From assembly GCF_017306545.1 (NCBI RefSeq), contig NZ_JAFKID010000028.1, positions 1-64,000 of the forward strand: a DNA stretch of 64,000 bases. The letters run 5' to 3'. The notes below the pieces were generated by a model, which saw only the letters and a list, made by a program, of their open reading frames with translations, searched no databases and was not told the origin of the DNA. The DNA is from Mesorhizobium sp. (GTDB lineage Bacteria > Pseudomonadota > Alphaproteobacteria > Rhizobiales > Rhizobiaceae). A program made the position numbers and the translations under genes. Of the stretch, positions 1-64,000 are shown piece after piece; position 1 is the stretch's first letter, and each line of letters begins with the position of its first letter.

Positions 1-255
1 AACGATCGCTCCGCCCTCAAAACATTCGACGCCGCGTTCGGTCCGCTGCCGGCTGCGGTTCCCAGTTTCCCCTCCCGATTGCCCCTCCTGGCCCTCGATC
101 GCATGATCGCAAACCGCGGGAACATCCTCTCGCCGATCATGGCCCATGATACGCCGCTGGCTCGTGTGGCGTCCGATCACCTGCCGATCAAGGCATATGT
201 CAGCCTCGCATCCGCGCGCCGAACGTCCACAGGAGCTGAACTGGAGGCAGCCTGA
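1..255 (+). CDS. Endonuclease/exonuclease/phosphatase family protein, C-terminal part
   Basis: An open frame enters from the left edge and stops with TGA at 253-255, so only the last 84 residues are visible. It contains LPLLALDRM followed later by TPLARVASDHLPIKAYV. The ALDR and ASDHLP signatures are typical of the C-terminal end of EEP-fold phosphodiesterases (DNase I/exonuclease III superfamily), where the Ser-Asp-His-Leu-Pro stretch contains catalytic Asp and His residues. Substrate cannot be told from this fragment. It converges with the histidine kinase gene that ends at 311. Confidence 0.7.
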   Translation, partial: NDRSALKTFDAAFGPLPAAVPSFPSRLPLLALDRMIANRGNILSPIMAHDTPLARVASDHLPIKAYVSLASARRTSTGAELEAA

Positions 256-310
256 GGGGGCTCGACCTCCGTTCTCTGTTGCGTGCGACGAACGTGGAGA
301 ACGATCAGCG

Positions 311-1666
311 TCAGGATGGCCTTTGCCATTTCTTCTCATTTGCAAGGACGAACCTGGCCTCGAAACCATCCTGCTGCCCTTCCCGCGGAGAGATCAGTTC
401 GATCCGTCCGCCGACACCGGAAGCAATCGCCTTGGCAATGGCGAGCCCGAGGCCGGCGCCCTCCCCCTGCGCGCCACCGCGCTCGAATGGCTCCGCCAGG
501 CGAGCAAGAACGTCCGGTGGCACTATGCTTCCCGCGTTCAGAACCCGCAGCGCGCCATCCGCCGACAAGGCGACGCGCACCGGTTCCTGCCGCGCCCCGT
601 GCTTCAGCGCATTCTCGATCAGGTTCCGCGCCAAGATCGCGAATGCGTCGGCGTCGATGCCGGCAAGTACCGGAATGTCGGGTAGAGACAGTTCGATACG
701 CCTGGGGTGGTCCATCGCCATTTCGTGAACCAGCACTCGCAGCACGGCTGCGACATCCACTGGGTGGGCCGCTTGAAGCCGGCCGCCTTCGGCCCGTGCA
801 AGCTGCATCAGCTTCTCCGACAATCTGGAAAGCCGCCGCAACGCCGTCTCGATGTGTTGCGCCCTTTTGCTGATGGCCTCGCTCGGCGCCTCGGCGATCA
901 GTCGCTGCGTCTGCGCCAGCGCGGCGGCGACGGGCGTACGCAGCTCATGCGCGGAATTGGCCGTGAAACTTCGCTCTGCTTCAAGGGTGCGCCTGAGCCG
1001 CTCCAGCAGGTGGTTCACCGCCATGGCGATCGGCCGGATTTCGGATGGCAGTCCGTCGGCGGGGATCGCCGTCAGGTCGCCGCCGCCGCGAGCCTCTATA
1101 CCGGAACGAAAACTTCTGATCGGCGCCATCGAAAGCCGCACGACGACCCAGACGCCAAGCAAGCTGAGAGGAATGACCAGACCGAGTGGCAGTGCCAACC
1201 CCAGCAGAACCTCCTCGGCGACCGCGCGTCGATGGGCGAGCGGCTCGGCTACGGCGATCGTCACCGTCCCACGCAAGGCGGCATCGAAATAGATGCGGTG
1301 CGTCGCCGTGTTGGCGAAGCCCATGCCGGCGAACGACGGGAACACGGCAAGGTCGGCATTATGCGACCGCAACAGGACCTTGCCCTCGGAATCCCGCACG
1401 ATGTAGGTGAAATATTCGTCGTGCTGGCGCAACGTCGCGACGCGCTGCTCCGCATCGTCGTCGCCGTCATGATCGCGGCCGATGATGTCGAGAACGGCCA
1501 ACGGCAGAATGCGCTGCGCCGTTTCCTCCAGCGCGCTGTCGAACACCTCGTTCATCTCATGGCGCAGTTTATGCGCCGTCGCCGCGGCCGCGATCGCCCA
1601 CAGCAGCGCCACCCCTAACCCGAGCCACAGCGAAAGACGCCCTTGCAGACTTCTGGGGAACATCAT
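311..1666 (-). CDS. Two-component sensor histidine kinase (QseC/TctE-like)
   Basis: This 451-residue inner-membrane kinase senses a periplasmic or membrane signal and phosphorylates the regulator encoded just upstream. The order is a membrane segment at about 11-31, a periplasmic loop, a second membrane segment at about 153-178, HAMP, a HisKA domain with the phospho-acceptor in SAHELRTPV (His240), and a HATPase domain with N-box NLIENALKHG (about 348-357) and glycine box GAGLGLA (about 403-409). The start overlaps the regulator stop by ATGA, so the two are translationally coupled. The divergent PepSY/cytochrome b561 genes are the obvious candidate targets, by position only. The signal is unknown. 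Confidence 0.92.
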   Translation of the reverse strand: MMFPRSLQGRLSLWLGLGVALLWAIAAAATAHKLRHEMNEVFDSALEETAQRILPLAVLDIIGRDHDGDDDAEQRVATLRQHDEYFTYIVRDSEGKVLLRSHNADLAVFPSFAGMGFANTATHRIYFDAALRGTVTIAVAEPLAHRRAVAEEVLLGLALPLGLVIPLSLLGVWVVVRLSMAPIRSFRSGIEARGGGDLTAIPADGLPSEIRPIAMAVNHLLERLRRTLEAERSFTANSAHELRTPVAAALAQTQRLIAEAPSEAISKRAQHIETALRRLSRLSEKLMQLARAEGGRLQAAHPVDVAAVLRVLVHEMAMDHPRRIELSLPDIPVLAGIDADAFAILARNLIENALKHGARQEPVRVALSADGALRVLNAGSIVPPDVLARLAEPFERGGAQGEGAGLGLAIAKAIASGVGGRIELISPREGQQDGFEARFVLANEKKWQRPS

Positions 1667-2325
1667 CTGGCATTTCCAAGCCGGTACCCGATGCCGCGCA
1701 CAGTATTGACGACCGAATGCCCCAGCTTCTTGCGCAAGCGGCTGACGTGGACTTCGATGGTATTGCTTTCAACCTCGGCGCCGAAGGCATAGAGGCGCTC
1801 CTCCAATTGCGCCTTGGACATAACTTGGCCAGGACGCTGGATGAAAGCCTCCAGGAGCGCCCATTCGCGTGCGGTGAGATCGACCGGCCGCCGGCCCCGC
1901 GCGACTGTCCTGGCCGCAAGGTCGATTTGCAGATCACCAATCTCGACGATCGGGTTCGGATTGCCGCTGTAGCGCCGCGCCACGGCGTTCAGACGCGCCG
2001 AAAGTTCCGAAAGGTCGAAAGGCTTGGTCATGTAGTCGTCCGCCCCCGCGTTGAGCCCCTGGATGCGATCGGAAATCTGGTCCAGCGCTGTCAGGATGAT
2101 CACCGGAGTGGCGCAGCCCTTCATGCGCAGATTGCGCAGGAAGCCGACGCCATGTCCGTCCGGGAGCATCACGTCCAGCAGGATAAGGTCATAGGCCGCG
2201 CTGCCGAGGTGGTCCGTGGCTACGTCGAGCCGCGTCACCCAGTCGACCGAATGATTTGAGGCTGCAATTTGATCGCGCACGGCGGCGCCCAGGATGGCGT
2301 CGTCTTCGATCAGAAGGATTCTCAT
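1663..2325 (-). CDS. OmpR/PhoB-family response regulator
   Basis: A 220-residue regulator with a receiver domain (acidic pocket IEDD, phospho-acceptor Asp51 in LILLDVMLPD, conserved Lys101 in TKPF) and a C-terminal winged-helix DNA-binding domain (about 125-220) containing SNTIEVHVSRLRKKLG. The start at MRILLIEDD is chosen because the receiver domain begins there; a longer in-frame extension has no domain content. It is the first gene of an operon with the sensor kinase and is divergent from the PepSY protein gene at 2469. It most resembles the QseB/PmrA/TctD group. Targets are not known. Confidence 0.93.
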   Translation of the reverse strand: MRILLIEDDAILGAAVRDQIAASNHSVDWVTRLDVATDHLGSAAYDLILLDVMLPDGHGVGFLRNLRMKGCATPVIILTALDQISDRIQGLNAGADDYMTKPFDLSELSARLNAVARRYSGNPNPIVEIGDLQIDLAARTVARGRRPVDLTAREWALLEAFIQRPGQVMSKAQLEERLYAFGAEVESNTIEVHVSRLRKKLGHSVVNTVRGIGYRLGNAR

Positions 2326-2468
2326 GGAAGGACCACCCCGTTCTGCCCTGCCCGATTGCCACCGAATCCTGTCAACAAGCTGACGAGTGCATCCTCTCCG
2401 CTTCAGGTATTCGTCAGGCAAGATTGCCATCGTTACAGCGACCGAACGTCGAGCAAGGACAAACAAAT

Positions 2469-2858
2469 ATGAGGAAGCATACACTGGCGACGGCGGCATT
2501 TCTCGTGTTCGCTGGATCAGGCGCCGCGATGGCGGACGACGACTGTCACCTCCCGATGGACCAGTGGCAGCCGCGCGAGGCGGTGCAGAAGATGGCTGAG
2601 GCTCGCGGCTGGACTGTGCGCAAGATCAAAGCCGACGATGGCTGCTATCAGATAAAGGGTACTGACGGGAACGGCCGCGACATCAAGGTCAAGGTGGACC
2701 CCGGCTCGTTGGAGGTCATCAAGATGAAACGCGAAGGCCAGGACGACAACGGCGACGAGATTGGTCGTGCAGGCCAGCGGGGGCCTGCGTCCGCCGCAAC
2801 GCCTTCCAACGGGCTCTTCACCGACCAAGGCACGCCTCCAAAGGTGGAGGTGAAATGA
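2469..2858 (+). CDS. Periplasmic PepSY-domain protein
   Basis: A 129-residue exported protein with a signal peptide of about 22 residues ending GAAMA. The mature part matches the small PepSY fold: QPREAVQKMAEARGWTV, then KADDGCYQIKG and a charged, acidic C-terminal region. Two Cys residues in the mature protein could form a disulfide. PepSY proteins of this size often accompany two-component systems and cytochrome b561 genes, which is exactly this context. It lies 143 bases from the divergent response regulator and is followed after 49 bases by the cytochrome. The biochemical role of such PepSY proteins is not established. Confidence 0.8.
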   Translation: MRKHTLATAAFLVFAGSGAAMADDDCHLPMDQWQPREAVQKMAEARGWTVRKIKADDGCYQIKGTDGNGRDIKVKVDPGSLEVIKMKREGQDDNGDEIGRAGQRGPASAATPSNGLFTDQGTPPKVEVK

Positions 2859-2907
2859 TGAACAATGTCGTTTCAGTCCCGACGATGAATTTCCAAAGGT
2901 GAGCAAG

Positions 2908-3441
2908 ATGCAGGAAGAACGCGTGATAGCCCGCAATTTCGCCCGCTATTCGAAAAGCATGATCGTCATTCACTGGATGACCGCACTGGCCGTGCTTGGC
3001 GCGTGGCTGACATCGGAAGGCGGCCGGCACATAGCCGAGAATCCGCCGCTGCTGCATTTCTCGCTTGGGCTGGCGGTGCTCGTGCTGGTCGTGCCCCGCC
3101 TGATCCTGCGCCTCGCGGGTGGGACGCCCGATGTGGAGCCGCAGGGCGGCTGGCTCGGTGCGGCCGCCAAAGCCGGTCATACCGTACTCTATCTGTTTCT
3201 GATCGCCCTGCCGCTGACAGGTTGGTACGCCGCCTCGCGCCTCGGCGTGCCGGTCTCCTTCTTTGGTCTGCACCTTCCCGCCATCGCCGACAAGGTACAA
3301 GGTTCGCCTGGCCTGATCGCCGACCTGCATGAGAACGCCGGCACCGTGATCCTCTATCTCGCCGGCCTGCACGCGCTGATGGCGATCTGGCATCAGTTCG
3401 TCCTGCGCGACGGAACGCTCCAGCGCATGAGCCTGCGCTGA
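2908..3441 (+). CDS. Cytochrome b561 family protein
   Basis: A 177-residue membrane protein with four hydrophobic segments and the layout of the bacterial cytochrome b561 family (b-type heme, quinol or ferric-side electron transfer). The first segment has SMIVIHWMTAL with a likely heme-ligand His22, and the last has LYLAGLHALMAIWHQF with further His residues. The ATG at 2908 is preferred over an in-frame GTG at 2899 because AAAGGTGAG sits at good Shine-Dalgarno distance only for the ATG. It probably forms an operon with the PepSY gene, and a strong hairpin follows the gene. Confidence 0.87.
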   Translation: MQEERVIARNFARYSKSMIVIHWMTALAVLGAWLTSEGGRHIAENPPLLHFSLGLAVLVLVVPRLILRLAGGTPDVEPQGGWLGAAAKAGHTVLYLFLIALPLTGWYAASRLGVPVSFFGLHLPAIADKVQGSPGLIADLHENAGTVILYLAGLHALMAIWHQFVLRDGTLQRMSLR

Positions 3442-3479
3442 GGCTTTTTCTCACGTCAGGCAGCGTGATCTACTTGTCT

Positions 3480-3515
3480 GCGGCCCCGGCGCGATGAAAC
3501 TTGCGCCGGGGCCGC
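3480..3515. terminator. Bidirectional hairpin terminator
   Basis: A perfect 13-base GC-rich stem (3480-3492 pairs with 3503-3515) closes a 10-base loop between two convergent genes, the cytochrome b561 and the ApbE protein. There is no long T run, so termination strength is inferred from the stem only. Confidence 0.7.
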
Positions 3516-3521
3516 AATGTA

Positions 3522-4490
3522 TCAAGCTACGCAAGCTTCCTCGAAAACCTTGCCGACGGTGACCTGGCTGAGGCTGTCACCCGACCTGAGCACGAACAGC
3601 GCATGGAGTCCGTTGTGCCGTGCCAATTCCCGCCCCTTCTCTGGCCCGAGAGCCAGAAGAGCTGTCGCCCAGGCATCGGCTTCCATACAGCTCGGGCAGA
3701 CCACGGAGACCGACGCGACATTGTTGGCCACTGGCCCTCCGTGCACTCGATCCATCGTATGGGAAAGGCGGGTCCGCCCGATCTCGATCCAGTGCCGATA
3801 GTCCCCCGATGTGGCGATGGCCGCGTTATGCAGCGCAACCAGCCCGAGTGGCTCACGCGTTTCGTAATCTGGCTTTTCCACCGCGACGATCCACGGCGCT
3901 CCGTCCGGCCTGACTCCCGTCGCCTTCAGTTCTCCGTCCAGGGCGACGAGGGCGCTGCCGACACCGAAGCCCCGCACGACCTCCGCCATCGCATCCACGG
4001 CAAAACCCTTGGCGATACCTGACAGGTCGAGCTTTACTGGAGCGTGCTTGCGTGCCCGCCTTCCCGAACGGTCCAACTCCAGCAACTCATGGGTAGGAGG
4101 CCGCACCTTGCCCAGTCTGCACCGGACGGCCTCCCCGTCTGCGACCTTGCCGGAGGGGCCGAAGCCCCAGGCATTCACAAGGTCCCCCAAGCCGATGTCG
4201 AAGGCTCCGTCCGAAGCCCTGCCGATCTCAACGCCTTTTTCGAGGACGAGCATCAGTTCGGCGGGTACCGGAACCCAAATCCCCGGCGCCGCCGCATTCA
4301 AACGCATGAGGTCGCTATCGGGCTTCCACGTCGACATCTGACGATCGACATTGGCCACCGCACAGGCGAGCTCAGCTTCCAATGCAGTCAGATCAAAGGT
4401 TTCGGGAGCGTAGAGCAGCGCCGACCACCTGGTGCCCATGACAGGGCCGCTCAGGGCGCGGCGAGCCGGCTTAATAGATATCTTCAACAT
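3522..4490 (-). CDS. apbE: ApbE family FAD:protein FMN transferase
   Basis: A 322-residue member of the ApbE family, which uses FAD to attach FMN covalently to Thr/Ser of exported redox proteins. Visible family motifs are VMGTRWSA near the N-terminus, DLSGIAKGFAVDAMAE, ATSGDYRHW, SHTMDRVHGGPV (the metal/FAD site region, usually H-x-x-D-P) and ADAWATALLALG. There is no clear signal peptide after the start at 4490, which is unusual because many ApbE proteins act in the periplasm; the N-terminus may be a weak anchor. The start overlaps the flavoreductase stop by 20 bases, and the operon's DUF2271 protein carries an ApbE target motif. Confidence 0.92.
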   Translation of the reverse strand: MLKISIKPARRALSGPVMGTRWSALLYAPETFDLTALEAELACAVANVDRQMSTWKPDSDLMRLNAAAPGIWVPVPAELMLVLEKGVEIGRASDGAFDIGLGDLVNAWGFGPSGKVADGEAVRCRLGKVRPPTHELLELDRSGRRARKHAPVKLDLSGIAKGFAVDAMAEVVRGFGVGSALVALDGELKATGVRPDGAPWIVAVEKPDYETREPLGLVALHNAAIATSGDYRHWIEIGRTRLSHTMDRVHGGPVANNVASVSVVCPSCMEADAWATALLALGPEKGRELARHNGLHALFVLRSGDSLSQVTVGKVFEEACVA

Positions 4491-6672
4491 ACCTTCCTTG
4501 CGCCTTGAGGGTCTGCGGGGTCAGGCCGAGAGGTGAAATTATCTGCACCAATGCCTCCATAACGCCGAGGGCCATCTCGCGGCCGCCGCACACCATGATC
4601 TGGGCGCCGCCGGCAATCAGAGCACGCAGGCGTTCGGCGTCATCATGCAGGAGATCCTGCACGTAACCGCCGCCCGCGATGCGCGAAAAGACAGCGCTGA
4701 CGCAGGTAAGCCGCCCGTCGCCCAGCCAGCCGGCGATCTCGTCCCGGTAGAGGAAATCGGATGCCGGATGGCGTCCGCCGAAATAGAGATGCATGGGGCG
4801 GGCCTTCCCGTTCGCCCGGATGAAGCCCGCCAAAGGACCAACTCCGGCGCCGGCTCCGACCAGGATGACCGGCCTGTGGCCAGGCAAGGGACGGAAGCCG
4901 GGATTGCGCTTGACGAAGGCCTGGATGCCGTCGCCCGGACGAAGGGCGTGGAGAAGGGTCGAGCACGCGCCGCCCGGTTGTTTGCGCACGCAGATCTCGA
5001 CTGCCCCGTCTCGGCTCGAACTCGCCAGCGAATAGTATCGTGGCGTAGCACAGCCGGGCACCATGACGCCGATCAGGTCGCCCGCCTCGAACCGCTGCCA
5101 GGCGCGCCCGGAAAGACGGGGCGCCAGTCCCGCGTCCGGTAAGGAAAAGCGCAGGATGGCGGTCGGCGCCTGCACTTCTGCGCCATAGTCGGCGCGCTCG
5201 AGCAGCGTCAGCCTCTGCGTGCGCGGAAGCTCCGCCACGTGCGTCAGCCTGACGGCCTTGCCCATGACGGCGGACAAAGCGTCCCCCCAGCGGGAAAATT
5301 CCTGCGCGGACTGGCGGTCGATCCCCGCCAGCGGCATCAGCCGCTTCCAACCCCTGTCCCTCAAGGTCACCTCGACGTCGCGGGCGAATCGGCAGAACGT
5401 CGGGAACTGCCGGTCGCCGAAGCCGAGCACTGCCACTGGGAAACGGGGTGCCGCCATCCGATCGATCCGCTTCAGGAAGGAGGCGGCGCTCGCCGGGGCC
5501 TCCCCGTCGCCATAGGTCGCAGCAAGCACGAACATGCGCCTGGCGACCGGATAGCGGTCGGCGATGCTGTTCATGGGCGCAGTGTGTACGCGATGTCCGA
5601 GAGCGACGAGCGCATCGTGCAAGGTGCGGGCGAAGCTCCAGGTGCTGCCGCCTTCGCTGCCCACCAGGATCACCGTGTCCGCGCTGGTCGCGGCGGCGTT
5701 ACGGGTGATACGGGGGCGGCCCCGGCCTTGGCTCCACCAGATTGCCGCTCCCGCGCCGCCGAGTATCGGCACGCAGAGGGCACTGGCGCCTAGCATCAAT
5801 CCGAGCCACCACAGCCCTTGGCCGGTATGAAGCATGTAAATGAATTCATAAACCCGTTTGGCGACGCTGTTGTCCTGCCACGCCAGTATTTGTCCCGTCG
5901 CTGGATCGACGAATCCTTCTCCTGACGCGGTCGTGAGGCTATAAGCGTCGGACGGATCGGACGGGTCGGGAAAGGTGAGTTCGCGAAGTTGGTCGAGTTC
6001 GATGCCTTGCAATGCAGGGAGCCGCTCAACTGGCAGTGCAGGTCCCGCGCTCGCCGCAACCGGCACGGCAGAAGCCGCCTGCGAGCCGTCAGGGATCAAT
6101 CCGAACGTGGCAAGCGACATGTAGAGCGCCGTCACGGTAGACAAGACAGCGCCCAGGGCCGCCAACTTCCCCAGTCCGACATGCAGACGTTGGGCGCCGG
6201 TGCCGCGGGTACGGCCGACCAGGCGCCGCCAGCCCCCTGCGCGCCGGGCGGTCATTTGCAGGCCGGACAGGGTCAGTACCAAAAGGGCAAGCGCGCCAAT
6301 GCCCGACGCCACCCGCCCGCCGTCGCCAAGGAAAAGCGATCGATGCAGGTCCTTCACCCAGATCTCGGCGGAGGAAGGCGCAGCTTGGTCGACGGCCCTG
6401 CCGGAGGCGGGATCGATAACGCTGGAGACGGCACGGCCGTTTTCCAGATAGGAGGCGACGACCTCGCCGGATGGCGTACGCGTGATTTGCTCGACGGTCG
6501 GATAGATCCTTTCGATCCGGCCGGCGACCTCGGCAACGCTGAGCCGGCCGGAAGCGGTGACCGTTCCGGCCCTATCCAGCGTGGGCAGAACCGACAAATA
6601 CGCTCCACTGAGCGCCAGGACGGTGATCAGGATCGCGGCGAAAAGGCCGAAGAGCCTGTGGAACAGACGCAT
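4471..6672 (-). CDS. PepSY-membrane / flavodoxin / CysJ-like flavoreductase fusion
   Basis: A 733-residue fusion. The N-terminal part (about 1-310) has PepSY-associated membrane segments, starting HRLFGLFAAILITVLALSG. A flavodoxin-like FMN domain follows (ILVGSEGGSTWSFARTL and ATYGDGEAP), then a FAD/NAD(P)H reductase half of the sulfite reductase/P450 reductase type (RYYSLASSS for FAD, KQPGGACSTLL, VGAGAGVGPLAGF for the nicotinamide, and a C-terminal RYVEDIY). Electrons would pass from cytosolic NAD(P)H through FAD and FMN to the membrane part and on to the periplasm. ATG at 6672 is preferred over an in-frame TTG at 6690. It lies between the DUF2271 and ApbE genes in one operon. Confidence 0.87.
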   Translation of the reverse strand: MRLFHRLFGLFAAILITVLALSGAYLSVLPTLDRAGTVTASGRLSVAEVAGRIERIYPTVEQITRTPSGEVVASYLENGRAVSSVIDPASGRAVDQAAPSSAEIWVKDLHRSLFLGDGGRVASGIGALALLVLTLSGLQMTARRAGGWRRLVGRTRGTGAQRLHVGLGKLAALGAVLSTVTALYMSLATFGLIPDGSQAASAVPVAASAGPALPVERLPALQGIELDQLRELTFPDPSDPSDAYSLTTASGEGFVDPATGQILAWQDNSVAKRVYEFIYMLHTGQGLWWLGLMLGASALCVPILGGAGAAIWWSQGRGRPRITRNAAATSADTVILVGSEGGSTWSFARTLHDALVALGHRVHTAPMNSIADRYPVARRMFVLAATYGDGEAPASAASFLKRIDRMAAPRFPVAVLGFGDRQFPTFCRFARDVEVTLRDRGWKRLMPLAGIDRQSAQEFSRWGDALSAVMGKAVRLTHVAELPRTQRLTLLERADYGAEVQAPTAILRFSLPDAGLAPRLSGRAWQRFEAGDLIGVMVPGCATPRYYSLASSSRDGAVEICVRKQPGGACSTLLHALRPGDGIQAFVKRNPGFRPLPGHRPVILVGAGAGVGPLAGFIRANGKARPMHLYFGGRHPASDFLYRDEIAGWLGDGRLTCVSAVFSRIAGGGYVQDLLHDDAERLRALIAGGAQIMVCGGREMALGVMEALVQIISPLGLTPQTLKAQGRYVEDIY

Positions 6673-6696
6673 TTCGCGGAATCCAACCAACCTGGC

Positions 6697-7167
6697 CTAC
6701 ATGTCGTAGGTGAAGGCGCTGACATAGCGACGGCCAGCCACGGCCTTCCCCGCGCCGGCCGATGTGAGCGGGACCACCACGTCGGAGGGGCTGTCGCGCA
6801 TATCCTCGACGGCCGCGTCCACGTGAATTTTGTAACCGGCGTCGAAGAGGGCATCTGCGAGATCGAGGGATATCTTCAAGGACCGTCCGGATCCGACGCT
6901 GGCGCCGGTGATGCCGTCGATCTCGCTTGGATTGCCGCCTGATTCCCGTAGCCAGCCACCGAGGTGGCGGTAATATTTTGATCGGCCTCCAGCAACCCAA
7001 AGCGTGCCCTTGTAGGCTCCGGCCGCATCGGTGACATAAAGCGCCAGATAGGCGCCGTTGCCGCCATAGTCGTTGAGGGTCGTGGTCAGGGTGACGGGAC
7101 GAGCCAGCGCCAACCCGGGGAACGTCAGCGCCGTGGTCAGCGCCAACACGGCGACAAGCGATTTCAT
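6697..7167 (-). CDS. Exported DUF2271 protein with flavinylation motif
   Basis: A 156-residue protein with a signal peptide (about 1-22, ending LALA) and a DUF2271-type beta-rich body. Residues 84-90 read DGITGAS, matching the ApbE target pattern D-x-x-[ST]-G-A-[TS]; the predicted FMN acceptor is Ser90. It is the first gene of an operon with the PepSY flavoreductase and ApbE, so it is likely the periplasmic flavin carrier that accepts electrons from the reductase. The start is set by the signal peptide; longer in-frame codons upstream lack support. Physiological electron acceptor unknown. Confidence 0.85.
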   Translation of the reverse strand: MKSLVAVLALTTALTFPGLALARPVTLTTTLNDYGGNGAYLALYVTDAAGAYKGTLWVAGGRSKYYRHLGGWLRESGGNPSEIDGITGASVGSGRSLKISLDLADALFDAGYKIHVDAAVEDMRDSPSDVVVPLTSAGAGKAVAGRRYVSAFTYDM

Positions 7168-7374
7168 CGGCGAACTCCGCAGAGGATTTTCACTGTGATG
7201 AAATTGCTCGCCCAGCCTGACGCATTCCTGAAGGTCCGAGAAAAAGCTCTTAAGGCAGCCGTCAGCTTGCAACGCTACAGGCGCTGGCACTACAGATACG
7301 GTGGCCGCCGCCCTTCTGCTTCATCATGCCACCAGCCGTAACCGAGAGCGAAACCTGCAAGGAGATGTTGCGCC

Positions 7375-8073
7375 GTGCCTCCCCATACGCACCCCGAAAA
7401 TCATCTCGTGAAACGTATCGGCTGGCTGCGCGCGGCTGTATTGGGCGCCAATGACGGGATCGTCTCGACCGCGAGCCTGATCGTGGGCGTCGCAGCCGCC
7501 GCGTCGTCGACGTCCGCCATACTCGTCGCGGGAACCGCCGGGCTGGTCGCAGGCGCGATGTCGATGGCTGCCGGCGAATATGTGTCGGTCAGTTCCCAAT
7601 CCGATACCGAGCAGGCCGACCTCGATCGCGAACGGGCGGAACTTGCCAGCCAGCCGGATTTCGAACGCGAAGAACTCGCGCAGATTTACGTGCAACGCGG
7701 CCTCGATCCGAAGCTCGCCTATCAGGTCGCGGATCAACTCATGGCCAAGGATGCGCTTGGCACGCACGCACGCGACGAACTCGGCATGTCCGAAGTGACG
7801 GCGGCCAGGCCGGTCCAGGCGGCATTCACATCGGCGGCGACGTTCGCCGCCGGAGCGGCCCTGCCGTTGTTGGCGGCTCTTCTGCTGCCGCGATCGGTCC
7901 TCGTCGTCGGCGTATCTGCCGCTTCCCTCCTTTTCCTGGCCCTTCTGGGCGCGATTGGCGCGCGGGCCGGCGGGGCAACCGTAGGCAAGGCAATGTTGCG
8001 CGTGACCTTTTGGGGCGCGATCGCAATGGCGCTGACTGCCGGAATCGGGGCTCTCTTCGGAACGGCAGCCTGA
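7375..8073 (+). CDS. VIT1/CCC1-family Fe/Mn transporter
   Basis: A 232-residue membrane protein with five likely helices. WLRAAVLGANDGIVSTASL and the following glycine-rich AAGEYVSVSSQSDTEQAD are hallmark sequences of the vacuolar iron transporter (VIT1/CCC1) family. The hydrophilic stretch between helices 2 and 3 is Glu-rich, as in family members that bind Fe2+ there. It starts with GTG, with GGAG about 10 bases upstream. It stands alone. The metal (iron or manganese) cannot be told from sequence. Confidence 0.88.
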   Translation: MPPHTHPENHLVKRIGWLRAAVLGANDGIVSTASLIVGVAAAASSTSAILVAGTAGLVAGAMSMAAGEYVSVSSQSDTEQADLDRERAELASQPDFEREELAQIYVQRGLDPKLAYQVADQLMAKDALGTHARDELGMSEVTAARPVQAAFTSAATFAAGAALPLLAALLLPRSVLVVGVSAASLLFLALLGAIGARAGGATVGKAMLRVTFWGAIAMALTAGIGALFGTAA

Positions 8074-8337
8074 AAAGCAGACAGCTCGGCGGGCGAGAGG
8101 ATGAGTTATTGCGAAGCCGAGTATCTAATTTCGTGAGCGGCTTGCCACGGTGTCGAGAGCAAGGGGGACGAGCCGCCGCGTGACTTGCTCGTCAAACGTG
8201 ACGCCGGAGGCGTACGCCACGTTGCGAACATCGCCAATCACATCAGGCTTTCGCGGACCGGAAGCCGCGATAAAGAAAAGCATCGCTCTGGCGGGCAATG
8301 ACGCCTGTCCCGAAAGTCGATGGCCGCTATCGCCCAG

Positions 8338-8964
8338 TCAACTCGCACCGAGATAGCGGCCGGGGCGATGGTTGAGCGCAAGGATGAGGTTGAGAACCGT
8401 GGCACTCAGGACTGACAGCAAGGCTCGGTCGGGTGCCAGAACCAGGAACGACGCGGACAGGATCACGAGATCCACGGAGAGTTGAAAGTAGCCTGCGCGC
8501 AGCCCGAAATTTTCCTGGAGGAAAAGGGCGAGAATGTTGTTGCCGCCCAAGCTGGTACGATGTCGGAACAGCATGAGCATGCCTGTCCCGCACAACGTTC
8601 CGGCCATGATCGCGGCATAGACGGCGTTCAACTGCGAAAAAACCACCCATTCGGCCGTAAGGCGTGAAAAAAGCGAGACGAGGCTGACGGCAACGAACGT
8701 CCGCAACACGAACGCACCACCCAGCCGTTTCCAGCCGAGCAGATAGAAAGGCAGGTTGATCAACGAGAATCCGACCCAAAAACTGATACCGCTTGTGTAC
8801 TGGAGCAGGAGCGCCACTCCCGCCACGCCGCCGACCACCAACTTCGCCTGGGCGTAGATGGTCATGCCCAGCGCCAACATCAGGCTGCCCAGGATCAGCG
8901 CAAGCGCGTCTTCATGCAAGCCATGCCTCATCACCATCGTATTTCCGACTTCGCGTTGAGACAT
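8338..8964 (-). CDS. YitT family (DUF161) membrane protein
   Basis: A 208-residue integral membrane protein with five or more hydrophobic helices and the YitT signature GGVAGVALLLQYTSGIS near helix 2, followed by GGNNILALFLQENFG. Function of the family is not established; transport has been proposed. ATG at 8964 is favoured because AAAGG lies five bases upstream; a longer frame to 9012 has no such site. The C-terminal DUF2179 cytosolic domain seen in Bacillus members is missing. Its promoter region is shared with the divergent uspA gene. Confidence 0.8.
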   Translation of the reverse strand: MSQREVGNTMVMRHGLHEDALALILGSLMLALGMTIYAQAKLVVGGVAGVALLLQYTSGISFWVGFSLINLPFYLLGWKRLGGAFVLRTFVAVSLVSLFSRLTAEWVVFSQLNAVYAAIMAGTLCGTGMLMLFRHRTSLGGNNILALFLQENFGLRAGYFQLSVDLVILSASFLVLAPDRALLSVLSATVLNLILALNHRPGRYLGAS

Positions 8965-9105
8965 GTGCACCTTTCCCACTCGCCGAAGTTCTGCCCCGTT
9001 AGCGATGAGCAATCTTTGTCCGAACGCAAACCCCGCCGCGAAAACGCCTGCGGGATCTGCGATGCGTGCCGGTCGGCGCGCGGGCGATCACAAAGCCGCC
9101 ATGGC

Positions 9106-9119
9106 TTGACGTCGATCAA
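9106..9119. promoter_or_regulatory. FNR/FixK-type box before uspA
   Basis: TTGAC-GTCG-ATCAA fits the FNR/FixK consensus TTGAT-N4-ATCAA with one change. It lies 161 bases before the UspA start at 9281 and 141 before the YitT start at 8964, so it can serve either. It is a different operator type from the TTTGCG boxes elsewhere in the window. Confidence 0.6.
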
Positions 9120-9280
9120 GGTATGGCGCGCACAAGCCTGTTTTGGGAAAAGAAAGCTCGGCACCGTGCTCGCTGCGAAGTCCTTCACCGCACCTGGGCC
9201 GCAGACTTGAAGGACCATTAGCTGGGAGAGGCGCACGATTCTCAACCGCGACAGTCCTAACTGGTATTCGGAGATCGCGA

Positions 9281-9730
9281 ATGCACAAACACATCCTCGT
9301 CCCGACGGACGGCTCCGAAACCGCCCAGAGGGGAGTCGACTATGCCTTGGCACTCGCCAGGGACCTTGGCGCCAAGGTCACCGTCCTCACCATAACCGAT
9401 CCCTATTCTCGCGTCGGAATGACCGCTGGAAAAAGTTGGAGACGTTCCGACCTGGATACGGACGAATTCAACAGGAGGCAGAAAGGAGCAGCCGACAAAG
9501 TCTTGAATAAGGTGAAGGGCGACGCCGTCAAGATGGGCGTCGACGTTGCGCTCGTGCATGTTTCCGAGGCTCGGCCGGCCGAAGCCATACTTCACACGGC
9601 AGGGGCGAGAGGCGCCCACCTGATCGTCATTGGCTCCCACGGCCGACGTGGCGTCAACAGGTTGCTGCTCGGCAGCCAAACGGCGGAAGTGCTGGCGCAT
9701 GCAGCCATCCCGGCCCTTGTCGTCAAATAA
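9281..9730 (+). CDS. Universal stress protein UspA
   Basis: A 149-residue single-domain Usp. It has the N-terminal strand and loop HILVPTDGSE and the C-terminal ATP-binding motif G-x2-G-x9-G-[ST] in GSHGRRGVNRLLLGSQTAEV. It is therefore of the ATP-binding UspA subtype and likely forms dimers. An FNR-type box upstream suggests induction at low oxygen, as known for Usp proteins in other proteobacteria. A second, related Usp follows at 10318. Confidence 0.92.
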   Translation: MHKHILVPTDGSETAQRGVDYALALARDLGAKVTVLTITDPYSRVGMTAGKSWRRSDLDTDEFNRRQKGAADKVLNKVKGDAVKMGVDVALVHVSEARPAEAILHTAGARGAHLIVIGSHGRRGVNRLLLGSQTAEVLAHAAIPALVVK

Positions 9731-9775
9731 GATGGTCTGGATGCCAGGCGCCGCTACGGGCCGTCGTTCGGATAG

Positions 9776-9789
9776 TTGACCAGGATCAA
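9776..9789. promoter_or_regulatory. FNR/FixK-type box before host-attachment gene
   Basis: TTGAC-CAGG-ATCAA has the same half-sites as the box at 9106. It lies 68 bases upstream of the gene at 9858, and the following uspA (10318) probably shares the transcript. Confidence 0.62.
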
Positions 9790-9857
9790 TGACGCGGCGG
9801 CTGGTGGCCGATAAGTGAAAAAGACAAAGAAGCTGCTCGAAACCGCAGGACGAGAAA

Positions 9858-10262
9858 ATGCTACTGCCGAACGGGACCACAGTTGCCGTCGTCGATGGCG
9901 AGAGGTTGCGTCTGTTCCGCAACAAAGGCATCGAACCGCGCATCCAATTAGTTGAGGAAACAGTAGCCAGCGTCCAGCCAGCCAATCAGGGCTCGGGCGC
10001 ACGGCACCGCAGCACGTCCGCCAATCCCGACCGGTGGCGCCTGGAGGAAGACGACTTTGCGGCGAGCGCGGCAGTATGCCTGAACCGGCTGATGCTCGAC
10101 GGGGAGATCGTCTCGCTGTTCGTCATCGCCGATCCACGGACGCTGGGGGAATTGCGACGCCACTTCCATGACGTGGCCAGAGAAAAGCTGATCGGCGACC
10201 TGGCCAAGGACTTCACCGGCGACAGCGTCGAGACGATCGAGGCTGCGCTCGCCAGGGCTTGA
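9858..10262 (+). CDS. Host attachment (PF10116-like) family protein
   Basis: A 134-residue soluble protein. The N-terminal TTVAVVDGERLRLFRNKG and the C-terminal region VSLFVIADPRTLGELRRHF, then AREKLIGDLAKDFTG, fit the family named for an Agrobacterium attachment protein. The fold resembles eRF1/baeRF domains, and the family is often found beside stress genes. Its biochemical role is unknown. An FNR-type box lies 68 bases upstream, and a UspA gene follows after 55 bases, so an anaerobic stress role is the simpler reading than host contact. Confidence 0.75.
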   Translation: MLLPNGTTVAVVDGERLRLFRNKGIEPRIQLVEETVASVQPANQGSGARHRSTSANPDRWRLEEDDFAASAAVCLNRLMLDGEIVSLFVIADPRTLGELRRHFHDVAREKLIGDLAKDFTGDSVETIEAALARA

Positions 10263-10317
10263 CCTCATCCGGCCGCTAAGGAACGGCGCGAACCTCGCCC
10301 GACGGGAATATTCCCCC

Positions 10318-10767
10318 ATGTACACGCATTTCCTTCTTCCCACCGATGGTTCCGAGCTTGCCCAGGCCGGCGTCAAGCATGGCCTGTCGCTTGCTAGACA
10401 GTACGGGGCACGGGTCACTGCAGTGATGGCGACGGAAGCGCCCGGCGGGCAATTTGCCTACTCAAGCGATTTATGGACTCCAGGCAAGGCGGAGATGGCG
10501 GAATATGAACGGGACCAACACCGAGAGGCAGAAGCGATCCTCGCGCCTGTGAAGGCCAACGCCGAGCAACTGGGGCTCGAGATCGAGACCGTTCACGTAC
10601 CCGACCGTCGAGCAGCACCAGCCATTCTTGACACCGCGCATAAATGCGGCTGCGACGTCATCGTGATGGCCTCGCATGGCCGTACCGGCATGAGCCGGGT
10701 CATGCTGGGCAGTCATACCGCCGAAGTCTTGGCCCGCGCCGATATTCCGGTGATCGTGTTCCGCTAA
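10318..10767 (+). CDS. Universal stress protein UspA (second copy)
   Basis: A 149-residue Usp beginning FLLPTDGSELAQAGVKHGL, with the ATP-binding motif ASHGRTGMSRVMLGSHTAEV near the C-terminus. It is the same length as the Usp at 9281 but clearly diverged in the middle (a Trp-containing loop around residues 54-60), so it is an older paralogue rather than a recent copy. It likely lies in an operon with the host-attachment-family gene. Confidence 0.92.
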   Translation: MYTHFLLPTDGSELAQAGVKHGLSLARQYGARVTAVMATEAPGGQFAYSSDLWTPGKAEMAEYERDQHREAEAILAPVKANAEQLGLEIETVHVPDRRAAPAILDTAHKCGCDVIVMASHGRTGMSRVMLGSHTAEVLARADIPVIVFR

Positions 10768-10834
10768 AGGCGCGAGCGAAGACGCGGCGGTTGCGTTCAA
10801 GTCTGCGGCGCCTGCGAAGGCGGGATTACCCATC

Positions 10835-10850
10835 TTTGCTCCGGCGCAAA
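10835..10850. promoter_or_regulatory. NnrR-type box before RIC
   Basis: TTTGCTCCGGCGCAAA, flanked by C and G so that the arms CTTTGC and GCAAAG pair perfectly. It lies 93 bases before the RIC start at 10944. Confidence 0.72.
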
Positions 10851-10943
10851 GACGAGAACCGGAAATCGGCGATTCATGGACAGCGGTCGATATTCGACGG
10901 TTAGCCCGGTCGTATTCCTATTGAACATGCATGGAGCTTTGTC

Positions 10944-11639
10944 ATGAACACGCATATCCCCGGCCCGGAGCTTTGGGAGCGCACCGTCGGCGATATTGCC
11001 GCTACGGTTCCCGGCGCCACAGCGGTTTTCCGCAAGTACAAGATCGATTTTTGCTGCAACGGCGATCTCACCCTCGACAGCGCCGCCCAACGTCGCGGCG
11101 TCGATCCCGACGCGCTCGAACACGCATTGGAGGCTCTCGGCTCCGGCGACGCTGGAACAGCCGCCGCGACCGAGATGAGCAGCGATGAACTGATCGATCA
11201 TATCCAGTCCGGGTACCACGAGGCACACCGTCGCGCTCTTCCCGAGCTCATCACGCTGTCCCGGAAGGTCGAGGCCGTGCACCGCGAGCATCCGAAGGTA
11301 CCTGCCGGGCTCTCCGACGCGCTGCGGCAGATACAGAGCGAGCTGGAGCAGCATATGGCAAAGGAGGAGGCCATCCTGTTTCCAGCCATGCGCCAGTGGG
11401 CCAAGGGTAGTGTCGACATCCAGACCGCGGAGTTCCGGCACGAGCACGACGACCAGGGCACGCAACTTCGCCTGCTCGAAAGCCTCACCGACGACTTCAC
11501 CCTTCCCGAAGGCGCCTGTCGCTCGTGGCAGGCGCTCTATCTCGGCACGGCGCAGCTTGCCGAGGACCTGATGGAGCACATCCACCTGGAGAACAATGTC
11601 CTGTTCCCGAGGTTCGCGGCAACGGAAAGCCCTGTTTAG
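10944..11639 (+). CDS. ytfE: Iron-sulfur cluster repair di-iron protein (RIC/YtfE/ScdA)
   Basis: A 231-residue RIC protein, which restores Fe-S clusters damaged by NO and oxidants. An N-terminal ScdA-type domain (about 1-65) has YKIDFCCNGD with the conserved Cys pair. The hemerythrin-like C-terminal domain supplies the di-iron ligands: His in SGYHEAHRR, HMAKEEAILFP, FRHEHDD and MEHIHLENNVLFP. The NnrR-type box upstream links it to NO. It is followed by a ybaN gene after 32 bases. In denitrifiers this gene is also called dnrN or norA. Confidence 0.94.
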   Translation: MNTHIPGPELWERTVGDIAATVPGATAVFRKYKIDFCCNGDLTLDSAAQRRGVDPDALEHALEALGSGDAGTAAATEMSSDELIDHIQSGYHEAHRRALPELITLSRKVEAVHREHPKVPAGLSDALRQIQSELEQHMAKEEAILFPAMRQWAKGSVDIQTAEFRHEHDDQGTQLRLLESLTDDFTLPEGACRSWQALYLGTAQLAEDLMEHIHLENNVLFPRFAATESPV

Positions 11640-11671
11640 CCGCGCGGAGGGGAGTTGCCGGGAACGACGGT

Positions 11672-12028
11672 ATGCGGATCGTGTGGGTGATCGTCGGCTT
11701 GGCCAGCTTGATGCTGGCAGGATTGGGCGTGGCGCTGCCGCTGCTGCCGACGACACCCTTCGTCATCCTGGCGGCCTCCTGCTTCGCGCGCTCGTCGCCG
11801 GCCTTGCATGACCGGCTCCTCGGCAGTCGTGTGTTTGGCAAGGCGATCCGCGACTGGCGTGCACATCGCGCCATCAGCCGCAAGGGCAAGGCGGCCGGCG
11901 TGCTCGCCATGGCGTTGTCGCTGGCCGCTTCGTTCGTTCTCGCGGCAGATCTTATCATTATCGGTCTGCAAGCGTTGACGGTATCCGCCGCTGCCGCCTT
12001 CATCTTGACCCGTAACACCGCAGCATAA
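11672..12028 (+). CDS. YbaN family (DUF454) inner-membrane protein
   Basis: A 118-residue protein with two N-terminal and one or two C-terminal hydrophobic helices. GLGVALPLLPTTPFVILAASCFARSS is the family signature (here broken only by description: GVALPLLPTTPF followed by AASCFARSS). Function is unknown. It follows RIC closely and probably shares its NnrR-controlled transcript; YbaN genes are commonly found near denitrification or heme genes in alphaproteobacteria. Confidence 0.82.
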   Translation: MRIVWVIVGLASLMLAGLGVALPLLPTTPFVILAASCFARSSPALHDRLLGSRVFGKAIRDWRAHRAISRKGKAAGVLAMALSLAASFVLAADLIIIGLQALTVSAAAAFILTRNTAA

Positions 12029-12101
12029 GCAGATGTTCTCGCGCCGTAATCCGCAACGGCGGACTGTCACCGCCCTCTGCTTGCATTCACGGTATCTGCG
12101 T

Positions 12102-12542
12102 CTACCAGGTGATATAGAACATCGCCTTGGCCAGGAGGACGATCAGCACCACGTGGCAGAACACGCTCAGATGGATGAGCTTGAAGTGGCGGGACTTGAG
12201 CCTGCCACGGGCGGTCAAGGTTATCGCGGTGATGAACTGCGCGAGTACGCTGAGCGCCAGAACGATCTTGATCGAAAGCAGCGTCGCGAAGCTGCTTTCA
12301 AAAGGATGCGCCAGGTCTTCTCGGTATTGCCAAGCCATCGCGATGCCCGCGCCGTACAGGATCGCCATGACGAACGGCATCAGCCGGCGGGCGCGCCGGC
12401 CGATCGCGGTTTCCACCGTGCGCATCGTCTCGCGCCCCACCGGTTTGCGGATGCCTTCGAGGATGAGAACCTCGAAGAAGACGGTGCCGACGAACATGAT
12501 TGCAGCAAACAGATGCAGCGTGACAAGAACGAAATGGCTCAT
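12102..12542 (-). CDS. Four-helix membrane protein, CopD-like
   Basis: A 146-residue protein with four hydrophobic segments. It starts MSHFVLVTLHLFAAIMFVG and ends with LIHLSVFCHVVLIVLLAKA. His residues in helices 1 and 4 would suit heme or copper binding, and the layout resembles short CopD-domain or DUF2269-like proteins. It begins 14 bases after ilvD stops, so it is probably the distal gene of that operon. The function is uncertain. Confidence 0.65.
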   Translation of the reverse strand: MSHFVLVTLHLFAAIMFVGTVFFEVLILEGIRKPVGRETMRTVETAIGRRARRLMPFVMAILYGAGIAMAWQYREDLAHPFESSFATLLSIKIVLALSVLAQFITAITLTARGRLKSRHFKLIHLSVFCHVVLIVLLAKAMFYITW

Positions 12543-12556
12543 GATCGGCGCTGCCT

Positions 12557-14230
12557 TCAGCCGGTTACGGCTCCCTCGTTGGCCGGCCGGGCGAGCGCCG
12601 CGAACTTCGCCAGCACGCCGTGCCGGTAGCGCGGTTCGGGCTGCTTCCAAGCGGCGCGGCGGCGGGCGATCTCGGCGTCGTCGACATTGAGTTGCAGGAG
12701 CAGCCGGTGCGCGTCGATGGTGATGGTGTCGCCCTCCTCGACCAGCGCGATGGTTCCGCCGGCATAGGCTTCCGGCGCGACATGGCCGACCACCATGCCC
12801 CAGGTGCCGCCGGAAAACCGCCCGTCGGTGATGAGGCCGACGCTTTCGCCGAGGCCGCGCCCGACCAGCGCCGAGGTCGGCGCCAGCATTTCCGGCATGC
12901 CCGGCCCGCCCTTCGGGCCGAGATAGCGCAGCACCACCACGTCGCCCGGCCTGATCCTGTCGGCAAGGATCGCATCCATCGCCGACTGCTCGTCGTCGAA
13001 GACGCGGGCGGGACCGGTGATCGCCGGGCTTTTCAGGCCGGTGATCTTGGCCACGGCGCCGTCTTCGGCGAGGTTGCCTTTCAGGATGGCGAGATGGCCC
13101 TCGCGGTAGAGCGCCTTGTCGATCGGCCTGATGACATGCTGGTCGGCGCGGGGCTTGTCGGCGACGGTCGCCAGTTCTTCGGCCAGCGTGCGGCCGGTAA
13201 TCGTCAGGCAATCGCCGTGCAGGAGGCCGGCGTTGAGCAGGAGCTTCAGCACCTGCGGGATGCCCCCGGCCTGGTGTAGATCGACCGCCATGTATTTTCC
13301 GGACGGTTTCAAGTCGCACAGCACCGGCACCTTGCGCCGCACGCGCTCGAAATCGTCCAGCTTCCACTCGATGCCGGCGGCATGGGCGATGGCGAGATAA
13401 TGCAGCACCGCGTTGGTGGAACCGCCGATCGCCATGATCAGCGCCACCGCGTTCTCGATCGATTTGCGGGTGACGATGTCGAGCGGCCTGATGTTCTTCT
13501 TCACCGCCTCGACCAGCACCCGGCCGGATTCGGCGGCACTGTCGATTTTCTCGTGGTCGGGGCTCGCCATGGTCGAGGAATAGAGCAGCGACATACCGAG
13601 CGCCTCGAACGAGGAACTCATGGTGTTGGCCGTATACATGCCGCCGCAGGAGCCGGTCGAAGGGCAGGCGTGGCGCTCGATGCCCTCGAAATCCTCTTCG
13701 CTCATCGTTCCGGCCATGACGGCGCCGACTGCCTCGAAAGCCGACACGATGGACAGGTCCTGCCCTTTCCAGCAACCGGGCTTGATGGTGCCGCCGTAAA
13801 CGTAGATCGCCGGCGCGTTGGCGCGCAAAATGCCGATCATGCCGCCTGGCATGTTCTTGTCGCAGCCGCCGAGAACCAGCACTCCGTCCATCCACTGACC
13901 CTGCACGCAGGTTTCCACGCAATCGGCGATCACCTCGCGCGACACCAGCGAGTATTTCATGCCCTCCGTACCCATCGACATGCCGTCCGAAATGGTCGGC
14001 GTGCCGAACACCTGCGGGTTGGCGCCGGCCTCCCTGATGGCCGCGACCGCCGCATTGGCGAGCGGTTGCAGGCCGGCGTTGCACGGCGTGATGGTGGAGT
14101 GGCCGTTGGCGACGCCGATCATCGGCTTGTCGAAATCGGCCTTCTCGTAACCCAGCGCGTAATACATGGCCCGGTTCGGGGAGCGTGCCACGCCCTGCGT
14201 GATATGTCTGGAGCGTTCGTTGAAAGGCAT
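12557..14230 (-). CDS. ilvD: Dihydroxy-acid dehydratase
   Basis: A 557-residue enzyme of valine/isoleucine/pantothenate synthesis that dehydrates 2,3-dihydroxy-3-methyl acids. The family motifs are present: [12 protein letters not shown] and [16 protein letters not shown] carry two cluster-ligand Cys residues, and [12 protein letters not shown] lies near the C-terminus. It has the short bacterial/yeast-type length (about 560 residues, versus 616 in E. coli). Dehydratase clusters of this kind are NO-sensitive in E. coli, which makes its place between RIC and NsrR notable, although the pairing may be chance. Confidence 0.94.
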
Positions 14231-14296
14231 GGTGAAAACCTGTTTGTGAAAGGTCGCAAACCGCCGCCGCGGCCTGCTTGCAGCAAGATCGCGCCG

Positions 14297-14596
14297 TTAT
14301 GCGCCGGCGCGATGCAATTGGCGTGGCAAGGCGGTTTGCCCGAAGTCGATCACCGACCGCTTCGTCACATTTCCCGCGACATCGACGCTTAGACGCGCAC
14401 GCCGGTTGCCATGGAAGAAACTCAACCGATATTCGCCCTCGTGCTCATCGATTCCGCGCTCGCAGAAGGACGTGATCTCCTGAGTCCTCATCAGCGAATG
14501 CACCGCCGCCGGATCGAGGCACAGCAAGTCGGCCAGCAGTTTTGCGTCGACGACAATGCCGTCAGTACCGATTTCAATCTGCATCGCATTCGTCAT
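14297..14596 (-). CDS. DUF6522 family protein
   Basis: A 99-residue soluble protein. The pattern IEIGTDGIVVDAKLLADLL, then a short helical region with LCLDPAAVHSLMRT, then ITSFCERGIDEHEGEYRLSF and the basic HGNRRARLSVD fits the uncharacterised DUF6522 family. Its single Cys in SFCERG is a family feature. It is the last of five small genes running from 15868, and its ATG overlaps the preceding stop (ATGA). This sits in the transcript controlled by the NsrR boxes near 16.0 kb. No function is known. Confidence 0.72.
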   Translation of the reverse strand: MTNAMQIEIGTDGIVVDAKLLADLLCLDPAAVHSLMRTQEITSFCERGIDEHEGEYRLSFFHGNRRARLSVDVAGNVTKRSVIDFGQTALPRQLHRAGA

Positions 14597-14877
14597 CCTA
14601 TGTCTGTACTCGCGGTCACGACCCATCGCAGGATCGTCTGTACAGCCGTGAGGCCAGGGTTCTCCGATTTCCGGATCAGGGTCAGGAGCTGGAACCAGAG
14701 ATCGTCGTCGGCCTCGTCGAGAAACGACCGCACGGCCCCGGCTGAAAAGTCACCAACCGACATCGAGGCGCGCGCCGCGCGTTCGGCAAGCTTTGTCGCA
14801 AGTTCGGGATGGAGGCCGGACAGGACGTCGGCAACCACCTCTGGCCGCTCCAGCGCGGCGATCAGATCTCCGAGCAT
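14593..14877 (-). CDS. Small helical protein of unknown function
   Basis: I do not recognise this 94-residue protein. It is predicted soluble and mostly helical (LGDLIAALERPEVVADVL; AGAVRSFLDEADDDLWFQLL), with no Cys and no signal peptide. Its stop overlaps the DUF6522 start by ATGA, so the two are translationally coupled and probably work together. AAGGA lies about 11 bases before the ATG. Confidence 0.6.
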   Translation of the reverse strand: MLGDLIAALERPEVVADVLSGLHPELATKLAERAARASMSVGDFSAGAVRSFLDEADDDLWFQLLTLIRKSENPGLTAVQTILRWVVTASTDIG

Positions 14878-14961
14878 ATCGCGTCCGTATTCCTTTGCGT
14901 TCGAGGCCCCGGCACCCTTTTGGGAACTGTAGCCCTGTTTGACCGAAACCAGAAGATTTCA

Positions 14962-15207
14962 TCACTCGTCCCAGTGTACGTGCCTGCTCAGTCGGTGCAG
15001 CAGCGCGTTGAATTTCCGCCATTGGACCGGATCGGCCCCACGCAGCACCGCGCAGGCTTTGCCTGCGTCCCGGCACGCGGCTTCGGCTTGCCCGGCCGTC
15101 GCCAGGGCTTCGAGACTGCCAAGCAGAATGGCGGCGAGACCAGACACTGGATCGCCACCACCGGAAGGCTCGACAGGGGCCTGAGCCTGGCCGTGAACGC
15201 CTTCCAT
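14962..15207 (-). CDS. Small hypothetical protein in NsrR-linked operon
   Basis: An 81-residue protein I do not recognise. It has an Ala/Gly-rich N-terminal half (SGLAAILLGSLEALATAGQAE), two Cys residues at CRDAGKAC and a basic, His-containing C-terminus (LLHRLSRHVHW). The ATG at 15207 directly follows the DUF59 gene stop and has GGTGAT upstream; a GTG at 15219 would overlap that gene instead. It may be real because the spacing and frame fit an operon, but coding evidence is weaker than for its neighbours. Confidence 0.45.
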   Translation of the reverse strand: MEGVHGQAQAPVEPSGGGDPVSGLAAILLGSLEALATAGQAEAACRDAGKACAVLRGADPVQWRKFNALLHRLSRHVHWDE

Positions 15208-15208
15208 C

Positions 15209-15544
15209 TCACCAATCACCGCTGTCCGCGATACCCAGATGTGTCTTGGCGGCCGCGCTCATGCGTTCCGGAGACCATGAGGGGTCGTAAGTCAGGACGA
15301 CGTCGACGGATTCGACGCCGGGCACGCTCCAAGCCGCGTCACGGGCTCCTTCCTTGAGGTAGTTGGTGGCGGGGCAGCCACGCGTCGTCGTGGTCATCAC
15401 GATGTTAACGACGCCGGCGTTGACCAGCACGGCATAGACCAGCCCAAGGTCGACGATGTTGTAGCCGAGTTCCGGGTCGATCACGAGGCGAAGCGCCTCC
15501 TCGACCTTCTTGTCGTCCAGTTGCGTGTCCGCTTCAGCAATCAT
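15209..15544 (-). CDS. MIP18/DUF59 metal-sulfur cluster assembly factor
   Basis: A 111-residue DUF59 (SufT/PaaD-like) protein, a family implicated in Fe-S cluster assembly or delivery. It shows EEALRLVIDPELGYNIVDLGLVY, MTTTTRGCPATNYL with the family Cys, and VVLTYDPSWSPERMS. It lies 66 bases downstream of the DUF2249 gene in the operon divergent from nsrR. A role in cluster repair or assembly under nitrosative stress is an inference from family and context. Confidence 0.87.
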   Translation of the reverse strand: MIAEADTQLDDKKVEEALRLVIDPELGYNIVDLGLVYAVLVNAGVVNIVMTTTTRGCPATNYLKEGARDAAWSVPGVESVDVVLTYDPSWSPERMSAAAKTHLGIADSGDW

Positions 15545-15610
15545 GTCACAGGCCCTGCCCTTGCCGCCCGCATGGTGTGGCGGGCGGCCGGTTGCGTTGC
15601 AATGCGTACT

Positions 15611-15868
15611 TCAAGCCGCCTTCAGAAGGCGGCCGATCTCGACGCGCCAAACGTCCGGCCCCCGTTCGAGGTAAGTCCAGGAGAACTGGCGCGGATGTTC
15701 CGCCTCGAGCTGGTAGTAGAGCGGCTTGGGGTCGTGATCGTTGACGAGGACGAATTTCCCACCCGGCGCGAGCTGGTCGACAAGTTCGAAGATCTTCTGA
15801 TGCCTCTGCATCGGCACCAGGGTACGGACGTCTATTTCGTTCGTTTCTGCGTGTGTGGCCTGCGCCAT
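15611..15868 (-). CDS. DUF2249 protein
   Basis: An 85-residue single-domain DUF2249 protein: IDVRTLVPMQRHQKIFELVD, then GGKFVLVNDHDPKPLYYQLEAE, and a C-terminal WRVEIG. The family is common beside hemerythrin, NsrR and denitrification genes and has no proven biochemical role; the NDHDPKPL loop is its most conserved part. It is the first gene of a five-gene operon divergent from nsrR, with an NsrR-like inverted repeat 110 bases upstream. Confidence 0.85.
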   Translation of the reverse strand: MAQATHAETNEIDVRTLVPMQRHQKIFELVDQLAPGGKFVLVNDHDPKPLYYQLEAEHPRQFSWTYLERGPDVWRVEIGRLLKAA

Positions 15869-15978
15869 GGATCTCTTCCTTCGATTACGAGATGGACGGT
15901 GGATGCGGTCCCTTCGCGGATCGCCGCCGTAGCGGGCAAACTTGCGTTGCGCCGACGATCACGGATAGTCGACGCCAA

Positions 15979-16001
15979 AAGATATATTGTCAATATATGT
16001 T
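15979..16001. promoter_or_regulatory. NsrR-like operator 1
   Basis: An 11-1-11 inverted repeat: left arm AAGATATATTG, one-base spacer, right arm CAATATATGTT, with 10 of 11 positions complementary. It fits the NsrR pattern of paired AAGATRYATTT arms. It lies 110 bases before the DUF2249 start and 112 before nsrR. Confidence 0.72.
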
Positions 16002-16040
16002 TTAGCGATCCTCTCGTGCTGGATTCCGGTCACCTTGCAA

Positions 16041-16063
16041 AAGATACATTTTCAGCGCATCTT
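16041..16063. promoter_or_regulatory. NsrR-like operator 2
   Basis: Left arm AAGATACATTT, one-base spacer, right arm CAGCGCATCTT. The outer AAGAT/ATCTT parts match and the inner part is degenerate. It lies 50 bases before the nsrR start, a position suited to autorepression. Confidence 0.62.
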
Positions 16064-16113
16064 TGATGCTCGGCCGTCTAGCCGACATCTGAGATTCCAC
16101 GCGAGGACCTTGA

Positions 16114-16542
16114 ATGAGACTGACGGATTTCTCCGACTATTCGCTGCGGCTACTCATGTACGCGGCGGTTCGGGCCGATCAGTTGATTACCATCGAGGAA
16201 ACTGCCCAGGTCTACGGAATCTCGCGCGCGCATCTCATGAAAGTGGCCAACCAGTTGACCCGAGCAGGTTTCCTGAAGGCGGTGCGAGGCCGCTCCGGCG
16301 GGCTGGCTCTCGCCATGCGACCCGAGCGCATCGGGTTGGGCGATGTATTGCGAGTGACCGAGCCGGACTTCGCCCTGGTCGAATGCTTCCGAAGCGACAA
16401 CCATTGCCTTATCACTCCGCGCTGTCGCCTGCGCGGCATGTTAAAGGAAGCGCTCGCCGCCTTCTCGGGGACGCTCGACCGCTACACTCTGGCCGATCTC
16501 CTACTCAGTCCCGAGGATTTCGGGATGCAGCCGGCAGCATAA
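16114..16542 (+). CDS. nsrR: Rrf2-family NO-sensing repressor NsrR
   Basis: A 142-residue Rrf2 regulator with an N-terminal winged helix-turn-helix (MRLTDFSDYSLRLLMY; TIEETAQVYGISRAHLMKV) and three Cys at 91, 98 and 104 (ECFRSDNHC, then ITPRCRL), the position of the NsrR Fe-S cluster ligands. The spacing C-x6-C-x5-C is close to known NsrR proteins. The recognisable AAGAT-type operators on both sides of the gene support NsrR over IscR or RirA. Loss of the cluster on NO exposure would derepress the divergent five-gene operon and the downstream ferredoxin unit. Confidence 0.86.
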   Translation: MRLTDFSDYSLRLLMYAAVRADQLITIEETAQVYGISRAHLMKVANQLTRAGFLKAVRGRSGGLALAMRPERIGLGDVLRVTEPDFALVECFRSDNHCLITPRCRLRGMLKEALAAFSGTLDRYTLADLLLSPEDFGMQPAA

Positions 16543-16611
16543 CGGCCGCCAACGTCCCCTTTCCCGCTTCACGACGCCGCATCGTTACCCTCTTGTCAGA
16601 TCGTATCCTAA

Positions 16612-16634
16612 AAGATACATATAAAATATATCTT
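16612..16634. promoter_or_regulatory. NsrR-like operator 3
   Basis: Left arm AAGATACATAT, one-base spacer, right arm AAATATATCTT, flanked by further A and T that extend the palindrome. It lies between nsrR and the small-protein/ferredoxin unit, 70 bases past the nsrR stop. Confidence 0.72.
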
Positions 16635-16882
16635 TTAACGAACCTCGTGGCTCCGCCATGCCCCTCGACTTCAATCATGCATTGCGCGCCGCCCGTACCT
16701 TGCAGCCCGCCCTTGGCTTAGGGCCTTCGGTCCGCGGCCTGTCGCAGCAGGAGCGGCTCGGCCCAATCTTCTCGGCCGTCGACCGCTATGGCGCCGATTG
16801 CCAGGCCTTGCGCGATATGGGCGCGGGAGCAGGACGGATACCAGACATCGTCGGATACGGAACCAACAGAAAGGAGATTGCC

Positions 16883-17119
16883 ATGCTGAGCAATTCACAT
16901 GAGTTCGTCCGACCCACGGACGAAATCGAACGCGCCTACCTCGAATCCTTGGTGCGCGCCGACTACGACAGGAGCCATCCAGGGGAAACCTTCGAGGACA
17001 TGAAGCGGCGCCGCTCTTTTTCAAAGGAAGACAACGGCCTTTACCGCGACTGGATGGCAATCGCCGCGGCGCGAGCCGAAGCCGCGCATGCGGCAAGCCC
17101 AAGCCTGCTGGCCGCCTGA
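16883..17119 (+). CDS. Small conserved-looking hypothetical protein upstream of FdxA
   Basis: A 78-residue soluble, charged protein (EIERAYLESLVRADYDRSHP; FEDMKRRRSFSKEDNGLYRDW) that I do not recognise. The ATG at 16883 has an excellent AAAGGAG site. The same frame is open back to an ATG at 16658, only 23 bases after NsrR operator 3, giving 153 residues, but that start has no ribosome site. It is followed after 18 bases by the ferredoxin gene, so the two are co-transcribed and probably NsrR-controlled. Confidence 0.6.
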   Translation: MLSNSHEFVRPTDEIERAYLESLVRADYDRSHPGETFEDMKRRRSFSKEDNGLYRDWMAIAAARAEAAHAASPSLLAA

Positions 17120-17137
17120 CCTCCAGAGACTTTCGAC

Positions 17138-17479
<342 letters not shown>

Positions 17480-17583
17480 GGCGACACCTCCTCGTCGCCT
17501 GTGCCCTACTCCGGTGCGGACAAAAAGATCACTGCCATCCCAACGGACAGCGGCAGCTGGAGCCGCTTTACACCGGCAAGTCG

Positions 17584-17599
17584 TTTGGCATTCCGCAAA
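17584..17599. promoter_or_regulatory. NnrR-type box before hemN
   Basis: TTTGGCATTCCGCAAA, 56 bases before the GTG start of hemN. The position is typical for class II/I activation and supports the hemN start at 17656. Confidence 0.68.
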
Positions 17600-17655
17600 G
17601 AAGGCGGACGGGATCGCTGGTAGGTTTCGGCGCTTCATCGGAGGCGACCAAAACC

Positions 17656-19008
17656 GTGCAACCGTCCGTTCTACAGAAATATGGCGAGGCGCGCCTGCCG
17701 CGCTACACGAGCTACCCGCCCTCACCCGAGTTCTCGCCGACCGTCGGCTTCGCGACTTATGGCGACTGGCTGTCGCGCCTGCCGCCTGACGATCCTGCCT
17801 CGCTCTATCTGCATGTCCCGTTCTGCCGGTCGATGTGCTGGTATTGCGGCTGCCATACCACCATAACCGCCAAGGACCAGCCGGTCGTCGAGTATCTCGA
17901 CCTGTTGCGCAGGGAGATCGACCTGGTCGCGGCGCGGGCGCCGCAGCCGCTTCGGGTGGACAAGATACATTTCGGCGGCGGCACGCCGACCATCGTGGCA
18001 CCGATGGATTTCGTCGCGTTGATGGATCTCTTGCGTGACCGCTTCGGCTTCACCGCAACTGCGGAAATCGCGATCGAGATAGACCCACGGACATTGACGA
18101 TCGAGATGGCGGGCGCCTTGGGCGGCGCAGGCGTCGGTCGCGCTAGCCTAGGCGTCCAGAGCTTCGACCCGGTCGTCCAGCGGGCGGTGAACCGGATCCA
18201 GAGCGAGGAGACGACGATCGAAGCGGTCGACCGACTGCGCCAGTCGGGCGTGGGCAACATCAATTTCGACCTGATCTACGGCCTTCCGCACCAGACGGTG
18301 CGTTCCTGCATCGATACCGCTAGCAGCGCGGCGGCTATGCGCCCCGACCGGTTCGCCGTGTTCGGCTACGCGCATGTTCCCTCTTTCAAGAAGCACCAGC
18401 GCATGATCGAGGAGGCTGCCCTACCGGACAGCGCAGCGCGCATGGAGCAAGCATTGGCGATAGCTAAAGCGCTCGTCGCCGCCGGCTACGTGCAGATCGG
18501 GCTGGACCATTTTGCGCTTCCCGACGACGAACTCGCGCAGGCGCAGGCGGCGGGAAAACTGCGGCGCAACTTCCAAGGCTACACCACCGACACATGCGAA
18601 ACGCTGATCGGTTTCGGCGCGTCTGCCATAGGTCGGACGCGGCAGGGCTACGTCCAAAATCAGGTGGGGCTCGGCTTCTACTCCGGATCGATTTCAGACG
18701 GGCAGCTCGCGACGGCTAGAGGCTATCGCCTGACCGCCGAAGACCGCCTGCGCGCGGAAATCATCGAGCGCCTTATGTGCGATTTCGAGGTCGACGTGCC
18801 GGCGGCCTGTGCTCGGCACGGATTTGATGCGGCTGAACTGATCACCGGCAACCAGAAGCTTCGCGAACTCGCCGAGGATGGAGTGATCGATCTTGTCGGC
18901 GCTGTCATTCGCGTTCGGCGTGACCATCGCTTTCTGGTTCGTGCAGCGGCAGCGGCTTTCGACGCTTATCTTTACAAATCAGGCCGTAGCCACAGCCAAG
19001 CAGCCTGA
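17656..19008 (+). CDS. hemN: Oxygen-independent coproporphyrinogen III oxidase
   Basis: A 450-residue radical SAM enzyme that decarboxylates coproporphyrinogen III without O2, giving heme for NarI and other anaerobic cytochromes. It has the N-terminal RYTSYPPSPEF, the HemN cluster motif CRSMCWYCGC (Cys 57, 61, 64 and 66) and FGGGTPT. E. coli HemN is 457 residues. The start is GTG at 17656 with GGAGG upstream, because similarity to HemN begins at QPSVLQKYGEARLPRYT; the open frame further upstream is non-coding in character. The NnrR box 56 bases before it links heme supply to denitrification. Confidence 0.93.
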   Translation: MQPSVLQKYGEARLPRYTSYPPSPEFSPTVGFATYGDWLSRLPPDDPASLYLHVPFCRSMCWYCGCHTTITAKDQPVVEYLDLLRREIDLVAARAPQPLRVDKIHFGGGTPTIVAPMDFVALMDLLRDRFGFTATAEIAIEIDPRTLTIEMAGALGGAGVGRASLGVQSFDPVVQRAVNRIQSEETTIEAVDRLRQSGVGNINFDLIYGLPHQTVRSCIDTASSAAAMRPDRFAVFGYAHVPSFKKHQRMIEEAALPDSAARMEQALAIAKALVAAGYVQIGLDHFALPDDELAQAQAAGKLRRNFQGYTTDTCETLIGFGASAIGRTRQGYVQNQVGLGFYSGSISDGQLATARGYRLTAEDRLRAEIIERLMCDFEVDVPAACARHGFDAAELITGNQKLRELAEDGVIDLVGAVIRVRRDHRFLVRAAAAAFDAYLYKSGRSHSQAA

Positions 19009-19164
19009 CCAAGCAAGCACTTCGGGATGCGGCCAGGAAGGCGGAACGGACTCTCCGGAGCAGCCTCTATTCCTTTCGCGTTCGATGCCTCGGACGTACC
19101 TGCCGAAAGCCGTCCCTGAGCGGAAAAGCCACCGCGTTTCGTGAGAACGGCGGGAAAGGAAACA

Positions 19165-19180
19165 TTTGCGCCAGAGCAAA
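19165..19180. promoter_or_regulatory. NnrR-type box before 19297 gene
   Basis: TTTGCGCCAGAGCAAA in the 288-base gap after hemN. It lies 116 bases before the ATG at 19297 and is the only visible reason to link that unknown gene to denitrification. Confidence 0.65.
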
Positions 19181-19296
19181 CTTACGGCGGGATAAATCGC
19201 TAAGCTGCCGTCCTAGGCAAATAGGCGGTACGCTTCCAGTCGATGGTGTCGTTAGTTCGGACGCGCCCGAGGTAATTGGAAAGAAGCGGGTTTACG

Positions 19297-19674
19297 ATGA
19301 AGATTCTCGTGTCAGAGACAATGGCGCCGAGCCATAGGGCCGGCACGGAAAGGGATATTGTCGCGAGACTGACGGCGGTCGTGAAGAATGCGCGGCTCGA
19401 CTGCGAGTGCCGTTCCCAACTTGACGAGGCACTAGACCGGTTTGCAGCGATGGAGCGACGGCGTACGATCCGCAGCGATCTTTCCAAGGCCGGCAGCCAA
19501 CGCCGGAAGATCGAGGCGATCCTGCTTTTTCTCCAAGACCTGGATGATCTGAAAACGACGGAGCAGGACTACAGCGTGTTCAAGGACGTCGCGCTTCTCT
19601 TCGATGACATCGCCATCGCCGCCAAGGAAGGAGCGGAGGCGATGCGACGACTCTATTCGGCGAGCGAGGGATAG
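19297..19674 (+). CDS. Hypothetical helical protein under an NnrR box
   Basis: A 125-residue protein I do not recognise. It is soluble and helical with a Cys pair (DCECRSQLDEALDRF) and acidic segments (FLQDLDDLKTTEQDY; VALLFDDIAIAAKEGAE). No membrane segment or signal peptide. The start at MKILVSETM is preferred over an in-frame ATG seven codons earlier. It converges with the DUF2249 gene at 19956. The NnrR-type box upstream suggests a role during denitrification. Confidence 0.6.
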   Translation: MKILVSETMAPSHRAGTERDIVARLTAVVKNARLDCECRSQLDEALDRFAAMERRRTIRSDLSKAGSQRRKIEAILLFLQDLDDLKTTEQDYSVFKDVALLFDDIAIAAKEGAEAMRRLYSASEG

Positions 19675-19710
19675 AGGCGGACCAGAGGTGACCTGAACCG
19701 AACGAAGTCC

Positions 19711-19956
19711 TCATTCGCATCCGCATTCGGGAAGCGTCGATGATTTGCCTATCTCGATCTGCCAGTCCGGCGGCCCGCTCTGCAGGCACGTCCATTCGTA
19801 TCCTTCGGCGAAGAAGGCCCTGAACTTGCGCTCGAGGCGCGAGGGATCGAAGTCGCAGACCACCCGCACCGCCTCGCCGGCGTGCAAACCGTCGAACATC
19901 GACAGGATAGCGGCATCCTTGTTGGCTGAAGCCAGTCTGCGCACGTCATAGATCAT
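19711..19956 (-). CDS. DUF2249 protein (second copy)
   Basis: An 81-residue DUF2249 protein: MIYDVRRLAS, GEAVRVVCDFDPSRLERKF, then YEWTCLQSGPPDWQIEIGK. It has one Cys in VVCDFD and a Cys pair at the C-terminus (ECGCE), which the other copies lack. It is preceded by a perfectly palindromic NnrR box 63 bases upstream, whereas the first copy (15868) lies under NsrR. It stands alone. Confidence 0.82.
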   Translation of the reverse strand: MIYDVRRLASANKDAAILSMFDGLHAGEAVRVVCDFDPSRLERKFRAFFAEGYEWTCLQSGPPDWQIEIGKSSTLPECGCE

Positions 19957-20019
19957 CGTCTTCGTCCTCGCTGGCCACTTCCAAGATACTGCAGTCTTGT
20001 GACTTCCGGCGGTCGGTTC

Positions 20020-20035
20020 TTTGCGAATCCGCAAA
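20020..20035. promoter_or_regulatory. NnrR-type box before DUF2249 gene
   Basis: TTTGCGAATCCGCAAA, flanked by C and G to make perfectly paired CTTTGCG and CGCAAAG arms. It lies 63 bases before the start at 19956. Confidence 0.75.
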
Positions 20036-20119
20036 GACGATTGCTGCGGGCCTCGGGCTATCCGGCTTCGCAGCCGATTGTGCGCTGTCCGTGGGCGGCA
20101 CCAATTGTCAGCAATCTAT

Positions 20120-20692
20120 TCATAGGGTCCCGCTCCAACGCGTCATCCGGTCTCCGGGATCGACGCCCGCCCAATTGACGAGCCGTGCCGCGATCTCGCG
20201 TATGATGTCGTCCATAGATAGGGGACGGGCGTAGAACGGCGGCACAGGCGGCGCCACGACGGCACCCATACGCGCGAGGCGCAACATGGCCTCGATATGC
20301 CCTTCGTGTAGCGGCGCCTCGCGCGGAGCGATCACCAATCGTCGTTTCTCTTTCAACACCACGTCGGCCGCCCGCACCAGCAGGTTGTCGCCGAGCCCGT
20401 ATGCCATGGCGGCGAGGCTGCGCATCGAACACGGCACCACGATCATGCCGTCGGTGCGGAAGGATCCACTGGCGATGGGCGCTCCCAGATTGCCGGCTTG
20501 ATGCACATGCTCAGCAATAGCCGTAAACTGAACGATGCCGTCAGCGCCGAGCTCATGCGCGATTGTCGCTCGAGCGCCGTCAGAAATGACCAGGTGCGTC
20601 TCGATATCTGCGGCAGCCAGCTGCCTGAGCGTTTCGAGCGCGAGTGCTGAACCGGAGGCGCCAGCCACGCCGACAATCAAGCGTTTTCGCAT
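20120..20692 (-). CDS. ubiX: Flavin prenyltransferase UbiX
   Basis: A 190-residue flavin prenyltransferase that makes prenylated FMN for UbiD. It begins RLIVGVAGASGSALALETL, and MIVVPCSMRSLAAMAYGLGDNLLVRAADV with LVIAPREAPLHEGHIEAML are split family signatures (VPCSMRSLA; LVIAPRE). Its start overlaps the ubiD stop by 16 bases, so cofactor maker and user are coupled. Confidence 0.94.
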   Translation of the reverse strand: MRKRLIVGVAGASGSALALETLRQLAAADIETHLVISDGARATIAHELGADGIVQFTAIAEHVHQAGNLGAPIASGSFRTDGMIVVPCSMRSLAAMAYGLGDNLLVRAADVVLKEKRRLVIAPREAPLHEGHIEAMLRLARMGAVVAPPVPPFYARPLSMDDIIREIAARLVNWAGVDPGDRMTRWSGTL

Positions 20693-22197
20693 TGGGCTTC
20701 GCGCTTCGCACGGTTCGGAAACAATTCCCGCCAGCGCTCATCGACGCGCCGCTCCACAGCGGCATCCATGCCGAGTTCGACGCCCCATTCGCGTGAGGTC
20801 TCGGCGCCGATCTTGCGGGTGGCGTCAAAGCCTATCTTGCCGCCGAGTCCCTCAAGCGGCGAGGCGAAGTCGAGCTGGTCGATGGGCATGCGGTCCACCT
20901 GCATGACGTCGCGGCCGGGATCCATGCGTGTAGCGAGCGCCCACATCACATCGTCCCAGGAGCGGATATCTATATCGTCGTCGACGACGACGACCATCTT
21001 GGTCATGGAGAATTGAGGCAGCGTCGACCAGAAGCCCATCATGACGCGCCGGGCCTGACCCGCATATCTCTTGGCGATCGAGATCACCGCGATCCGGTAG
21101 GAACAGGCTTCCGGCGGGAGCCAGATATCCAGAATCTCCGGCATCTGCTTTCGCAGCAGCGGCTTGAAAACCTCCAGCAATGCGCTTCCAAGCACAGACG
21201 GCTCATCGGGCGCGCGCCCGGTGAAGGTCGTCAGATAACTGGCCCCGTCGCGGATTTGCATGCGCTTAAGCTTGAACACGGGATAGCGCTCAGGGGCGTT
21301 GTAATAGCCCGTATGATCGCCGAACGGACCTTCGATCGCGGTCTCCGTGGGCGAAACGGTGCCTTCTAGGACGATCTCGGCGCTTGCTGGCACATGCAGC
21401 ATGATGTCCCTGCAAGGCGCCATCCGCACACGCCGGTCGTTGATCATACCTGACAGCGCGAGCTCCGACACTCCTTCCGGTGCTGGCATTACCGCGGCAA
21501 GCATTGTCGCAGGATCCGCCCCGATCATCACCGCAACCGGCATCTCAAGACCCCTAGCCTGCCAGGCTCGATGATGCGCCGCACCGCCGCGCATGGGTAG
21601 CCAGCGCAGGATGGCGCGGTCGCGGCCGATCACCTGCATGCGGTAGATTCCCAGATTGTAGGCGCTGAAGTCGTCGTCGCCCGGCGGCCGGGTGACGACA
21701 ATCGGCCAGGTGATCAGAGGTCCGGCGTCGCCAGGCCAGCAGGTCTGGACTGGCAGAAACGAGAAGTCCGGCTCAGCCTCTTTCCACTCCTTCGTCGCGG
21801 AAACGATCTTCGGCCGCGTCTGGAACGCTCTGCGGGCGGCTGGCAGCATTGTGCTGAACTGCTTCAGATTCTGCGGCGGTTGCGGCGACCGCATCCAGGC
21901 CAGCAGTTCGCCTAGCCTGGCGAGTCCCTCGACGTCCGTGCCGAGCCCCCACGCGACCCGTTCGACAGTACCGAAAAGGTTGGTGACCACCGGCAGGTTC
22001 GACACGAGGCCGCTTTGGTCCAGCGGCTGCGTCAGCCGCAGCGCCGGCCCGCCGGTAGCGACCACCCTGCGGTGAATCTCGGTAATCTCCAGCCGCATCG
22101 AGACCGGCACCCGGATCGTATCCAGGCGCCCCATACTTTCCAGATGAAAAAGGTAGGCGCCAAGAGTATGAAACCGGGGAAGATTGCGCTCGTGCAT
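20677..22197 (-). CDS. ubiD: UbiD family decarboxylase
   Basis: A 506-residue prenylated-FMN decarboxylase, most likely 4-hydroxy-3-polyprenylbenzoate decarboxylase of ubiquinone synthesis. Motifs include FGDHTGYYNAPERYPVFKL (with the catalytic Glu region EGPFGDHTGYY), EVFKPLLRKQMPEI and the C-terminal IGFDATRKIGAET. The length fits UbiD (E. coli 497). A variant NnrR box lies 65 bases upstream. It is placed opposite ubiTUV; the operon is ubiD-ubiX. Confidence 0.9.
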   Translation of the reverse strand: MHERNLPRFHTLGAYLFHLESMGRLDTIRVPVSMRLEITEIHRRVVATGGPALRLTQPLDQSGLVSNLPVVTNLFGTVERVAWGLGTDVEGLARLGELLAWMRSPQPPQNLKQFSTMLPAARRAFQTRPKIVSATKEWKEAEPDFSFLPVQTCWPGDAGPLITWPIVVTRPPGDDDFSAYNLGIYRMQVIGRDRAILRWLPMRGGAAHHRAWQARGLEMPVAVMIGADPATMLAAVMPAPEGVSELALSGMINDRRVRMAPCRDIMLHVPASAEIVLEGTVSPTETAIEGPFGDHTGYYNAPERYPVFKLKRMQIRDGASYLTTFTGRAPDEPSVLGSALLEVFKPLLRKQMPEILDIWLPPEACSYRIAVISIAKRYAGQARRVMMGFWSTLPQFSMTKMVVVVDDDIDIRSWDDVMWALATRMDPGRDVMQVDRMPIDQLDFASPLEGLGGKIGFDATRKIGAETSREWGVELGMDAAVERRVDERWRELFPNRAKREAQCENA

Positions 22198-22262
22198 TGG
22201 AAGATATCCGGCGCCAGCAACTCACCGGCGCCGTTCCGATGCCATGGACTCCCGAACCGGTC

Positions 22263-22278
22263 GTTGACATTCCGCAAA
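22263..22278. promoter_or_regulatory. Variant NnrR-type box before ubiD
   Basis: GTTGACATTCCGCAAA matches the regulon pattern except for its first base, and its right half is identical to the hemN box. It lies 65 bases before the ubiD start. The mismatch makes it less certain than the others. Confidence 0.45.
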
Positions 22279-22339
22279 CAGGACGCCGAGACGGCTACGG
22301 TTCGAGCCACTGCCGCCGTTGCACACGCAGCCGGGCGCG

Positions 22340-22612
22340 TCATCTGTCTGGCTGGATGCACTCCTTGAGAAACTCGGCGTTCGGGCAGAATTCGAGGATA
22401 GTGAAGACCTGCTGCTCCCCTTGCAGCCGTTGGCTGCACTCGCGTTGAACGATACACGCCAAGCAGACGTTGCGTGCCGTCGCCATCGCTGTCCCGCCGG
22501 ATTTGCGGGCAGCAAGCATAGGATCGATCTCCAGCCGCTCCAGGACAATGTCCAATCGCGCAAACTGCCGCCACACCCGTTCGGTCTGCGGCCAATGTTC
22601 AACAGACCGCAT
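22340..22612 (-). CDS. DUF6455 family protein
   Basis: A 90-residue small protein: LERLEIDPMLAARKSGGTA, then ARNVCLACIVQRECSQRLQG and EFCPNAEFLKECI. The four to five conserved Cys in the C-x2-C, C and FCPN positions mark the uncharacterised DUF6455 family; a metal site is plausible. The ATG at 22612 is preferred because GGAGG precedes it, although the frame is open to 22633. It is divergent from ubiT with the NnrR-type box at 22744 between. A second DUF6455 gene lies beside narK. Confidence 0.75.
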   Translation of the reverse strand: MRSVEHWPQTERVWRQFARLDIVLERLEIDPMLAARKSGGTAMATARNVCLACIVQRECSQRLQGEQQVFTILEFCPNAEFLKECIQPDR

Positions 22613-22743
22613 GACGACCTCCATGCGTCGCACTGAACTTCACGAAGAAAATCTACTCCAAAGCCGCGTCCCGAATCCATGTGTCCAGTCGCCGCGCCAT
22701 CTTGCTACGAGGGCGGCCGGCAGTGTGGTCCTTCGCACCCGTC

Positions 22744-22759
22744 TTTGATCCTGCGCAAA
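22744..22759. promoter_or_regulatory. NnrR-type box before ubiTUV
   Basis: TTTGATCCTGCGCAAA, 56 bases before the ubiT start and 131 before the divergent DUF6455 start. Confidence 0.72.
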
Positions 22760-22815
22760 CTTCTTTCGCGCAACTCGACCTATCGTCACCCGTCCAAAAT
22801 GGACCGGAGGGCAGA

Positions 22816-23364
22816 ATGGCGGCAGGAAACGAAGAAATCAGTTTGCCGGCTTCGGCCCGGCGCCTTCTGCCGCCATTTGCCGCCGCTCCATTCGGCCCAC
22901 TGCTAACCCTTTCGTTGCGATCGCTTGCCCGGCGTCGCCCGGGTCTGTTCGAACGGCTCGGCGAACATAGTACCGCCCGCTTCTTGATCGATCCGACAGA
23001 CCTGTCCTTTGCCTTCAGCGTCGTGCCTGACGGTGCATCAGCTGTCGTCCGCGTCACCGGCAAGAGCGGCTCCGCTCCATCCGACGTGGTGATACGCGGT
23101 CCGCTGCTGACGCTGCTGGGCGTTCTCGACGGTACGCTGGACGGCGACGCAATGTTCTTCCACCGCGCCATCGCGGTCACCGGTAAGACCGAAGCCGTGG
23201 TGGCGCTGCGCAATGCCATCGAGGACGCAGAACTTCGCCCCTCCGACCTGCTCGGGCTGCGCGGCGTGCTCGCGCGGCTCGCCGACGCCGGCATCCTGGG
23301 CGGCCTCAGCGCGGCACGACACTTCGCAGCGGACGCGCCTGTCGCCAAGGCGGGGCAGGCATGA
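22816..23364 (+). CDS. ubiT: UbiT-like SCP2-domain lipid-binding protein
   Basis: A 182-residue SCP2 sterol-carrier-type protein. The N-terminal hydrophobic helix region (GPLLTLSLRSLARRRPGLF) precedes the SCP2 fold (ARFLIDPTDLSFAFSV; VVIRGPLLTLLGVLDGTLDGDAMFFHR). UbiT is the accessory factor of O2-independent ubiquinone synthesis in E. coli. The ATG has a perfect GGAGG site, and the stop overlaps the ubiU start (ATGA), so identity is supported by the ubiTUV order. Confidence 0.88.
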   Translation: MAAGNEEISLPASARRLLPPFAAAPFGPLLTLSLRSLARRRPGLFERLGEHSTARFLIDPTDLSFAFSVVPDGASAVVRVTGKSGSAPSDVVIRGPLLTLLGVLDGTLDGDAMFFHRAIAVTGKTEAVVALRNAIEDAELRPSDLLGLRGVLARLADAGILGGLSAARHFAADAPVAKAGQA

Positions 23365-24356
23365 GCGGCCGCATGGAACTGGTTTGCCCGGCGGGAACAC
23401 CGGCCACGCTCAGGGCCGCCGTGCTGGCGGGCGCGGACGCCGTCTATTGCGGCTTCCGTGACGAGACCAACGCCCGCAATTTCCCCGGCCTCAACTTCTC
23501 GCCGCAGGAGATGGCCGAAGGCATCCGTTTCGCACACGGCAACGGCAGCAAGGCCTTGGTCGCCATCAACACCTTCGCGCGGGCGGAGAACACGGACCTT
23601 TGGCGCAAGGCGGCGGACACGGCGGCGGTCTGCGGCGCGGACGCCGTCATCGCCGCCGACATCGCCGTGCTCGACCACATGGCGAACAACCACCCGCGCA
23701 CGCGCTTGCACCTTTCCGTACAGGCCGCCGCGGCGACGCCGGAAGCGATCAGTTTCTACGCGCAAGCATTCGGCGTGCGCCGCGTCGTACTGCCGCGCGT
23801 GCTTTCGGTGCAGGAGATCGCCGTGCTCAACCGGGCGATAGACGTGGAAACGGAAGCCTTCGTCTTCGGCGGCCTGTGCGTGATGATGGAAGGCCGCTGC
23901 CATCTGTCGTCCTACGCGACGGGCAAATCGCCCAATCTCAACGGCGTCTGCTCACCCCCCGAAGCGGTCAGCTACGTGGAGGACGCCGAAGGGACCACGG
24001 CGCGGCTGGCCGGCTTCACCATCGACCGCTTCGGCGCCGGGGAACCTGCGGGTTACCCAACGCTGTGCAAAGGCAGGTTCACGGCCGGGGACAAGACCGG
24101 CTACCTGTTCGAGGATCCAGTCAGCCTGAATGCCGGCAGCATGATCGTGGCGCTGAAGAGCGCCGGCGTCACCGCCCTCAAGATCGAGGGCCGCCAGCGC
24201 GGCAAGGGTTATGTCACCGAGGTGGTGCGCGCCTTCCGACGGGCGGTCGACGCAGCCGAGAGCGGCGGCGACCCGGTCGAGATTGACGGCATCCTGGCTG
24301 GCTTGTCCGAAGGCGGCCGGCAGACCACCGGCGCCTACCGCAAGACGTGGAGGTAG
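23361..24356 (+). CDS. ubiU: O2-independent ubiquinone hydroxylation protein UbiU
   Basis: A 331-residue U32-family protein. Cys 173, 180, 197 and 236 (GGLCVMMEGRCHLS; NGVCSPP; PTLCKGRF) match the four ligands of the [4Fe-4S] cluster in UbiU. With UbiV it forms the complex that hydroxylates ubiquinone precursors under anoxia using a non-O2 donor (prephenate in E. coli). It overlaps ubiT and is followed after 3 bases by ubiV. Confidence 0.93.
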   Translation: MSGRMELVCPAGTPATLRAAVLAGADAVYCGFRDETNARNFPGLNFSPQEMAEGIRFAHGNGSKALVAINTFARAENTDLWRKAADTAAVCGADAVIAADIAVLDHMANNHPRTRLHLSVQAAAATPEAISFYAQAFGVRRVVLPRVLSVQEIAVLNRAIDVETEAFVFGGLCVMMEGRCHLSSYATGKSPNLNGVCSPPEAVSYVEDAEGTTARLAGFTIDRFGAGEPAGYPTLCKGRFTAGDKTGYLFEDPVSLNAGSMIVALKSAGVTALKIEGRQRGKGYVTEVVRAFRRAVDAAESGGDPVEIDGILAGLSEGGRQTTGAYRKTWR

Positions 24357-24359
24357 GCC

Positions 24360-25259
24360 GTGCCATCGCTGAAGCTCACTTTGGGGCCGCTGTTCTTCCA
24401 TTGGCCGGCAGACCGGCTGTCGTCCTTCTACAACCGCGTCGCCGACGAAGCGCCGGTGGACCGCGTCCATGTCGGCGAGGTCGTCTGCGGCAAGCGCATG
24501 CCCTTCTCCGACCCGGCTTGGCCGGACATCATCGAACGGCTCGAGCGCGGCGGCAAGGAAGTCGTGCTCTCGACGCTGGCGGCGCCCGCCACGGTGCGGG
24601 AACGCCGCGCCGTCGAGGAGTTGTGCGCCGATGGCCGGCTGGTGGAGATCAACGACATCACCGCCCTGCCCCTCCGCTCCGGCAAGCCGTTTGTGACGGG
24701 ACCGTTCCTGAACGTCTACAACGAGGCTACGGCACGGTTCCTGGTCCGGCATGGCGCGCGCACCATCTGTCCGCCGGTCGAGATCTCGCTGGCGACGATC
24801 GGAGCGATCGCGACGGCATGTCCCGAAGCCGAATTCGAGATCTTCGCCTTCGGCCGGCTGCCATTGGCGCTGTCGGGGCGCTGCTACCATGCGCGGCTGC
24901 ACGGCCTCCACAAGGATTCATGCCAGTTCACCTGCGAACAGGACCCCGACGGGCTCGCCGTCGATACGCTCGACGGGCAGTCGTTCCTGGCGATCAACGG
25001 CGTGCAGACGCTTTCGGCACAGGTGCAGGCGGTCGTTCTCGATCCAGCAGAATTCGCCGCTTATGGCGTCCGCCGGCTGCGGCTGTCGCCGCACGGCTGC
25101 GACATGGTCGAGATAGCCCGCACCTACAGGGAACTTGTCGAGCAGCGGCTTGACCCGGACGGCGCGCGTTTCCTGCTGTCCTGTCTCGACCTGCCGGGTC
25201 CGATGGTCGATGGCTATGCCTGGGGCGAGGCCGGATCGCGGCCGCCGGTGGCGGTTTGA
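24360..25259 (+). CDS. ubiV: O2-independent ubiquinone hydroxylation protein UbiV
   Basis: A 299-residue U32-family partner of UbiU. Cys 43 (EVVCGKRMPFS), 175, 188 and 192 (SGRCYHARL; DSCQFTCEQ) reproduce the C...C-x12-C-x3-C arrangement of the UbiV cluster ligands. The start is GTG at 24360, three bases after ubiU. A molybdenum cofactor gene follows after 10 bases, likely in the same transcript. Confidence 0.92.
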   Translation: MPSLKLTLGPLFFHWPADRLSSFYNRVADEAPVDRVHVGEVVCGKRMPFSDPAWPDIIERLERGGKEVVLSTLAAPATVRERRAVEELCADGRLVEINDITALPLRSGKPFVTGPFLNVYNEATARFLVRHGARTICPPVEISLATIGAIATACPEAEFEIFAFGRLPLALSGRCYHARLHGLHKDSCQFTCEQDPDGLAVDTLDGQSFLAINGVQTLSAQVQAVVLDPAEFAAYGVRRLRLSPHGCDMVEIARTYRELVEQRLDPDGARFLLSCLDLPGPMVDGYAWGEAGSRPPVAV

Positions 25260-25269
25260 GGAGGGATAG

Positions 25270-25806
25270 GTGACGCGGATCGCCATCCTCACCGTCTCGG
25301 ATCGCGCCAGCCGCGGCGAATATGAGGACCTCGGCGGCCCCACGGTCGAAAGCTGGCTGCGCGCCGCAGTGACCGGCCCGTGCGACTATCTGCGCCGCAT
25401 CGTGCCGGACGGACTGGAAAGCGTGCGGGACGCCTTGATCGAGCTTTGCGACCGCGACGGCGCCGACCTCGTGCTGACGACCGGAGGAACCGGCCCCGCG
25501 CCCCGGGACTTGACGCCCGAAGCGATGGAGCAGGTCTTCAGCAAGGGGCTGCCCGGCTTCGGGGAACTGATGCGCCGGGCAAGCCTCATGCAGGTGCCCA
25601 CGGCCATCCTTTCGCGCCAGACCGCCGGCATCAGGGGCCGCTCGCTCATCGTCAACCTGCCCGGCAAGCCGTCCGCCATCGCGATCTGCCTGGCCGCCGT
25701 CTTCCCCGCCGTGCCCTATTGCCTCGAACTGATCGGTGCGGGACGGATCGAGCTATCGGCGGAGTTCGCTGTCACCGGTCGCGCCCTCCAGATGGCCGCC
25801 TCCTAG
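25270..25806 (+). CDS. mogA: Molybdopterin adenylyltransferase (MogA/MoaB type)
   Basis: A 178-residue protein of the MogA/MoaB fold with TTGGTGPAPRDLTPEA (the nucleotide/molybdopterin loop) and VNLPGKPSAI near the C-terminus. It adenylylates molybdopterin for metal insertion; NarG needs the resulting bis-MGD cofactor. The start is GTG with AGGAGG upstream. It sits at the end of ubiTUV and converges with nosX. MogA is more likely than MoaB from the length and the Arg-Asp-Leu-Thr-Pro motif. Confidence 0.85.
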   Translation: MTRIAILTVSDRASRGEYEDLGGPTVESWLRAAVTGPCDYLRRIVPDGLESVRDALIELCDRDGADLVLTTGGTGPAPRDLTPEAMEQVFSKGLPGFGELMRRASLMQVPTAILSRQTAGIRGRSLIVNLPGKPSAIAICLAAVFPAVPYCLELIGAGRIELSAEFAVTGRALQMAAS

Positions 25807-25820
25807 AGGCGTCGATTATC

Positions 25821-26816
25821 TCAGGACGTGAACTTCGTCCATTCGCCTTGCAAGGATAGGACATGCGCTTCGACGCCGATCTTAGTGCGGACGGCGGCGG
25901 CGATCGTGTCCGTGTCCATCAGATTGAAGGCGGTCGACAGTGCGTCCGCCAGCGCAGCCTTGTCGGCGACCACGGTGACGATGGCATGGCGCTGGGGCGT
26001 CGCGCCGCTGCGCGGGTCGATGATGTGGCTGAATTTTCCCTCTTGGTCGAATCGGAATCCGAACGGGCTGGACGTGGCGACCGCGCGATCCTCGACCTCG
26101 ATCACCTTGAGGACGCGGGCCACTTCGAGCGGATCGGAAATCCCGACGCGCCACGGCCGGTTTCCCGGCGCCGAACCGAGCGCACGGCTTTCTCCCATGT
26201 CGACCATGGAGCGTTCGATGCCCCCGGCCTTCAGAAGCTCCACCACCTTGTCGGTGACATAGCCTTGCGCGATGCCGTTGAGCGTCAGTGCCGATCCGGG
26301 CACCGAAAGGTCTATCCGGTCGGGCGAGCAGGCGATCCGGTCGAGGCCGACGCGAGCCACGCTTTCGGCGACCGCTTCGGCCGCAGGGCCGGCTTCGGAA
26401 GCACCCGGCATGGAGAAATGGCGCCGGTACAACTCCCATAGCGGCTGCACTGTAGGATCGAAGGCGCCGCCGGTGAGTTCCCACGCCGCCCAGCTCTGCC
26501 GCAGGATGTCGACCATCTCCGGCGGCGGCATGACGAGAAGGCCCTGCCGGTTGAGCAGCGTGAGGTCGGAATCCTCGCGGTAGAGGCTGAAGATGCGTTC
26601 CAGCCGGCGCACTTCGGCGACGGTCGCCTGCGCCAGCCTTTCCGCCCTGGCGCGGTCGGGGTGATGGATGATGAGGGAGGCCTGCGCGCCCATCGCCTCG
26701 CCCTGCCAGGTGACGGTTTCCGGAGCCGCCTTGCCGTGCGGCGGCAGCAGCGCCATGCCGGCGGCAGCGGCGCTGATGCCGATCACGCGGCGGCGGGTCA
26801 TCTTGACGGTCATCAT
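25821..26816 (-). CDS. nosX: NosX, ApbE-type flavinyl transferase for NosR
   Basis: A 331-residue ApbE-family protein exported by a Tat-type signal (MTRRRVIGISAAAAGMALL). Family motifs: GEAMGAQASLI, FSLYREDSDLTLLNRQG, LTLNGIAQGYVTDKV, ATSSPFGFRFD, SHIIDPRSGATPQR and ALADALSTAFNLMD. NosX flavinylates NosR in the periplasm. It is the last gene of the nos cluster, beginning two bases before the nosL stop region. It is distinct from the ApbE at 3522, which has no clear signal. Confidence 0.93.
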   Translation of the reverse strand: MMTVKMTRRRVIGISAAAAGMALLPPHGKAAPETVTWQGEAMGAQASLIIHHPDRARAERLAQATVAEVRRLERIFSLYREDSDLTLLNRQGLLVMPPPEMVDILRQSWAAWELTGGAFDPTVQPLWELYRRHFSMPGASEAGPAAEAVAESVARVGLDRIACSPDRIDLSVPGSALTLNGIAQGYVTDKVVELLKAGGIERSMVDMGESRALGSAPGNRPWRVGISDPLEVARVLKVIEVEDRAVATSSPFGFRFDQEGKFSHIIDPRSGATPQRHAIVTVVADKAALADALSTAFNLMDTDTIAAAVRTKIGVEAHVLSLQGEWTKFTS

Positions 26817-26817
26817 G

Positions 26818-27354
26818 TCAGTCGACCTCTCCGGAGGGCGTTTGCGCATCGCTTCCGGCCTGTTGCTCGAGAATGTAGTCGCGTGGGATGGCGTCGAAGC
26901 GCACGACCCCTCCGCCATGATCCTTGACGAAGGCCGCAGCGGCCGCCTCGGTGGAGAACGGCACTGCCTCGGCCGTGCCCATGCCGCCCCTGACGTCGCT
27001 CTCGATGACGAAGAAAGCCTGCCGGGCGTCCACCCAGTTGTCGGCGCCAGGCTTGTCCCAGTTCGGTGCCTTGGCCATGTCGGAGACGTAGATCGCGCGG
27101 ATATCCTTCGGCTCCTCCGGCAGCATGGTGAAGGCGATGGCGTCGCGCACCGAGGAGAACCAGACCGGCTCGTCGTATTTGGCGAGGATGATCTGGCCCT
27201 TCGGCCCGGCATGTTCGAGAATGTTCATGCCGCAATAGCGGCCCATCGCCTCCTCGGTCATGGCGAAGGGCGCGGGCGGAGCTTCCGCCTCGCGTTGGCA
27301 GGCGCCCAGGGCCGGAAGAAACAGGAGCAGGCCAGCGAGCAGCGTCACGATCAT
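26818..27354 (-). CDS. nosL: NosL copper chaperone lipoprotein
   Basis: A 178-residue lipoprotein: signal with lipobox LGAC (Cys19), then YCGMNILEHAGPKGQI, where the Cys-Gly-Met site corresponds to the Cu(I)-binding region of NosL. DPAW-type Trp/Met residues and FVKDHGGGVVRFDAIPRDYI follow. NosL supplies copper for the NosZ Cu(Z) centre. ATG at 27354 has GAGG at good distance; GTG at 27360 is possible. Confidence 0.92.
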   Translation of the reverse strand: MIVTLLAGLLLFLPALGACQREAEAPPAPFAMTEEAMGRYCGMNILEHAGPKGQIILAKYDEPVWFSSVRDAIAFTMLPEEPKDIRAIYVSDMAKAPNWDKPGADNWVDARQAFFVIESDVRGGMGTAEAVPFSTEAAAAAFVKDHGGGVVRFDAIPRDYILEQQAGSDAQTPSGEVD

Positions 27355-27362
27355 GCGCACCC

Positions 27363-28196
27363 TCACAGTTCCCTCCTCGAAAAGGCCAGTGCGGCGAGTG
27401 CCATCGGCGCGACGACCCATGCCGCGAGCGCCGCAAGCAGCGCGGCCGGTGCCAGCGCCGCAGTCTGTATCGTTCCGGCCATGCCCGAGGCGGTCGCAAT
27501 GTCGCCGGAGCCGGCAAGGTTGAGCAACCGGTAGGCGTCCGTCGGGTTGAACAGAAGCAACGCGTCGAGCGTGCCGCCGCTGACTGCGCGGCCCTGATCG
27601 GCGACCAGCAGCCCTAGTAGCGCCATGTCGTAGAGGACGACGAAAACCAGCCAGATGCCGATGGCGATGCCGCCGGCCGTGGCGCGGTCGGCGACCAGCG
27701 CGCTCACCAGATAGCCGATCGCCACGAACACGGCGCCGAGCAGAACGGAGGAGGCCGTCATCGTCATGAAGGCCGCCCAGCTTCCGGCGCCGATCATCGC
27801 CTTGCCGGTGACCAGAAGCGCGATCGCCGCCAGCCCGTAGCCGACGCAGGTGGCGAAGGCCAGTATGGCGAGATGGCCGAGGAACTTGCCGAGCAGCACC
27901 TGCCGCCGCCGCACAGGATAGGAGAGCAGCAGCGTCATGGTCCCGCGCTCGATCTCGCCGACGATGGCGTCGTGCGAGATGAGCAGTGCGATCAGCGGCA
28001 CGATGAAGATGGTGAGGCTGGCAAGGCTGATGACCACCACGTCGAGCGCGCCGGCGCCGACCGTGCCCGTGGGGGCGCTGCCGAGAAAGGTGAGCGTCAG
28101 CGCCAGCGCCGCCAGTAGTCCAGTGGCGGCGACGACCCATCGGTTGCGCAGCCCCTCGCGCATTTCCTTCGTCGAAAGCAGCAAGATCGTCTTCAT
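27363..28196 (-). CDS. nosY: NosY ABC permease
   Basis: A 277-residue membrane protein with six predicted helices, the permease of the NosDFY transporter needed for Cu(Z) maturation. The cytosolic start TILLLSTKEMREGLRNRW and the RGTMTLLLSYPVRRRQVLLGKF loop are the ABC-2 coupling features. It overlaps nosF by ATGA and is followed 8 bases later by nosL. Confidence 0.94.
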   Translation of the reverse strand: MKTILLLSTKEMREGLRNRWVVAATGLLAALALTLTFLGSAPTGTVGAGALDVVVISLASLTIFIVPLIALLISHDAIVGEIERGTMTLLLSYPVRRRQVLLGKFLGHLAILAFATCVGYGLAAIALLVTGKAMIGAGSWAAFMTMTASSVLLGAVFVAIGYLVSALVADRATAGGIAIGIWLVFVVLYDMALLGLLVADQGRAVSGGTLDALLLFNPTDAYRLLNLAGSGDIATASGMAGTIQTAALAPAALLAALAAWVVAPMALAALAFSRREL

Positions 28197-29110
28197 CGCG
28201 AGGCTCTCCCGGAGAGGAAATGAGCGTAAAGTTCATCGAGCCCGGGCGGCACCATGTCGAGATCCTCGAAGGGGGCTCCTTCGCCTGCCGCCCTGCGCAG
28301 GAAGGCGGCCTTGTCCTCCGGCGTGGCATCGATCTCGACGATGTGGCCGTTGATCTGCCTCAGCCCCGCCGGCTCGCCCATCCATTCGCGCAGGCGCCCG
28401 GCACCACCTTCGGTCGTCTTCAGCCGGATTCTTGTCGGCAGTTGCGCGATATGGCGCAACTCGTCCAGCGTTCCGTCGGCGATCTTGCATCCCTCGTTCA
28501 GGATGACGACGCGCGAGGCGTTGCCTTCCAATTCGTTGAGCGCATGGGAGGAAAGCAGCACCGTCGTCCCCGCCGCCTGCATCTCGCGCACGATGGCGTA
28601 GAATTGCTGGCGTAGTTCCGGGTCGAGCCCGGTCGTGGGCTCGTCCAGAAGCAGTACTGCCGGCGTTCCGATCATCGCCTGCGCCAAGCCTAGCCGCTGG
28701 CGCATGCCCTTGGAGTAAGTGCCGATCCGCCGGTCGGCGGCGTGCGCGAGGCCGATGCGCTCCAGCAGCGCGTTTTCCTCGCCTTTCCGGCCACCCTTGA
28801 GCCGGACATAGAACCACAGCGTCTCGCGGCCGGTCAGCGCCGGATTGAAGGAGACCGTCTCAGGCAGGTAGCCGAGCCGCCGGCGTACGGCGGCGTCGCC
28901 CGCCGCCGGGTCCTGCCCCAGTACAGCGACCGAGCCGGCGGTCGGCCGTGCAAGGCCCAGCATCAGCTTGATGAGCGTGGTCTTGCCGGCGCCATTATGG
29001 CCGACCAGCGCGATCACCTCGCCGGGCGCCCCCGAGAAGGAAACGCCGTCTACCGCCTTGACCCGGCCGTAGTGCCGGGCGACCGATTTGAGTTCGACGT
29101 TGAGGCTCAT
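28193..29110 (-). CDS. nosF: NosF ABC ATPase
   Basis: A 305-residue ATPase: Walker A GHNGAGKTT, signature TYSKGMRQRLGLAQA, Walker B VLLLDEPTTGLDP and switch His SSHALNELEG. The long C-terminal extension after residue 225 is usual for NosF. The start MSLNVELKS at 29110 is set by the ATGA overlap with nosD and the natural ABC start; the open frame upstream lies inside nosD. NosF drives NosY. Confidence 0.95.
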   Translation of the reverse strand: MSLNVELKSVARHYGRVKAVDGVSFSGAPGEVIALVGHNGAGKTTLIKLMLGLARPTAGSVAVLGQDPAAGDAAVRRRLGYLPETVSFNPALTGRETLWFYVRLKGGRKGEENALLERIGLAHAADRRIGTYSKGMRQRLGLAQAMIGTPAVLLLDEPTTGLDPELRQQFYAIVREMQAAGTTVLLSSHALNELEGNASRVVILNEGCKIADGTLDELRHIAQLPTRIRLKTTEGGAGRLREWMGEPAGLRQINGHIVEIDATPEDKAAFLRRAAGEGAPFEDLDMVPPGLDELYAHFLSGRASR

Positions 29111-30492
29111 GGCCGCTCCGTTTGTTTCGTGCCGTCCGGCTTCATGAGGGGGCGGCTGTCGACCACGCCACCGGGGAAGACCGCCGGGAAGCGTGCCTGC
29201 GCCCAGCGGATCACCTGCACAGCCGGGCTGTTGACCAGCACCTTGGCCGCGGGCGCCTCCCACAGGACCTTGTCGATGACGTCGTTTGGCCGATACGGAT
29301 TGTCGGCGATGCCATCGCCGTCGAGGTCGAAAGCGGGGTTATCGCTCCAGTAGTTGCCAAGCCCACCGCGCGACCAGTCCAGCGAGCGGGTGCCGACATA
29401 TTTGACCTGGTTGCGGTTGCGGATAAAGGCGTTGCCGCTCATGGTATTGCCCTCGGAGCCGGCGGTGAAATGCACGCCGATCTCGCAACCCTCGAAAGTA
29501 TTGCCGCTGAAGCGATTCTTGTTGGCGTTGTAGATGAACACGCATTTCTCCGGGCCGATGCGCGACCCCGTGTGCGGCGTCGCCGATGTAACCTCGCCTG
29601 ATGCCGGCATGCCGGCATCCGCCGAAAACCGCTCGCCGTTGCTGGTCCAGCGGCCGGCCGGCTGCGGGCCGCCGCGCACAATGTTGCCGCTGATCTCGGA
29701 GCCGTTGGCGTAGTTGAACAGGAGGCCGTTGTCGCGATCGCCGTCAGAGACGTTGCCGGTCACCGTCAGGCCATTGGAATACATGATCGCATAGCCGACG
29801 ACATTGCCGGTCGAGACGTTGTCGGCGATCACGCTGTCATTGGTGTACATATAGTGGACCGCGAAGCGCAGGTGGCTGAATGTGTTGCCCCTGAATTCGT
29901 TCTTCTTGCTGGCATTGGCGAAGATGCCGTCGCGGCCGAAGCTGACGGCGTTGCCGATCACCTTCGCACCGGGCGCATTCCACACCGAAACGCCGCTGCC
30001 GGAGCGGCTGGTGCGCCCCTCGCGCAGACCTTCGATGCGGTTGTTGCGGGCAATCGCGCCGCGCGAGCCGTGCAGGTAGATGCCGTAGAGATTCCCGAGG
30101 ATCGCATTGTCCTCGACCACCGCGCCGGTTGCCGCCTCGGTCGCGAACACGCCGGCATTCATGGCGTCGAGGTCCATGCCCGAACCCTCGATGGTAAGGC
30201 CGCGCACGACGGTGCCGGGCGCTTCGAGGGTGACGACGCTGCCCTGCCCGCCGCCGTTCAGTACCGCGCCCGGCTCGCCAGCCAGCGTCACGGCCTTGGA
30301 GACGACGACGGGGCCGCGGTGCGATCCCGGAGCCAGTAGAAGCACGTCGCCAGGTGCGGCGGCATCCACCGCGGCCTGGAGCGATGCTGCGCCGGCCGGC
30401 ACGACGATCTCCGCCGCGCCAGCCGAGCAGCCGGAAACGGCGGCGGCAAGAACCGCCGTTCCCATTGCTGCGATGTGGAGAAAACGGCCCAC
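29107..30492 (-). CDS. nosD: NosD periplasmic copper-maturation protein
   Basis: A 461-residue exported beta-helix protein with a lipoprotein-like signal (AAVSGCSAG). Its repeating Asn-rich turns (GNAVSFGRDGIFANASKKNEF; GYAIMYSNGLTVTGNVSDGD, here paraphrased as NGLTVTGNV) are the right-handed beta-helix repeats of the NosD family. NosD works with NosFY and NosL to assemble the NosZ copper centres. It begins three bases past the nosZ stop. Confidence 0.93.
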   Translation of the reverse strand: MGRFLHIAAMGTAVLAAAVSGCSAGAAEIVVPAGAASLQAAVDAAAPGDVLLLAPGSHRGPVVVSKAVTLAGEPGAVLNGGGQGSVVTLEAPGTVVRGLTIEGSGMDLDAMNAGVFATEAATGAVVEDNAILGNLYGIYLHGSRGAIARNNRIEGLREGRTSRSGSGVSVWNAPGAKVIGNAVSFGRDGIFANASKKNEFRGNTFSHLRFAVHYMYTNDSVIADNVSTGNVVGYAIMYSNGLTVTGNVSDGDRDNGLLFNYANGSEISGNIVRGGPQPAGRWTSNGERFSADAGMPASGEVTSATPHTGSRIGPEKCVFIYNANKNRFSGNTFEGCEIGVHFTAGSEGNTMSGNAFIRNRNQVKYVGTRSLDWSRGGLGNYWSDNPAFDLDGDGIADNPYRPNDVIDKVLWEAPAAKVLVNSPAVQVIRWAQARFPAVFPGGVVDSRPLMKPDGTKQTERP

Positions 30493-30495
30493 GCC

Positions 30496-32427
30496 CTACG
30501 CGCCTTGCGGCTCGACGAACATGCGGCCCTGCATCTCCATATGCATGGCGTGGCAGAACCATGAGCAGTAGTACCAGTACACGCCTGGCTTGCTCGCCGT
30601 GAACGTCACCGACGCCGTGGCGTGCGGCGCCACCTCCATATTGATGCCGTAGTTGATGATGGCGAAGCCGTGGGTCAGGTCCTCCACCTCGTCGATATTG
30701 GTGACATAGACGGTGACCTCGTCGCCCTGTTTGACGTTAAAGCTCTCCAGCCCGAACGCCGGTGCCGACGAGGTCATGTAGACGCGCACCTTATTGCCGT
30801 CGCGGATCACCTCGCTGTCGACCATCAGGTCGATGCCGTCGGCCTTGGCCTGCTTGACCGCGTCCGCGAAGAACGGGTCGTCGCGGTCCCAGATCGAGAT
30901 CGGGTTGATTTTTGAGCGGTGGACAAGGGTGGCGTCGTGCGGCTCGGCGAAACTCGGACCGTCATGCACCAGCACCATCTGGTCGCCGGAGATGTCGATC
31001 AGCTGGTCGTTCTCCGGCTTCAGCGGACCAACATTGAGGTAGCGATCCTTAGAGAACTTGTTGAGCGAGATCAGCCATTTGCCATCCGCTTCCTTGGTCT
31101 GGCCCATGGAGGTGTGGTTGTGGCCGGGCTGGTAGTGGACGTCTAGCTTCTGGCGAATCGGGTCAACCTTCTCCCCGGCGTAGGAGCGCTTGGCGTCGTC
31201 GATGTTCCACTTGCAGACCTGACTGTCGATGAACAGCGTGGTGTAGGCGTTGCCACGGCCGTCATAGGCGGTGTGGAGCGGCCCGAGCCCCAGTTCCGGC
31301 TCGGCCACCACCGTGTCCCGCGGCTTGATCTTGTCGTCGAAGAGGTCGTCGAACTTGCGCACGTCGAAAACGGTCACCGTCGGCGACAGCTTGCCGTTGG
31401 CGACGACATGGATGCCGTCCGGCGCAGTGTTGATGCCGTGCGGGCTGTTGGCCACCGGCACGTAGCGGGTGTAGGGCGAGCCGTGGCGCCCGTCGATGAC
31501 CGGTACGCCGCCCATCTCCTTGAAGTCGCCCTTCTTCACGGCATCCTCGATGCGCTTCAGGTTGAAGATGACGATCCAGTCCTGCTCTTTGGACATCATC
31601 TGCTCGAGGTTGACGCCCTCCTCGGAATTGTAGCAGGTGGCGAAGGCGTACTTGCCTTGGTAGTCGGCATCGACGTTGTCGAGGTTGCCATCGACCATCA
31701 CCTGCCAGGCCACCTTCATCGTCTCGCCGTCCACGGCGGTGAAGATCGCATGATACTGCTTGGGATCATCGAGGATCTTACCGTCGTTCGGGATCGGAAC
31801 GCGATCCTCGCCGTTGGCGAACACATACCCGGTCTTCGGGTACTTCTGCACGCGCAGCCCGTGCACCGTATGCTGGTTGGGCAACTGGATGATCTTGTCG
31901 CACTTCATCACGTCGAGTCGGATGCGTGCCACGCGCGTGTTGGCCTTGTCGTTGACGTAGAGGTAGCGGCCGTCATAGGTCCCATCCGTCTGGGAGGGAT
32001 GCGGATGGTGCAGATCGCCATTGAGATAGATGCCGCCCCTGTCCTTCAGGAACTCGACCGTCTCCGGCAACAACCCTTCGGTCAGGATCTTGCGGCTCTC
32101 GTTGGTCAGGCCCCAGCCGGTAGCGCTGCAGCGGTTGAAGACGGGGATGCGCATCATCTCGCGCATCGACGGCGCGCCGATGATGCGAACCTCGCCGGTC
32201 TGACCGCTGGAGAAGAAGACGTAGTATTCGTCCAGTTCGCCGGGCTTCACCTCGGCTTCCTGTGCCCCCTTCTCGTCCGCAGCAGCCGACGAAATCACGC
32301 CGCCGTTCAACGCCAGCCCGCCGCCGACACCGGCAGCACCGGCAGCTGCCATCATGGCGCTCGTGCCCAGCAATTGGCGCCTGCTTAAGATTGCTTTGCG
32401 TTCCTGTTCGTCCTGCGACATGGTCAT
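30496..32427 (-). CDS. nosZ: Nitrous oxide reductase NosZ (clade I)
   Basis: A 643-residue periplasmic enzyme reducing N2O to N2. Tat signal [16 protein letters not shown] marks clade I. The N-terminal beta-propeller carries the Cu(Z) His residues ([39 protein letters not shown]). The C-terminal cupredoxin domain has the Cu(A) site [12 protein letters not shown] (Cys 621 and 625, His 629, Met 632). It is preceded by nosR (18-base gap). Confidence 0.97.
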
Positions 32428-32445
32428 TCTCCTTGTTGTGGCCTG

Positions 32446-34791
32446 TCAGCCGGTTGAAGTGGTTTCTTGCCCGGAGGCCGCGACCGGCGCGCCTTTGTGC
32501 GTGATGATTGGCGGCTTCGGCGGGCCCTTGCCCGGGTTTGTCGGGCCTCGCGTGGCGGGCGAGGACAGCGCCTCGAACTTCTCGCGCTTCAGCCGCACCT
32601 GAATCATGTGCGGGCAGCGGTGGTCGTCGTGGTAGAGTTCCTGGCAGTGCATGCAGTAGATGCACTCGTTGACGTTGATCTCCCCTTCGGGATGGATGGC
32701 CTGAACCGGGCATTCCTTGGCGCAGCGCTGACAGGGCGAACCGCATTCGGGATAGCGCTTGAGCCACTCGAACATGCGGATGCGGCCGGGAATTGCGAGC
32801 GCGGCGCCCAAGGGGCACAGATACCGGCAATAGAAGCGCTCAATGAAGAGACCGGCCCCGAGCAATGCAAGTGCGAAGACGACAAAGGGCCAGCCGCGCG
32901 CGAACTTCAGGATGATCGCCGTCTTGAACGGCTCGACCTCGGCATAAGTCTCAGCCAGAGCGACGGAATAGAGCGACAGACCGAACAGGCCGAGGAAGAT
33001 CATATATTTGATCGGCCACAGCCGTTCGTGCAGGCCGAAGGGCAGCTTGACCTGAGGGATCTTCAGCCACTGGGCAAGGTTGTTGGTGAGTTCCTGCAGG
33101 GCGCCGAACGGGCACAGCCAGCCGCAGAAAGGTCCCCTGCCCCAGAACAACAGCCCCGCGGCCACGGCTGCCCACAGGATGAAGATCAGCGGTGCGGCAA
33201 GGAAGAACTCCCAGCTAAAGCCCGTGACCAGCGAATTGACGAAGGTCAGAACATTGACCACGGAAAGCTGGGCGTTGGCATACCAGCCGAGCCAAACCAG
33301 CGTGAACAGCAGGTAGCCGCGCCGTACCCAGGCGAACAGGCGCGGCCGGCTTACCAGCCAGTTCTGGAAGAAGAAGATGGCTGTCAGCACCAGCAGAGCG
33401 GCGACGGTGACGCCGATCTTGACGGTGTTCATCTTCCAGATCTTCACCCAGAGGGGTTCCTGGTCTGGAGAGCCCTGCTCCGACAGCCCTGCCGCTGCGG
33501 GCTGAGCCGCAGGCGTGGCCTTTGTAAACGCGGGTTCCACCGCCTTGACTGGAGCAGCCTTCAGATAGCGCGCGGGCAAGGTATAGCTGAGATCGAAAGG
33601 CAGGGTCGCTTTGTCGCGCGCGCCGAAGCTGCGCTGCACCAGCAACTGCAATTCCCACGGCTCGGAAAGGTCGAGCGAAAACTCGTCCGGCACCGTGAAC
33701 AGCGCGATCTCGCGCAGGTGCGGCGCGCCCTCGGCGGCGAGATCGCCGAGCCGCGTATGGTTGCGGTCGCGGAAGCGCACGCCCTGGCCGTCCTGCATCA
33801 GTTCGATGCGGTCGAAGATACCGCCGCGCACATAACCCGAGCCCTTGAAGGAATAGGCACCGTCGCCGGCCACGACGATCGCCTGCTGACCGGGCTTCAG
33901 CTTCTTCTGCAACCGGTCGTAGACGACGTCGCCCAGCAGGCTGCGGCCGATGGCGGGCACGCTGACCGGCGCAACGTAGAGATCGATGAAACGGTCTTCT
34001 GGATTGCCGGTTTCCGGCCTCTCTGCCGCCTGTTGCTGGCCGGCATCTGCGAAAGCCTTGGTCACCTCGCCAACGGTCAGCCTGAGGCTACGCACGGAGC
34101 CGTCACCGACCAGCGTGTTCCAATCACTTGTCCCCGATATAGCCGTGTCCACGACCTTGGCCGGCGCGACAGAAGCCCCGGCAGCACCGACGCCCGTCTG
34201 GCCTAGACGGCCGCTTCGGATCAGCTTCACCGCCGAGCGAACAACGCTGTCGCTCATCACCAGCACGGTGACAGTGGCGCCGCTGACGATGTCCACCTGC
34301 GGAAGCTGCTCCTCCCCGACCGCGACCCGGCCGAGGTCCTTGCCGATCAGCGAATTCAGCGCGGCGACGACCTTTTCCTGCGGGATGCCGATCAGCACGA
34401 TCGGCTCCTTGTGCTCGACCAGCTTGATGCCGCGGATGACCCCCTTCGGGTCGATGCCGACCAGGATGCGGATCGGCTTGCCGGAATAGCCGACCGCGCT
34501 TGAGAAGTCCGTGTTGAGATAGGCGTAGCCGACCGCCTTGCCGCCGGACAGGACAGGGACGAGCGGCGGGGTGCCCTCGGCCGCGCCGTAGGCGTCGGCA
34601 CCCTGGATCAGCTCATTCGGCTGCGTGCCGGAAAGAAAGTGCTGCAGGCTCTCGTCGGCCAGCCCCTGAATTGCCGATAGGAAAAGCGACGTCAACGCGA
34701 CGAGGACGAGCACCACGATGCGCAGCGATCCCCGGCCGACACTGTGCGATGCGACGGCATCGGTCCCAAGCGTGAACGTGTATGTCGGCAT
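32446..34791 (-). CDS. nosR: NosR, flavinylated membrane electron donor to NosZ
   Basis: A 781-residue membrane protein. A signal/anchor (about 22-43) is followed by a periplasmic FMN-binding domain with DIVSGAT at 167-173, so Thr173 is the predicted FMN site modified by NosX. Then come several helices and a cytosolic polyferredoxin end with CPFGALQELTNN, CRYLCPLGAALA, CQRCAKECP and CIYCMHCQELYHDDHRCP. NosR passes quinol electrons to NosZ. The start is at MPTYTFTLG with GAAGGGGG upstream; a longer frame to 34881 covers the operator. Confidence 0.95.
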   Translation of the reverse strand: MPTYTFTLGTDAVASHSVGRGSLRIVVLVLVALTSLFLSAIQGLADESLQHFLSGTQPNELIQGADAYGAAEGTPPLVPVLSGGKAVGYAYLNTDFSSAVGYSGKPIRILVGIDPKGVIRGIKLVEHKEPIVLIGIPQEKVVAALNSLIGKDLGRVAVGEEQLPQVDIVSGATVTVLVMSDSVVRSAVKLIRSGRLGQTGVGAAGASVAPAKVVDTAISGTSDWNTLVGDGSVRSLRLTVGEVTKAFADAGQQQAAERPETGNPEDRFIDLYVAPVSVPAIGRSLLGDVVYDRLQKKLKPGQQAIVVAGDGAYSFKGSGYVRGGIFDRIELMQDGQGVRFRDRNHTRLGDLAAEGAPHLREIALFTVPDEFSLDLSEPWELQLLVQRSFGARDKATLPFDLSYTLPARYLKAAPVKAVEPAFTKATPAAQPAAAGLSEQGSPDQEPLWVKIWKMNTVKIGVTVAALLVLTAIFFFQNWLVSRPRLFAWVRRGYLLFTLVWLGWYANAQLSVVNVLTFVNSLVTGFSWEFFLAAPLIFILWAAVAAGLLFWGRGPFCGWLCPFGALQELTNNLAQWLKIPQVKLPFGLHERLWPIKYMIFLGLFGLSLYSVALAETYAEVEPFKTAIILKFARGWPFVVFALALLGAGLFIERFYCRYLCPLGAALAIPGRIRMFEWLKRYPECGSPCQRCAKECPVQAIHPEGEINVNECIYCMHCQELYHDDHRCPHMIQVRLKREKFEALSSPATRGPTNPGKGPPKPPIITHKGAPVAASGQETTSTG

Positions 34792-34866
34792 GCGCCCCCT
34801 TCCGCCGGCCGCTTCTGGCGTGACCGGCCTCGGGGCGCACATGTCGACGGTTTTGCGGGACGTTTC

Positions 34867-34882
34867 TTTGATCCAACGCAAA
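34867..34882. promoter_or_regulatory. NnrR-type box before nosR and 34934 gene
   Basis: TTTGATCCAACGCAAA, 75 bases before nosR and 51 bases before the divergent ferritin-like gene. The right half matches CGCAAA and the left half carries the FNR-like TTTGAT. Confidence 0.73.
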
Positions 34883-34933
34883 CGTTCGTGGGGGAAGTAC
34901 TTCTATGTTGCATTCAATCTGGAGAACCGCCCG

Positions 34934-35782
34934 ATGACCCGCCTGACATCCGAACCGACGGCGTCAATTCGCTCGATGGACGAGCTCCTGGCCGTCGCCA
35001 TGGCAATGGAGAAAGAATCGGCTGAACGATATGCTGCCTTGGCCGAGCGCATGCGCGCGGCCGGCCGCCAGGAGCTAGCCGACGTATTCGACCGCCTCCT
35101 GCGTGAGGAGACGGGTCATATGGAGATGGTCGCCGGCTGGTCGCAGCAGGCCTTGCACCACGCCCCGGACCTCCTTCCGCCCGAGGACGTACCCCAAGGC
35201 GTGTTCGACGACGAGAATCTGAAGCTCGTATCGCCGGAACTGATGGACGCCTATCGCTCATGGGCCGTAGCCGTGCGCAACGAGGAGCGCGCCTTCGCCT
35301 TCTGGTCCTATGTCGCGGCTAATGGCGAGACGACGGAAATCCGGGAAGCCGCTGAAGGAATGGCGCGCGAGGAACTCGAGCACGCGAAGACGCTGCGGCG
35401 CGAACGGCGGAAAGCCTTTTTCAGAGAACGACGCCTCAGGCGGCCGGTCCAGGAACCCTACGACCTGTCCAGCCTGGAAATGGAGGTCTGCATGCGCCTC
35501 GAGGAATATGCCGACATGAACGGGAAAAAGACGGAGTATCGCAACCTCGCCCTCGAAGCTCGCACGCTCTCGCTTGATCTTGCATCGGCCCCCCTCCAGG
35601 ATCCCGCGCCTATTGGACCGCCACCGCCGCGATCCCTGGATGCGCTCTGTGAATGGCTCGCCGACTACTACATCGACGCCGGCGAGCACCTGCTTTCGCA
35701 GGCAGCCCGAGACAGGGCACAGGCCTTGGCCACAGTCGCAGTCAAGCGCCTCGCCATCGTTCGGAATCTCGAGAAGAAATAG
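34934..35782 (+). CDS. Ferritin-like / rubrerythrin-type di-iron protein
   Basis: A 282-residue protein with two ferritin-like four-helix domains. Domain 1 shows MAMEKESAERYAALAERM and LLREETGHMEMV; domain 2 shows VRNEERAFAFWSYVA and MAREELEHAKTLRR. These Glu and His pairs form the E/ExxH di-iron site of the rubrerythrin-like superfamily; there is no C-terminal rubredoxin domain. It is divergent from nosR and shares the NnrR box. GGAGAA precedes the ATG. A role in peroxide or NO protection, or in iron supply, is inferred. Another 54 residues at the end (after about 215) have weaker similarity. Confidence 0.8.
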   Translation: MTRLTSEPTASIRSMDELLAVAMAMEKESAERYAALAERMRAAGRQELADVFDRLLREETGHMEMVAGWSQQALHHAPDLLPPEDVPQGVFDDENLKLVSPELMDAYRSWAVAVRNEERAFAFWSYVAANGETTEIREAAEGMAREELEHAKTLRRERRKAFFRERRLRRPVQEPYDLSSLEMEVCMRLEEYADMNGKKTEYRNLALEARTLSLDLASAPLQDPAPIGPPPPRSLDALCEWLADYYIDAGEHLLSQAARDRAQALATVAVKRLAIVRNLEKK

Positions 35783-35831
35783 CCCCCAAACCACAGGCTT
35801 TCCGGGGTCGACATCTTCTTCGTCGTCCCAG

Positions 35832-35847
35832 TTTGCGCTGCATCAAA
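35832..35847. promoter_or_regulatory. NnrR-type box before pseudoazurin gene
   Basis: TTTGCGCTGCATCAAA, with the TTTGCG half on the left and the ATCAAA half on the right. It lies 69 bases before the pseudoazurin start at 35917. Confidence 0.72.
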
Positions 35848-35916
35848 GTTGACCGCGGAAGTCCGCTCTAGAAGGCGGTGCAACAAATGATTGCTGCACC
35901 GCAGAAAGGCAAGAGA

Positions 35917-36360
35917 ATGAGACACGCAACCATTATCGCGACGGCTCTGGCGGCCATGATGGCAACCGGCACCGCCTACGCGGCCGACCATCAGGTTCAG
36001 TTGCTCAACAAGGGCGAACAAGGCGTGATGGTCTTCCAACCGAACTACATCGAAGCCGCCCCGGGCGACACGGTGACGTTCGTACCGACCGATAAGGGTC
36101 ATGACGCCGCCAGCATCGACGGGATGATCCCGGATGGCGCGCAGCCCTTCAAGGGCGAGATCAGCAAGCCGATAACCGTCACCGTCGACAAGGAAGGCGT
36201 CTACGGCGTCAAATGCGTGCCGCACTACGGCATGGGCATGGTTGCACTGATCGTCGTCGGCAAGCCGGTCAATTTGGAACAGGCCAAGACGGTCAAGCAA
36301 CCCGGCAAGGCGAAGAAGGTGTTCGCCGAACTGTTGGAGAAGGTGTCAGCAGGCAAGTGA
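35917..36360 (+). CDS. Pseudoazurin (type 1 copper electron carrier)
   Basis: A 147-residue protein with a signal peptide of about 22 residues (ends TGTAYA). The mature cupredoxin has type-1 copper ligands His62 (KGHDAAS), Cys100 and His103 (VKCVPHYGMG) and a Met at 106 or 108. Pseudoazurin carries electrons from the bc1 complex to NirK and NosZ. AAAGGC lies before the ATG. The NnrR box 69 bases upstream gives the same control as nirK. A strong terminator follows, so it is monocistronic. Confidence 0.93.
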   Translation: MRHATIIATALAAMMATGTAYAADHQVQLLNKGEQGVMVFQPNYIEAAPGDTVTFVPTDKGHDAASIDGMIPDGAQPFKGEISKPITVTVDKEGVYGVKCVPHYGMGMVALIVVGKPVNLEQAKTVKQPGKAKKVFAELLEKVSAGK

Positions 36361-36384
36361 GCCGCGATCAAGCCCAAGATACCA

Positions 36385-36416
36385 GGCCGCCTCCGGCTCG
36401 TCCGGCGGCGGCCTTT
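36385..36416 (+). terminator. Rho-independent terminator after pseudoazurin
   Basis: A 12-base stem with one mismatch (36385-36396 with 36402-36413), a 5-base loop, and TTT following. It sits 24 bases after the pseudoazurin stop. Confidence 0.75.
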
Positions 36417-36480
36417 CGCGTTAGTCGTTCGTCATCAGATACAACGTTCGAGATCAACCAGGTCGCGACGGAGGTCGCAT

Positions 36481-37158
36481 ATGCATCTACCTGCGAATGT
36501 GGTGGACCTGGCGCATCGGCTCGGCGCCGGCACCGATGCCTACAACGCGGTCCGACTGACACAAACAGGAACCATGCAAGACCGGCCCGGAGCACGCGCA
36601 ATGCGTTTTTCCGCAACGCAGACGATTTATCTGCAAAGACCGGAATTCGAATGGAACGCCCGAACCGGTCCTCTCGGCCTCATTTCCGTGACTGACGCTT
36701 TGAAATCGGGGGAGCCCCGGTTGGAGGTCAAAGCCTTGAGATGGCTTCGTATCGCGAGCGCTCCGCCGAGCCGGCAAGCGGCGAAGGGCGAAATGCTGCG
36801 GTATCTGGCGGAGCTTGCCTGGGCGCCAGATGCCATTCTGCGGAATCCGCATCTGGTTTGGCGCGTTCTTAGCCGGGAAAGACTTTCCGTGTCGCTCGAT
36901 TCCAACATAGTACATGCCGAGATTGAAATCGGCCTTGATCAGGAAGGCAGGATCTTTTCGATCTTCGCGCGGGATCGGCCCCGCAAAGAAGGCCTCACCT
37001 TCGTCGAACGGCCTTGGGCCGGCCGATTTTCCAACTATCGAAGACATGAAGGGCGGTGGTTGCCTTTCTCCGGCGAGGTGGGCTGGGAGTTGGACGGTGG
37101 AGAGTTCATCGCCTGGCGTGGGGAGCTGACGAACTGGTCCCTCGAATCCATAAGCTAG
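36481..37158 (+). CDS. DUF6544-type protein
   Basis: A 225-residue soluble protein without signal peptide. The run of features LTQTGTMQ, ATQTIYLQRPEFEWNAR, MLRYLAELAWAPDAIL, and the C-terminal FSNYRRHEGRWLPFSGEVGWEL fits the uncharacterised DUF6544 family. It may have its own promoter, because a terminator separates it from pseudoazurin, but no box is visible nearby. It converges with nirV. No role in denitrification is known. Confidence 0.65.
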   Translation: MHLPANVVDLAHRLGAGTDAYNAVRLTQTGTMQDRPGARAMRFSATQTIYLQRPEFEWNARTGPLGLISVTDALKSGEPRLEVKALRWLRIASAPPSRQAAKGEMLRYLAELAWAPDAILRNPHLVWRVLSRERLSVSLDSNIVHAEIEIGLDQEGRIFSIFARDRPRKEGLTFVERPWAGRFSNYRRHEGRWLPFSGEVGWELDGGEFIAWRGELTNWSLESIS

Positions 37159-37261
37159 CCAACGTGCTCCGTGGAATTGGACTTAAACTTGCCAGGATAT
37201 TGCAACATCGGGCGCGGATTGTCGGGGGCAGACCTACTCGTTGTTTGCCTGTGGCCTTCGC

Positions 37262-38119
37262 TCATAGCCACCCAAGCAAGGCAACCAACGCGGGCTCATC
37301 GCGTACCAGCCGGATACCGAGATTGTCGGGGGCCAGCCCGGCGGCGCAGCCACCGCTCCTGCCGTCGCGAATAAAGGTCGACATATAGCCGCGGTGCCGG
37401 CCGTCGACGACCCGCACGCCGCAATTCTCGACGCTCCGCTCGACGGCCGCGTTGGGCGCCAAGGTGGCGTTCACGTAGCAGGTCGACGTCCACTCCCAGA
37501 CGTTGCCGGCGATGTCGAACACGCCCCTGCTGTTGGCGCCGAAATGGCCTCGCGGCTTCGGCTGCGGGTCGCGCTCGGCCTGGCCGGCGGCCTCGCTGCG
37601 GTAACGTGCCAGCCAGCGGGTGGCCGGATTGCCGTCGTCGGCGAGGCCGAGCGCATCGTCGTGCAGACGTTCGGCGGCGGCGAAGCTCCATTCCTCGTCG
37701 GTCGGCAGACGCCACGATTCGCCGGACCGACCGGAGAACCACGCGGCGTAGGCTTCAGCGTCGCGATAGCTGACGCCGGTCACCGGCATATCGCCGGCGG
37801 CATTGCCGTCCGCCGCTTCGCAGGCGCCGTCAACGACGCAGCGCGCATAGTCGCCCGCGGTGACCTGATATTTCATGACGTCGAAGCCGGCCTGGAAGCT
37901 GACGGTGCGCGTCGGCGCGTCGACCGGCTTTCCGTTCCGGAGATATTCACCCGGCAACCGGAAAGTGAACGCTCCCGGCAGGATGGTGACGGTCTCGATC
38001 GGAGCAAGCCTCGCCGCAGTCCGTGCGCGGCCGGAATGCTGCGCGATCGAAAGGCCGGATGCGGCCGCGGCGAGTGCCGCCGCAATGACGGCGATGGTCG
38101 CCGGAACACGGGCTTTCAT
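37262..38119 (-). CDS. nirV: NirV, formylglycine-generating-enzyme-like protein
   Basis: A 285-residue exported protein of the SUMF1/FGE-sulfatase fold: hydrophobic N-terminus (VPATIAVIAAALAAAASG), then SYRDAEAYAAWFSGRSGESWRLPTDEEWSFAA (family motif WRLPTDEEW) and VFDIAGNVWEWT, with CGVRVVDGRHRG and LGIRLVRDE at the end. NirV genes follow nirK in Agrobacterium, Sinorhizobium and other rhizobia; the role is uncertain. A strong terminator lies between nirK and nirV. Confidence 0.88.
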   Translation of the reverse strand: MKARVPATIAVIAAALAAAASGLSIAQHSGRARTAARLAPIETVTILPGAFTFRLPGEYLRNGKPVDAPTRTVSFQAGFDVMKYQVTAGDYARCVVDGACEAADGNAAGDMPVTGVSYRDAEAYAAWFSGRSGESWRLPTDEEWSFAAAERLHDDALGLADDGNPATRWLARYRSEAAGQAERDPQPKPRGHFGANSRGVFDIAGNVWEWTSTCYVNATLAPNAAVERSVENCGVRVVDGRHRGYMSTFIRDGRSGGCAAGLAPDNLGIRLVRDEPALVALLGWL

Positions 38120-38136
38120 GATGATGTCCTTTCCAA

Positions 38137-38172
38137 GAAAAAGGCGGCCTGCCGATCACTCGACAGGCCGCC
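38137..38172 (-). terminator. Terminator between nirK and nirV
   Basis: On the minus strand a perfect 9-base stem (GGCGGCCTG pairs with CAGGCCGCC, loop of 12) is followed by five T residues. It lies 21 bases after the nirK stop and only 17 bases before the nirV start, so nirV needs read-through. Confidence 0.78.
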
Positions 38173-38192
38173 CCGCTTCCCTGCAGATCCTG

Positions 38193-39311
38193 TCAGTAGG
38201 CGGCGATCGGCGCCGGCGCCTTGACCTGGGTCATAAGATCGTCGTTCCACTTGCCTTCCACCATGATGTGGGCGGTGGCGCCGAGTTCGGCGGCCTCGAT
38301 GAGGTTGTGGTTCACGTAGGCGTAGATGCCGGGCTGTAGGAAGGTGTAGAGCGCCGCTCCCGCCGATCCGCCGCGCACGAACCAGGTCTCCAGATCTTTT
38401 GCCGGCGGGTTGGCGAACTTGCCCTGTTCCCACACATGGTCACCGTGCCCGCCGATAATGTGGGGGCGCGTGTCGCGGTTAGCCTGCGAATGGACGAACA
38501 GCACCGTTTCGCCGACATTGGCCTTCATCGCGTTGTCGCCGGTGAGCGCCCCCACCTTGCCGTTGAAGACGACGTGGGTGGGGATCAGCCCGCGCATCGC
38601 CTTCAGCGTCTCGTCGTAGCTGTCGCCGAGGGAGTCGAACTTCTTGAACTTGCCGTTCTCGTCGCGCGGAATGTAGAACTCGTTCTCGCCGATATAATAG
38701 ATGCGGTCGTACTTGAGCGGCTTGCCCGCCTCGTCCTTCAGGCCGTCGCGCGGCAGCACCATAACCGTGCCGCTCATGCCCGACACCACGTGCCATGGGA
38801 TCATGCCTGCCGGCGCGCAGTGATAGACGAAAGTGCCGGCCCGTGTCGCCTTGAAGCGGATCGTCGCGTGTTCACCGGGATTGACGTCCAGCAGCTTGGC
38901 TCCGCCAAGCGCGCCGGTGGCGGCATGGAAGTCGACGTTATGCGGCATCTCGTTGGTCTCGGGGTTTACCAGCGTTAACTCGACGTAGTCGCCCTCATGC
39001 ACGACCATCATCGGCGCGGGGATCGAGCCGTTGTAGGTCATGGCCTGCATGGTCGTGCCGTCGTCGTCGATGACCATCGGCTGTTCCTTGACCGTCAACT
39101 GGAACTCGACGACCTTCGGACCACCGGTTGCGACCTGCTGATGGTCATGGACAAAGGGCGGCGCGACGAGCGTGACCTTCTCGCGCGGCAGGGTCGATAT
39201 GTCAGCCGCCTGCACCTCCGCCAAGGCAGGCGTGGCGGCCGTGGCGGCCAGCAAGGCGGCAGCCGCTGCACCCGCGGCGGTACCCAAGAGAGCTTCGCGT
39301 CTGGTCAACAT
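38193..39311 (-). CDS. nirK: Copper nitrite reductase NirK
   Basis: A 372-residue periplasmic enzyme reducing nitrite to NO. The signal has TRREALLG (Tat-type, about 1-31). Type-1 copper ligands are His124, Cys165, His174 and Met179 ([17 protein letters not shown]), type-2 ligands are His129, His164 and His335, and the catalytic pair is Asp127 (PHNVDFHA) and His284 (RPHIIGGHG). All are intact. It is divergent from nnrR and has an NnrR box 68 bases upstream. No close homologue of norCBQD is seen here. Confidence 0.97.
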
Positions 39312-39379
39312 CTCAAATCTCCTTCGTGAAGTTGTCCGTTTCTATGGCTCAGAGAATAATTGTTGCGCCGCACCCTTCT

Positions 39380-39395
39380 TTGATGCGGCGCAAAA
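39380..39395. promoter_or_regulatory. NnrR-type box before nirK
   Basis: TTTGATGCGGCGCAAA, 68 bases before the nirK start and 145 before the divergent nnrR start. A shadow sequence TTGTTGCGCCGCA precedes it but has no second complete half-site. Confidence 0.74.
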
Positions 39396-39540
39396 TACTT
39401 GCTCGATTCAATCGAAGAAACAGATGCGACGAGGAACCGCGCGGAAAACGCCGTAGCCCAGGCCGCTTGCGGCAACCGGCGTGCACATGACATGCTAGGC
39501 TGCACTCGCAGACCAAATTGCGGAAGAATCGGAACGCATA

Positions 39541-40245
39541 ATGAGCCGCCTCGATCGCTCACTGATCGCCCATATGGCGCCATTCGAGGGCTTGAACCCG
39601 GCGGAACTCGACCGCATGATCGGCCAGGCACGCGCGTTGCGCATTACCAAAGACCACGCGGTCTTCGAGCAGGAGCAGAACGCCCATTCCTTTTTTCTTT
39701 TGCTGGACGGATATGTGCGCGTCATCAAGACCACACCTGACGGTGAAGAAGTCATCGTGCGCTATATCAGTCCTGGCGAACTGATGGGCATCGCGAGCGC
39801 GCTCGGGCGCACCACCTATCCAGCCAGCGCCATCGCCGTCGTTGATTGCGTGGTGCTTGCGTGGCCGAGTGGCATGTGGTCCGAATTTGCTTCGGCTTTC
39901 CCGAATTTCGGCGCCAACACTTACCGGACCGTCGGCAACAGGCTGCAGGATGCCCACGCGCGCGTGGTCGAGATGTCAACGGAGCAGGTCGATCAGCGGG
40001 TTGCCCACGCCTTGCTCAAACTCGTGCGCCAGTCAGGCAAACGGACGGACGAGGGCCTTCTGATCGACTTTCCGCTTTCGCGGCAAGATATTGCGGAAAT
40101 GACCGGCACGACCTTGCATACGGTCAGCCGCCTTCTCACGGCCTGGGAGGAACAGGGCCTGGTAAGAAGCGGACGTCAGAAGGTGACTGTCGTCGAGCCG
40201 CATCGCCTGCTCATGCTCGCTGAAGGCCGGACGGAGAAGACATAA
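39541..40245 (+). CDS. nnrR: NnrR-like Crp/Fnr regulator of NO and denitrification genes
   Basis: A 234-residue Crp/Fnr protein: cyclic-nucleotide-type sensory domain (about 20-130), long dimerisation helix, and C-terminal helix-turn-helix LSRQDIAEMTGTTLHTVSRLL (about 179-199; quoted here as LSRQDIAEMTG and TTLHTVSRLL). There is no N-terminal Cys cluster, only Cys103, so it is not an oxygen-sensing FNR. In the recognition helix, FNR's Glu (VETISR) is replaced by His193, with Ser196 and Arg197 kept. It is divergent from nirK, the classical location. I infer that it binds the TTTGCG-type boxes. Confidence 0.88.
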   Translation: MSRLDRSLIAHMAPFEGLNPAELDRMIGQARALRITKDHAVFEQEQNAHSFFLLLDGYVRVIKTTPDGEEVIVRYISPGELMGIASALGRTTYPASAIAVVDCVVLAWPSGMWSEFASAFPNFGANTYRTVGNRLQDAHARVVEMSTEQVDQRVAHALLKLVRQSGKRTDEGLLIDFPLSRQDIAEMTGTTLHTVSRLLTAWEEQGLVRSGRQKVTVVEPHRLLMLAEGRTEKT

Positions 40246-40465
40246 CCGTCCTCGATTTCGTTTTGGAAGAGACCGCTGCTTCCAGCGCACGGCGTAACAC
40301 CACCTCATCCAGTTCGTGCTCGCGCGCGGCCTCTGCAAGCGTATGAAAGGGGGCGATTGGACAGCCAACACACAGCATGCCGTTGCGAAGGACCACACGG
40401 ATGGTTGCCGGCCATCTGCGCATGATCTCGTCCATCGTCATATCTCGGTCAAAGAGGCTTCCCAT
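40211..40465 (-). CDS. DUF1858 protein
   Basis: An 84-residue small protein: MTMDEIMRRWPATIRVV, then RNGMLCVGCPIAPFHTLAEAAREHELD. This is the DUF1858 (hybrid-cluster-associated) pattern with the Cys-Val-Gly-Cys pair. Its 3' end overlaps the nnrR 3' end by 35 bases on the opposite strand. Such genes accompany hemerythrin, DUF2249 and denitrification genes; function is unknown. A partial FNR-like half-site (TTTGACCAGGATAGC) lies just upstream. Confidence 0.8.
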   Translation of the reverse strand: MGSLFDRDMTMDEIMRRWPATIRVVLRNGMLCVGCPIAPFHTLAEAAREHELDEVVLRRALEAAVSSKTKSRTVMSSPSGLQRA

Positions 40466-40554
40466 TTTCGCTATCCTGGTCAAAGCAATGCACACTTTAG
40501 CGAAGGGACGCAGAAGATCGTTGCGTATCGACAAACTCCGCCGGGAGATCCCGG

Positions 40555-41079
40555 TCAGCCTCGCCGTATCACAATTCGATAGTGCCCTTCGGGATCGAAA
40601 GAGCCACGCCACAGATGACCACGCGACTCAAGTTCCTTGAACAAAAACAGCGGCTCGCGCGGTAGGAGCGCCGCCAACGTTTGCCCAGGCAAAAGCGCCT
40701 CGATCCCTTCCAGCGTCCGCACCATGGGGTCCGGGGGCTCCAGGTCGCGGTTGTCCAATTCGGTGAGCGGCGCGGGCCAAGTTTCCTCTGCATTATCGAC
40801 GCTTTTAATTACTGGTTCGGATTGCGGAATCTTGTCCTCGGGCTGGCTATTGCCGGGCGTGAAGATCACCTCCCAGTCGCCGTTGCCGATCTCGCGTGCC
40901 GTAGGCTCGAAGCCGCGGCTGCCGAGAACATGAAACAGCGGAATCGGCTTGAAAGTGGCCAGCAATCGCAAGCTCTGGCCGGGAGCAAGCGCGTCCACCG
41001 CCTGCATGACGGCGAGGAAAGGCTCCCCGCCTGCCCGAAGGATCGGCCGGACGTCGAGTTTGTAGTGTGGTTGGGTCAT
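40555..41079 (-). CDS. Protein with two DUF2249 domains
   Basis: A 174-residue protein built of two DUF2249 domains: KLDVRPILRAGGEPFLAVMQ, PGQSLRLLATFKPIPLFHVL and GDWEVIFTPG, then after a Pro/Glu-rich linker LDNRDLEPPDPMVRTLEGIE, PGQTLAALLPREPLFLFKEL and HYRIVIRRG. The ATG at 41079 has GGAG before it. It follows the NnrS-like gene by 26 bases, so it is probably co-transcribed from the box at 42667. DUF2249 thus occurs four times in the window. Confidence 0.83.
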   Translation of the reverse strand: MTQPHYKLDVRPILRAGGEPFLAVMQAVDALAPGQSLRLLATFKPIPLFHVLGSRGFEPTAREIGNGDWEVIFTPGNSQPEDKIPQSEPVIKSVDNAEETWPAPLTELDNRDLEPPDPMVRTLEGIEALLPGQTLAALLPREPLFLFKELESRGHLWRGSFDPEGHYRIVIRRG

Positions 41080-41105
41080 TGCTGTCTCCGGTTCGTCTGT
41101 CGTCA

Positions 41106-42464
41106 CTATAGACTGGGAAGGAAAAGGCGCGGCCGGGACGTCCCCTCGGGCAGGCGCTTGCCGTCCTCCACATTGTAGAGGCGGCGCGCCAGAACAAGCT
41201 CGACGACAATGGCCAGCGTCGCGAGCAGTGTCGCGCCGGCTGCGAAACGGAATACGTCAGGCTGGTTGACGAGCAGGGCTCCCGTGCCGCTCAGCACACC
41301 GAGGAAATAAAGCGCGAACCAGACGCGGTCGCGCCCCTCTACCACCAGATCCTGCACGCGCGGTGTCGGCTTTTTGCCCATGACCGGACCGTAGCATTCC
41401 AGCCAGGTCAGGAACGGCACGATCTTGTAAAGCTGCGAAAGACCAAGCCCAGTCAGCCAGCCGAACGCGACGAGGTAGAGAAGCGCACCGATGTGCTGCC
41501 CCAACGTCCCGGTCGCAAGAAGCGCAAGCAGCAATAGTGCCGACAATATCAGAGCAAGGAAGGCGCCTTGGGCGGCACGGCTGTTCAATTCGATGACACG
41601 GCGCTTGCGATGACGATAGAAGAAGGCGAGATCGACGCCATAGAGGATAAGGGAGACCAATCCCAGCGCCGCGGCTAACCCGGTCGCCGTGTCGGGTGTC
41701 GCCATGAAGCCTGTCCTTTCCACCATGGCGACGATCGGCGAGGCCAAGGCGATCAGGACCAGCGCGGCGATCCCGCTCCACCAGACCACCCGGCTGCTGG
41801 CGCGCTCTCCGTCCGGCGACAGCATGAACATGGGCAGCAGGCGATAGGAGACGCCGATCGCGGTGAATGTCAGCCATCCGCCAAGCCCGACCGCGATATG
41901 GACGGGGAGCGCGTGGGCCCGAAAGTCGAGTCCCGCCAGCGCAGGCAGGAAGCCCGAAAGCAGCAACGCAAAGAGCGCACCGAGTGTCACGGTGACGAGC
42001 ACGCAAGCCAGACCCGCGGCGACGAAACGCGCCGGAAGCGTCAGGTTCGCGCGCAGGAGCGTGCCGACGAGCACGCCGACGACGAGCAGGAAACCCACCG
42101 GCAGGAGCATGCCCGCAATGGCGAGCAGCGGAAGGTCGGTGTCGATCGTGCCCGCCAGCTGCAGGAACCCGGCCAGAAGGAAGGCGAGCCCGCTCAAAAG
42201 GCATATCAGCGCCGGCAGCACCAGCCGTCCCCCGCGTAGCGGCTGTGCGATCAGCACCGGTACGAACTGGAACAGCGCCCCGCACATCAAAAGACTGAGC
42301 CAGCCGATCGTGACCATGTGGACGAGGATCAGCGTCTCGGGCGCCTCAGCCGGCACCGCGGGAAAGCCGTATCCGGCGATCATCAGCACCTGGGCGCCGA
42401 CAAGGAAGGCCAGGGCTGCTGTGAAATACGACATTGTCCAGCGCGATAGCGCGGTGCCCATCAT
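41106..42464 (-). CDS. NnrS-like polytopic membrane protein
   Basis: A 452-residue protein with about 12 hydrophobic helices. Conserved-looking His and Trp sites include LVHMVTIGWLSLLMCGALFQ (split as LVHMVTIGWLSLL and CGALFQFVPV), LPVHIAVGLGGWLTF and VAFGWLTGLGLSQLYKIVPF. This fits the NnrS/heme-copper-type membrane group found in NO regulons, where NnrS counters NO stress. The Cu and heme ligation is not certain. An NnrR box lies 202 bases upstream, and the double DUF2249 gene follows. The name is family-level only. Confidence 0.68.
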   Translation of the reverse strand: MMGTALSRWTMSYFTAALAFLVGAQVLMIAGYGFPAVPAEAPETLILVHMVTIGWLSLLMCGALFQFVPVLIAQPLRGGRLVLPALICLLSGLAFLLAGFLQLAGTIDTDLPLLAIAGMLLPVGFLLVVGVLVGTLLRANLTLPARFVAAGLACVLVTVTLGALFALLLSGFLPALAGLDFRAHALPVHIAVGLGGWLTFTAIGVSYRLLPMFMLSPDGERASSRVVWWSGIAALVLIALASPIVAMVERTGFMATPDTATGLAAALGLVSLILYGVDLAFFYRHRKRRVIELNSRAAQGAFLALILSALLLLALLATGTLGQHIGALLYLVAFGWLTGLGLSQLYKIVPFLTWLECYGPVMGKKPTPRVQDLVVEGRDRVWFALYFLGVLSGTGALLVNQPDVFRFAAGATLLATLAIVVELVLARRLYNVEDGKRLPEGTSRPRLFLPSL

Positions 42465-42666
42465 GGCCGTTTCCTCGCATCGCCTTCCATGATGGACGGC
42501 GCGTCAAAACCATCGAGACGTCGCCATGGACGTTTCGGCGACCGGCCTGGGCGACGCCATTAGGCACCGGCCTTTACCCGACGAACGCCCGCGCTGAAGG
42601 ATATTCGTTGAAGATATCCCGTCGGGCTGGCTTGGCCCGAACTCTAGCCGCCTCACCTCGCTCGAC

Positions 42667-42682
42667 TTTGTTTAAGCGCAAA
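42667..42682. promoter_or_regulatory. NnrR-type box before NnrS-like gene
   Basis: TTTGTTTAAGCGCAAA, in the 262-base gap between the parvulin stop (42727) and the NnrS-like start (42464), 202 bases upstream of the latter. The left half is a weaker match. Confidence 0.6.
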
Positions 42683-42726
42683 CTTCTTCACCAGCGAAGT
42701 GGTTTTCGTTCGCCGGTTTGCGGGCC

Positions 42727-43446
42727 TTACTGCACCAGCGGCGATTCGCTCGCCTCGAGCTGAACCCCCTCGATCTCGGCCTGTCCGGCGAGAACGCTGA
42801 CATACTGGCGCAGCGCTTTTTCCTCTACGCGGGATCGAAGCCGCGCGGCGATCTGTTCCTGGACGACGTCGAACGGCAGCCTGTGGCCCGGAATGCGCTG
42901 GTCGACGGCGACGATGTGGAAACCGTAGCGCGTCTTGACCAGTTCGCGCAGGATTCCCGAGGCGCCGAACTTGAACACGGCCCTCTCGAATTCCGGCAGC
43001 ATGTCGCCGCGCCCGATCTGTCCGAGATTGCCGCCCTGTTGGCCGGACGGGCAGTTGGACAGCTCCGCCGCGAGCGCCGTGAAACGGTCCGGCTTGGCCA
43101 ACAACTCGTTCAGCGCCTGCTCGGCGCGCGCTCGCATCTGTGGCACGTTCACCTGCGGCGTCACCTGGAACAGGATGTGGCGAGCATAGACGAGATCGCC
43201 GCTCTCGAACTCGGTTGGATTCTGCTCGTAGTAGCGGCGGCACTCGGCCTCGGTGGGAACCGGCGTCGCCACTTCCTTCTCCAGCAGCGCCTCAATCGCA
43301 CCGTCGATCTCTGCTTTGCCCTCGACAGCCGCGTCAAGCAGGCCGACCTCCACCGCCCGTTGCCGCAGCAATTCGTGCGCGGCGGCGAATTCCGCCGGGG
43401 CATCGGCCTCGACCGCCACCGCCATGCCGTTCACCGACAGGATCAT
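42727..43446 (-). CDS. nar-operon parvulin-type peptidyl-prolyl isomerase
   Basis: A 239-residue protein with a parvulin core: YARHILFQVTPQV, ALNELLAKPDRFTALAAELSNCPS, GNLGQIGRGDMLPEFERAVF and FGFHIVAVDQRIPG-type C-terminal strands (in the sequence TRYGFHIVAVD). There is no signal peptide, so it acts in the cytosol. It overlaps narI by ATGA. A parvulin/NifM-like gene at the end of narGHJI also occurs in Pseudomonas. A role in NarGH maturation is inferred. Confidence 0.85.
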   Translation of the reverse strand: MILSVNGMAVAVEADAPAEFAAAHELLRQRAVEVGLLDAAVEGKAEIDGAIEALLEKEVATPVPTEAECRRYYEQNPTEFESGDLVYARHILFQVTPQVNVPQMRARAEQALNELLAKPDRFTALAAELSNCPSGQQGGNLGQIGRGDMLPEFERAVFKFGASGILRELVKTRYGFHIVAVDQRIPGHRLPFDVVQEQIAARLRSRVEEKALRQYVSVLAGQAEIEGVQLEASESPLVQ

Positions 43447-44162
43447 GGCCGCGTCGGCTCTTCGGCGCGGGTCTTCGGCGTACGCACGATCTGGTAGGGC
43501 CGGAACAGATAAGAGAGCGCCCCTGCCCCGCTCCAGATATGGATCATGCGCGTGAACGGCGAGACCAGGAACAGCGTGAAGCCGAGCAGGATGTGCAGCT
43601 TGTAGGTGAGCGGCACGCCGATCATCAGCGCCGCCGCGCCGCCGTCGAGCGTGACGATGCCCTTGACGTAGCCGGTCAGCGTCTCGAACAGCTCACCGTC
43701 CATGTGGAAGGCTGATAGCGGCACTGTCAGCAGGCCGAGCAGAAGCTGAAGCCACAGCATAAAGGTGATGGCGATGTCCCATTTGCGGCTGTTGAGGCGG
43801 ATGCGCGGGTCGGAGAGCCGCCGGTGGATGAGGATCGTCAGGCCGGCGATGGCGGTCAGCCCGGCAATGCCGCCCACCACCATGGCCAGTAACTGGTGGG
43901 CGACCGGCGACAATGCCCAGTCCACTGCCCAGTGCGGCGCGAGGAAGCCCGCGAAATGGCCGAGGATGACGATGATGACACCGTAGTGGAAGAGGTTTGA
44001 GCCGAGGCGCAGTTCGCGCTTGCGCAGCATCTGCGAGGAATCGCTTTTCCAGGTGTAGGGCTCACGATCGAAGCGGATGAGGCTACCGATCAGCAGCACG
44101 ACGAGGCATATATAGGGGTAGACCCCAAACAGCAGCGTGTTGACGTAGGAATTGGCGAGCAT
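43443..44162 (-). CDS. narI: Respiratory nitrate reductase gamma subunit NarI
   Basis: A 239-residue di-heme cytochrome b membrane subunit that oxidises quinol. It has five helices, beginning YVNTLLFGVYPYICLVVLLIG and including LGSNLFHYGVIIVILGHFAG and the late TYKLHILLGFTLFLVSPF with the paired heme His residues. It couples quinol oxidation to NarGH. It lies between narJ and the parvulin gene. Confidence 0.95.
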   Translation of the reverse strand: MLANSYVNTLLFGVYPYICLVVLLIGSLIRFDREPYTWKSDSSQMLRKRELRLGSNLFHYGVIIVILGHFAGFLAPHWAVDWALSPVAHQLLAMVVGGIAGLTAIAGLTILIHRRLSDPRIRLNSRKWDIAITFMLWLQLLLGLLTVPLSAFHMDGELFETLTGYVKGIVTLDGGAAALMIGVPLTYKLHILLGFTLFLVSPFTRMIHIWSGAGALSYLFRPYQIVRTPKTRAEEPTRP

Positions 44163-44177
44163 GAGGAGCCTCCTTCC

Positions 44178-44807
44178 CTATCGGGCCGTGGAACCGCCGC
44201 CGGATGGGCCGGCGTCGGCAAAGGCGGGCCGTTCGGCCCAGTCGCGGTCGAGCATATCCGCCGGTTCCCGGACCGGCTTCACGTCCACTGCCTCCAGCGG
44301 CTTCTCGCCGGCGATGACGAGAAGCGCCTGCGGCACGGCCGCATAGCGGCTCTGCCGCGCCAACAGCGAACGGGCGATGGAGGCAAGGATCTTCGCGCAG
44401 TCGGCAAGCATGTCGCGGGCCTCCGCCATGTCGCGCTGACTCAGATATTCCAGCACCACCGGCAGGTAGTCGGGCAATTCCGAAGCGGTCAGCTCGAAAC
44501 CGGCGGCGGCGTAGAGCGCCTTCAGTTCGACCATCGCGGCGCCACGGTCTCGGCCGTCGCCGTGTAGGTGTTCGAACAGATGGAGGGAAAGCGCTCGGCC
44601 GCGGTCGAACAAATTGACGTAGCGCTCCTCCGCCGCCAGCAGGTCGCCCTCGCCAATTTCGCCGACAAGGGCAATCAGGCCCTCGCGTTGATGCGTACCG
44701 ACGAGCTTCGAGGCGCGCACTACCTCCGCGATCTCGGGCAGGGCCTGTCGCATCTCGGCGCTCGGGTAGGAAAGCAGCGCACTGAACGCCTTGAAGATCA
44801 GCATCAT
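44178..44807 (-). CDS. narJ: Nitrate reductase chaperone NarJ
   Basis: A 209-residue cytosolic chaperone of the NarJ/TorD fold: FKAFSALLSYPSAEMRQAL, then LSLHLFEHLHGDGRDRGAAMVEL and ELPDYLPVVLEYLSQR, the last matching the family ELPDxLPvxLE motif. It binds apo-NarG for cofactor insertion. It starts 7 bases before narH ends downstream, that is, narH and narJ are almost contiguous. Confidence 0.95.
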   Translation of the reverse strand: MMLIFKAFSALLSYPSAEMRQALPEIAEVVRASKLVGTHQREGLIALVGEIGEGDLLAAEERYVNLFDRGRALSLHLFEHLHGDGRDRGAAMVELKALYAAAGFELTASELPDYLPVVLEYLSQRDMAEARDMLADCAKILASIARSLLARQSRYAAVPQALLVIAGEKPLEAVDVKPVREPADMLDRDWAERPAFADAGPSGGGSTAR

Positions 44808-44814
44808 GCTGCCC

Positions 44815-46347
44815 TCACGTATCCAGTGGCCGGAACGGGGTCAGCTTGCGCCGCCCCATCTTGCCACCGAACAGCGAGGAATGCGGCGGACCGTAGTCGC
44901 AGCCGTTGCCGAAGGTGAAACCGCAGGAACCCTTCAGCCCGTAGGCGTCCTCCGCCTCCTCGCGGTGGCTGGTGGGGATGACGAAGCGGTCCTCGTAGTT
45001 GGCGATGGCGAGGTAGCGGTGCATGTCCTCAACCTGCGCCTTCGTCAGCCCGGCCTGCTCCAGCACGGCCGCGCCGTCGCCTTCGCCCAATTGCCGCTGG
45101 CGGAAGTAGATGCGCATGGCCAGCATCCGCTCAAGCGCCGAAACGATCGGGGCCTCCGCGCCGGCGGTGAGCAGGTTGGCGAGATAGCGCACCGGGATGC
45201 GCAGCGAGCGCACATCGGGGATGTCGCCGACCGTATCAATCGCGCCAGCATTGGCGTGCGACTGGATCGGCGACAGCGGCGGCACGTACCAGACCATCGG
45301 CAGCGTGCGGTATTCGGGATGGAGCGGGAAGGCGATCTTCCACTCCACCGCCATCTTATAGGCAGGCGAGCGCTTGGCCGCCTCGATCCAGTTGTCGGCG
45401 ATGCCGTCGGCGCGGGCCTGTTCCACCACCGCCGGATCGTTAGGGTCGAGGAACAGCTTCAACTGCGCCTCGTAAAGGTCCTGTTCGTCCTCGACGGACG
45501 CGGCCTTCTCGATGCCGTCGGCGTCGTAGAGAAGCACGCCGAGATAACGGATGCGGCCAACGCAGGTTTCAGAGCACACCGTCGGCTGGCCCGCCTCGAT
45601 GCGCGGATAGCAGAAGATGCACTTCTCCGCTTTTCCCGAGGTCCAGTTGTAATAGATTTTCTTGTAGGGGCAGCCCGACACGCACATGCGCCAACCCCGG
45701 CACTTGTCCTGGTCGATGAGGACGATGCCGTCCTCCTCACGCTTGTAGATCGAGCCGGACGGGCAGGAGGCGACGCAGCTCGGGTTGAGGCAGTGCTCGC
45801 ACAGCCGCGGCAGGTACATCATGAAGGTATTCTCGAACTGCCCGTAAATGTCCTTCTGCACCGCCTCGAAATTGTAGTCCTGGCTGCGCTTGTCGAACTC
45901 GCCGCCGAGAATCTCCTCCCAGTTCGGGCCCCACTCGATCTTCTCCATCGGCCTGCCGGTGACGAGCGACAACGGCCGCGCGACCGGCGCGGTCGGCAGT
46001 TCGGGCGCCTTCTGCAGGTGCTCGTAGTCGAAGGTGAAGGGCTCGTAATAGTCGTCGATCTCGGGCAGGTTCGGATTGGCGAAGATGTTGGCGAGCACGG
46101 CCAGCTTGCCGCCCTGCTTCGGCACGATCTTACCGTTCTTCCTGCGCTTCCAGCCGCCCTTCCAGCGCTCCTGGTTCTCCCAGTCCTTGGGATAACCGAT
46201 GCCGGGCTTGGTCTCGACATTGTTGAACCAGGCGTATTCCATGCCCTGCCGCGAGGTCCACACCTGCTTGCAGGTGACGGAGCAGGTATGGCAGCCGATG
46301 CACTTGTCGAGGTTGAGCACCATCGCGATCTGCGCGCGGATCTTCAT
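44815..46347 (-). CDS. narH: Respiratory nitrate reductase beta subunit NarH
   Basis: A 510-residue iron-sulfur subunit. Four Cys clusters are visible: CIGCHTCSVTCKQVW, CEHCLNPSCVASCP, CRGWRMCVSGCP and CIFCYPRIEAGQPTVCSETC, with the Trp for Cys change in CRGWRMC that gives the [3Fe-4S] cluster. The start overlaps the narG stop (ATGA). The frame upstream of MKIRAQIAMVL is the narG end and is not included. Confidence 0.97.
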   Translation of the reverse strand: MKIRAQIAMVLNLDKCIGCHTCSVTCKQVWTSRQGMEYAWFNNVETKPGIGYPKDWENQERWKGGWKRRKNGKIVPKQGGKLAVLANIFANPNLPEIDDYYEPFTFDYEHLQKAPELPTAPVARPLSLVTGRPMEKIEWGPNWEEILGGEFDKRSQDYNFEAVQKDIYGQFENTFMMYLPRLCEHCLNPSCVASCPSGSIYKREEDGIVLIDQDKCRGWRMCVSGCPYKKIYYNWTSGKAEKCIFCYPRIEAGQPTVCSETCVGRIRYLGVLLYDADGIEKAASVEDEQDLYEAQLKLFLDPNDPAVVEQARADGIADNWIEAAKRSPAYKMAVEWKIAFPLHPEYRTLPMVWYVPPLSPIQSHANAGAIDTVGDIPDVRSLRIPVRYLANLLTAGAEAPIVSALERMLAMRIYFRQRQLGEGDGAAVLEQAGLTKAQVEDMHRYLAIANYEDRFVIPTSHREEAEDAYGLKGSCGFTFGNGCDYGPPHSSLFGGKMGRRKLTPFRPLDT

Positions 46348-49300
46348 GATGCGGCCTCCTCGGCAACCGGATCGACGGGATTGGAATGGTCGAGCCACTC
46401 GACCTTGACGAGCTTGCGCACCACGACGAATTCGTCGCGGTTGGAGCCGACCGTTCCGTAGTAGTTGAAGCCGTAGGAAAGCTGCGCGTAGCCGCCGACC
46501 ATGTGTGTGGGTTTCAGGACCGTGCGGGTCACCGAATTGTGGATGCCGCCGCGCTGGCCGGTGATCTGCGATCCCGGCACGTTCACGATCTTCTCCTGCG
46601 CATGGTACATCATGCACATGCCTTCCTGCACACGCTGGCTGACCACGGCGCGCGCCGCGATCGCGCCGTTCAGGTTGAAGAGCTCGATCCAGTCGTTGTC
46701 GATGATGCCGGCCTTCTTCGCATCCGTCTCCGATATCCAGACGATCGGCCCGCCGCGCGAGAGCGTCAGCATGATGAGGTTGTCAGTATAGGTGGAGTGG
46801 ATGCCCCATTTCTGGTGCGGGGTGATGAAGTTGAGGATGATCTCGGTTTCGCCGTTCGCCTTCTTGCCGAGCATGGCGGCGGCCGTGCGCGTGTCGATCG
46901 GCGGCCGATAGACGGCAAAGCTCTCGCCGAAGTCGCGGAACCAGCGGTGGTCCTGGTAGAACTGCTGGCGGCCGCTGATCGTGCGCCAGGGAATCAGCTC
47001 GTTCACGTTGGTGTAGCCGGCCGTGTAAGAGACGTGCTCGCTCTCGATGCCTGACCATGTCGGCGAAGAAATGATCTTGCGCGGCTGTGCCTGGATATCC
47101 CGGAACCGGATTTTCTCGTCCTCACGCGTCTCGGCGAGATGCGCGTGGTCGCGCCCGGTGATTTTCCCCAGCGCTTCCCAGGCCTTCACCGCCACTTCGC
47201 CGTTCGTTTCCGGCGCGAGGTACATAATGGTTTCCGCAGCATCGATGTCGGTGTCGATGCGCGGCCGCCCGTCCGTCGGGCCACCGTCATTCACGCGGTG
47301 GTTCAGTGCGCCGAGTCCTTTCACCTCGGCCTCGGTGTTCCACGCTATGCCCTTGCCGCCATTGCCGAGCTTGTCGGCAAGCGGTCCAAGCGCAGTGTAG
47401 CGGCGGTACGTGTTTGGATAGTCTCGCTCGACGACCGCGATCTGCGGCGCGGTGACGCCTGGCACGAGATCGCATTCGCCTTTCTTCCAATCCTGCACCT
47501 CGAAGGGCTGGGCGATCTCGGCCGGAGTGTCGTGCTGGATCGGGGTGAGCACCACGTCGCGCTCGACGCCGAGATGGCCCTCGGCCAGTTCGGAGAAGCG
47601 TTTGGCGATGGCCTTGTAGGTTTCCCAGTCGCTTTTCGCCTCCCATACCGGGTCCACCGCCGCCGACAGCGGATGGATGAAGGGATGCATGTCGGAGGTG
47701 TTGAGGTCGTTCTTCTCGTACCAGGTGGCGGTCGGCAGCACGATGTCGGAATAGAGGCAGCTCGTCGACATGCGGAAGTCGAGCGTGACGACGAGGTCGA
47801 GCTTGCCTTCAGGCGCCGGGTCGCGCCACTCGACCTCGGTCGGCTTCTCGCGCCCTTCCTCGCCCAAATCCTTCCCTTGCAAGCCGTGCCGCGTGCCGAG
47901 AAAATGGCGCAGGAAATATTCGTGTCCCTTGCCCGACGAGCCGAACAGGTTCGAGCGCCAGATGAACAGGTTGCGCGGGAAGTTGACCGGATTATCCGGG
48001 TCCTCGCAAGCCATGGCGAGCTTGCGCGATTTGAGGCCGGCGACGACATGGTCCCTGACCTCGGCGCCCGCCTTGTCGGCATCCCCCGCCAGCGTCAACG
48101 GGTTGACGTTGAGCTGCGGTGCCGAGGGCAGCCAGCCCATGCGCTCGGCCCGGACGTTGAGGTCGATCATCGAGCCGCGATAGGGCGCGGGATCCGCGAG
48201 CGGCGACAGGAGTTCCGAGACGTCCAGCTTCTCGTAGCGCCATTGGTCGGAGTGGGCGTAGAAGAAGGAGGTTCCGCACATATGGCGCGGCGGCCGAACC
48301 CAGTCGAGCGCAAAGGCGAGCATCGTCCAACCGGTTTGTGGCCTGAGCTTCTCCTGCCCGACATAATGCGCCCAGCCGCCACCGGACACGCCGACCGTGC
48401 CGCATAGCATCAGCATATTGATGATCGAGCGGTAGCCCATGTCCTGGTGGTACCAGTGGTTCATGCCTGCCCCGATGATGACCATCGAGCGGCCTTTGGT
48501 CTTTTCGGCGTTCTTCGCGAAGCCGCGCGCGACCTCTATCGCATGGGCGGCCGAAACGCCGGTGATCTTCTCCTGCCAGGCGGGTGTGTAGGGCACGTTG
48601 TCATCAAAACCCTTGGCGCAATCGCCGCCGAGGCCGCGGTCGAGCCCGTAGTTGGCGCACAAAAGGTCGAAGACGGTGGCGACGTAGCTCTCGCCGTCCG
48701 CCAGCTTGACGCGCCGCACCGGCACGTTGCGCTGAAGCACGTCGCCGCCCTGGTCGTTGCCGACAAAGTGCGGGTGCGGCATGCCGCCGAAATACGGAAA
48801 TGCCACCGGCAGCACGTCGTCTCGCCGGTCGATCAGGCTGAGACCGAGACGCACGTCAGTGCCCGTCTCGCCGTCCTTCTCTTCCAGATTCCAGCGGCCC
48901 TTAGGTTCGCCGTCCGCCGGCCAGCGATAACCCATCGATCCCTGCGGCACGACGAGGTCGCCGCTCTCCTCCGCCACAGCCACTGTCTTCCACGCGGCCC
49001 GGTCCGATTTCGGCGCCTTGCCGCGCGACTTCTTCTCGCCGGCAAGGTCGCTCTGGCGAACGTAGCGGTCAGGTATGAAACGGTCGCCGTCTTTCCTCAG
49101 CCGAACCAGCATCGGCAAGTCGGTCAGACGGCGGCAGTAGTCCTCGAAATAGGGCGTCTTGCGGTCGAGGAAGAATTCCTTGAGCACGACGTGGCCCATG
49201 GCCATGGCAAGTGCGGCGTCCGTGCCCTGCTTGGGGTGCAGCCACAGATCCGAAAGCTTCGCCACCTCGGAATAGTCGGGCGTGACGGCCACGACATTGG

Positions 49301-50123
49301 TGCCGTTGTAGCGCGCCTCGACGAAGAAATGCGCGTCGGGCGTGCGCGTCTGCGGCACGTTCGAGCCCCAGGCGATGATGTAGCCGGAATTATACCAGTC
49401 GGCCGATTCCGGCACGTCGGTCTGCTCGCCCCAGGTCTGCGGCGAGGACGGCGGCAGGTCGCAATACCAGTCGTAGAAGGAAAGAAGCGTGCCTCCGATG
49501 AGGCTCAGATAGCGCGCGCCGGAAGCGTATGACACCATCGACATGGCTGGGATCGGCGAGAAGCCGACGACACGGTCCGGACCGAATGTCTTCACCGTGT
49601 GCACGTTGGCGGCGGCGATGATCTCGGTCGCTTCGGCCCAGGTCGAGCGCACGAAGCCGCCACGCCCGCGGATCGCCTTGTAGGCTTTCGCCGTCTTCTC
49701 GTCGGCGGTGATGGCGGCCCACGCTTCGACGGGTCCAAGCGTCTTGCGCGCCTCGCGCCACGCCTTGACCAGGCGCCCGCGCACCATCGGATACTTGATA
49801 CGGCTGGCGCTGTAGAGATACCAGCTATAGGACGCGCCGCGCGAGCAGCCGCGCGGCTCGTGGTTGGGCATACCCGGCCGCGTGCGCGGATAGTCCGTCT
49901 GCTGCGTTTCCCAGGTGACGACGCCGCTCTTGACGTAGATCTTCCACGAACAGGAGCCGGTGCAGTTCACGCCATGGGTGGAGCGCACGATCTTGTCGTG
50001 CTGCCAGCGTTGCCGGTAGCCCTCCTCCCATAGCCGATCCTCGTCGCGCAACTCGCCATGGCCGTCGGCAAAGGGTTCGCGTCGCCGGGAAAGGTAGGTC
50101 AGGCGTTCGAGGAAGTGGCTCAT
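46344..50123 (-). CDS. narG: Respiratory nitrate reductase alpha subunit NarG
   Basis: A 1259-residue cytosol-facing Mo-bis-MGD enzyme. The [4Fe-4S] ligands His50, Cys54, Cys58 and Cys93 (HGVNCTGSC; RGCSRG) and the Mo ligand Asp222 (YCDLPP) are at the same positions as in E. coli NarG. The length is normal for the family (1247 in E. coli). It follows narK by 24 bases in one transcript. Confidence 0.97.
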   Translation of the reverse strand: MSHFLERLTYLSRRREPFADGHGELRDEDRLWEEGYRQRWQHDKIVRSTHGVNCTGSCSWKIYVKSGVVTWETQQTDYPRTRPGMPNHEPRGCSRGASYSWYLYSASRIKYPMVRGRLVKAWREARKTLGPVEAWAAITADEKTAKAYKAIRGRGGFVRSTWAEATEIIAAANVHTVKTFGPDRVVGFSPIPAMSMVSYASGARYLSLIGGTLLSFYDWYCDLPPSSPQTWGEQTDVPESADWYNSGYIIAWGSNVPQTRTPDAHFFVEARYNGTNVVAVTPDYSEVAKLSDLWLHPKQGTDAALAMAMGHVVLKEFFLDRKTPYFEDYCRRLTDLPMLVRLRKDGDRFIPDRYVRQSDLAGEKKSRGKAPKSDRAAWKTVAVAEESGDLVVPQGSMGYRWPADGEPKGRWNLEEKDGETGTDVRLGLSLIDRRDDVLPVAFPYFGGMPHPHFVGNDQGGDVLQRNVPVRRVKLADGESYVATVFDLLCANYGLDRGLGGDCAKGFDDNVPYTPAWQEKITGVSAAHAIEVARGFAKNAEKTKGRSMVIIGAGMNHWYHQDMGYRSIINMLMLCGTVGVSGGGWAHYVGQEKLRPQTGWTMLAFALDWVRPPRHMCGTSFFYAHSDQWRYEKLDVSELLSPLADPAPYRGSMIDLNVRAERMGWLPSAPQLNVNPLTLAGDADKAGAEVRDHVVAGLKSRKLAMACEDPDNPVNFPRNLFIWRSNLFGSSGKGHEYFLRHFLGTRHGLQGKDLGEEGREKPTEVEWRDPAPEGKLDLVVTLDFRMSTSCLYSDIVLPTATWYEKNDLNTSDMHPFIHPLSAAVDPVWEAKSDWETYKAIAKRFSELAEGHLGVERDVVLTPIQHDTPAEIAQPFEVQDWKKGECDLVPGVTAPQIAVVERDYPNTYRRYTALGPLADKLGNGGKGIAWNTEAEVKGLGALNHRVNDGGPTDGRPRIDTDIDAAETIMYLAPETNGEVAVKAWEALGKITGRDHAHLAETREDEKIRFRDIQAQPRKIISSPTWSGIESEHVSYTAGYTNVNELIPWRTISGRQQFYQDHRWFRDFGESFAVYRPPIDTRTAAAMLGKKANGETEIILNFITPHQKWGIHSTYTDNLIMLTLSRGGPIVWISETDAKKAGIIDNDWIELFNLNGAIAARAVVSQRVQEGMCMMYHAQEKIVNVPGSQITGQRGGIHNSVTRTVLKPTHMVGGYAQLSYGFNYYGTVGSNRDEFVVVRKLVKVEWLDHSNPVDPVAEEAAS

Positions 50124-50147
50124 CTGGCTATTCCTTTCCCATGCGTA

Positions 50148-51416
50148 TCAGGCTTGCGAGGCTGTCGGCGGTGCCGCCTCCCCGCCTATGACGGTCTCAC
50201 CCATCACCGGGGCGCGTCGCACCTCGGTCAGGTAGTTCAGGATGAGCGACACCCAGACGATGCCATAGAGCAGCATGAAGCAGCTCGAATTGACGCCCAG
50301 CCGGTCGAGGATGGCGCCGAACATGATCGGCAGCAAGAAACCGCCGAGGCCGCCAGCCATGCCGACAATGCCGGACACTGCGCCCATGTTTTCGGGAAAG
50401 TCGTCGCCGATGTATTTGAAGGTCGAGGCCATGCCGCAGGCAAACGCGATGCCGAGCACGAACAGGAGCACGGTGAAAAACCAAGCCGGCAGCGCAATAC
50501 CGAAGCTGGCCGGGCCGTTGACCGTATGGATGGTCAGTTCCGTCTTCGGGTAGGACAGCAGGAACAGGCAAATCCAGGCGATCCACAGCACCCACCAGGT
50601 GACGTTATGTGCACCGAAACGGTCGGATAGCCAGCCACCGAAGGCGCGGAAAACACCAGCCGGCAGCGCGAAAGCGACCGCGAGAAGCGAGGCCTGCGCG
50701 ATGGAAAGCCCATATTCGGACTTGAAATATTGCGGCATCCAGATCGACAGCGCCGTGAAGCCGCCGAAGACGATGGAGTAGTACTGGCAATATTTCCACA
50801 CCCGCGGATCGCGCAGGACCGCGAGTTGCGAGAGCATCGACGGCGAGGTCGCCGCCCGCGCCGGATCGGGCGCGGAGAATATCCAGAAGGTCGCGGCGGT
50901 GATCACAAGCGCGACGGCATAGACCTTTGGTACCGTCTGCCAGCCGTAGGCGCCGATCAGCCATGGTGCCACGAACATGTTGAGTGCCGCGCCCACCGTA
51001 CCGGCACCGAAGAAGCCCATGGCAAAACCGCGCTTCTCCTTCGGAAAGAAACGCGCCACATACGGCGTACCGACCGAGAAGGACGCGCCGACCAGCCCGA
51101 GCGCCAGCCCAAGCAGGATGAAATGCCATAGCGTCGTGGCATATGACGAAATCCACACCGGCACGGCGCAGCATAGAAGCAGTGCCAACATCAGGCGGCG
51201 TCCGCCGAGGCGGTCGGTCCAGATACCCAAGGGAAGTCGGAACAGTGCGCCGGTCAAGACGGGCGTTGCGGTGAGAAGGCCGAATTCCATCGAGCTCAGT
51301 CCAAGCTGCTCGCGGATCGGGATGCCGGTGACGCCGAACATCATCCACACGGCGAAGCAGATGGTGAACGCCCAGGTGGTGGCGAGCAGAACGATGAAGC
51401 TTCGCACTCCCGACAT
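50148..51416 (-). CDS. narK: Nitrate/nitrite transporter NarK
   Basis: A 422-residue major facilitator protein with 12 helices. Nitrate-porter signatures are present: MMFGVTGIPIREQLGLSSMEF (split), PLGIWTDRLGGRRLM, PYVARFFPKEKRGFAMGFFGAG and AVSGIVGMAGGLGGFLLP (nitrate signature AGLGG-type). The ATG at 51416 excludes an upstream frame that runs through the operator. It is a single NarK rather than a NarK1-NarK2 fusion; a H+/nitrate symport or nitrate/nitrite exchange mode cannot be decided. Confidence 0.93.
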   Translation of the reverse strand: MSGVRSFIVLLATTWAFTICFAVWMMFGVTGIPIREQLGLSSMEFGLLTATPVLTGALFRLPLGIWTDRLGGRRLMLALLLCCAVPVWISSYATTLWHFILLGLALGLVGASFSVGTPYVARFFPKEKRGFAMGFFGAGTVGAALNMFVAPWLIGAYGWQTVPKVYAVALVITAATFWIFSAPDPARAATSPSMLSQLAVLRDPRVWKYCQYYSIVFGGFTALSIWMPQYFKSEYGLSIAQASLLAVAFALPAGVFRAFGGWLSDRFGAHNVTWWVLWIAWICLFLLSYPKTELTIHTVNGPASFGIALPAWFFTVLLFVLGIAFACGMASTFKYIGDDFPENMGAVSGIVGMAGGLGGFLLPIMFGAILDRLGVNSSCFMLLYGIVWVSLILNYLTEVRRAPVMGETVIGGEAAPPTASQA

Positions 51417-51536
51417 CACACCCCTGCAGCAGCCAGTGGACCGTAATGGTGAGCTGTCGGCTGAATCCACGACAGTGGATGACCGACTTGGAGACCACTC
51501 TATCGGGAAGCGATATGCAATGACAAGTTTGGTTTC

Positions 51537-51552
51537 TTTGCGTTTTCGCAAA
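51537..51552. promoter_or_regulatory. NnrR-type box before narK
   Basis: TTTGCGTTTTCGCAAA, a fully symmetric TTTGCG/CGCAAA pair. It lies 120 bases before narK and 181 before the divergent DUF6455 gene at 51734. Confidence 0.74.
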
Positions 51553-51733
51553 CGCTATTCACACGGATGCTTGAAGCGCCTTCCCATCTCGCTTTTCTGT
51601 TCGGAACGTTGCGGCGCGCCGATGTGTCTTGGCATCCGAGGTACCGCAGCGTCAGGCGAGCAAGGCATCATTTAGGCGTATCCGGCATACAGGTCATGCG
51701 GTTTCCGCCAAACCGGGAGCAAGGGAGGTTGAA

Positions 51734-52186
51734 TTGGCAGGGGAACTCATCAGCAAAGTTCGCAGCATATGGAATGACGTCGCCGCATATACGCGGGACC
51801 GACGCAGGTGCGCGCAGATCAGGCGCGACCTCGAGTCGCTCGGACCTGACGAACATCGCCGCATACTCGATGAATATGACATGACGCCGGAGGAATTCGA
51901 GAAGGCCCTGCGTATCCCGTTCGCCTCAGAAGACATGTCGTCCTGGGCGCTGCGCTCGGTAGGCGTGGACCCGCAACTTTTCCACCGTCGGCATGGTGTC
52001 CGCAGCCGCGTCATGCGACGCACGTGCACGCTGTGCCAAGCCAAGGCGCAATGCCGTCAGGACCTGCTGGCAGGCAGCTTTGAGCGAAACCATCGGGACT
52101 ATTGTCCAAACAGGCAACATTTCGCAGTTCTGCTTGCTAGGCGGGCATATCCGTCAACAAAGTCCGTACAGAACCATATGGGTTGA
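51734..52186 (+). CDS. DUF6455 family protein beside narK
   Basis: A 150-residue protein. The N-terminal half is helical and charged (VRSIWNDVAAYTRDRRRCAQI; EEFEKALRIPFASEDMSSW), and the C-terminal part has RTCTLCQAKAQCRQDLLAG and RDYCPNRQHFAVLLA, the DUF6455 Cys pattern seen also at 22340. The start is inferred as TTG at 51734, because GGGAGG lies five bases upstream; longer frames lack this site. It is divergent from narK, with the NnrR box between. Function unknown. Confidence 0.72.
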   Translation: MAGELISKVRSIWNDVAAYTRDRRRCAQIRRDLESLGPDEHRRILDEYDMTPEEFEKALRIPFASEDMSSWALRSVGVDPQLFHRRHGVRSRVMRRTCTLCQAKAQCRQDLLAGSFERNHRDYCPNRQHFAVLLARRAYPSTKSVQNHMG

Positions 52187-53078
52187 AAGCAGACGCAGCT
52201 CCGCCAATCTACACCATCGCCCCGCCAATGAATGACAGGTATCCTCGATATAGTCGTCTGAATCTATATTGCGCAGCGAGCGCGATATCCGAACTGAGAA
52301 CGCGAATATAGGTTTATATTTCATCCAAAAATTGTCTTTTCAGTCTGGTCTCCAGCGGCCAGGCAAAGTTTGCCCAAAGTTTCCTCCGGCTTTGTCCGCG
52401 ACCATGTGGGTTGCAGATTGGGCGCTTGACGTCTTCGTCGGATCTGGGCACAGAAGTGATGCACAAATTTTGGCGAGGCCACCCCGGCAGGCTGAATTTC
52501 GCAGCAGGATCAATGATCTAGCTGGGAGGTAGTGTTTTACTGGCTGCGAATCCAGGTTCCCCAGCCAGCTTGTTGTTTCTTTTCAATGACTTAGCGTGAA
52601 TTTGCCCTTGCTGGAAATCCCCCCACTGGGCTGCCGCGAGATATACCGGAGCTTAAAGACCTCTGTGCCACGACAAACACGGCAGCGTGCTCCTTCTGTT
52701 TCTGGCATCCGAGAGGCTGTTTGCTTTGGCTGCATATGACGAGATAACGGACGAGGACATGCGGGCTGCTGCGCGGCTATCTATATATCGGCCGTCTGAC
52801 GCCCGGCAGTAGCCAACGGCGCTTGCGGTGGACAAGTTCCTGCAAGCGGGCACTTCGGAGACATCCACCGGTCTCTAAACTTGCGGCTCTATTCCAAGGC
52901 GCTCCCCAAGGCCGTTGTTCCGGTTCGGGCGCCGAATCGGACGGAAATCGATACTCGCTTTGCTCGCGACGAGATCATCTGCTCGACCTCGACAATAGCG
53001 GTGGATTTCTGCCCGACCGCTTCTGGGGCGCGAAGTTGGTTTCCCTCGCCGCCTCGAGTTTTTCCTGCTCGGCGCCTG
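52187..53078. other. Gene-poor stretch with possible gene remnants
   Basis: I see no intact gene in these about 890 bases. Around 52622-52812 there is an interrupted frame: LPRDIPELKDLC in one frame and, one base shifted, HDKHGSVLLLFLASE, then YDEITDEDMRAAARLS and a stop, which reads like a protein fragment with a frameshift. Near 52530-52570 the text GCGAATCCAGG plus TTCCCCAGCCA resembles a tRNA 3' end without the rest of a tRNA. AT content is higher than in the flanks. I read this as an old insertion or deletion scar. Confidence 0.4.
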
Positions 53079-54079
53079 TCAGGCGGCGTTGGTTGTCGAT
53101 ATGGTGGCCTGGCGCCGTTTGAGATGTCTGCCACTACGGCCCGCCGCGGGTGCGGCGGAGCGGTTGTCGGCCAGCTCCTTTTCCGAAAACAACCAGTCGA
53201 TGAATACCTGCACGATGGGGACGGTCCTCATCTCGTTGCGGCACACGACATAAAAATCGTCAACCGCCGGCACCGACAGGCCGAACGGCGCGACGAGTTG
53301 GCCCCTGGCCAGCAATTCGCTGGCGGTCACCGTATCGCCCAGCGCGACACCGTGGCCGTGGGTGGCGGCCTCGATCGACAGCCGCGCATCGACCATATAG
53401 TGGCGTTTGCCGCGTTCGAGGTCGAGCGCGTCGGCGGCCGCCAGCCAGGTGCGCCATTCGCGCCCGTCGTCGCCATGCAGCAGCGTGTGGTCGGCAAGGT
53501 CGCGCACGCTGCGGATCGGGCGGTTGTTGATCAGCGTCGGGCTGACCACGGGAAACAGTTCGAGGCTCGACCATTTGCGCACGAAGCAGTCGGCCCAGCT
53601 GCCGTCGCCGTAATGCAGGCACAGGTCGATGTCAGGCGAGCGGATGTCCTGCGCGTCGTTGGAACCGATCAGGGTCAACCTGATGTCAGGGTACCGCGCG
53701 GTGAAGCTGCCGAGCCTGGGGATCATCCATAGCGACAGCAGCGCCGGCACGCACGAGACCGAAAGCGCGCCCGTGCTGGCCGGGCGTGTCAGCCGCTGGG
53801 TGGCCGCGGCAATGCCGTCGAAGGCATCAGATACGGCCGGCAGCAACTCGGCCCCGTGCGGCGTGAGCTTCAGTCGCCGGCCCCGTGCGGCGTGAGCTTC
53901 AGTCGCCGGCCCGCGCGCTCGAACAGCTTTACGCCAAGCGCGCCCTCCAGCGCCCTGACCTGATGGCTGATCGCGCAGTGGGTGACGTTCAGTTCCGCAG
54001 CCGCCTTGGTCAGCGAGGCATGGCGCGCCGTCGCCTCGAAGGCGCGCAGCGGATTGAGCGGCGGCAATCGCTTGGACAT
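53079..54079 (-). pseudogene. LysR-family regulator broken by a 29-bp duplication
   Basis: An N-terminal helix-turn-helix (PPLNPLRAFEATARHASLTKAA, split; ISHQVRALEGALGVKLFERAG) is followed by a LysR substrate-binding domain (LSVSCVPALLSLW; DIRLTLIGSN; RSPDIDLCLHYGDG) in another reading frame. The frame changes within two tandem 29-base copies (53852-53880 and 53881-53909); removing one copy restores KLTPHGAELLPAVSDAF. The gene resembles GcvA-type regulators. ATG at 54079 has GAGG before it. It is divergent from the agmatinase-family gene it presumably controlled. Confidence 0.85.
53852..53909. repeat. 29-bp tandem duplication
   Basis: Two identical adjacent 29-base copies beginning CCCCGTGCGGCGTGAGC. 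The length is not a multiple of three and shifts the LysR frame. It is either a recent mutation or an assembly artefact. Confidence 0.95.
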
Positions 54080-54259
54080 GTCCCTCACCTACTGTGAGTT
54101 TTCCTCACATTGTCGCCTATAACAATATCAATTGATTTTCCACTCGGCGTCTTCGACAATTCTTCGAGGCATTCAGGATAAGACAGGATTTGAAGCGGGA
54201 GGAGCCCTTCGTGCGCCGGCATTCCGGCGCGGGGTCGTCCCGCGTGAGGAGGCACGACA

Positions 54260-55318
54260 ATGGGTTTCGACAGCAGCAAACTGGACGCGTTGCGCAGCAA
54301 ATACGGCGAGAGCCATGGCGGCCAACTGTTCGACCCGAAATTCCGCCGCGTCGCCGACAAGATTTTCTCCAAAAGCGGCACGCGCGTCGCGCCCTATGCG
54401 GGAATGCCAACGCTCCTTGACGCCCCCTACCGGGAAATCTCGGTGGAGAATCCGGATTTCGGCGATCTCCAGGTGGCGATGATCGGCATTCCGATGGACC
54501 TTGGCGTCACCAACCGCACAGGTTCGCGCTTCGGCCCGCGCGCGCTGCGCGCCATCGAACGGATCGGCCCTTACAACCATGTGCTCGACTGCGCGCCGAC
54601 CTATGAGTTGAAGGTCGCCGATATCGGCGACGTGCCGTTCCAGAGCCGCTACCGGCTGGAACTCAGCCATGACGACATCGAAAAGCGCATCAACCAGATC
54701 GTCGATGCGGGCGTTATCCCCTTGTCTGTGGGCGGCGATCACTCGGTCACCCATCCGATCATGAAGGCGGTGGGCAAAAAGCGGCCGGTCGGCATGATCC
54801 ATATCGACGCCCATTGCGACACCGGGGGCGCCTACGACCTGACCAAGTTCCACCACGGCGGCCCGTTCCGCAACGCGGTGCTGGACGGCGTGCTCGACCC
54901 GACCCGCACCATCCAGATCGGTATTCGCGGCTCGTCGGAATATCTGTGGGAGTTCTCCTACGAATCCGGCATGACCGTCATCCATGCCGAGGAAGTGACC
55001 GGACTCGGCATTCCCGCCATCATCGAGCGGGCGAAGAAGGTCGTCGGCGACGGCCCGACCTACGTTTCCTTCGACGTGGACAGCCTCGACCCGTCCTTCG
55101 CTCCGGGAACCGGAACACCCGAAATCGGCGGGCTGACGACGCGCGAAGTGCTGGAACTCCTGCGCGGCCTGAAGGGCCTCAACATCGTCGGCGGTGATGT
55201 CGTCGAAGTAGCGCCCCAATACGACACAACCACCAACACGGCTCATGCCGGCGCCCAGATGCTGTTCGAGATTCTCAGTCTGATGGTGTTCAGCCCGGCG
55301 CTCCGCAAGGGCGCCTGA
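54260..55318 (+). CDS. Agmatinase/ureohydrolase family protein
   Basis: A 352-residue manganese (or nickel) ureohydrolase: VGGDHSVTHP, IHIDAHCDTGG and SFDVDSLDPSFAPGTGTPEIGG carry the metal-binding Asp and His residues. The roughly 75-residue N-terminal extension before FGDLQVAMIGIPMD is longer than in E. coli SpeB (306 residues) and occurs in rhizobial proteins annotated as agmatinase. Substrate may be agmatine, another guanidino compound, or free guanidine. Two hairpins (54213-54230 and 54229-54243) lie in the leader. Uptake genes follow. Confidence 0.85.
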   Translation: MGFDSSKLDALRSKYGESHGGQLFDPKFRRVADKIFSKSGTRVAPYAGMPTLLDAPYREISVENPDFGDLQVAMIGIPMDLGVTNRTGSRFGPRALRAIERIGPYNHVLDCAPTYELKVADIGDVPFQSRYRLELSHDDIEKRINQIVDAGVIPLSVGGDHSVTHPIMKAVGKKRPVGMIHIDAHCDTGGAYDLTKFHHGGPFRNAVLDGVLDPTRTIQIGIRGSSEYLWEFSYESGMTVIHAEEVTGLGIPAIIERAKKVVGDGPTYVSFDVDSLDPSFAPGTGTPEIGGLTTREVLELLRGLKGLNIVGGDVVEVAPQYDTTTNTAHAGAQMLFEILSLMVFSPALRKGA

Positions 55319-55408
55319 TTTCAGACGCAATCTCCCAAAGTCGGGCCACCGACCTGGAAACGATGGCCGCCGCTTCAACAACAATCATTCCAGAAGGGAA
55401 CACGAAAA

Positions 55409-56206
55409 ATGAAACCGTACCGGAAACTTGCATCGTCCGCCGCGCTGCTGCTGACCCTCGGCTTCGGCTTCGGCTCGCCGGCCAATGCCGACGCGCTCGC
55501 CGATATCACCAAGGCCGGCGTCATCAATGTCGGTGTGTTCGCCGATTTCCCGCCCTTCTCCTCGGCCAGCGCCGACATGAGCCTCAAGGGCTACGATATC
55601 GACGTTGCGCAATACATCGCCGACACGCTCAAAGTTAAGCTGAACCCGGTCGCCGTCACCGGTCAGAACCGCATTCCCTACCTTGGCGACCACCGCGCCG
55701 ACATCCTTATGAGCGTCGGCTACTCGAAGGAGCGCGCCGAGGTCATCGATTTCGCCGCCGCCTATGCGCCCTACTACATCGCCGTGATCGGCCCGGCCGC
55801 GATGAGCGTCAAAGGCAAGGAAGACCTTTCCGGCAAGACCATCGCCGTCAATCGCGGCACGCTGGAAGACACCTCGCTGACCGAGGCGGCACCGGCAGAC
55901 GCCGACATCAAGCGCTTCGACAACTACAACGCCGTCATCCAGGCCTTCATCTCCGGGCAGACGCAGTTGATGGTCGTCGGCAACGACGTCGGCGCGCAGG
56001 TGCTGGCTCGCCAGGAAGCGCTGAAGCCGGAGCAGAAGTTCCAGCTTTTGACCTCGCCCTCCCATATCGGCCTCAACAAGAACGAGGGGGCGCTGAAGAA
56101 GGCGGTCAACGACGCGGTCGCCAAGATGCTGGCCGACGGCAAGCTGGACGAAAGCTCGAAGACATGGCTGAAGACTCCGCTCAATCCAGCCAATCTCAAG
56201 GACTGA
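55409..56206 (+). CDS. Amino-acid-type ABC substrate-binding protein
   Basis: A 265-residue periplasmic protein with a signal peptide (about 1-27, ends ANA) and the bacterial extracellular solute-binding family 3 fold: GVINVGVFADFPPFSS, LKGYDIDVAQYIADTL, ADILMSVGYSKERAEVIDF and LSGKTIAVNRGTLEDTSL. Ligand type (polar amino acid, arginine-like or guanidino compound) is inferred from the agmatinase neighbour. Two permease genes follow directly. Confidence 0.92.
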   Translation: MKPYRKLASSAALLLTLGFGFGSPANADALADITKAGVINVGVFADFPPFSSASADMSLKGYDIDVAQYIADTLKVKLNPVAVTGQNRIPYLGDHRADILMSVGYSKERAEVIDFAAAYAPYYIAVIGPAAMSVKGKEDLSGKTIAVNRGTLEDTSLTEAAPADADIKRFDNYNAVIQAFISGQTQLMVVGNDVGAQVLARQEALKPEQKFQLLTSPSHIGLNKNEGALKKAVNDAVAKMLADGKLDESSKTWLKTPLNPANLKD

Positions 56207-56210
56207 GATC

Positions 56211-56879
56211 TTGTCCTACAGCCTTGATTTTGGCTGGCTCTACGGCGCTTTAGGCGCCATCGGACGCGGTGCCGCCATGACGGTCTTCCTGATCGTCGTG
56301 ACGACGCTGGCCGGCATCCTCATCAGCGTGTTGGCCGCAGCCGGTCGCCGCAGCGGCACCAGATGGCTGCGGCAGGCGATCGGCGTCTATGTCGAAGTCA
56401 TCCGAAACACGCCGTTTCTGGTGCAGTTGTTCTTCATCTTCTTCGGCCTGCCCAGCATGGGCATCCGGCTCGACCCGGTCATGGCCGCCATCGTCGCCAT
56501 GACGCTGAACATGGCCGCCTACACCACCGAGATCGTCGGCGCGGGGCTGGACGCGGTGCCGCTCGGGCAGCGCGAAGCCGCCAGTGCGCTGGGCTTGCGT
56601 CCGCGTCTGGTGTTCGTCAAGATCGTGCTGCCGCAGGCGTTGAAGGTGATTTTTCCGGCGCTCACCAGCCAGGTGGTGATCATGATGCTCGAATCCGCCG
56701 TCGTCTCGCAGATCGCCGTGCGCGACCTCACCTACGAAGCAGACATGCTGCAGGCGCGGACGTTTCGCGCCTTCGAAACCTATCTCGTCGTCACGCTGGT
56801 CTATCTCGGCCTGTCGGTGGTTGTGCGCCGCGTGCTGGTTGCGGTCGGTCGCCGTACGCTTTCGGCGGGTGTGACATGA
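56211..56879 (+). CDS. Amino-acid-type ABC permease 1
   Basis: A 222-residue HisM/GlnP-type permease with about five helices. EVIRNTPFLVQLFFIFFGLPS and the EAA-type loop AGLDAVPLGQREAASALGL are the family marks. It starts with TTG at 56211, four bases after the binding-protein stop, and overlaps the next gene by ATGA. Confidence 0.92.
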   Translation: MSYSLDFGWLYGALGAIGRGAAMTVFLIVVTTLAGILISVLAAAGRRSGTRWLRQAIGVYVEVIRNTPFLVQLFFIFFGLPSMGIRLDPVMAAIVAMTLNMAAYTTEIVGAGLDAVPLGQREAASALGLRPRLVFVKIVLPQALKVIFPALTSQVVIMMLESAVVSQIAVRDLTYEADMLQARTFRAFETYLVVTLVYLGLSVVVRRVLVAVGRRTLSAGVT

Positions 56880-57523
56880 TCGAGTTCACCTTCTGGGATA
56901 TCCTGCGCAATCTCCTGTTCGCCACGCGCTGGACAGTCCTGCTTTCGGCCGCCGCCTTCATCGGCGGTACCGTGGTCGGCATCGCCATCCTGATGCTGCG
57001 CATCTCAAAGCGATCCTGGGCGCGGCGCTTTGCCAGCGGCTATATCGCGCTGTTCCAGGGCACGCCGCTTCTGATGCAGCTTTTCCTGATGTTCTTCGGC
57101 CTGCCGATGCTGGGTTTCCGCATCGAGCCGTGGACGGCGGCGGTGCTGGCGCTGACCTTCTTCGCCAGCGCCTATCTGGCCGAAATCTGGCGAAGCGGCG
57201 TCGAAGCGCTGCCGCTCGGCCAGTGGGATGCGGGCGCCAGCCTTGGGCTGCACCGGGTACAGGAACTGCGCCTCGTCATCTTGCCGCAGGCCTTCGCCAT
57301 TACGCGCGCGCCGGTCGTCGGCTTTCTGGTGCAGCTCATCAAGGGAACCGCGCTGACTTCGATCATCGGCTTCGACGAGCTGTTGAGAACATCCAACGCC
57401 ATTACCAACGCGACATTCCAGCCGTTCACCGTCTACGGCCTGGTGGCGGTGATCTTCTTCGTGCTTTGCTACCCGCTGACACAATATGCACGCACCCTGG
57501 AAAAACGCGAGTTCGCACATTGA
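56876..57523 (+). CDS. Amino-acid-type ABC permease 2
   Basis: A 215-residue paralogue of the preceding permease (ALFQGTPLLMQLFLMFFGLP; SGVEALPLGQWDAGASLGL; TSIIGFDELL). The pair probably forms the heterodimeric channel. No GlnQ/HisP-type ATPase gene follows; the next ATPase (58933) is of the spermidine type. Confidence 0.92.
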   Translation: MIEFTFWDILRNLLFATRWTVLLSAAAFIGGTVVGIAILMLRISKRSWARRFASGYIALFQGTPLLMQLFLMFFGLPMLGFRIEPWTAAVLALTFFASAYLAEIWRSGVEALPLGQWDAGASLGLHRVQELRLVILPQAFAITRAPVVGFLVQLIKGTALTSIIGFDELLRTSNAITNATFQPFTVYGLVAVIFFVLCYPLTQYARTLEKREFAH

Positions 57524-57590
57524 GGAAGCTGGCGAGAGCCAGCCATCATAGGAAATCCGGCGACATGCCGGACCAAGGAGGAGAAGACTC

Positions 57591-58679
57591 ATGAAAGCCA
57601 TCCTGACTGGAAATCTCAGCCGGCGCACCGTGCTCGGCGCCGGCATCGCCGCCGCCGGCACGCTCGCCATGCCGGCCGTCCTGCGCGCCCAGGACAAGTC
57701 GCTCAAGGTCGGCGTCTACGGCGGCTATTTCAAGAAATCGTTCGACAGCCACATCTTCCCCGACTTCACCAAGGCGACCGGCATCGCGGTGGAATCGGTG
57801 GCCGAGCCGACCGGCGAAGCGTGGCTGGTCCAGCTCGAGCAGGCCGCCAAGGCGGGACAGGCGCCGGCCGACCTTTCCATGATGTCGCAGACGACGACGC
57901 TGAAGGGCCAGGCCACGGAATTGTGGACGCCGCTCGACACCTCGAAGTTCAAGCATTACGGCGACCTGCTGCCGCGCTTCGTCAACAAATATCCGGACGG
58001 GCGTGTCGCCGGCATCGGCGCGGTGGCCTGGTGGATCACGCTGGTTTCCAACACCGACGCCTTCAAGGAGGCGCCGACGTCCTGGGAAGCTTTCTGGGAA
58101 GCCGACAAGAAGGACAAGCTCGGCCTTCTGGCGCTCGCCTCCAACTCCTTCCTGCTGGAAGTGACGGCCAAGACCTTCTTCGGCGGCACCGACATGCTGA
58201 GCACCGACGAAGGGCTGGACAAGGCCTTTGCCAAACTCGCCGAAGTGAAGCCGAACGTTCGGCTCTGGTATCGCGACGAGGCGCAGTTCGAGCAGGCGCT
58301 GAAGTCGGGCGAGATCCCGATGGGCCAGTACTATCACGACGTGACCGGTCTCGCCATCGCCGACGGCTTCCATGTCCGCTCGACCTTCCCGAAGGAAGGC
58401 GGCATTCAGGACTCCGGCAACTGGGTATTGGTGAAAACCTCGAAGAAGGTCGACGAGGCGCACGCCTTCATCGACTATATGAGCCAGCCGTCGATCCAGG
58501 GCCTGATGTCGCGCAAGGTCGGCACGCAGCCGACGCTGAAGAAGGACGTGCTCGACCTCACGCCGGCGGAATTCGCGGCGGTGTCATCGGACATCGAGCC
58601 GATCATCCCGCGCTACGACCTCTACACCTCCAAGGCCGACGAGATTAACCAGAAGTGGACCGAACTGATCGTCGGGTGA
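57591..58679 (+). CDS. PotD-like ABC substrate-binding protein
   Basis: A 362-residue periplasmic binding protein exported by a Tat signal (NLSRRTVLGAGIAAAGTLAMP). The body is the spermidine/putrescine-type family 1 fold: LKVGVYGGYFKKSFDSHIFP, WLVQLEQAAKAGQAPADLS, IGAVAWWITLVSNTDAFKEA and ALKSGEIPMGQYYHD. It starts a second ABC set with ATPase and two permeases. The ligand is likely a polyamine or guanidino compound. Confidence 0.9.
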   Translation: MKAILTGNLSRRTVLGAGIAAAGTLAMPAVLRAQDKSLKVGVYGGYFKKSFDSHIFPDFTKATGIAVESVAEPTGEAWLVQLEQAAKAGQAPADLSMMSQTTTLKGQATELWTPLDTSKFKHYGDLLPRFVNKYPDGRVAGIGAVAWWITLVSNTDAFKEAPTSWEAFWEADKKDKLGLLALASNSFLLEVTAKTFFGGTDMLSTDEGLDKAFAKLAEVKPNVRLWYRDEAQFEQALKSGEIPMGQYYHDVTGLAIADGFHVRSTFPKEGGIQDSGNWVLVKTSKKVDEAHAFIDYMSQPSIQGLMSRKVGTQPTLKKDVLDLTPAEFAAVSSDIEPIIPRYDLYTSKADEINQKWTELIVG

Positions 58680-58685
58680 AGTTCT

Positions 58686-58881
58686 TCCTTCTCCCCGCAA
58701 ACGGGGAGAAGGTGGCCCGAAGGACCGGATGAGGTGCGGCGCCAAGGTTCGACAATTTCATGCCGCCCCTCACCTGCCTGCCGGCATCTGCCCTTTCGGG
58801 CGTTCGTCACTTGAAAAGCCAAGCAATTGGCTTTTCATAGCCTTCGGCCACCGTTCCTCACCCCCGTAAACGGGGAGAGGA
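58686..58881. repeat. RIME-like palindromic intergenic repeat
   Basis: Two palindromes in opposite orientation, each with CTCCCCGNNNACGGGGAG-type arms (58690 and 58862 regions) and GTGGCCCGAAGG/CCTTCGGCCAC motifs. The pattern matches rhizobial RIME elements found between genes. It lies between the binding protein and ATPase genes and may attenuate downstream expression. Confidence 0.7.
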
Positions 58882-58932
58882 AAGTGTTTCACCCACCCGC
58901 TCAACGAACCGGCATACGGAGAAGAATCCTTG

Positions 58933-59970
58933 ATGTCCGGCCTGTCCATCAACGCCATAACAAAACGCTTCGGTGACTTCGCGGCCGTCGACGATGTCAC
59001 GCTTGCCGTCCCGCACGGTTCGTTCGTGTGCCTGCTCGGACCGTCCGGCTGCGGCAAGACCACGCTGCTTCGCATGATCGCCGGACTGGAGGAGCCGAGC
59101 GCCGGCGCCATCGTGCTCGACGGCGAGGACATCACGACGCTGCCGACCCACAAGCGCAGCCTTGGCATGGTGTTTCAGTCGCTGGCGCTGTTCCCGCATC
59201 TGACCGTCGGCGACAACATCGCCTATGCGTTGCGCATCCGCGGTGCTCCGAAGCAGGACCAGCGCAAGCGCGTCGAGGAACTGCTTTCCATGATCCACCT
59301 GTCGGGCTTCGCCGACCGGCCGGTGACGAAGCTTTCCGGCGGGCAGCGGCAGCGCGTGGCGATCGCGCGGGCGCTGGCGCTGTCGCCAAAGCTCTTCCTG
59401 CTGGACGAGCCGCTGTCGGCGCTTGACGCCAAGCTGCGCGAGGCCATGCAGGTGGAGCTCAGACAGCTCCAGCAAAGGCTCGGCATCACCACCATCGTCG
59501 TCACCCACGACCAGCGCGAGGCCATGACCATGGCCGACCTCGTCGTCGTCATGGGGAAGGGAAAAATCCTGCAGGCGGCGCCGCCGATCGAGATCTACCG
59601 CAAGCCGGCGGACGCCTTCGTCGCCGACTTTATCGGCATCACCAACCTGCTTCCGGTCGAGACGGACGGCGCCGGCCGTTCGAGCGTGCTGGGCGCGGCC
59701 GTCCCGGAACTGGCCTGTCCATCGGGCACGACGAAGGCGACGATTTCGATCAGACCGGAAGACGTGCGGCTGACGACGCCCGGCAGGGGAACGCTCGACG
59801 GCACGGTGACGTTCGTGCGCGACCTCGGCGGCACGATCGAAACCTTCGTCGAGGCCGGCGGCATGACGATCACCGCGGTCGCCACGCCGCGTGAAAGGCC
59901 GGACGTGCAGGTCGGACAGACGGTCGGCGTTCTCCTGCCGGCCGAAAACTGCGTGGTGGTGAAATCATGA
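58933..59970 (+). CDS. PotA-like ABC transporter ATPase
   Basis: A 345-residue ATPase: Walker A GPSGCGKTTLLRM, signature KLSGGQRQRVAIARA, Walker B LFLLDEPLSALD, His-loop VTHDQREAMTMADL, and a C-terminal TOBE domain (about 265-345). It is of the spermidine/putrescine/iron type. ATG at 58933 follows a TTG at 58930. A second RIME-like element separates it from the permeases. Confidence 0.94.
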   Translation: MSGLSINAITKRFGDFAAVDDVTLAVPHGSFVCLLGPSGCGKTTLLRMIAGLEEPSAGAIVLDGEDITTLPTHKRSLGMVFQSLALFPHLTVGDNIAYALRIRGAPKQDQRKRVEELLSMIHLSGFADRPVTKLSGGQRQRVAIARALALSPKLFLLDEPLSALDAKLREAMQVELRQLQQRLGITTIVVTHDQREAMTMADLVVVMGKGKILQAAPPIEIYRKPADAFVADFIGITNLLPVETDGAGRSSVLGAAVPELACPSGTTKATISIRPEDVRLTTPGRGTLDGTVTFVRDLGGTIETFVEAGGMTITAVATPRERPDVQVGQTVGVLLPAENCVVVKS

Positions 59971-59987
59971 GGGGCGGAGGTGGAGCT

Positions 59988-60119
59988 CTTCCTTCGCCCC
60001 GTTTACGGGGACAAGATGCCGGCAGGCAGATGAGGGGCGGCATGGACTGTCAAAGGCTGGCGCTGCCCCTCATCCGGCCCTTCGGGCCACCTTATCCCCG
60101 TGAACGGGGCGAAGGAAAG
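59988..60119. repeat. RIME-like palindromic repeat before permease gene
   Basis: A long imperfect palindrome: left arm CTTCCTTCGCCCCGTTTACGG, centre near 60055, right arm ending CGTGAACGGGGCGAAGGAAAG (arms are mutually complementary apart from a few bases). It matches the element at 58686. Its right edge supplies GAAGGAAAGGGAAG, the ribosome site of the permease at 60128. Confidence 0.75.
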
Positions 60120-60127
60120 GGAAGACC

Positions 60128-60982
60128 ATGAGACGCGAGCCGCCGAAAACCGCCGCCGACTACGCGCCGCTGGCATTCCCGGCGCTGATGCTCATCGTCT
60201 TCTTCGTCGTTCCGTTCTCGATCATGATCGCGGTGTCGTTCTTCAAGCGCGACCCGGCAGGCTTCTACAAGCCGGCTTTCGTCTTCGACAATTATGCCCG
60301 CTTTCTCTCTGCCTTCTTCGGCGAAGTGCTCGGCTTCTCGCTGATGCTGGCGGTGACGGTGGCGGCGTGCTGCATCGTCATCGCTTTTCCCTTCACCTAC
60401 CTGCTCACCAGGCGGCCTCGGAGGGTGCAAACGCTGTGGTTGGTCGGGTTGCTTTCGGTGCTGTCGCTGTCCGAGGTCATCATCGGCTTTGCCTGGTCGA
60501 CGCTGCTCTCGCGCACGGCCGGCATCACCAATCTTCTGGTCGCGATCGGGCTGATGGACCAGCCGGTGGCGCTGCTGCCGACTTTCGGCGCGGTGCTGAC
60601 CGGCATGGTCTACCAGGCGCTGCCCTATACGATCCTGGTGCTCTATCCGGCGCTGGTGCGGCTCGACCCGACGCTGACAGAGGCCGCGCGCACGCTCGGC
60701 GCCTCGCCGGTGCGCGCCTTCTTCAACGTGACGGTGCCGGCCTTGCGCAACACCATCGTGGCGACGCTGATCATGGTGTTCGTCTTCGCGCTCGGCTCCT
60801 ATCTGTTGCCGCAGATTCTCGGCCGGCCGCGGCACTGGACGCTGTCGGTGCTGATCACCGACCAGGCGATCTACCAGTCCAACATGCCCTTTGCCGCGGC
60901 GATGGCGGTGTTCCTCGTGCTGATCTCGCTGTCGCTTGTCGGCCTGACCCTGCTCGTCGGGCGCAGGGAGAACGCCGCATGA
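60128..60982 (+). CDS. PotB-like ABC permease
   Basis: A 284-residue membrane permease with about six helices. ARTLGASPVRAFFNVTVPALRN is the EAA loop of the spermidine/putrescine-type group. The ribosome site GAAGGAAAGGG is the end of the adjacent RIME-like repeat. It overlaps the next permease by ATGA. Confidence 0.92.
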   Translation: MRREPPKTAADYAPLAFPALMLIVFFVVPFSIMIAVSFFKRDPAGFYKPAFVFDNYARFLSAFFGEVLGFSLMLAVTVAACCIVIAFPFTYLLTRRPRRVQTLWLVGLLSVLSLSEVIIGFAWSTLLSRTAGITNLLVAIGLMDQPVALLPTFGAVLTGMVYQALPYTILVLYPALVRLDPTLTEAARTLGASPVRAFFNVTVPALRNTIVATLIMVFVFALGSYLLPQILGRPRHWTLSVLITDQAIYQSNMPFAAAMAVFLVLISLSLVGLTLLVGRRENAA

Positions 60983-61776
60983 ACATGCTCCGCCGCCTCT
61001 ACTTCATCGCCGTCGCACTGTTCCTTGCGGCGCCGCTGATCGTCGTCGCTGGCGTCTCGGTCAACGAGAAGCAGGACCTGACCTTCCCGCCGCGCGGCTT
61101 TTCTCTCGCTTGGTACGCGCAAATCTTCACCGATCCGGAATGGCGGGCCGCGCTGTTTCATTCGCTGATATTGGCCGTCTGCTCGGCGGCGCTCGCCGTG
61201 CTGATCGCGCTGCCGCTCGCCTGGTTCCTGTGGCGGCGCATCGCGCCGTGGGCGAATATCTTCCAGGTGCTGGGGCTGGCGCCCTTCATCCTGCCGCCGG
61301 TCATCACCGCCCTCGGCTTCCTGTCCTTCTGGGCGACGCTCGGCGTGTTCGGCCAGTTCTTCACGGCCATCGTCAGCCACGCGATCTTTTTCGTCACGCT
61401 GCCGCTGGTGACGCTGTCGCTGGGTTTTGCCTCCATCGACCGGTCGCTGGTCGAGGCCGCCGCCACCATGGGCGCCGACGACCGCACGGTCGCGCGCACC
61501 GTGGTGCTGCCGCTGATCCTGCCCTATCTGATCTCCGGCTACGCGTTCGCCTTCGTCTTGTCCCTCAACGAATACATCATCGCCTACATGACCATCGGTT
61601 TCACCACCGAGACGCTGCCGATCAAGATCTTCAACGCGCTGCGCTACGGTTACACGCCTACGATGGCTTCGGTCTCGGTGTTTTTCGTCGCGGTAGCCGC
61701 GCTGGTTTTCGGCAGCATCGCCCGTTTCGGCGATATCCGGCGTCTGCTAGGCGCAATGGCATCGGAAGACAATTGA
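60979..61776 (+). CDS. PotC-like ABC permease
   Basis: A 265-residue partner permease starting NMLRRLYFIAVALFLAAPLI, with EAA loop AAATMGADDRTVARTVVLPLI. It completes the second ABC set (binding protein 57591, ATPase 58933, two permeases). The open frame before MNMLRR is the shadow of the previous gene. Confidence 0.92.
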   Translation: MNMLRRLYFIAVALFLAAPLIVVAGVSVNEKQDLTFPPRGFSLAWYAQIFTDPEWRAALFHSLILAVCSAALAVLIALPLAWFLWRRIAPWANIFQVLGLAPFILPPVITALGFLSFWATLGVFGQFFTAIVSHAIFFVTLPLVTLSLGFASIDRSLVEAAATMGADDRTVARTVVLPLILPYLISGYAFAFVLSLNEYIIAYMTIGFTTETLPIKIFNALRYGYTPTMASVSVFFVAVAALVFGSIARFGDIRRLLGAMASEDN

Positions 61777-62223
61777 TGGGCATCGACGTCGCTGCGCCGA
61801 TCCTTATTATGAATTGCTGATGGGCAGGCAAGATTACAACTGTTGAAACGGTCCTGGCGCGTCGAATTTGGTCTTTTGCCGGGGCCAGACAGCGCCCAAA
61901 TATTGAGAAGAACGGGCCGCTGTGTGACGATCTCCGGAGCAACCCGGAAGATGTCCTTGAGGTCCGATCGCTTGGTGTACCGGCCGGGGTCGCAGGGATA
62001 GACATCTACAGTCAACTGTCAGGAACCATAAGCCGCCACGACATTGAAGTCCGAGCGTTTCAAACCTCGCAACGTGCCTCCCGTGCCTGAAAACAGTTCG
62101 ACTGCCCGCGCCTGAAAACGCCCCCTCGTCCGTAGCCCATTAATCGATTGCAGGTTCGAGGATTGAGTTTTGATCAGAAACAAGCTCCGCGAGGCTCAAA
62201 CCGCCAGTGGGTTTAGATTGTCT
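61777..62223. other. Intergenic region without recognisable gene
   Basis: About 450 bases between the convergent potC-like and azlD genes. Several short open frames run through it, none with a domain I know. No strong terminator is visible after the permease gene. A minus-strand stretch reading MTVDVYPCDPGRYTKRSD near 61958-62015 could be a gene remnant but has no supporting ribosome site. Confidence 0.5.
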
Positions 62224-62529
62224 TCAAAACCACAACCGCAGCGCCGCGCAGGCCAGCGCGCCGATGAAAACCACGACCAGGAACGGCAGGCGCATCCACA
62301 AGGCGAAAGCTGCGGCGACCAGCGCGCCTAGCCGCGCATCAATGGCGAGATGCGGGCCGGCAGCCACAGTGTTCATCACCGTCAGCGCGGTAAGGAGTGC
62401 CACCGTAAGACTGCCGGCTATACTGTCCATGTATGGACTGGTCAGCCATCGCTCCGGCAGGCTGTAGCCGATCAGCTTGGTAGCGTAAGCCATGGCGCAG
62501 GCGAGCGCGATCCAATTCCACAATGTCAT
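62224..62529 (-). CDS. azlD: AzlD-type branched-chain amino acid exporter subunit
   Basis: A 101-residue membrane protein with four helices (LWNWIALACAMAYATKLIGY; SIAGSLTVALLTALTVMNTV), fitting AzlD. It overlaps azlC by ATGA. Together the two form the branched-chain amino acid exporter family. Confidence 0.85.
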   Translation of the reverse strand: MTLWNWIALACAMAYATKLIGYSLPERWLTSPYMDSIAGSLTVALLTALTVMNTVAAGPHLAIDARLGALVAAAFALWMRLPFLVVVFIGALACAALRLWF

Positions 62530-63221
62530 CGCGCGCTCCGGCTATGCCACGCGCCCCAGGCCGCGCCAACAGCAGCGGCCAGCAAGATGGGAAGGCCGGC
62601 GGGCAGACACGGAATGCTGACGGCAGTGGCAAGCCCGCAGACCAGTGCCAACGCCACTGGCTCGCGTGCCCGCAGGCGCGGCCACAACAGGCCCAGGAAA
62701 GCAGCGACCGCCGCGCCATCCAATCCGAAGCGGCGCGGATCGCCCAATGTATCGCCGAGTAGCGCCCCGACCAGCGTGAAAACGTTCCACAACAGGAACA
62801 CACCACCCCCGGCAACCCAAAAGCCGCGCCGCTGCTCGCTCGCATCGCTCTGGCTCGAGGCCGTGGCGGTCGATTCGTCAATCGTCCAGTGCGCGGCCAG
62901 CCAGCGCCACACACCGCGCGGCGCGAGCAAGCGCCCCATTTGCAGGCCATAGACGGCATTGCGCACACCCAACAGGCTGGCTGCCCCCAGCGCCGCCGCC
63001 CCTGTGCCACCACCTGCGACGACGCCAATGAATGCGAACTGTGACCCGCCTGTGAACATCAACAGGCTCAACGCCGCCGTCTGCGCCACGCTCAAGCCCG
63101 CTGCCACGCTCAGCGCGCCGAAAGAAATGCCGTAAAGACCCGTGGCGACGGCGATCGACAGGCCCATGCGCGTAGCGGGCGTCAGGCGATCCCGCCACGC
63201 GAGAGCATCGGAACGGCTCAT
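62526..63221 (-). CDS. azlC: AzlC-type branched-chain amino acid exporter
   Basis: A 231-residue membrane protein. ATGLYGISFGALSVAAGLS, LLMFTGGSQFAFIGVVAGGGT and GVRNAVYGLQMGRLL are AzlC family features. It lies upstream of azlD. A hairpin (TTACCT and AGGTAA, near 63250) is in the leader. The 300 bases to the next gene show no other feature. Confidence 0.88.
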   Translation of the reverse strand: MSRSDALAWRDRLTPATRMGLSIAVATGLYGISFGALSVAAGLSVAQTAALSLLMFTGGSQFAFIGVVAGGGTGAAALGAASLLGVRNAVYGLQMGRLLAPRGVWRWLAAHWTIDESTATASSQSDASEQRRGFWVAGGGVFLLWNVFTLVGALLGDTLGDPRRFGLDGAAVAAFLGLLWPRLRAREPVALALVCGLATAVSIPCLPAGLPILLAAAVGAAWGAWHSRSAR

Positions 63222-63523
63222 CGAAACGACTCCATGCCCTTAAATTCCTTACCTCCTTTGCAGGTAAAGGAGACGGGTCATCAAGTCATTCTTTGTCGTG
63301 TTGCCAAGCAGGAGGCTGAGGCTGCGCGGCGGCAATGCTTCCAGTCAACTGCGACGAGCCTCTGCACCGATCAGCGCGGCCTGATTTTTCCGTGACCTCC
63401 CACCCACAGCAACCCGAAATCTCGCTTGAGTGATCCTTTTAAGGGCCGATGGCAAAGTGGGCGGGTGAAGTTGATTTCAACGCCGTTGCTCGCATTATTC
63501 CGAATCGGGTGGAGGAGAAACGG

Positions 63524-64000
63524 ATGCAGGCAATTGCGTTGTTTCAACATGCCGTAAGCAGATGGGAGAACTACAAACCCATAGGTCGGCAGCAGTTGTT
63601 TGCATTGGCGCAGGAACTCCGCCCAAGGTGCGATGAAAGTACGAACCTTTACGTCATCGACCTGCTGCCGGATGACCCGTTGGAATTCGGGACCGATGCC
63701 CTCGTTGAAAACGTTGACATGCGAGGGTTGCGGTCAACGATCGGCGGCTATGCCGATCAGGAATATGTTAAACGCGACGTCGTCCCGCACTACCTCGATG
63801 TCAAAGAAACCGGGCGAACAAGCTGGCTTCGGATGACATCGCGAATCCAGGACCAGATCGCCGTCTATGATCGCCTCATACTGCCTGTAGCTGAGCACAA
63901 GAGCACTCGCTGGGCGGTTGCGATCTCGAAAACGCGGATGCTTCTCCCTGCGACGCCAAAGGCCCGACCGCTCACGCAACGCCAGGAAGACATCCTCTTT
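63524..64000 (+). CDS. LuxR-type helix-turn-helix regulator, N-terminal part
   Basis: An open frame runs off the right edge. The start ATG at 63524 has GGAGGAG upstream; an in-frame ATG at 63449 would add 25 residues. The visible 159 residues include ALFQHAVSRWENYKPIGRQ and LRMTSRIQDQIAVYDRLILP, with a PAS-like character, then KARPLTQRQEDILF, which is the beginning of a GerE/LuxR helix-turn-helix (L-T-x-R-E-x-E-V-L). The DNA-binding domain itself lies beyond the window. No signal or target can be named. Confidence 0.65.
   Translation, partial: MQAIALFQHAVSRWENYKPIGRQQLFALAQELRPRCDESTNLYVIDLLPDDPLEFGTDALVENVDMRGLRSTIGGYADQEYVKRDVVPHYLDVKETGRTSWLRMTSRIQDQIAVYDRLILPVAEHKSTRWAVAISKTRMLLPATPKARPLTQRQEDILF

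Follow-up and report, generated by a model that had tools for sequence, protein, structure and literature searches.

Putative NnrR operators, some with a FixK-type half-site, in a denitrification gene island of Mesorhizobium sp.

The alphaproteobacterial NnrR consensus has been published as ctTTGcgnnnncgCAAag (PMC1274295), and a repeated motif in the DNA studied here agrees with it. NnrR targets reported in S. meliloti include nirK, norC, azu1, hemN and nnrS (PMC6710368). In B. diazoefficiens, induction of nosR requires its box (TTGATCCAGCGCAA; PMC5582078), and in vitro FixK2 activates nosR, but not norC (TTGCGCCCTGACAA) (PMC6710368). The excerpts consulted from these FixLJ-FixK2-NnrR papers (PMC5582078, PMC6710368) do not mention mixed half-sites. 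A literature search found no account of mixed NnrR/FixK half-sites, with nothing in the excerpts of PMC5398030, PMC4999443 and PMC12423496, no entry on an NnrR binding site that spells out TTTG, and no publication placing UbiU/ubiTUV or ubiDX under NnrR.

The window analysed here is the first 64,000 nucleotides of contig NZ_JAFKID010000028.1 of Mesorhizobium sp. A direct count found 11 exact matches to TTTG-N8-CAAA. A sequence-only reading had listed ten exact sites and one variant; nine of the ten were recovered where it had placed them, the nirK box is exact but starts at 39379 rather than 39380, and an exact copy, TTTGTCCGAACGCAAA (9015..9030), had been omitted. This copy lies 58 bp 5' of a YitT-family gene (8338-8964, minus strand). 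Box TTTGCTCCGGCGCAAA (10835..10850) precedes a RIC/YtfE-type iron-sulfur repair gene (10944-11639, plus strand), TTTGGCATTCCGCAAA (17584..17599) precedes hemN (plus strand, likely start 17656), and TTTGCGCCAGAGCAAA (19165..19180) precedes a hypothetical gene (19276 or 19297 to 19674, plus strand). Two boxes are symmetric and NnrR-type: TTTGCGAATCCGCAAA (20020..20035), 5' of a DUF2249 gene (19711-19956, minus strand), and TTTGCGTTTTCGCAAA (51537..51552), 74 bp 5' of narK (50148-51470, minus strand). The respiratory nitrate reductase genes narG, narH, narJ and narI (43443..50123) and a PPIase gene lie 3' of narK on the same strand. Box TTTGTTTAAGCGCAAA (42667..42682) stands 5' of a gene for a 452-aa membrane protein (41106-42464, minus strand) and of a DUF2249/TusA gene (40555-41106, minus strand); its distance of 210 bp from the former speaks against that assignment.

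Four further boxes (those of ubiTUV, nosR, pseudoazurin and nirK) combine one NnrR-type half with one FixK-type half (TTGAT). These are TTTGATCCTGCGCAAA (22744..22759), 5' of ubiT-ubiU-ubiV-mog (22816-25806, plus strand), in which ubiTUV (22816..25259) would serve O2-independent ubiquinone synthesis; TTTGATCCAACGCAAA (34867..34882), between nosR (32446..34791, minus strand, start inferred) and a rubrerythrin/ferritin-domain gene (34934-35782, plus strand); TTTGCGCTGCATCAAA (35832..35847), 5' of pseudoazurin (35878 or 35887 to 36360, plus strand); and TTTGATGCGGCGCAAA (39379..39394), which separates nnrR from nirK, the copper nitrite reductase gene (38193-39311, minus strand), 75 bp 5' of the latter. 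The nosR operon includes nosZ, for a TAT-dependent nitrous-oxide reductase (30496..32427, minus strand). The site at 22263..22278 is a variant, as had been claimed: it reads GTTGACATTCCGCAAA, with a TTGAC half, a CGCAA half and one mismatch at an outer T, and lies 73 bp 5' of ubiD (20677-22197, minus strand), with ubiX (20120-20692, minus strand) also downstream. With start codons chosen by inference, the distance from the box centre to a plausible start downstream is 58-84 bp at 8/12 targets, 101 bp for RIC, 103-124 for the hypothetical gene, 38-47 for pseudoazurin and 210 for the 452-aa gene. All boxes fall outside coding sequence if starts are set near the onset of the family match; otherwise the overlong ORF starts of hemN, DUF2249, nosR and narK overlap several of them. 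An Rfam scan of the window gave no RNA-feature matches.

Most of the target names given earlier hold by NCBIfam or Pfam. NCBIfam models match RIC, hemN, UbiX, UbiD, UbiU, UbiV, NosR, NosZ, NosD, pseudoazurin, NirK, NarGHJI and a NarK-family protein, and the DUF2249 label comes from Pfam; we take DUF2249 to equal COG4309. The DUF6455 match (22340-22633) is below cut-off (E 0.0049, 17.4 bits vs 23.7), and the ubiT candidate is named from its position and an SCP2 match only. The name 'NnrS-like' is not supported: searches of NCBIfam, Pfam (the NnrS model PF05940 included) and PDB gave nothing for 41106-42464. A Pfam NnrS gene (378 bits) occurs on another contig (C35) beside a second NnrR gene, and a second copy of the 452-aa gene on that contig has no box within 700 bp. 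Neither norCBQD nor a NorB match was found in the genome. The 452-aa protein was considered as a substitute NO reductase and rejected: it occurs in 10/56 nirK-bearing genomes, 5 of them NorB-positive, and thus shows no sign of replacing that enzyme. PF00115 is found in 2 among the 120 relatives of this protein listed.

The reader of the boxes is most likely the NnrR encoded in the window (39541..40245, plus strand), a CRP/FNR-family regulator with the recognition helix GTTLHTVSR, because the box agrees with the NnrR consensus from the literature and precedes nirK, near -75, in 105/108 related loci. The NnrR-type box and its conserved placement at nirK thus indicate a regulon of an already known kind. 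Among the loci examined, the box also occurs at norC (21/24), nosR (38/44), ubiT (22/27) and pseudoazurin (45/46), and hemN boxes are found in Aminobacter (L100, CTTGGCATTTCGCAAA) and on plasmid pB2-1-8 (TTTGGCATATCGCAAA). S. meliloti pSymA (L264) carries TTTG-N8-CAAA at the position of norC and next to nirK, nnrS, hemN and pseudoazurin. Before counting, we dropped copies from the same genome (L066, L068, L206, L224, L253), nirK L131 and pseudoazurin L093 (short upstream sequence), and NosR L221 and L222 (partial or distant) and UbiU L252 (partial); boxes identical together with their flanking sequence were counted once. For nosR, the analysis covered 29/95 other NosR-bearing genomes, and for nirK 29/55 other genomes plus 80 further loci, a few of which are the same contigs. 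The expectation that the motif avoids coding sequence was borne out in four plasmid islands of relatives, which hold at most 28 boxes in 38.8 kb of intergenic sequence, while their annotated genes, 161.2 kb in all, contain 1, the 28 being an upper figure because the gene table of these islands is incomplete.

Taken together, the 11 exact boxes and the one near-copy, whose targets are mostly linked to denitrification, are probably NnrR operators, of which the four with a TTGAT half would also be read by FixK; we give this reading a probability of about 0.7. The NnrR regulon proposed by the sequence-only reading therefore stands as the best reading, from the consensus, the presence of nnrR among the targets and the orthologous boxes, but its operators are not uniform. 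From what is known of the family, NnrR would bind the boxes and activate when NO is present. FixK would read the TTGAT half of the mixed ones. Symmetric or TTGCG-only boxes (narK-narGHJI, DUF2249) would then respond to NO alone, and mixed boxes (ubiTUV, nosR, pseudoazurin, nirK) to low oxygen, NO or both. Genes for quinone supply, electron carriers and N2O reduction might switch on with falling oxygen and be boosted by NO. A dual reading of the mixed boxes by NnrR and FixK is predicted, as is the membership of ubiTUV and ubiDX in the NnrR regulon.

The FixK-type half occurs in 4/11 exact boxes of the window (five boxes counting the 22263 variant), and FixK may therefore share or own some of the operators. 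One half per regulator would be possible because the NnrR and FixK palindromes are equal in length and differ by two bases in each half. In the genome, the mixed form TTGAT-N4-CGCAA occurs 13 times vs 1 in the reversed control, and the strict FixK palindrome TTGAT-N4-ATCAA 5 times vs 0, with none in the window. Among the relatives' boxes examined, FixK-type halves are found in 0/21 at norC, 6/98 at nirK, 7/42 at pseudoazurin, 20/38 at nosR and 14/20 at ubiT, where chance would give about 23% with the two bases random; the relatives' ubiT boxes span FixK-type, mixed and NnrR-type. The contrast is 7e-9 for nosR vs nirK and 2e-9 for ubiT vs nirK, but significance is weaker within genomes with one genus as one unit (ubiT over nirK 5 vs 1, p 0.22; ubiT over norC 5 vs 0, p 0.06); within genomes, nosR vs nirK is 2 vs 0 of 5. 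The 6/98 at nirK led us to reject the mixed box as a conserved rule of that gene. The new part would be a half-site code graded by gene.

One alternative, possible though doubtful, is that the mixed boxes belong to FixK alone, which tolerates one TTGCG half, NnrR having no direct action on ubiTUV, nosR, pseudoazurin and nirK. The published FixK2 consensus TTG(A/C)-N6-(T/G)CAA already allows CG (PMC5582078), and FixK2 by itself activates a mixed nosR box in vitro (PMC6710368). This loose consensus fits the window sites at 10836, 19166, 20021, 22264, 22745, 34868, 35833, 39380 and 51538; since nine boxes fit, it does not by itself separate FixK from NnrR boxes. In B. diazoefficiens, NnrR binding is reported only at norCBQD, and the loss of nosR in an nnrR mutant was ascribed to NO toxicity (PMC6710368), which counts against NnrR reading a mixed nosR box. 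Other mixed boxes of the genome adjoin universal stress protein genes, and also a fixK and a kinase gene. However, the corresponding boxes of relatives lack a FixK-type half in 92/98 cases at nirK and 35/42 at pseudoazurin, being mostly NnrR-type, and norC and narK-type boxes require a reader other than FixK.

It is unlikely that all boxes are NnrR operators in which TTGAT arose by neutral drift of a weak half, with no direct part for FixK. One TTTGCG half is retained in all 11 boxes, and the relatives' weak halves at nirK are highly variable, as drift would have it; a gene-by-gene grading of FixK-type halves is not expected from drift, however, and AT stands in 4/9 weak halves of the window (p 0.0015 at even odds, in a test chosen post hoc).

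A different reader is very improbable, whether the Rrf2/NsrR-like protein at 16114..16542 (plus strand) or another CRP/FNR protein (C40, C39). The Rrf2-family gene sits within the island, and the genome has six full-length CRP/FNR-type genes. FixK-type genes occur twice in this genome, and NnrR has a second gene there. The Rrf2-family protein scores below the NsrR and RirA cut-offs and is a possible second regulator, with no box assigned to it; Rrf2/NsrR motifs differ in appearance from TTTG-N8-CAAA. The box has instead the two-half form of CRP/FNR sites with the published NnrR letters, and nnrR adjoins a box here and in the relatives' plasmid islands. The window NnrR matches PF00027 (cNMP-binding domain) and PF13545 (Crp-type HTH) above cut-off; in NCBIfam it matches FixK, CRP and FNR models, all below cut-off, and no NnrR model is among the matches. 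It is 50% identical to the S. meliloti 1021 pSymA gene beside nirK, presumably, from its position, the experimentally studied nnrR. The recognition helix, whose positions were matched to CRP 180, 181 and 185 by eye, reads G[TAS]TLHTVSR in 64/70 relatives' NnrR and GLTIETVSR in both FixK-type proteins of the genome.

Chance repeats in GC-rich sequence can be dismissed: the pattern fixes only 8 bases and its genome-wide excess is modest, but the window holds 11 copies vs 0.46 expected, with 11 or more in 0/100 shuffles, and the box is conserved at orthologous promoters. A whole-genome search confirmed the enrichment in the island (11 per 64 kb vs 22 across the other 4.75 Mb; 0.30 expected in the window at the outside density, Poisson 3e-14), but found only 33 copies in 4.82 Mb vs 21 in the reversed-pattern control, which makes chance the main source of the copies outside the island. 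The TTTGCG half occurs in 11/11 window boxes vs 7/22 outside (Fisher 1.7e-4), and two of those seven adjoin the second copies of the pseudoazurin gene and of narG. The full palindrome TTTGCG-N4-CGCAAA, said to be the usual form, is exact in only 2/11 boxes (20020, 51537), two others (10835, 19165) having one mismatch and the remaining seven two.

If this is true, a single 14-base box would tell from its letters whether a denitrification gene responds to oxygen, NO or both, and hence when N2O is produced or removed by a soil bacterium: nosR boxes (N2O removal) would be open to the oxygen signal, and FixK-type halves number 0/21 in the norC boxes examined (N2O formation). O2-independent ubiquinone synthesis would also join the alphaproteobacterial denitrification regulon. 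More speculatively, mixed operators could be in general use in the anaerobic respiration of alphaproteobacteria: a change of two bases would swap oxygen and NO control, and nosR and ubiTUV would be kept intermediate to let quinone supply and N2O reduction begin ahead of NO; occupancy would be by alternating homodimers or, most boldly, by an NnrR-FixK heterodimer.

The locus shares its consensus and the targets nir, nos, nnrS and hemN with the NnrR core regulon of Rodionov et al. (2005), which also includes the COG4309 family (PMC1274295), to which the DUF2249 gene here would correspond; it differs in that norCBQD was not found in the genome, in the predicted addition of ubiTUV and ubiDX, and in its four boxes with a TTGAT half. 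For the S. meliloti regulon, boxes lie on pSymA at the cited targets nirK, norC, azu1, hemN and nnrS. The B. diazoefficiens nosR box is mixed like that of the window, with one base different (PMC5582078), its norC box is TTGCG-type like the NnrR-type boxes here, and its hemN1 box (TTGACATAACGCAA) resembles the hemN and ubiD boxes (PMC5582078, PMC6710368). Its nirK box (TTGTTGCAGCGCAA) has no FixK-type half (PMC5582078), whereas the window nirK box is mixed; FixK2 nonetheless activates that nirK in vitro (PMC6710368), and the half-site code is thus not strict. E. coli ubiUVT is controlled by Fnr through TTGAT half-sites (PMC10470549), and a CRP/FNR-family activator is likewise predicted for ubiTUV in the window; while the E. 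coli regulator is Fnr, the ubiT boxes of the relatives range from FixK-type through to NnrR-type.

The window has a G+C content of 63.4% and contains 11 exact TTTG-N8-CAAA 16-mers against 0.46 expected. The ten box sites of the sequence-only reading are all exact, with the position 39380 corrected to 39379, and we found an eleventh, missing from its list, at 9015 (YitT). The box at 22263 (ubiD) is indeed a variant, with GTTG where TTTG is expected, but TTTGCG-N4-CGCAAA, which was thought to prevail, is exact only at 20020 and 51537 (2/11). At least one TTTGCG half is present in 11/11 window boxes and in 7/22 elsewhere in the genome (Fisher 1.7e-4). The island encodes RIC, hemN, DUF2249 genes, ubiX, ubiD, ubiU, ubiV, mog, nosZ, nosD, nosR, pseudoazurin, nirK, narGHJI and a NarK-family gene.

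We compared relatives. A TTG-N8-CAA box is found at nirK in 105/108 of their loci (sets of 80 and 29; median -72), as well as at norC (21/24), nosR (38/44), ubiT (22/27) and pseudoazurin (45/46). In S. meliloti pSymA, which we take to be the replicon whose NnrR has been studied, boxes occur at the norC position as well as next to nirK, nnrS, hemN and pseudoazurin. That the boxes avoid coding sequence was confirmed in four annotated plasmid stretches (Mesorhizobium sp. B2-1-8 and B2-1-1, M. loti NZP2037 and Aminobacter sp. SR38): 28 16-mers are outside annotated genes (38.8 kb) and one is inside (161.2 kb), 28 being an upper figure because the gene table of the plasmid collection is incomplete and a few may lie in unlisted genes. 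One of the 28, in stretch L266, sits at the expected ubiU position. These large Mesorhizobium and Aminobacter plasmids (L265, L266, L267 and L268) carry the respiration genes of the window in a different order, and the annotation of the four stretches lists no nirK. The predicted NnrR regulon as such is well supported by the comparison with relatives. The regulon and its motif have been known since 2005, according to the available text of PMC1274295. What this analysis adds is ubiTUV and ubiDX as predicted members, the 9015/YitT site and a half-site mix graded by gene. Our literature search found no publication on UbiU together with NnrR and, in the texts available to it, no description of the graded mix.

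The genome comprises 4,818,058 bases in 66 contigs and contains 33 copies of the 16-mer, versus 21 for the reversed control; 22 of the 33 lie beyond the window, a density that predicts 0.30 for the window. Nine of the 22 are within ORFs when genes are called roughly; for one of these, the overlap is limited to the over-long start of a second pseudoazurin. Among the seven outside boxes with a TTTGCG half, two are within ORFs and five are near named genes. The box at the second pseudoazurin is symmetric. On contig C38 (L016 3900-7842), a second narG, identified by eye through its resemblance to the window narG, has TTTGCGCTTGAACAAA ~0.2 kb upstream; a 204-aa gene and moeA are close by. TTTGTTCCCGCGCAAA (L025 8085) precedes a glutamate-cysteine ligase gene by ~40 bp and may reflect chance or a tie to NO defence. 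The others adjoin PHB depolymerase and sigma-factor genes.

A CRP/FNR HTH search of the genome gave 20 matches, 10 above the cut-off, with the best six in CRP/FNR-type proteins: the window NnrR (39541-40245, + strand), an NnrR-like protein on contig C35, two FixK-type proteins and two others. The C35 protein has the same recognition helix as the window NnrR, and its gene adjoins a Pfam NnrS gene; nnrS and this second nnrR are divergent (L059 11165-13293), with the mixed box GTTGCGCCGGATCAAA in between. The FixK-type proteins, on C43 and C32, share the helix GLTIETVSR. A NorB query gave no match in this genome, though it carries nirK, nosZ and narGHJI; the same query matched 24/56 nirK-bearing genomes, and PF00115 has three matches above the cut-off here. 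A 452-aa membrane protein (41106-42464), 97% identical to an M. composti protein, adjoins a DUF2249/TusA gene and has a second, ~65% identical copy near the second nnrR (L059 15218-16564). The identity to the M. composti protein fits the likely placement of this organism in Mesorhizobium. The 452-aa protein has no Pfam match; PF00115 is present in two of its relatives among the matches listed.

TTGAT is paired with CGCAA at four window boxes, 22744 (ubiTUV), 34867 (nosR), 35832 (pseudoazurin) and 39379 (nirK), and TTGAC with CGCAA at 22263. TTGAT-N4-CGCAA occurs 13 times genome-wide versus once for the reversed control. Two of the nine outside the window are within ORFs and one is across an ORF start; among the rest are boxes at NnrS/NnrR2, by a fixK and by genes for universal stress proteins. 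Counting distinct boxes in relatives, a FixK-type half (TTGAT or TTGAC) is found in 0/21 at norC, 6/98 at nirK, 7/42 at pseudoazurin, 20/38 at nosR and 14/20 at ubiT. At same-family nosR loci (29 of 95 other NosR-bearing genomes), the box is present in 27 and has a FixK-type half in 14/27. The mixed box also occurs at nosR in pB2-1-8, pML2037, pSR7 and Aminobacter ciceronei; in pB2-1-1 the box closest to nosR has TTGCG and TTGAC halves and is ~300 bp away, beside the ferritin gene. Within genomes, ubiT had a FixK-type half without one at nirK in 11/15, with one reverse case (p 0.006), and ubiT versus norC gave 9 vs 0 (n=11, p 0.004); collapsed by genus, these become 5 vs 1 (p 0.22) and 5 vs 0 (p 0.06). 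For nosR versus nirK, it was 2 vs 0 (n=5).

As far as the available text of PMC1274295 goes, half-site letters are set by recognition-helix residues 180 and 181. In our own alignment these are Leu-His in NnrR and Ile-Glu in FixK; by the published rule, NnrR would read TTGCG and FixK would read TTGAT. In the accessible portions of the B. diazoefficiens papers, the nosR box is mixed and essential (PMC5582078); in vitro, FixK2 activates nosR without activating norC, and NnrR binding is reported for a single promoter, that of norC, whose box is TTGCG-type (PMC6710368). We regard this pattern as the best outside support for the half-site model. The same portions also describe FixK2 activation of nirK (PMC6710368), whose box lacks a FixK-type half (PMC5582078), and judge the NnrR effect on nosR indirect (PMC6710368); these two points we consider the best counter-evidence. 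Since the papers cut both ways, dual reading of mixed boxes by NnrR and FixK is a prediction only. The B. diazoefficiens hemN1 box, given as TTGACATAACGCAA in the available text of PMC5582078 and PMC6710368, can be set beside CATTCCGCAAA, which is common to the window ubiD (22263) and hemN (17584) boxes.
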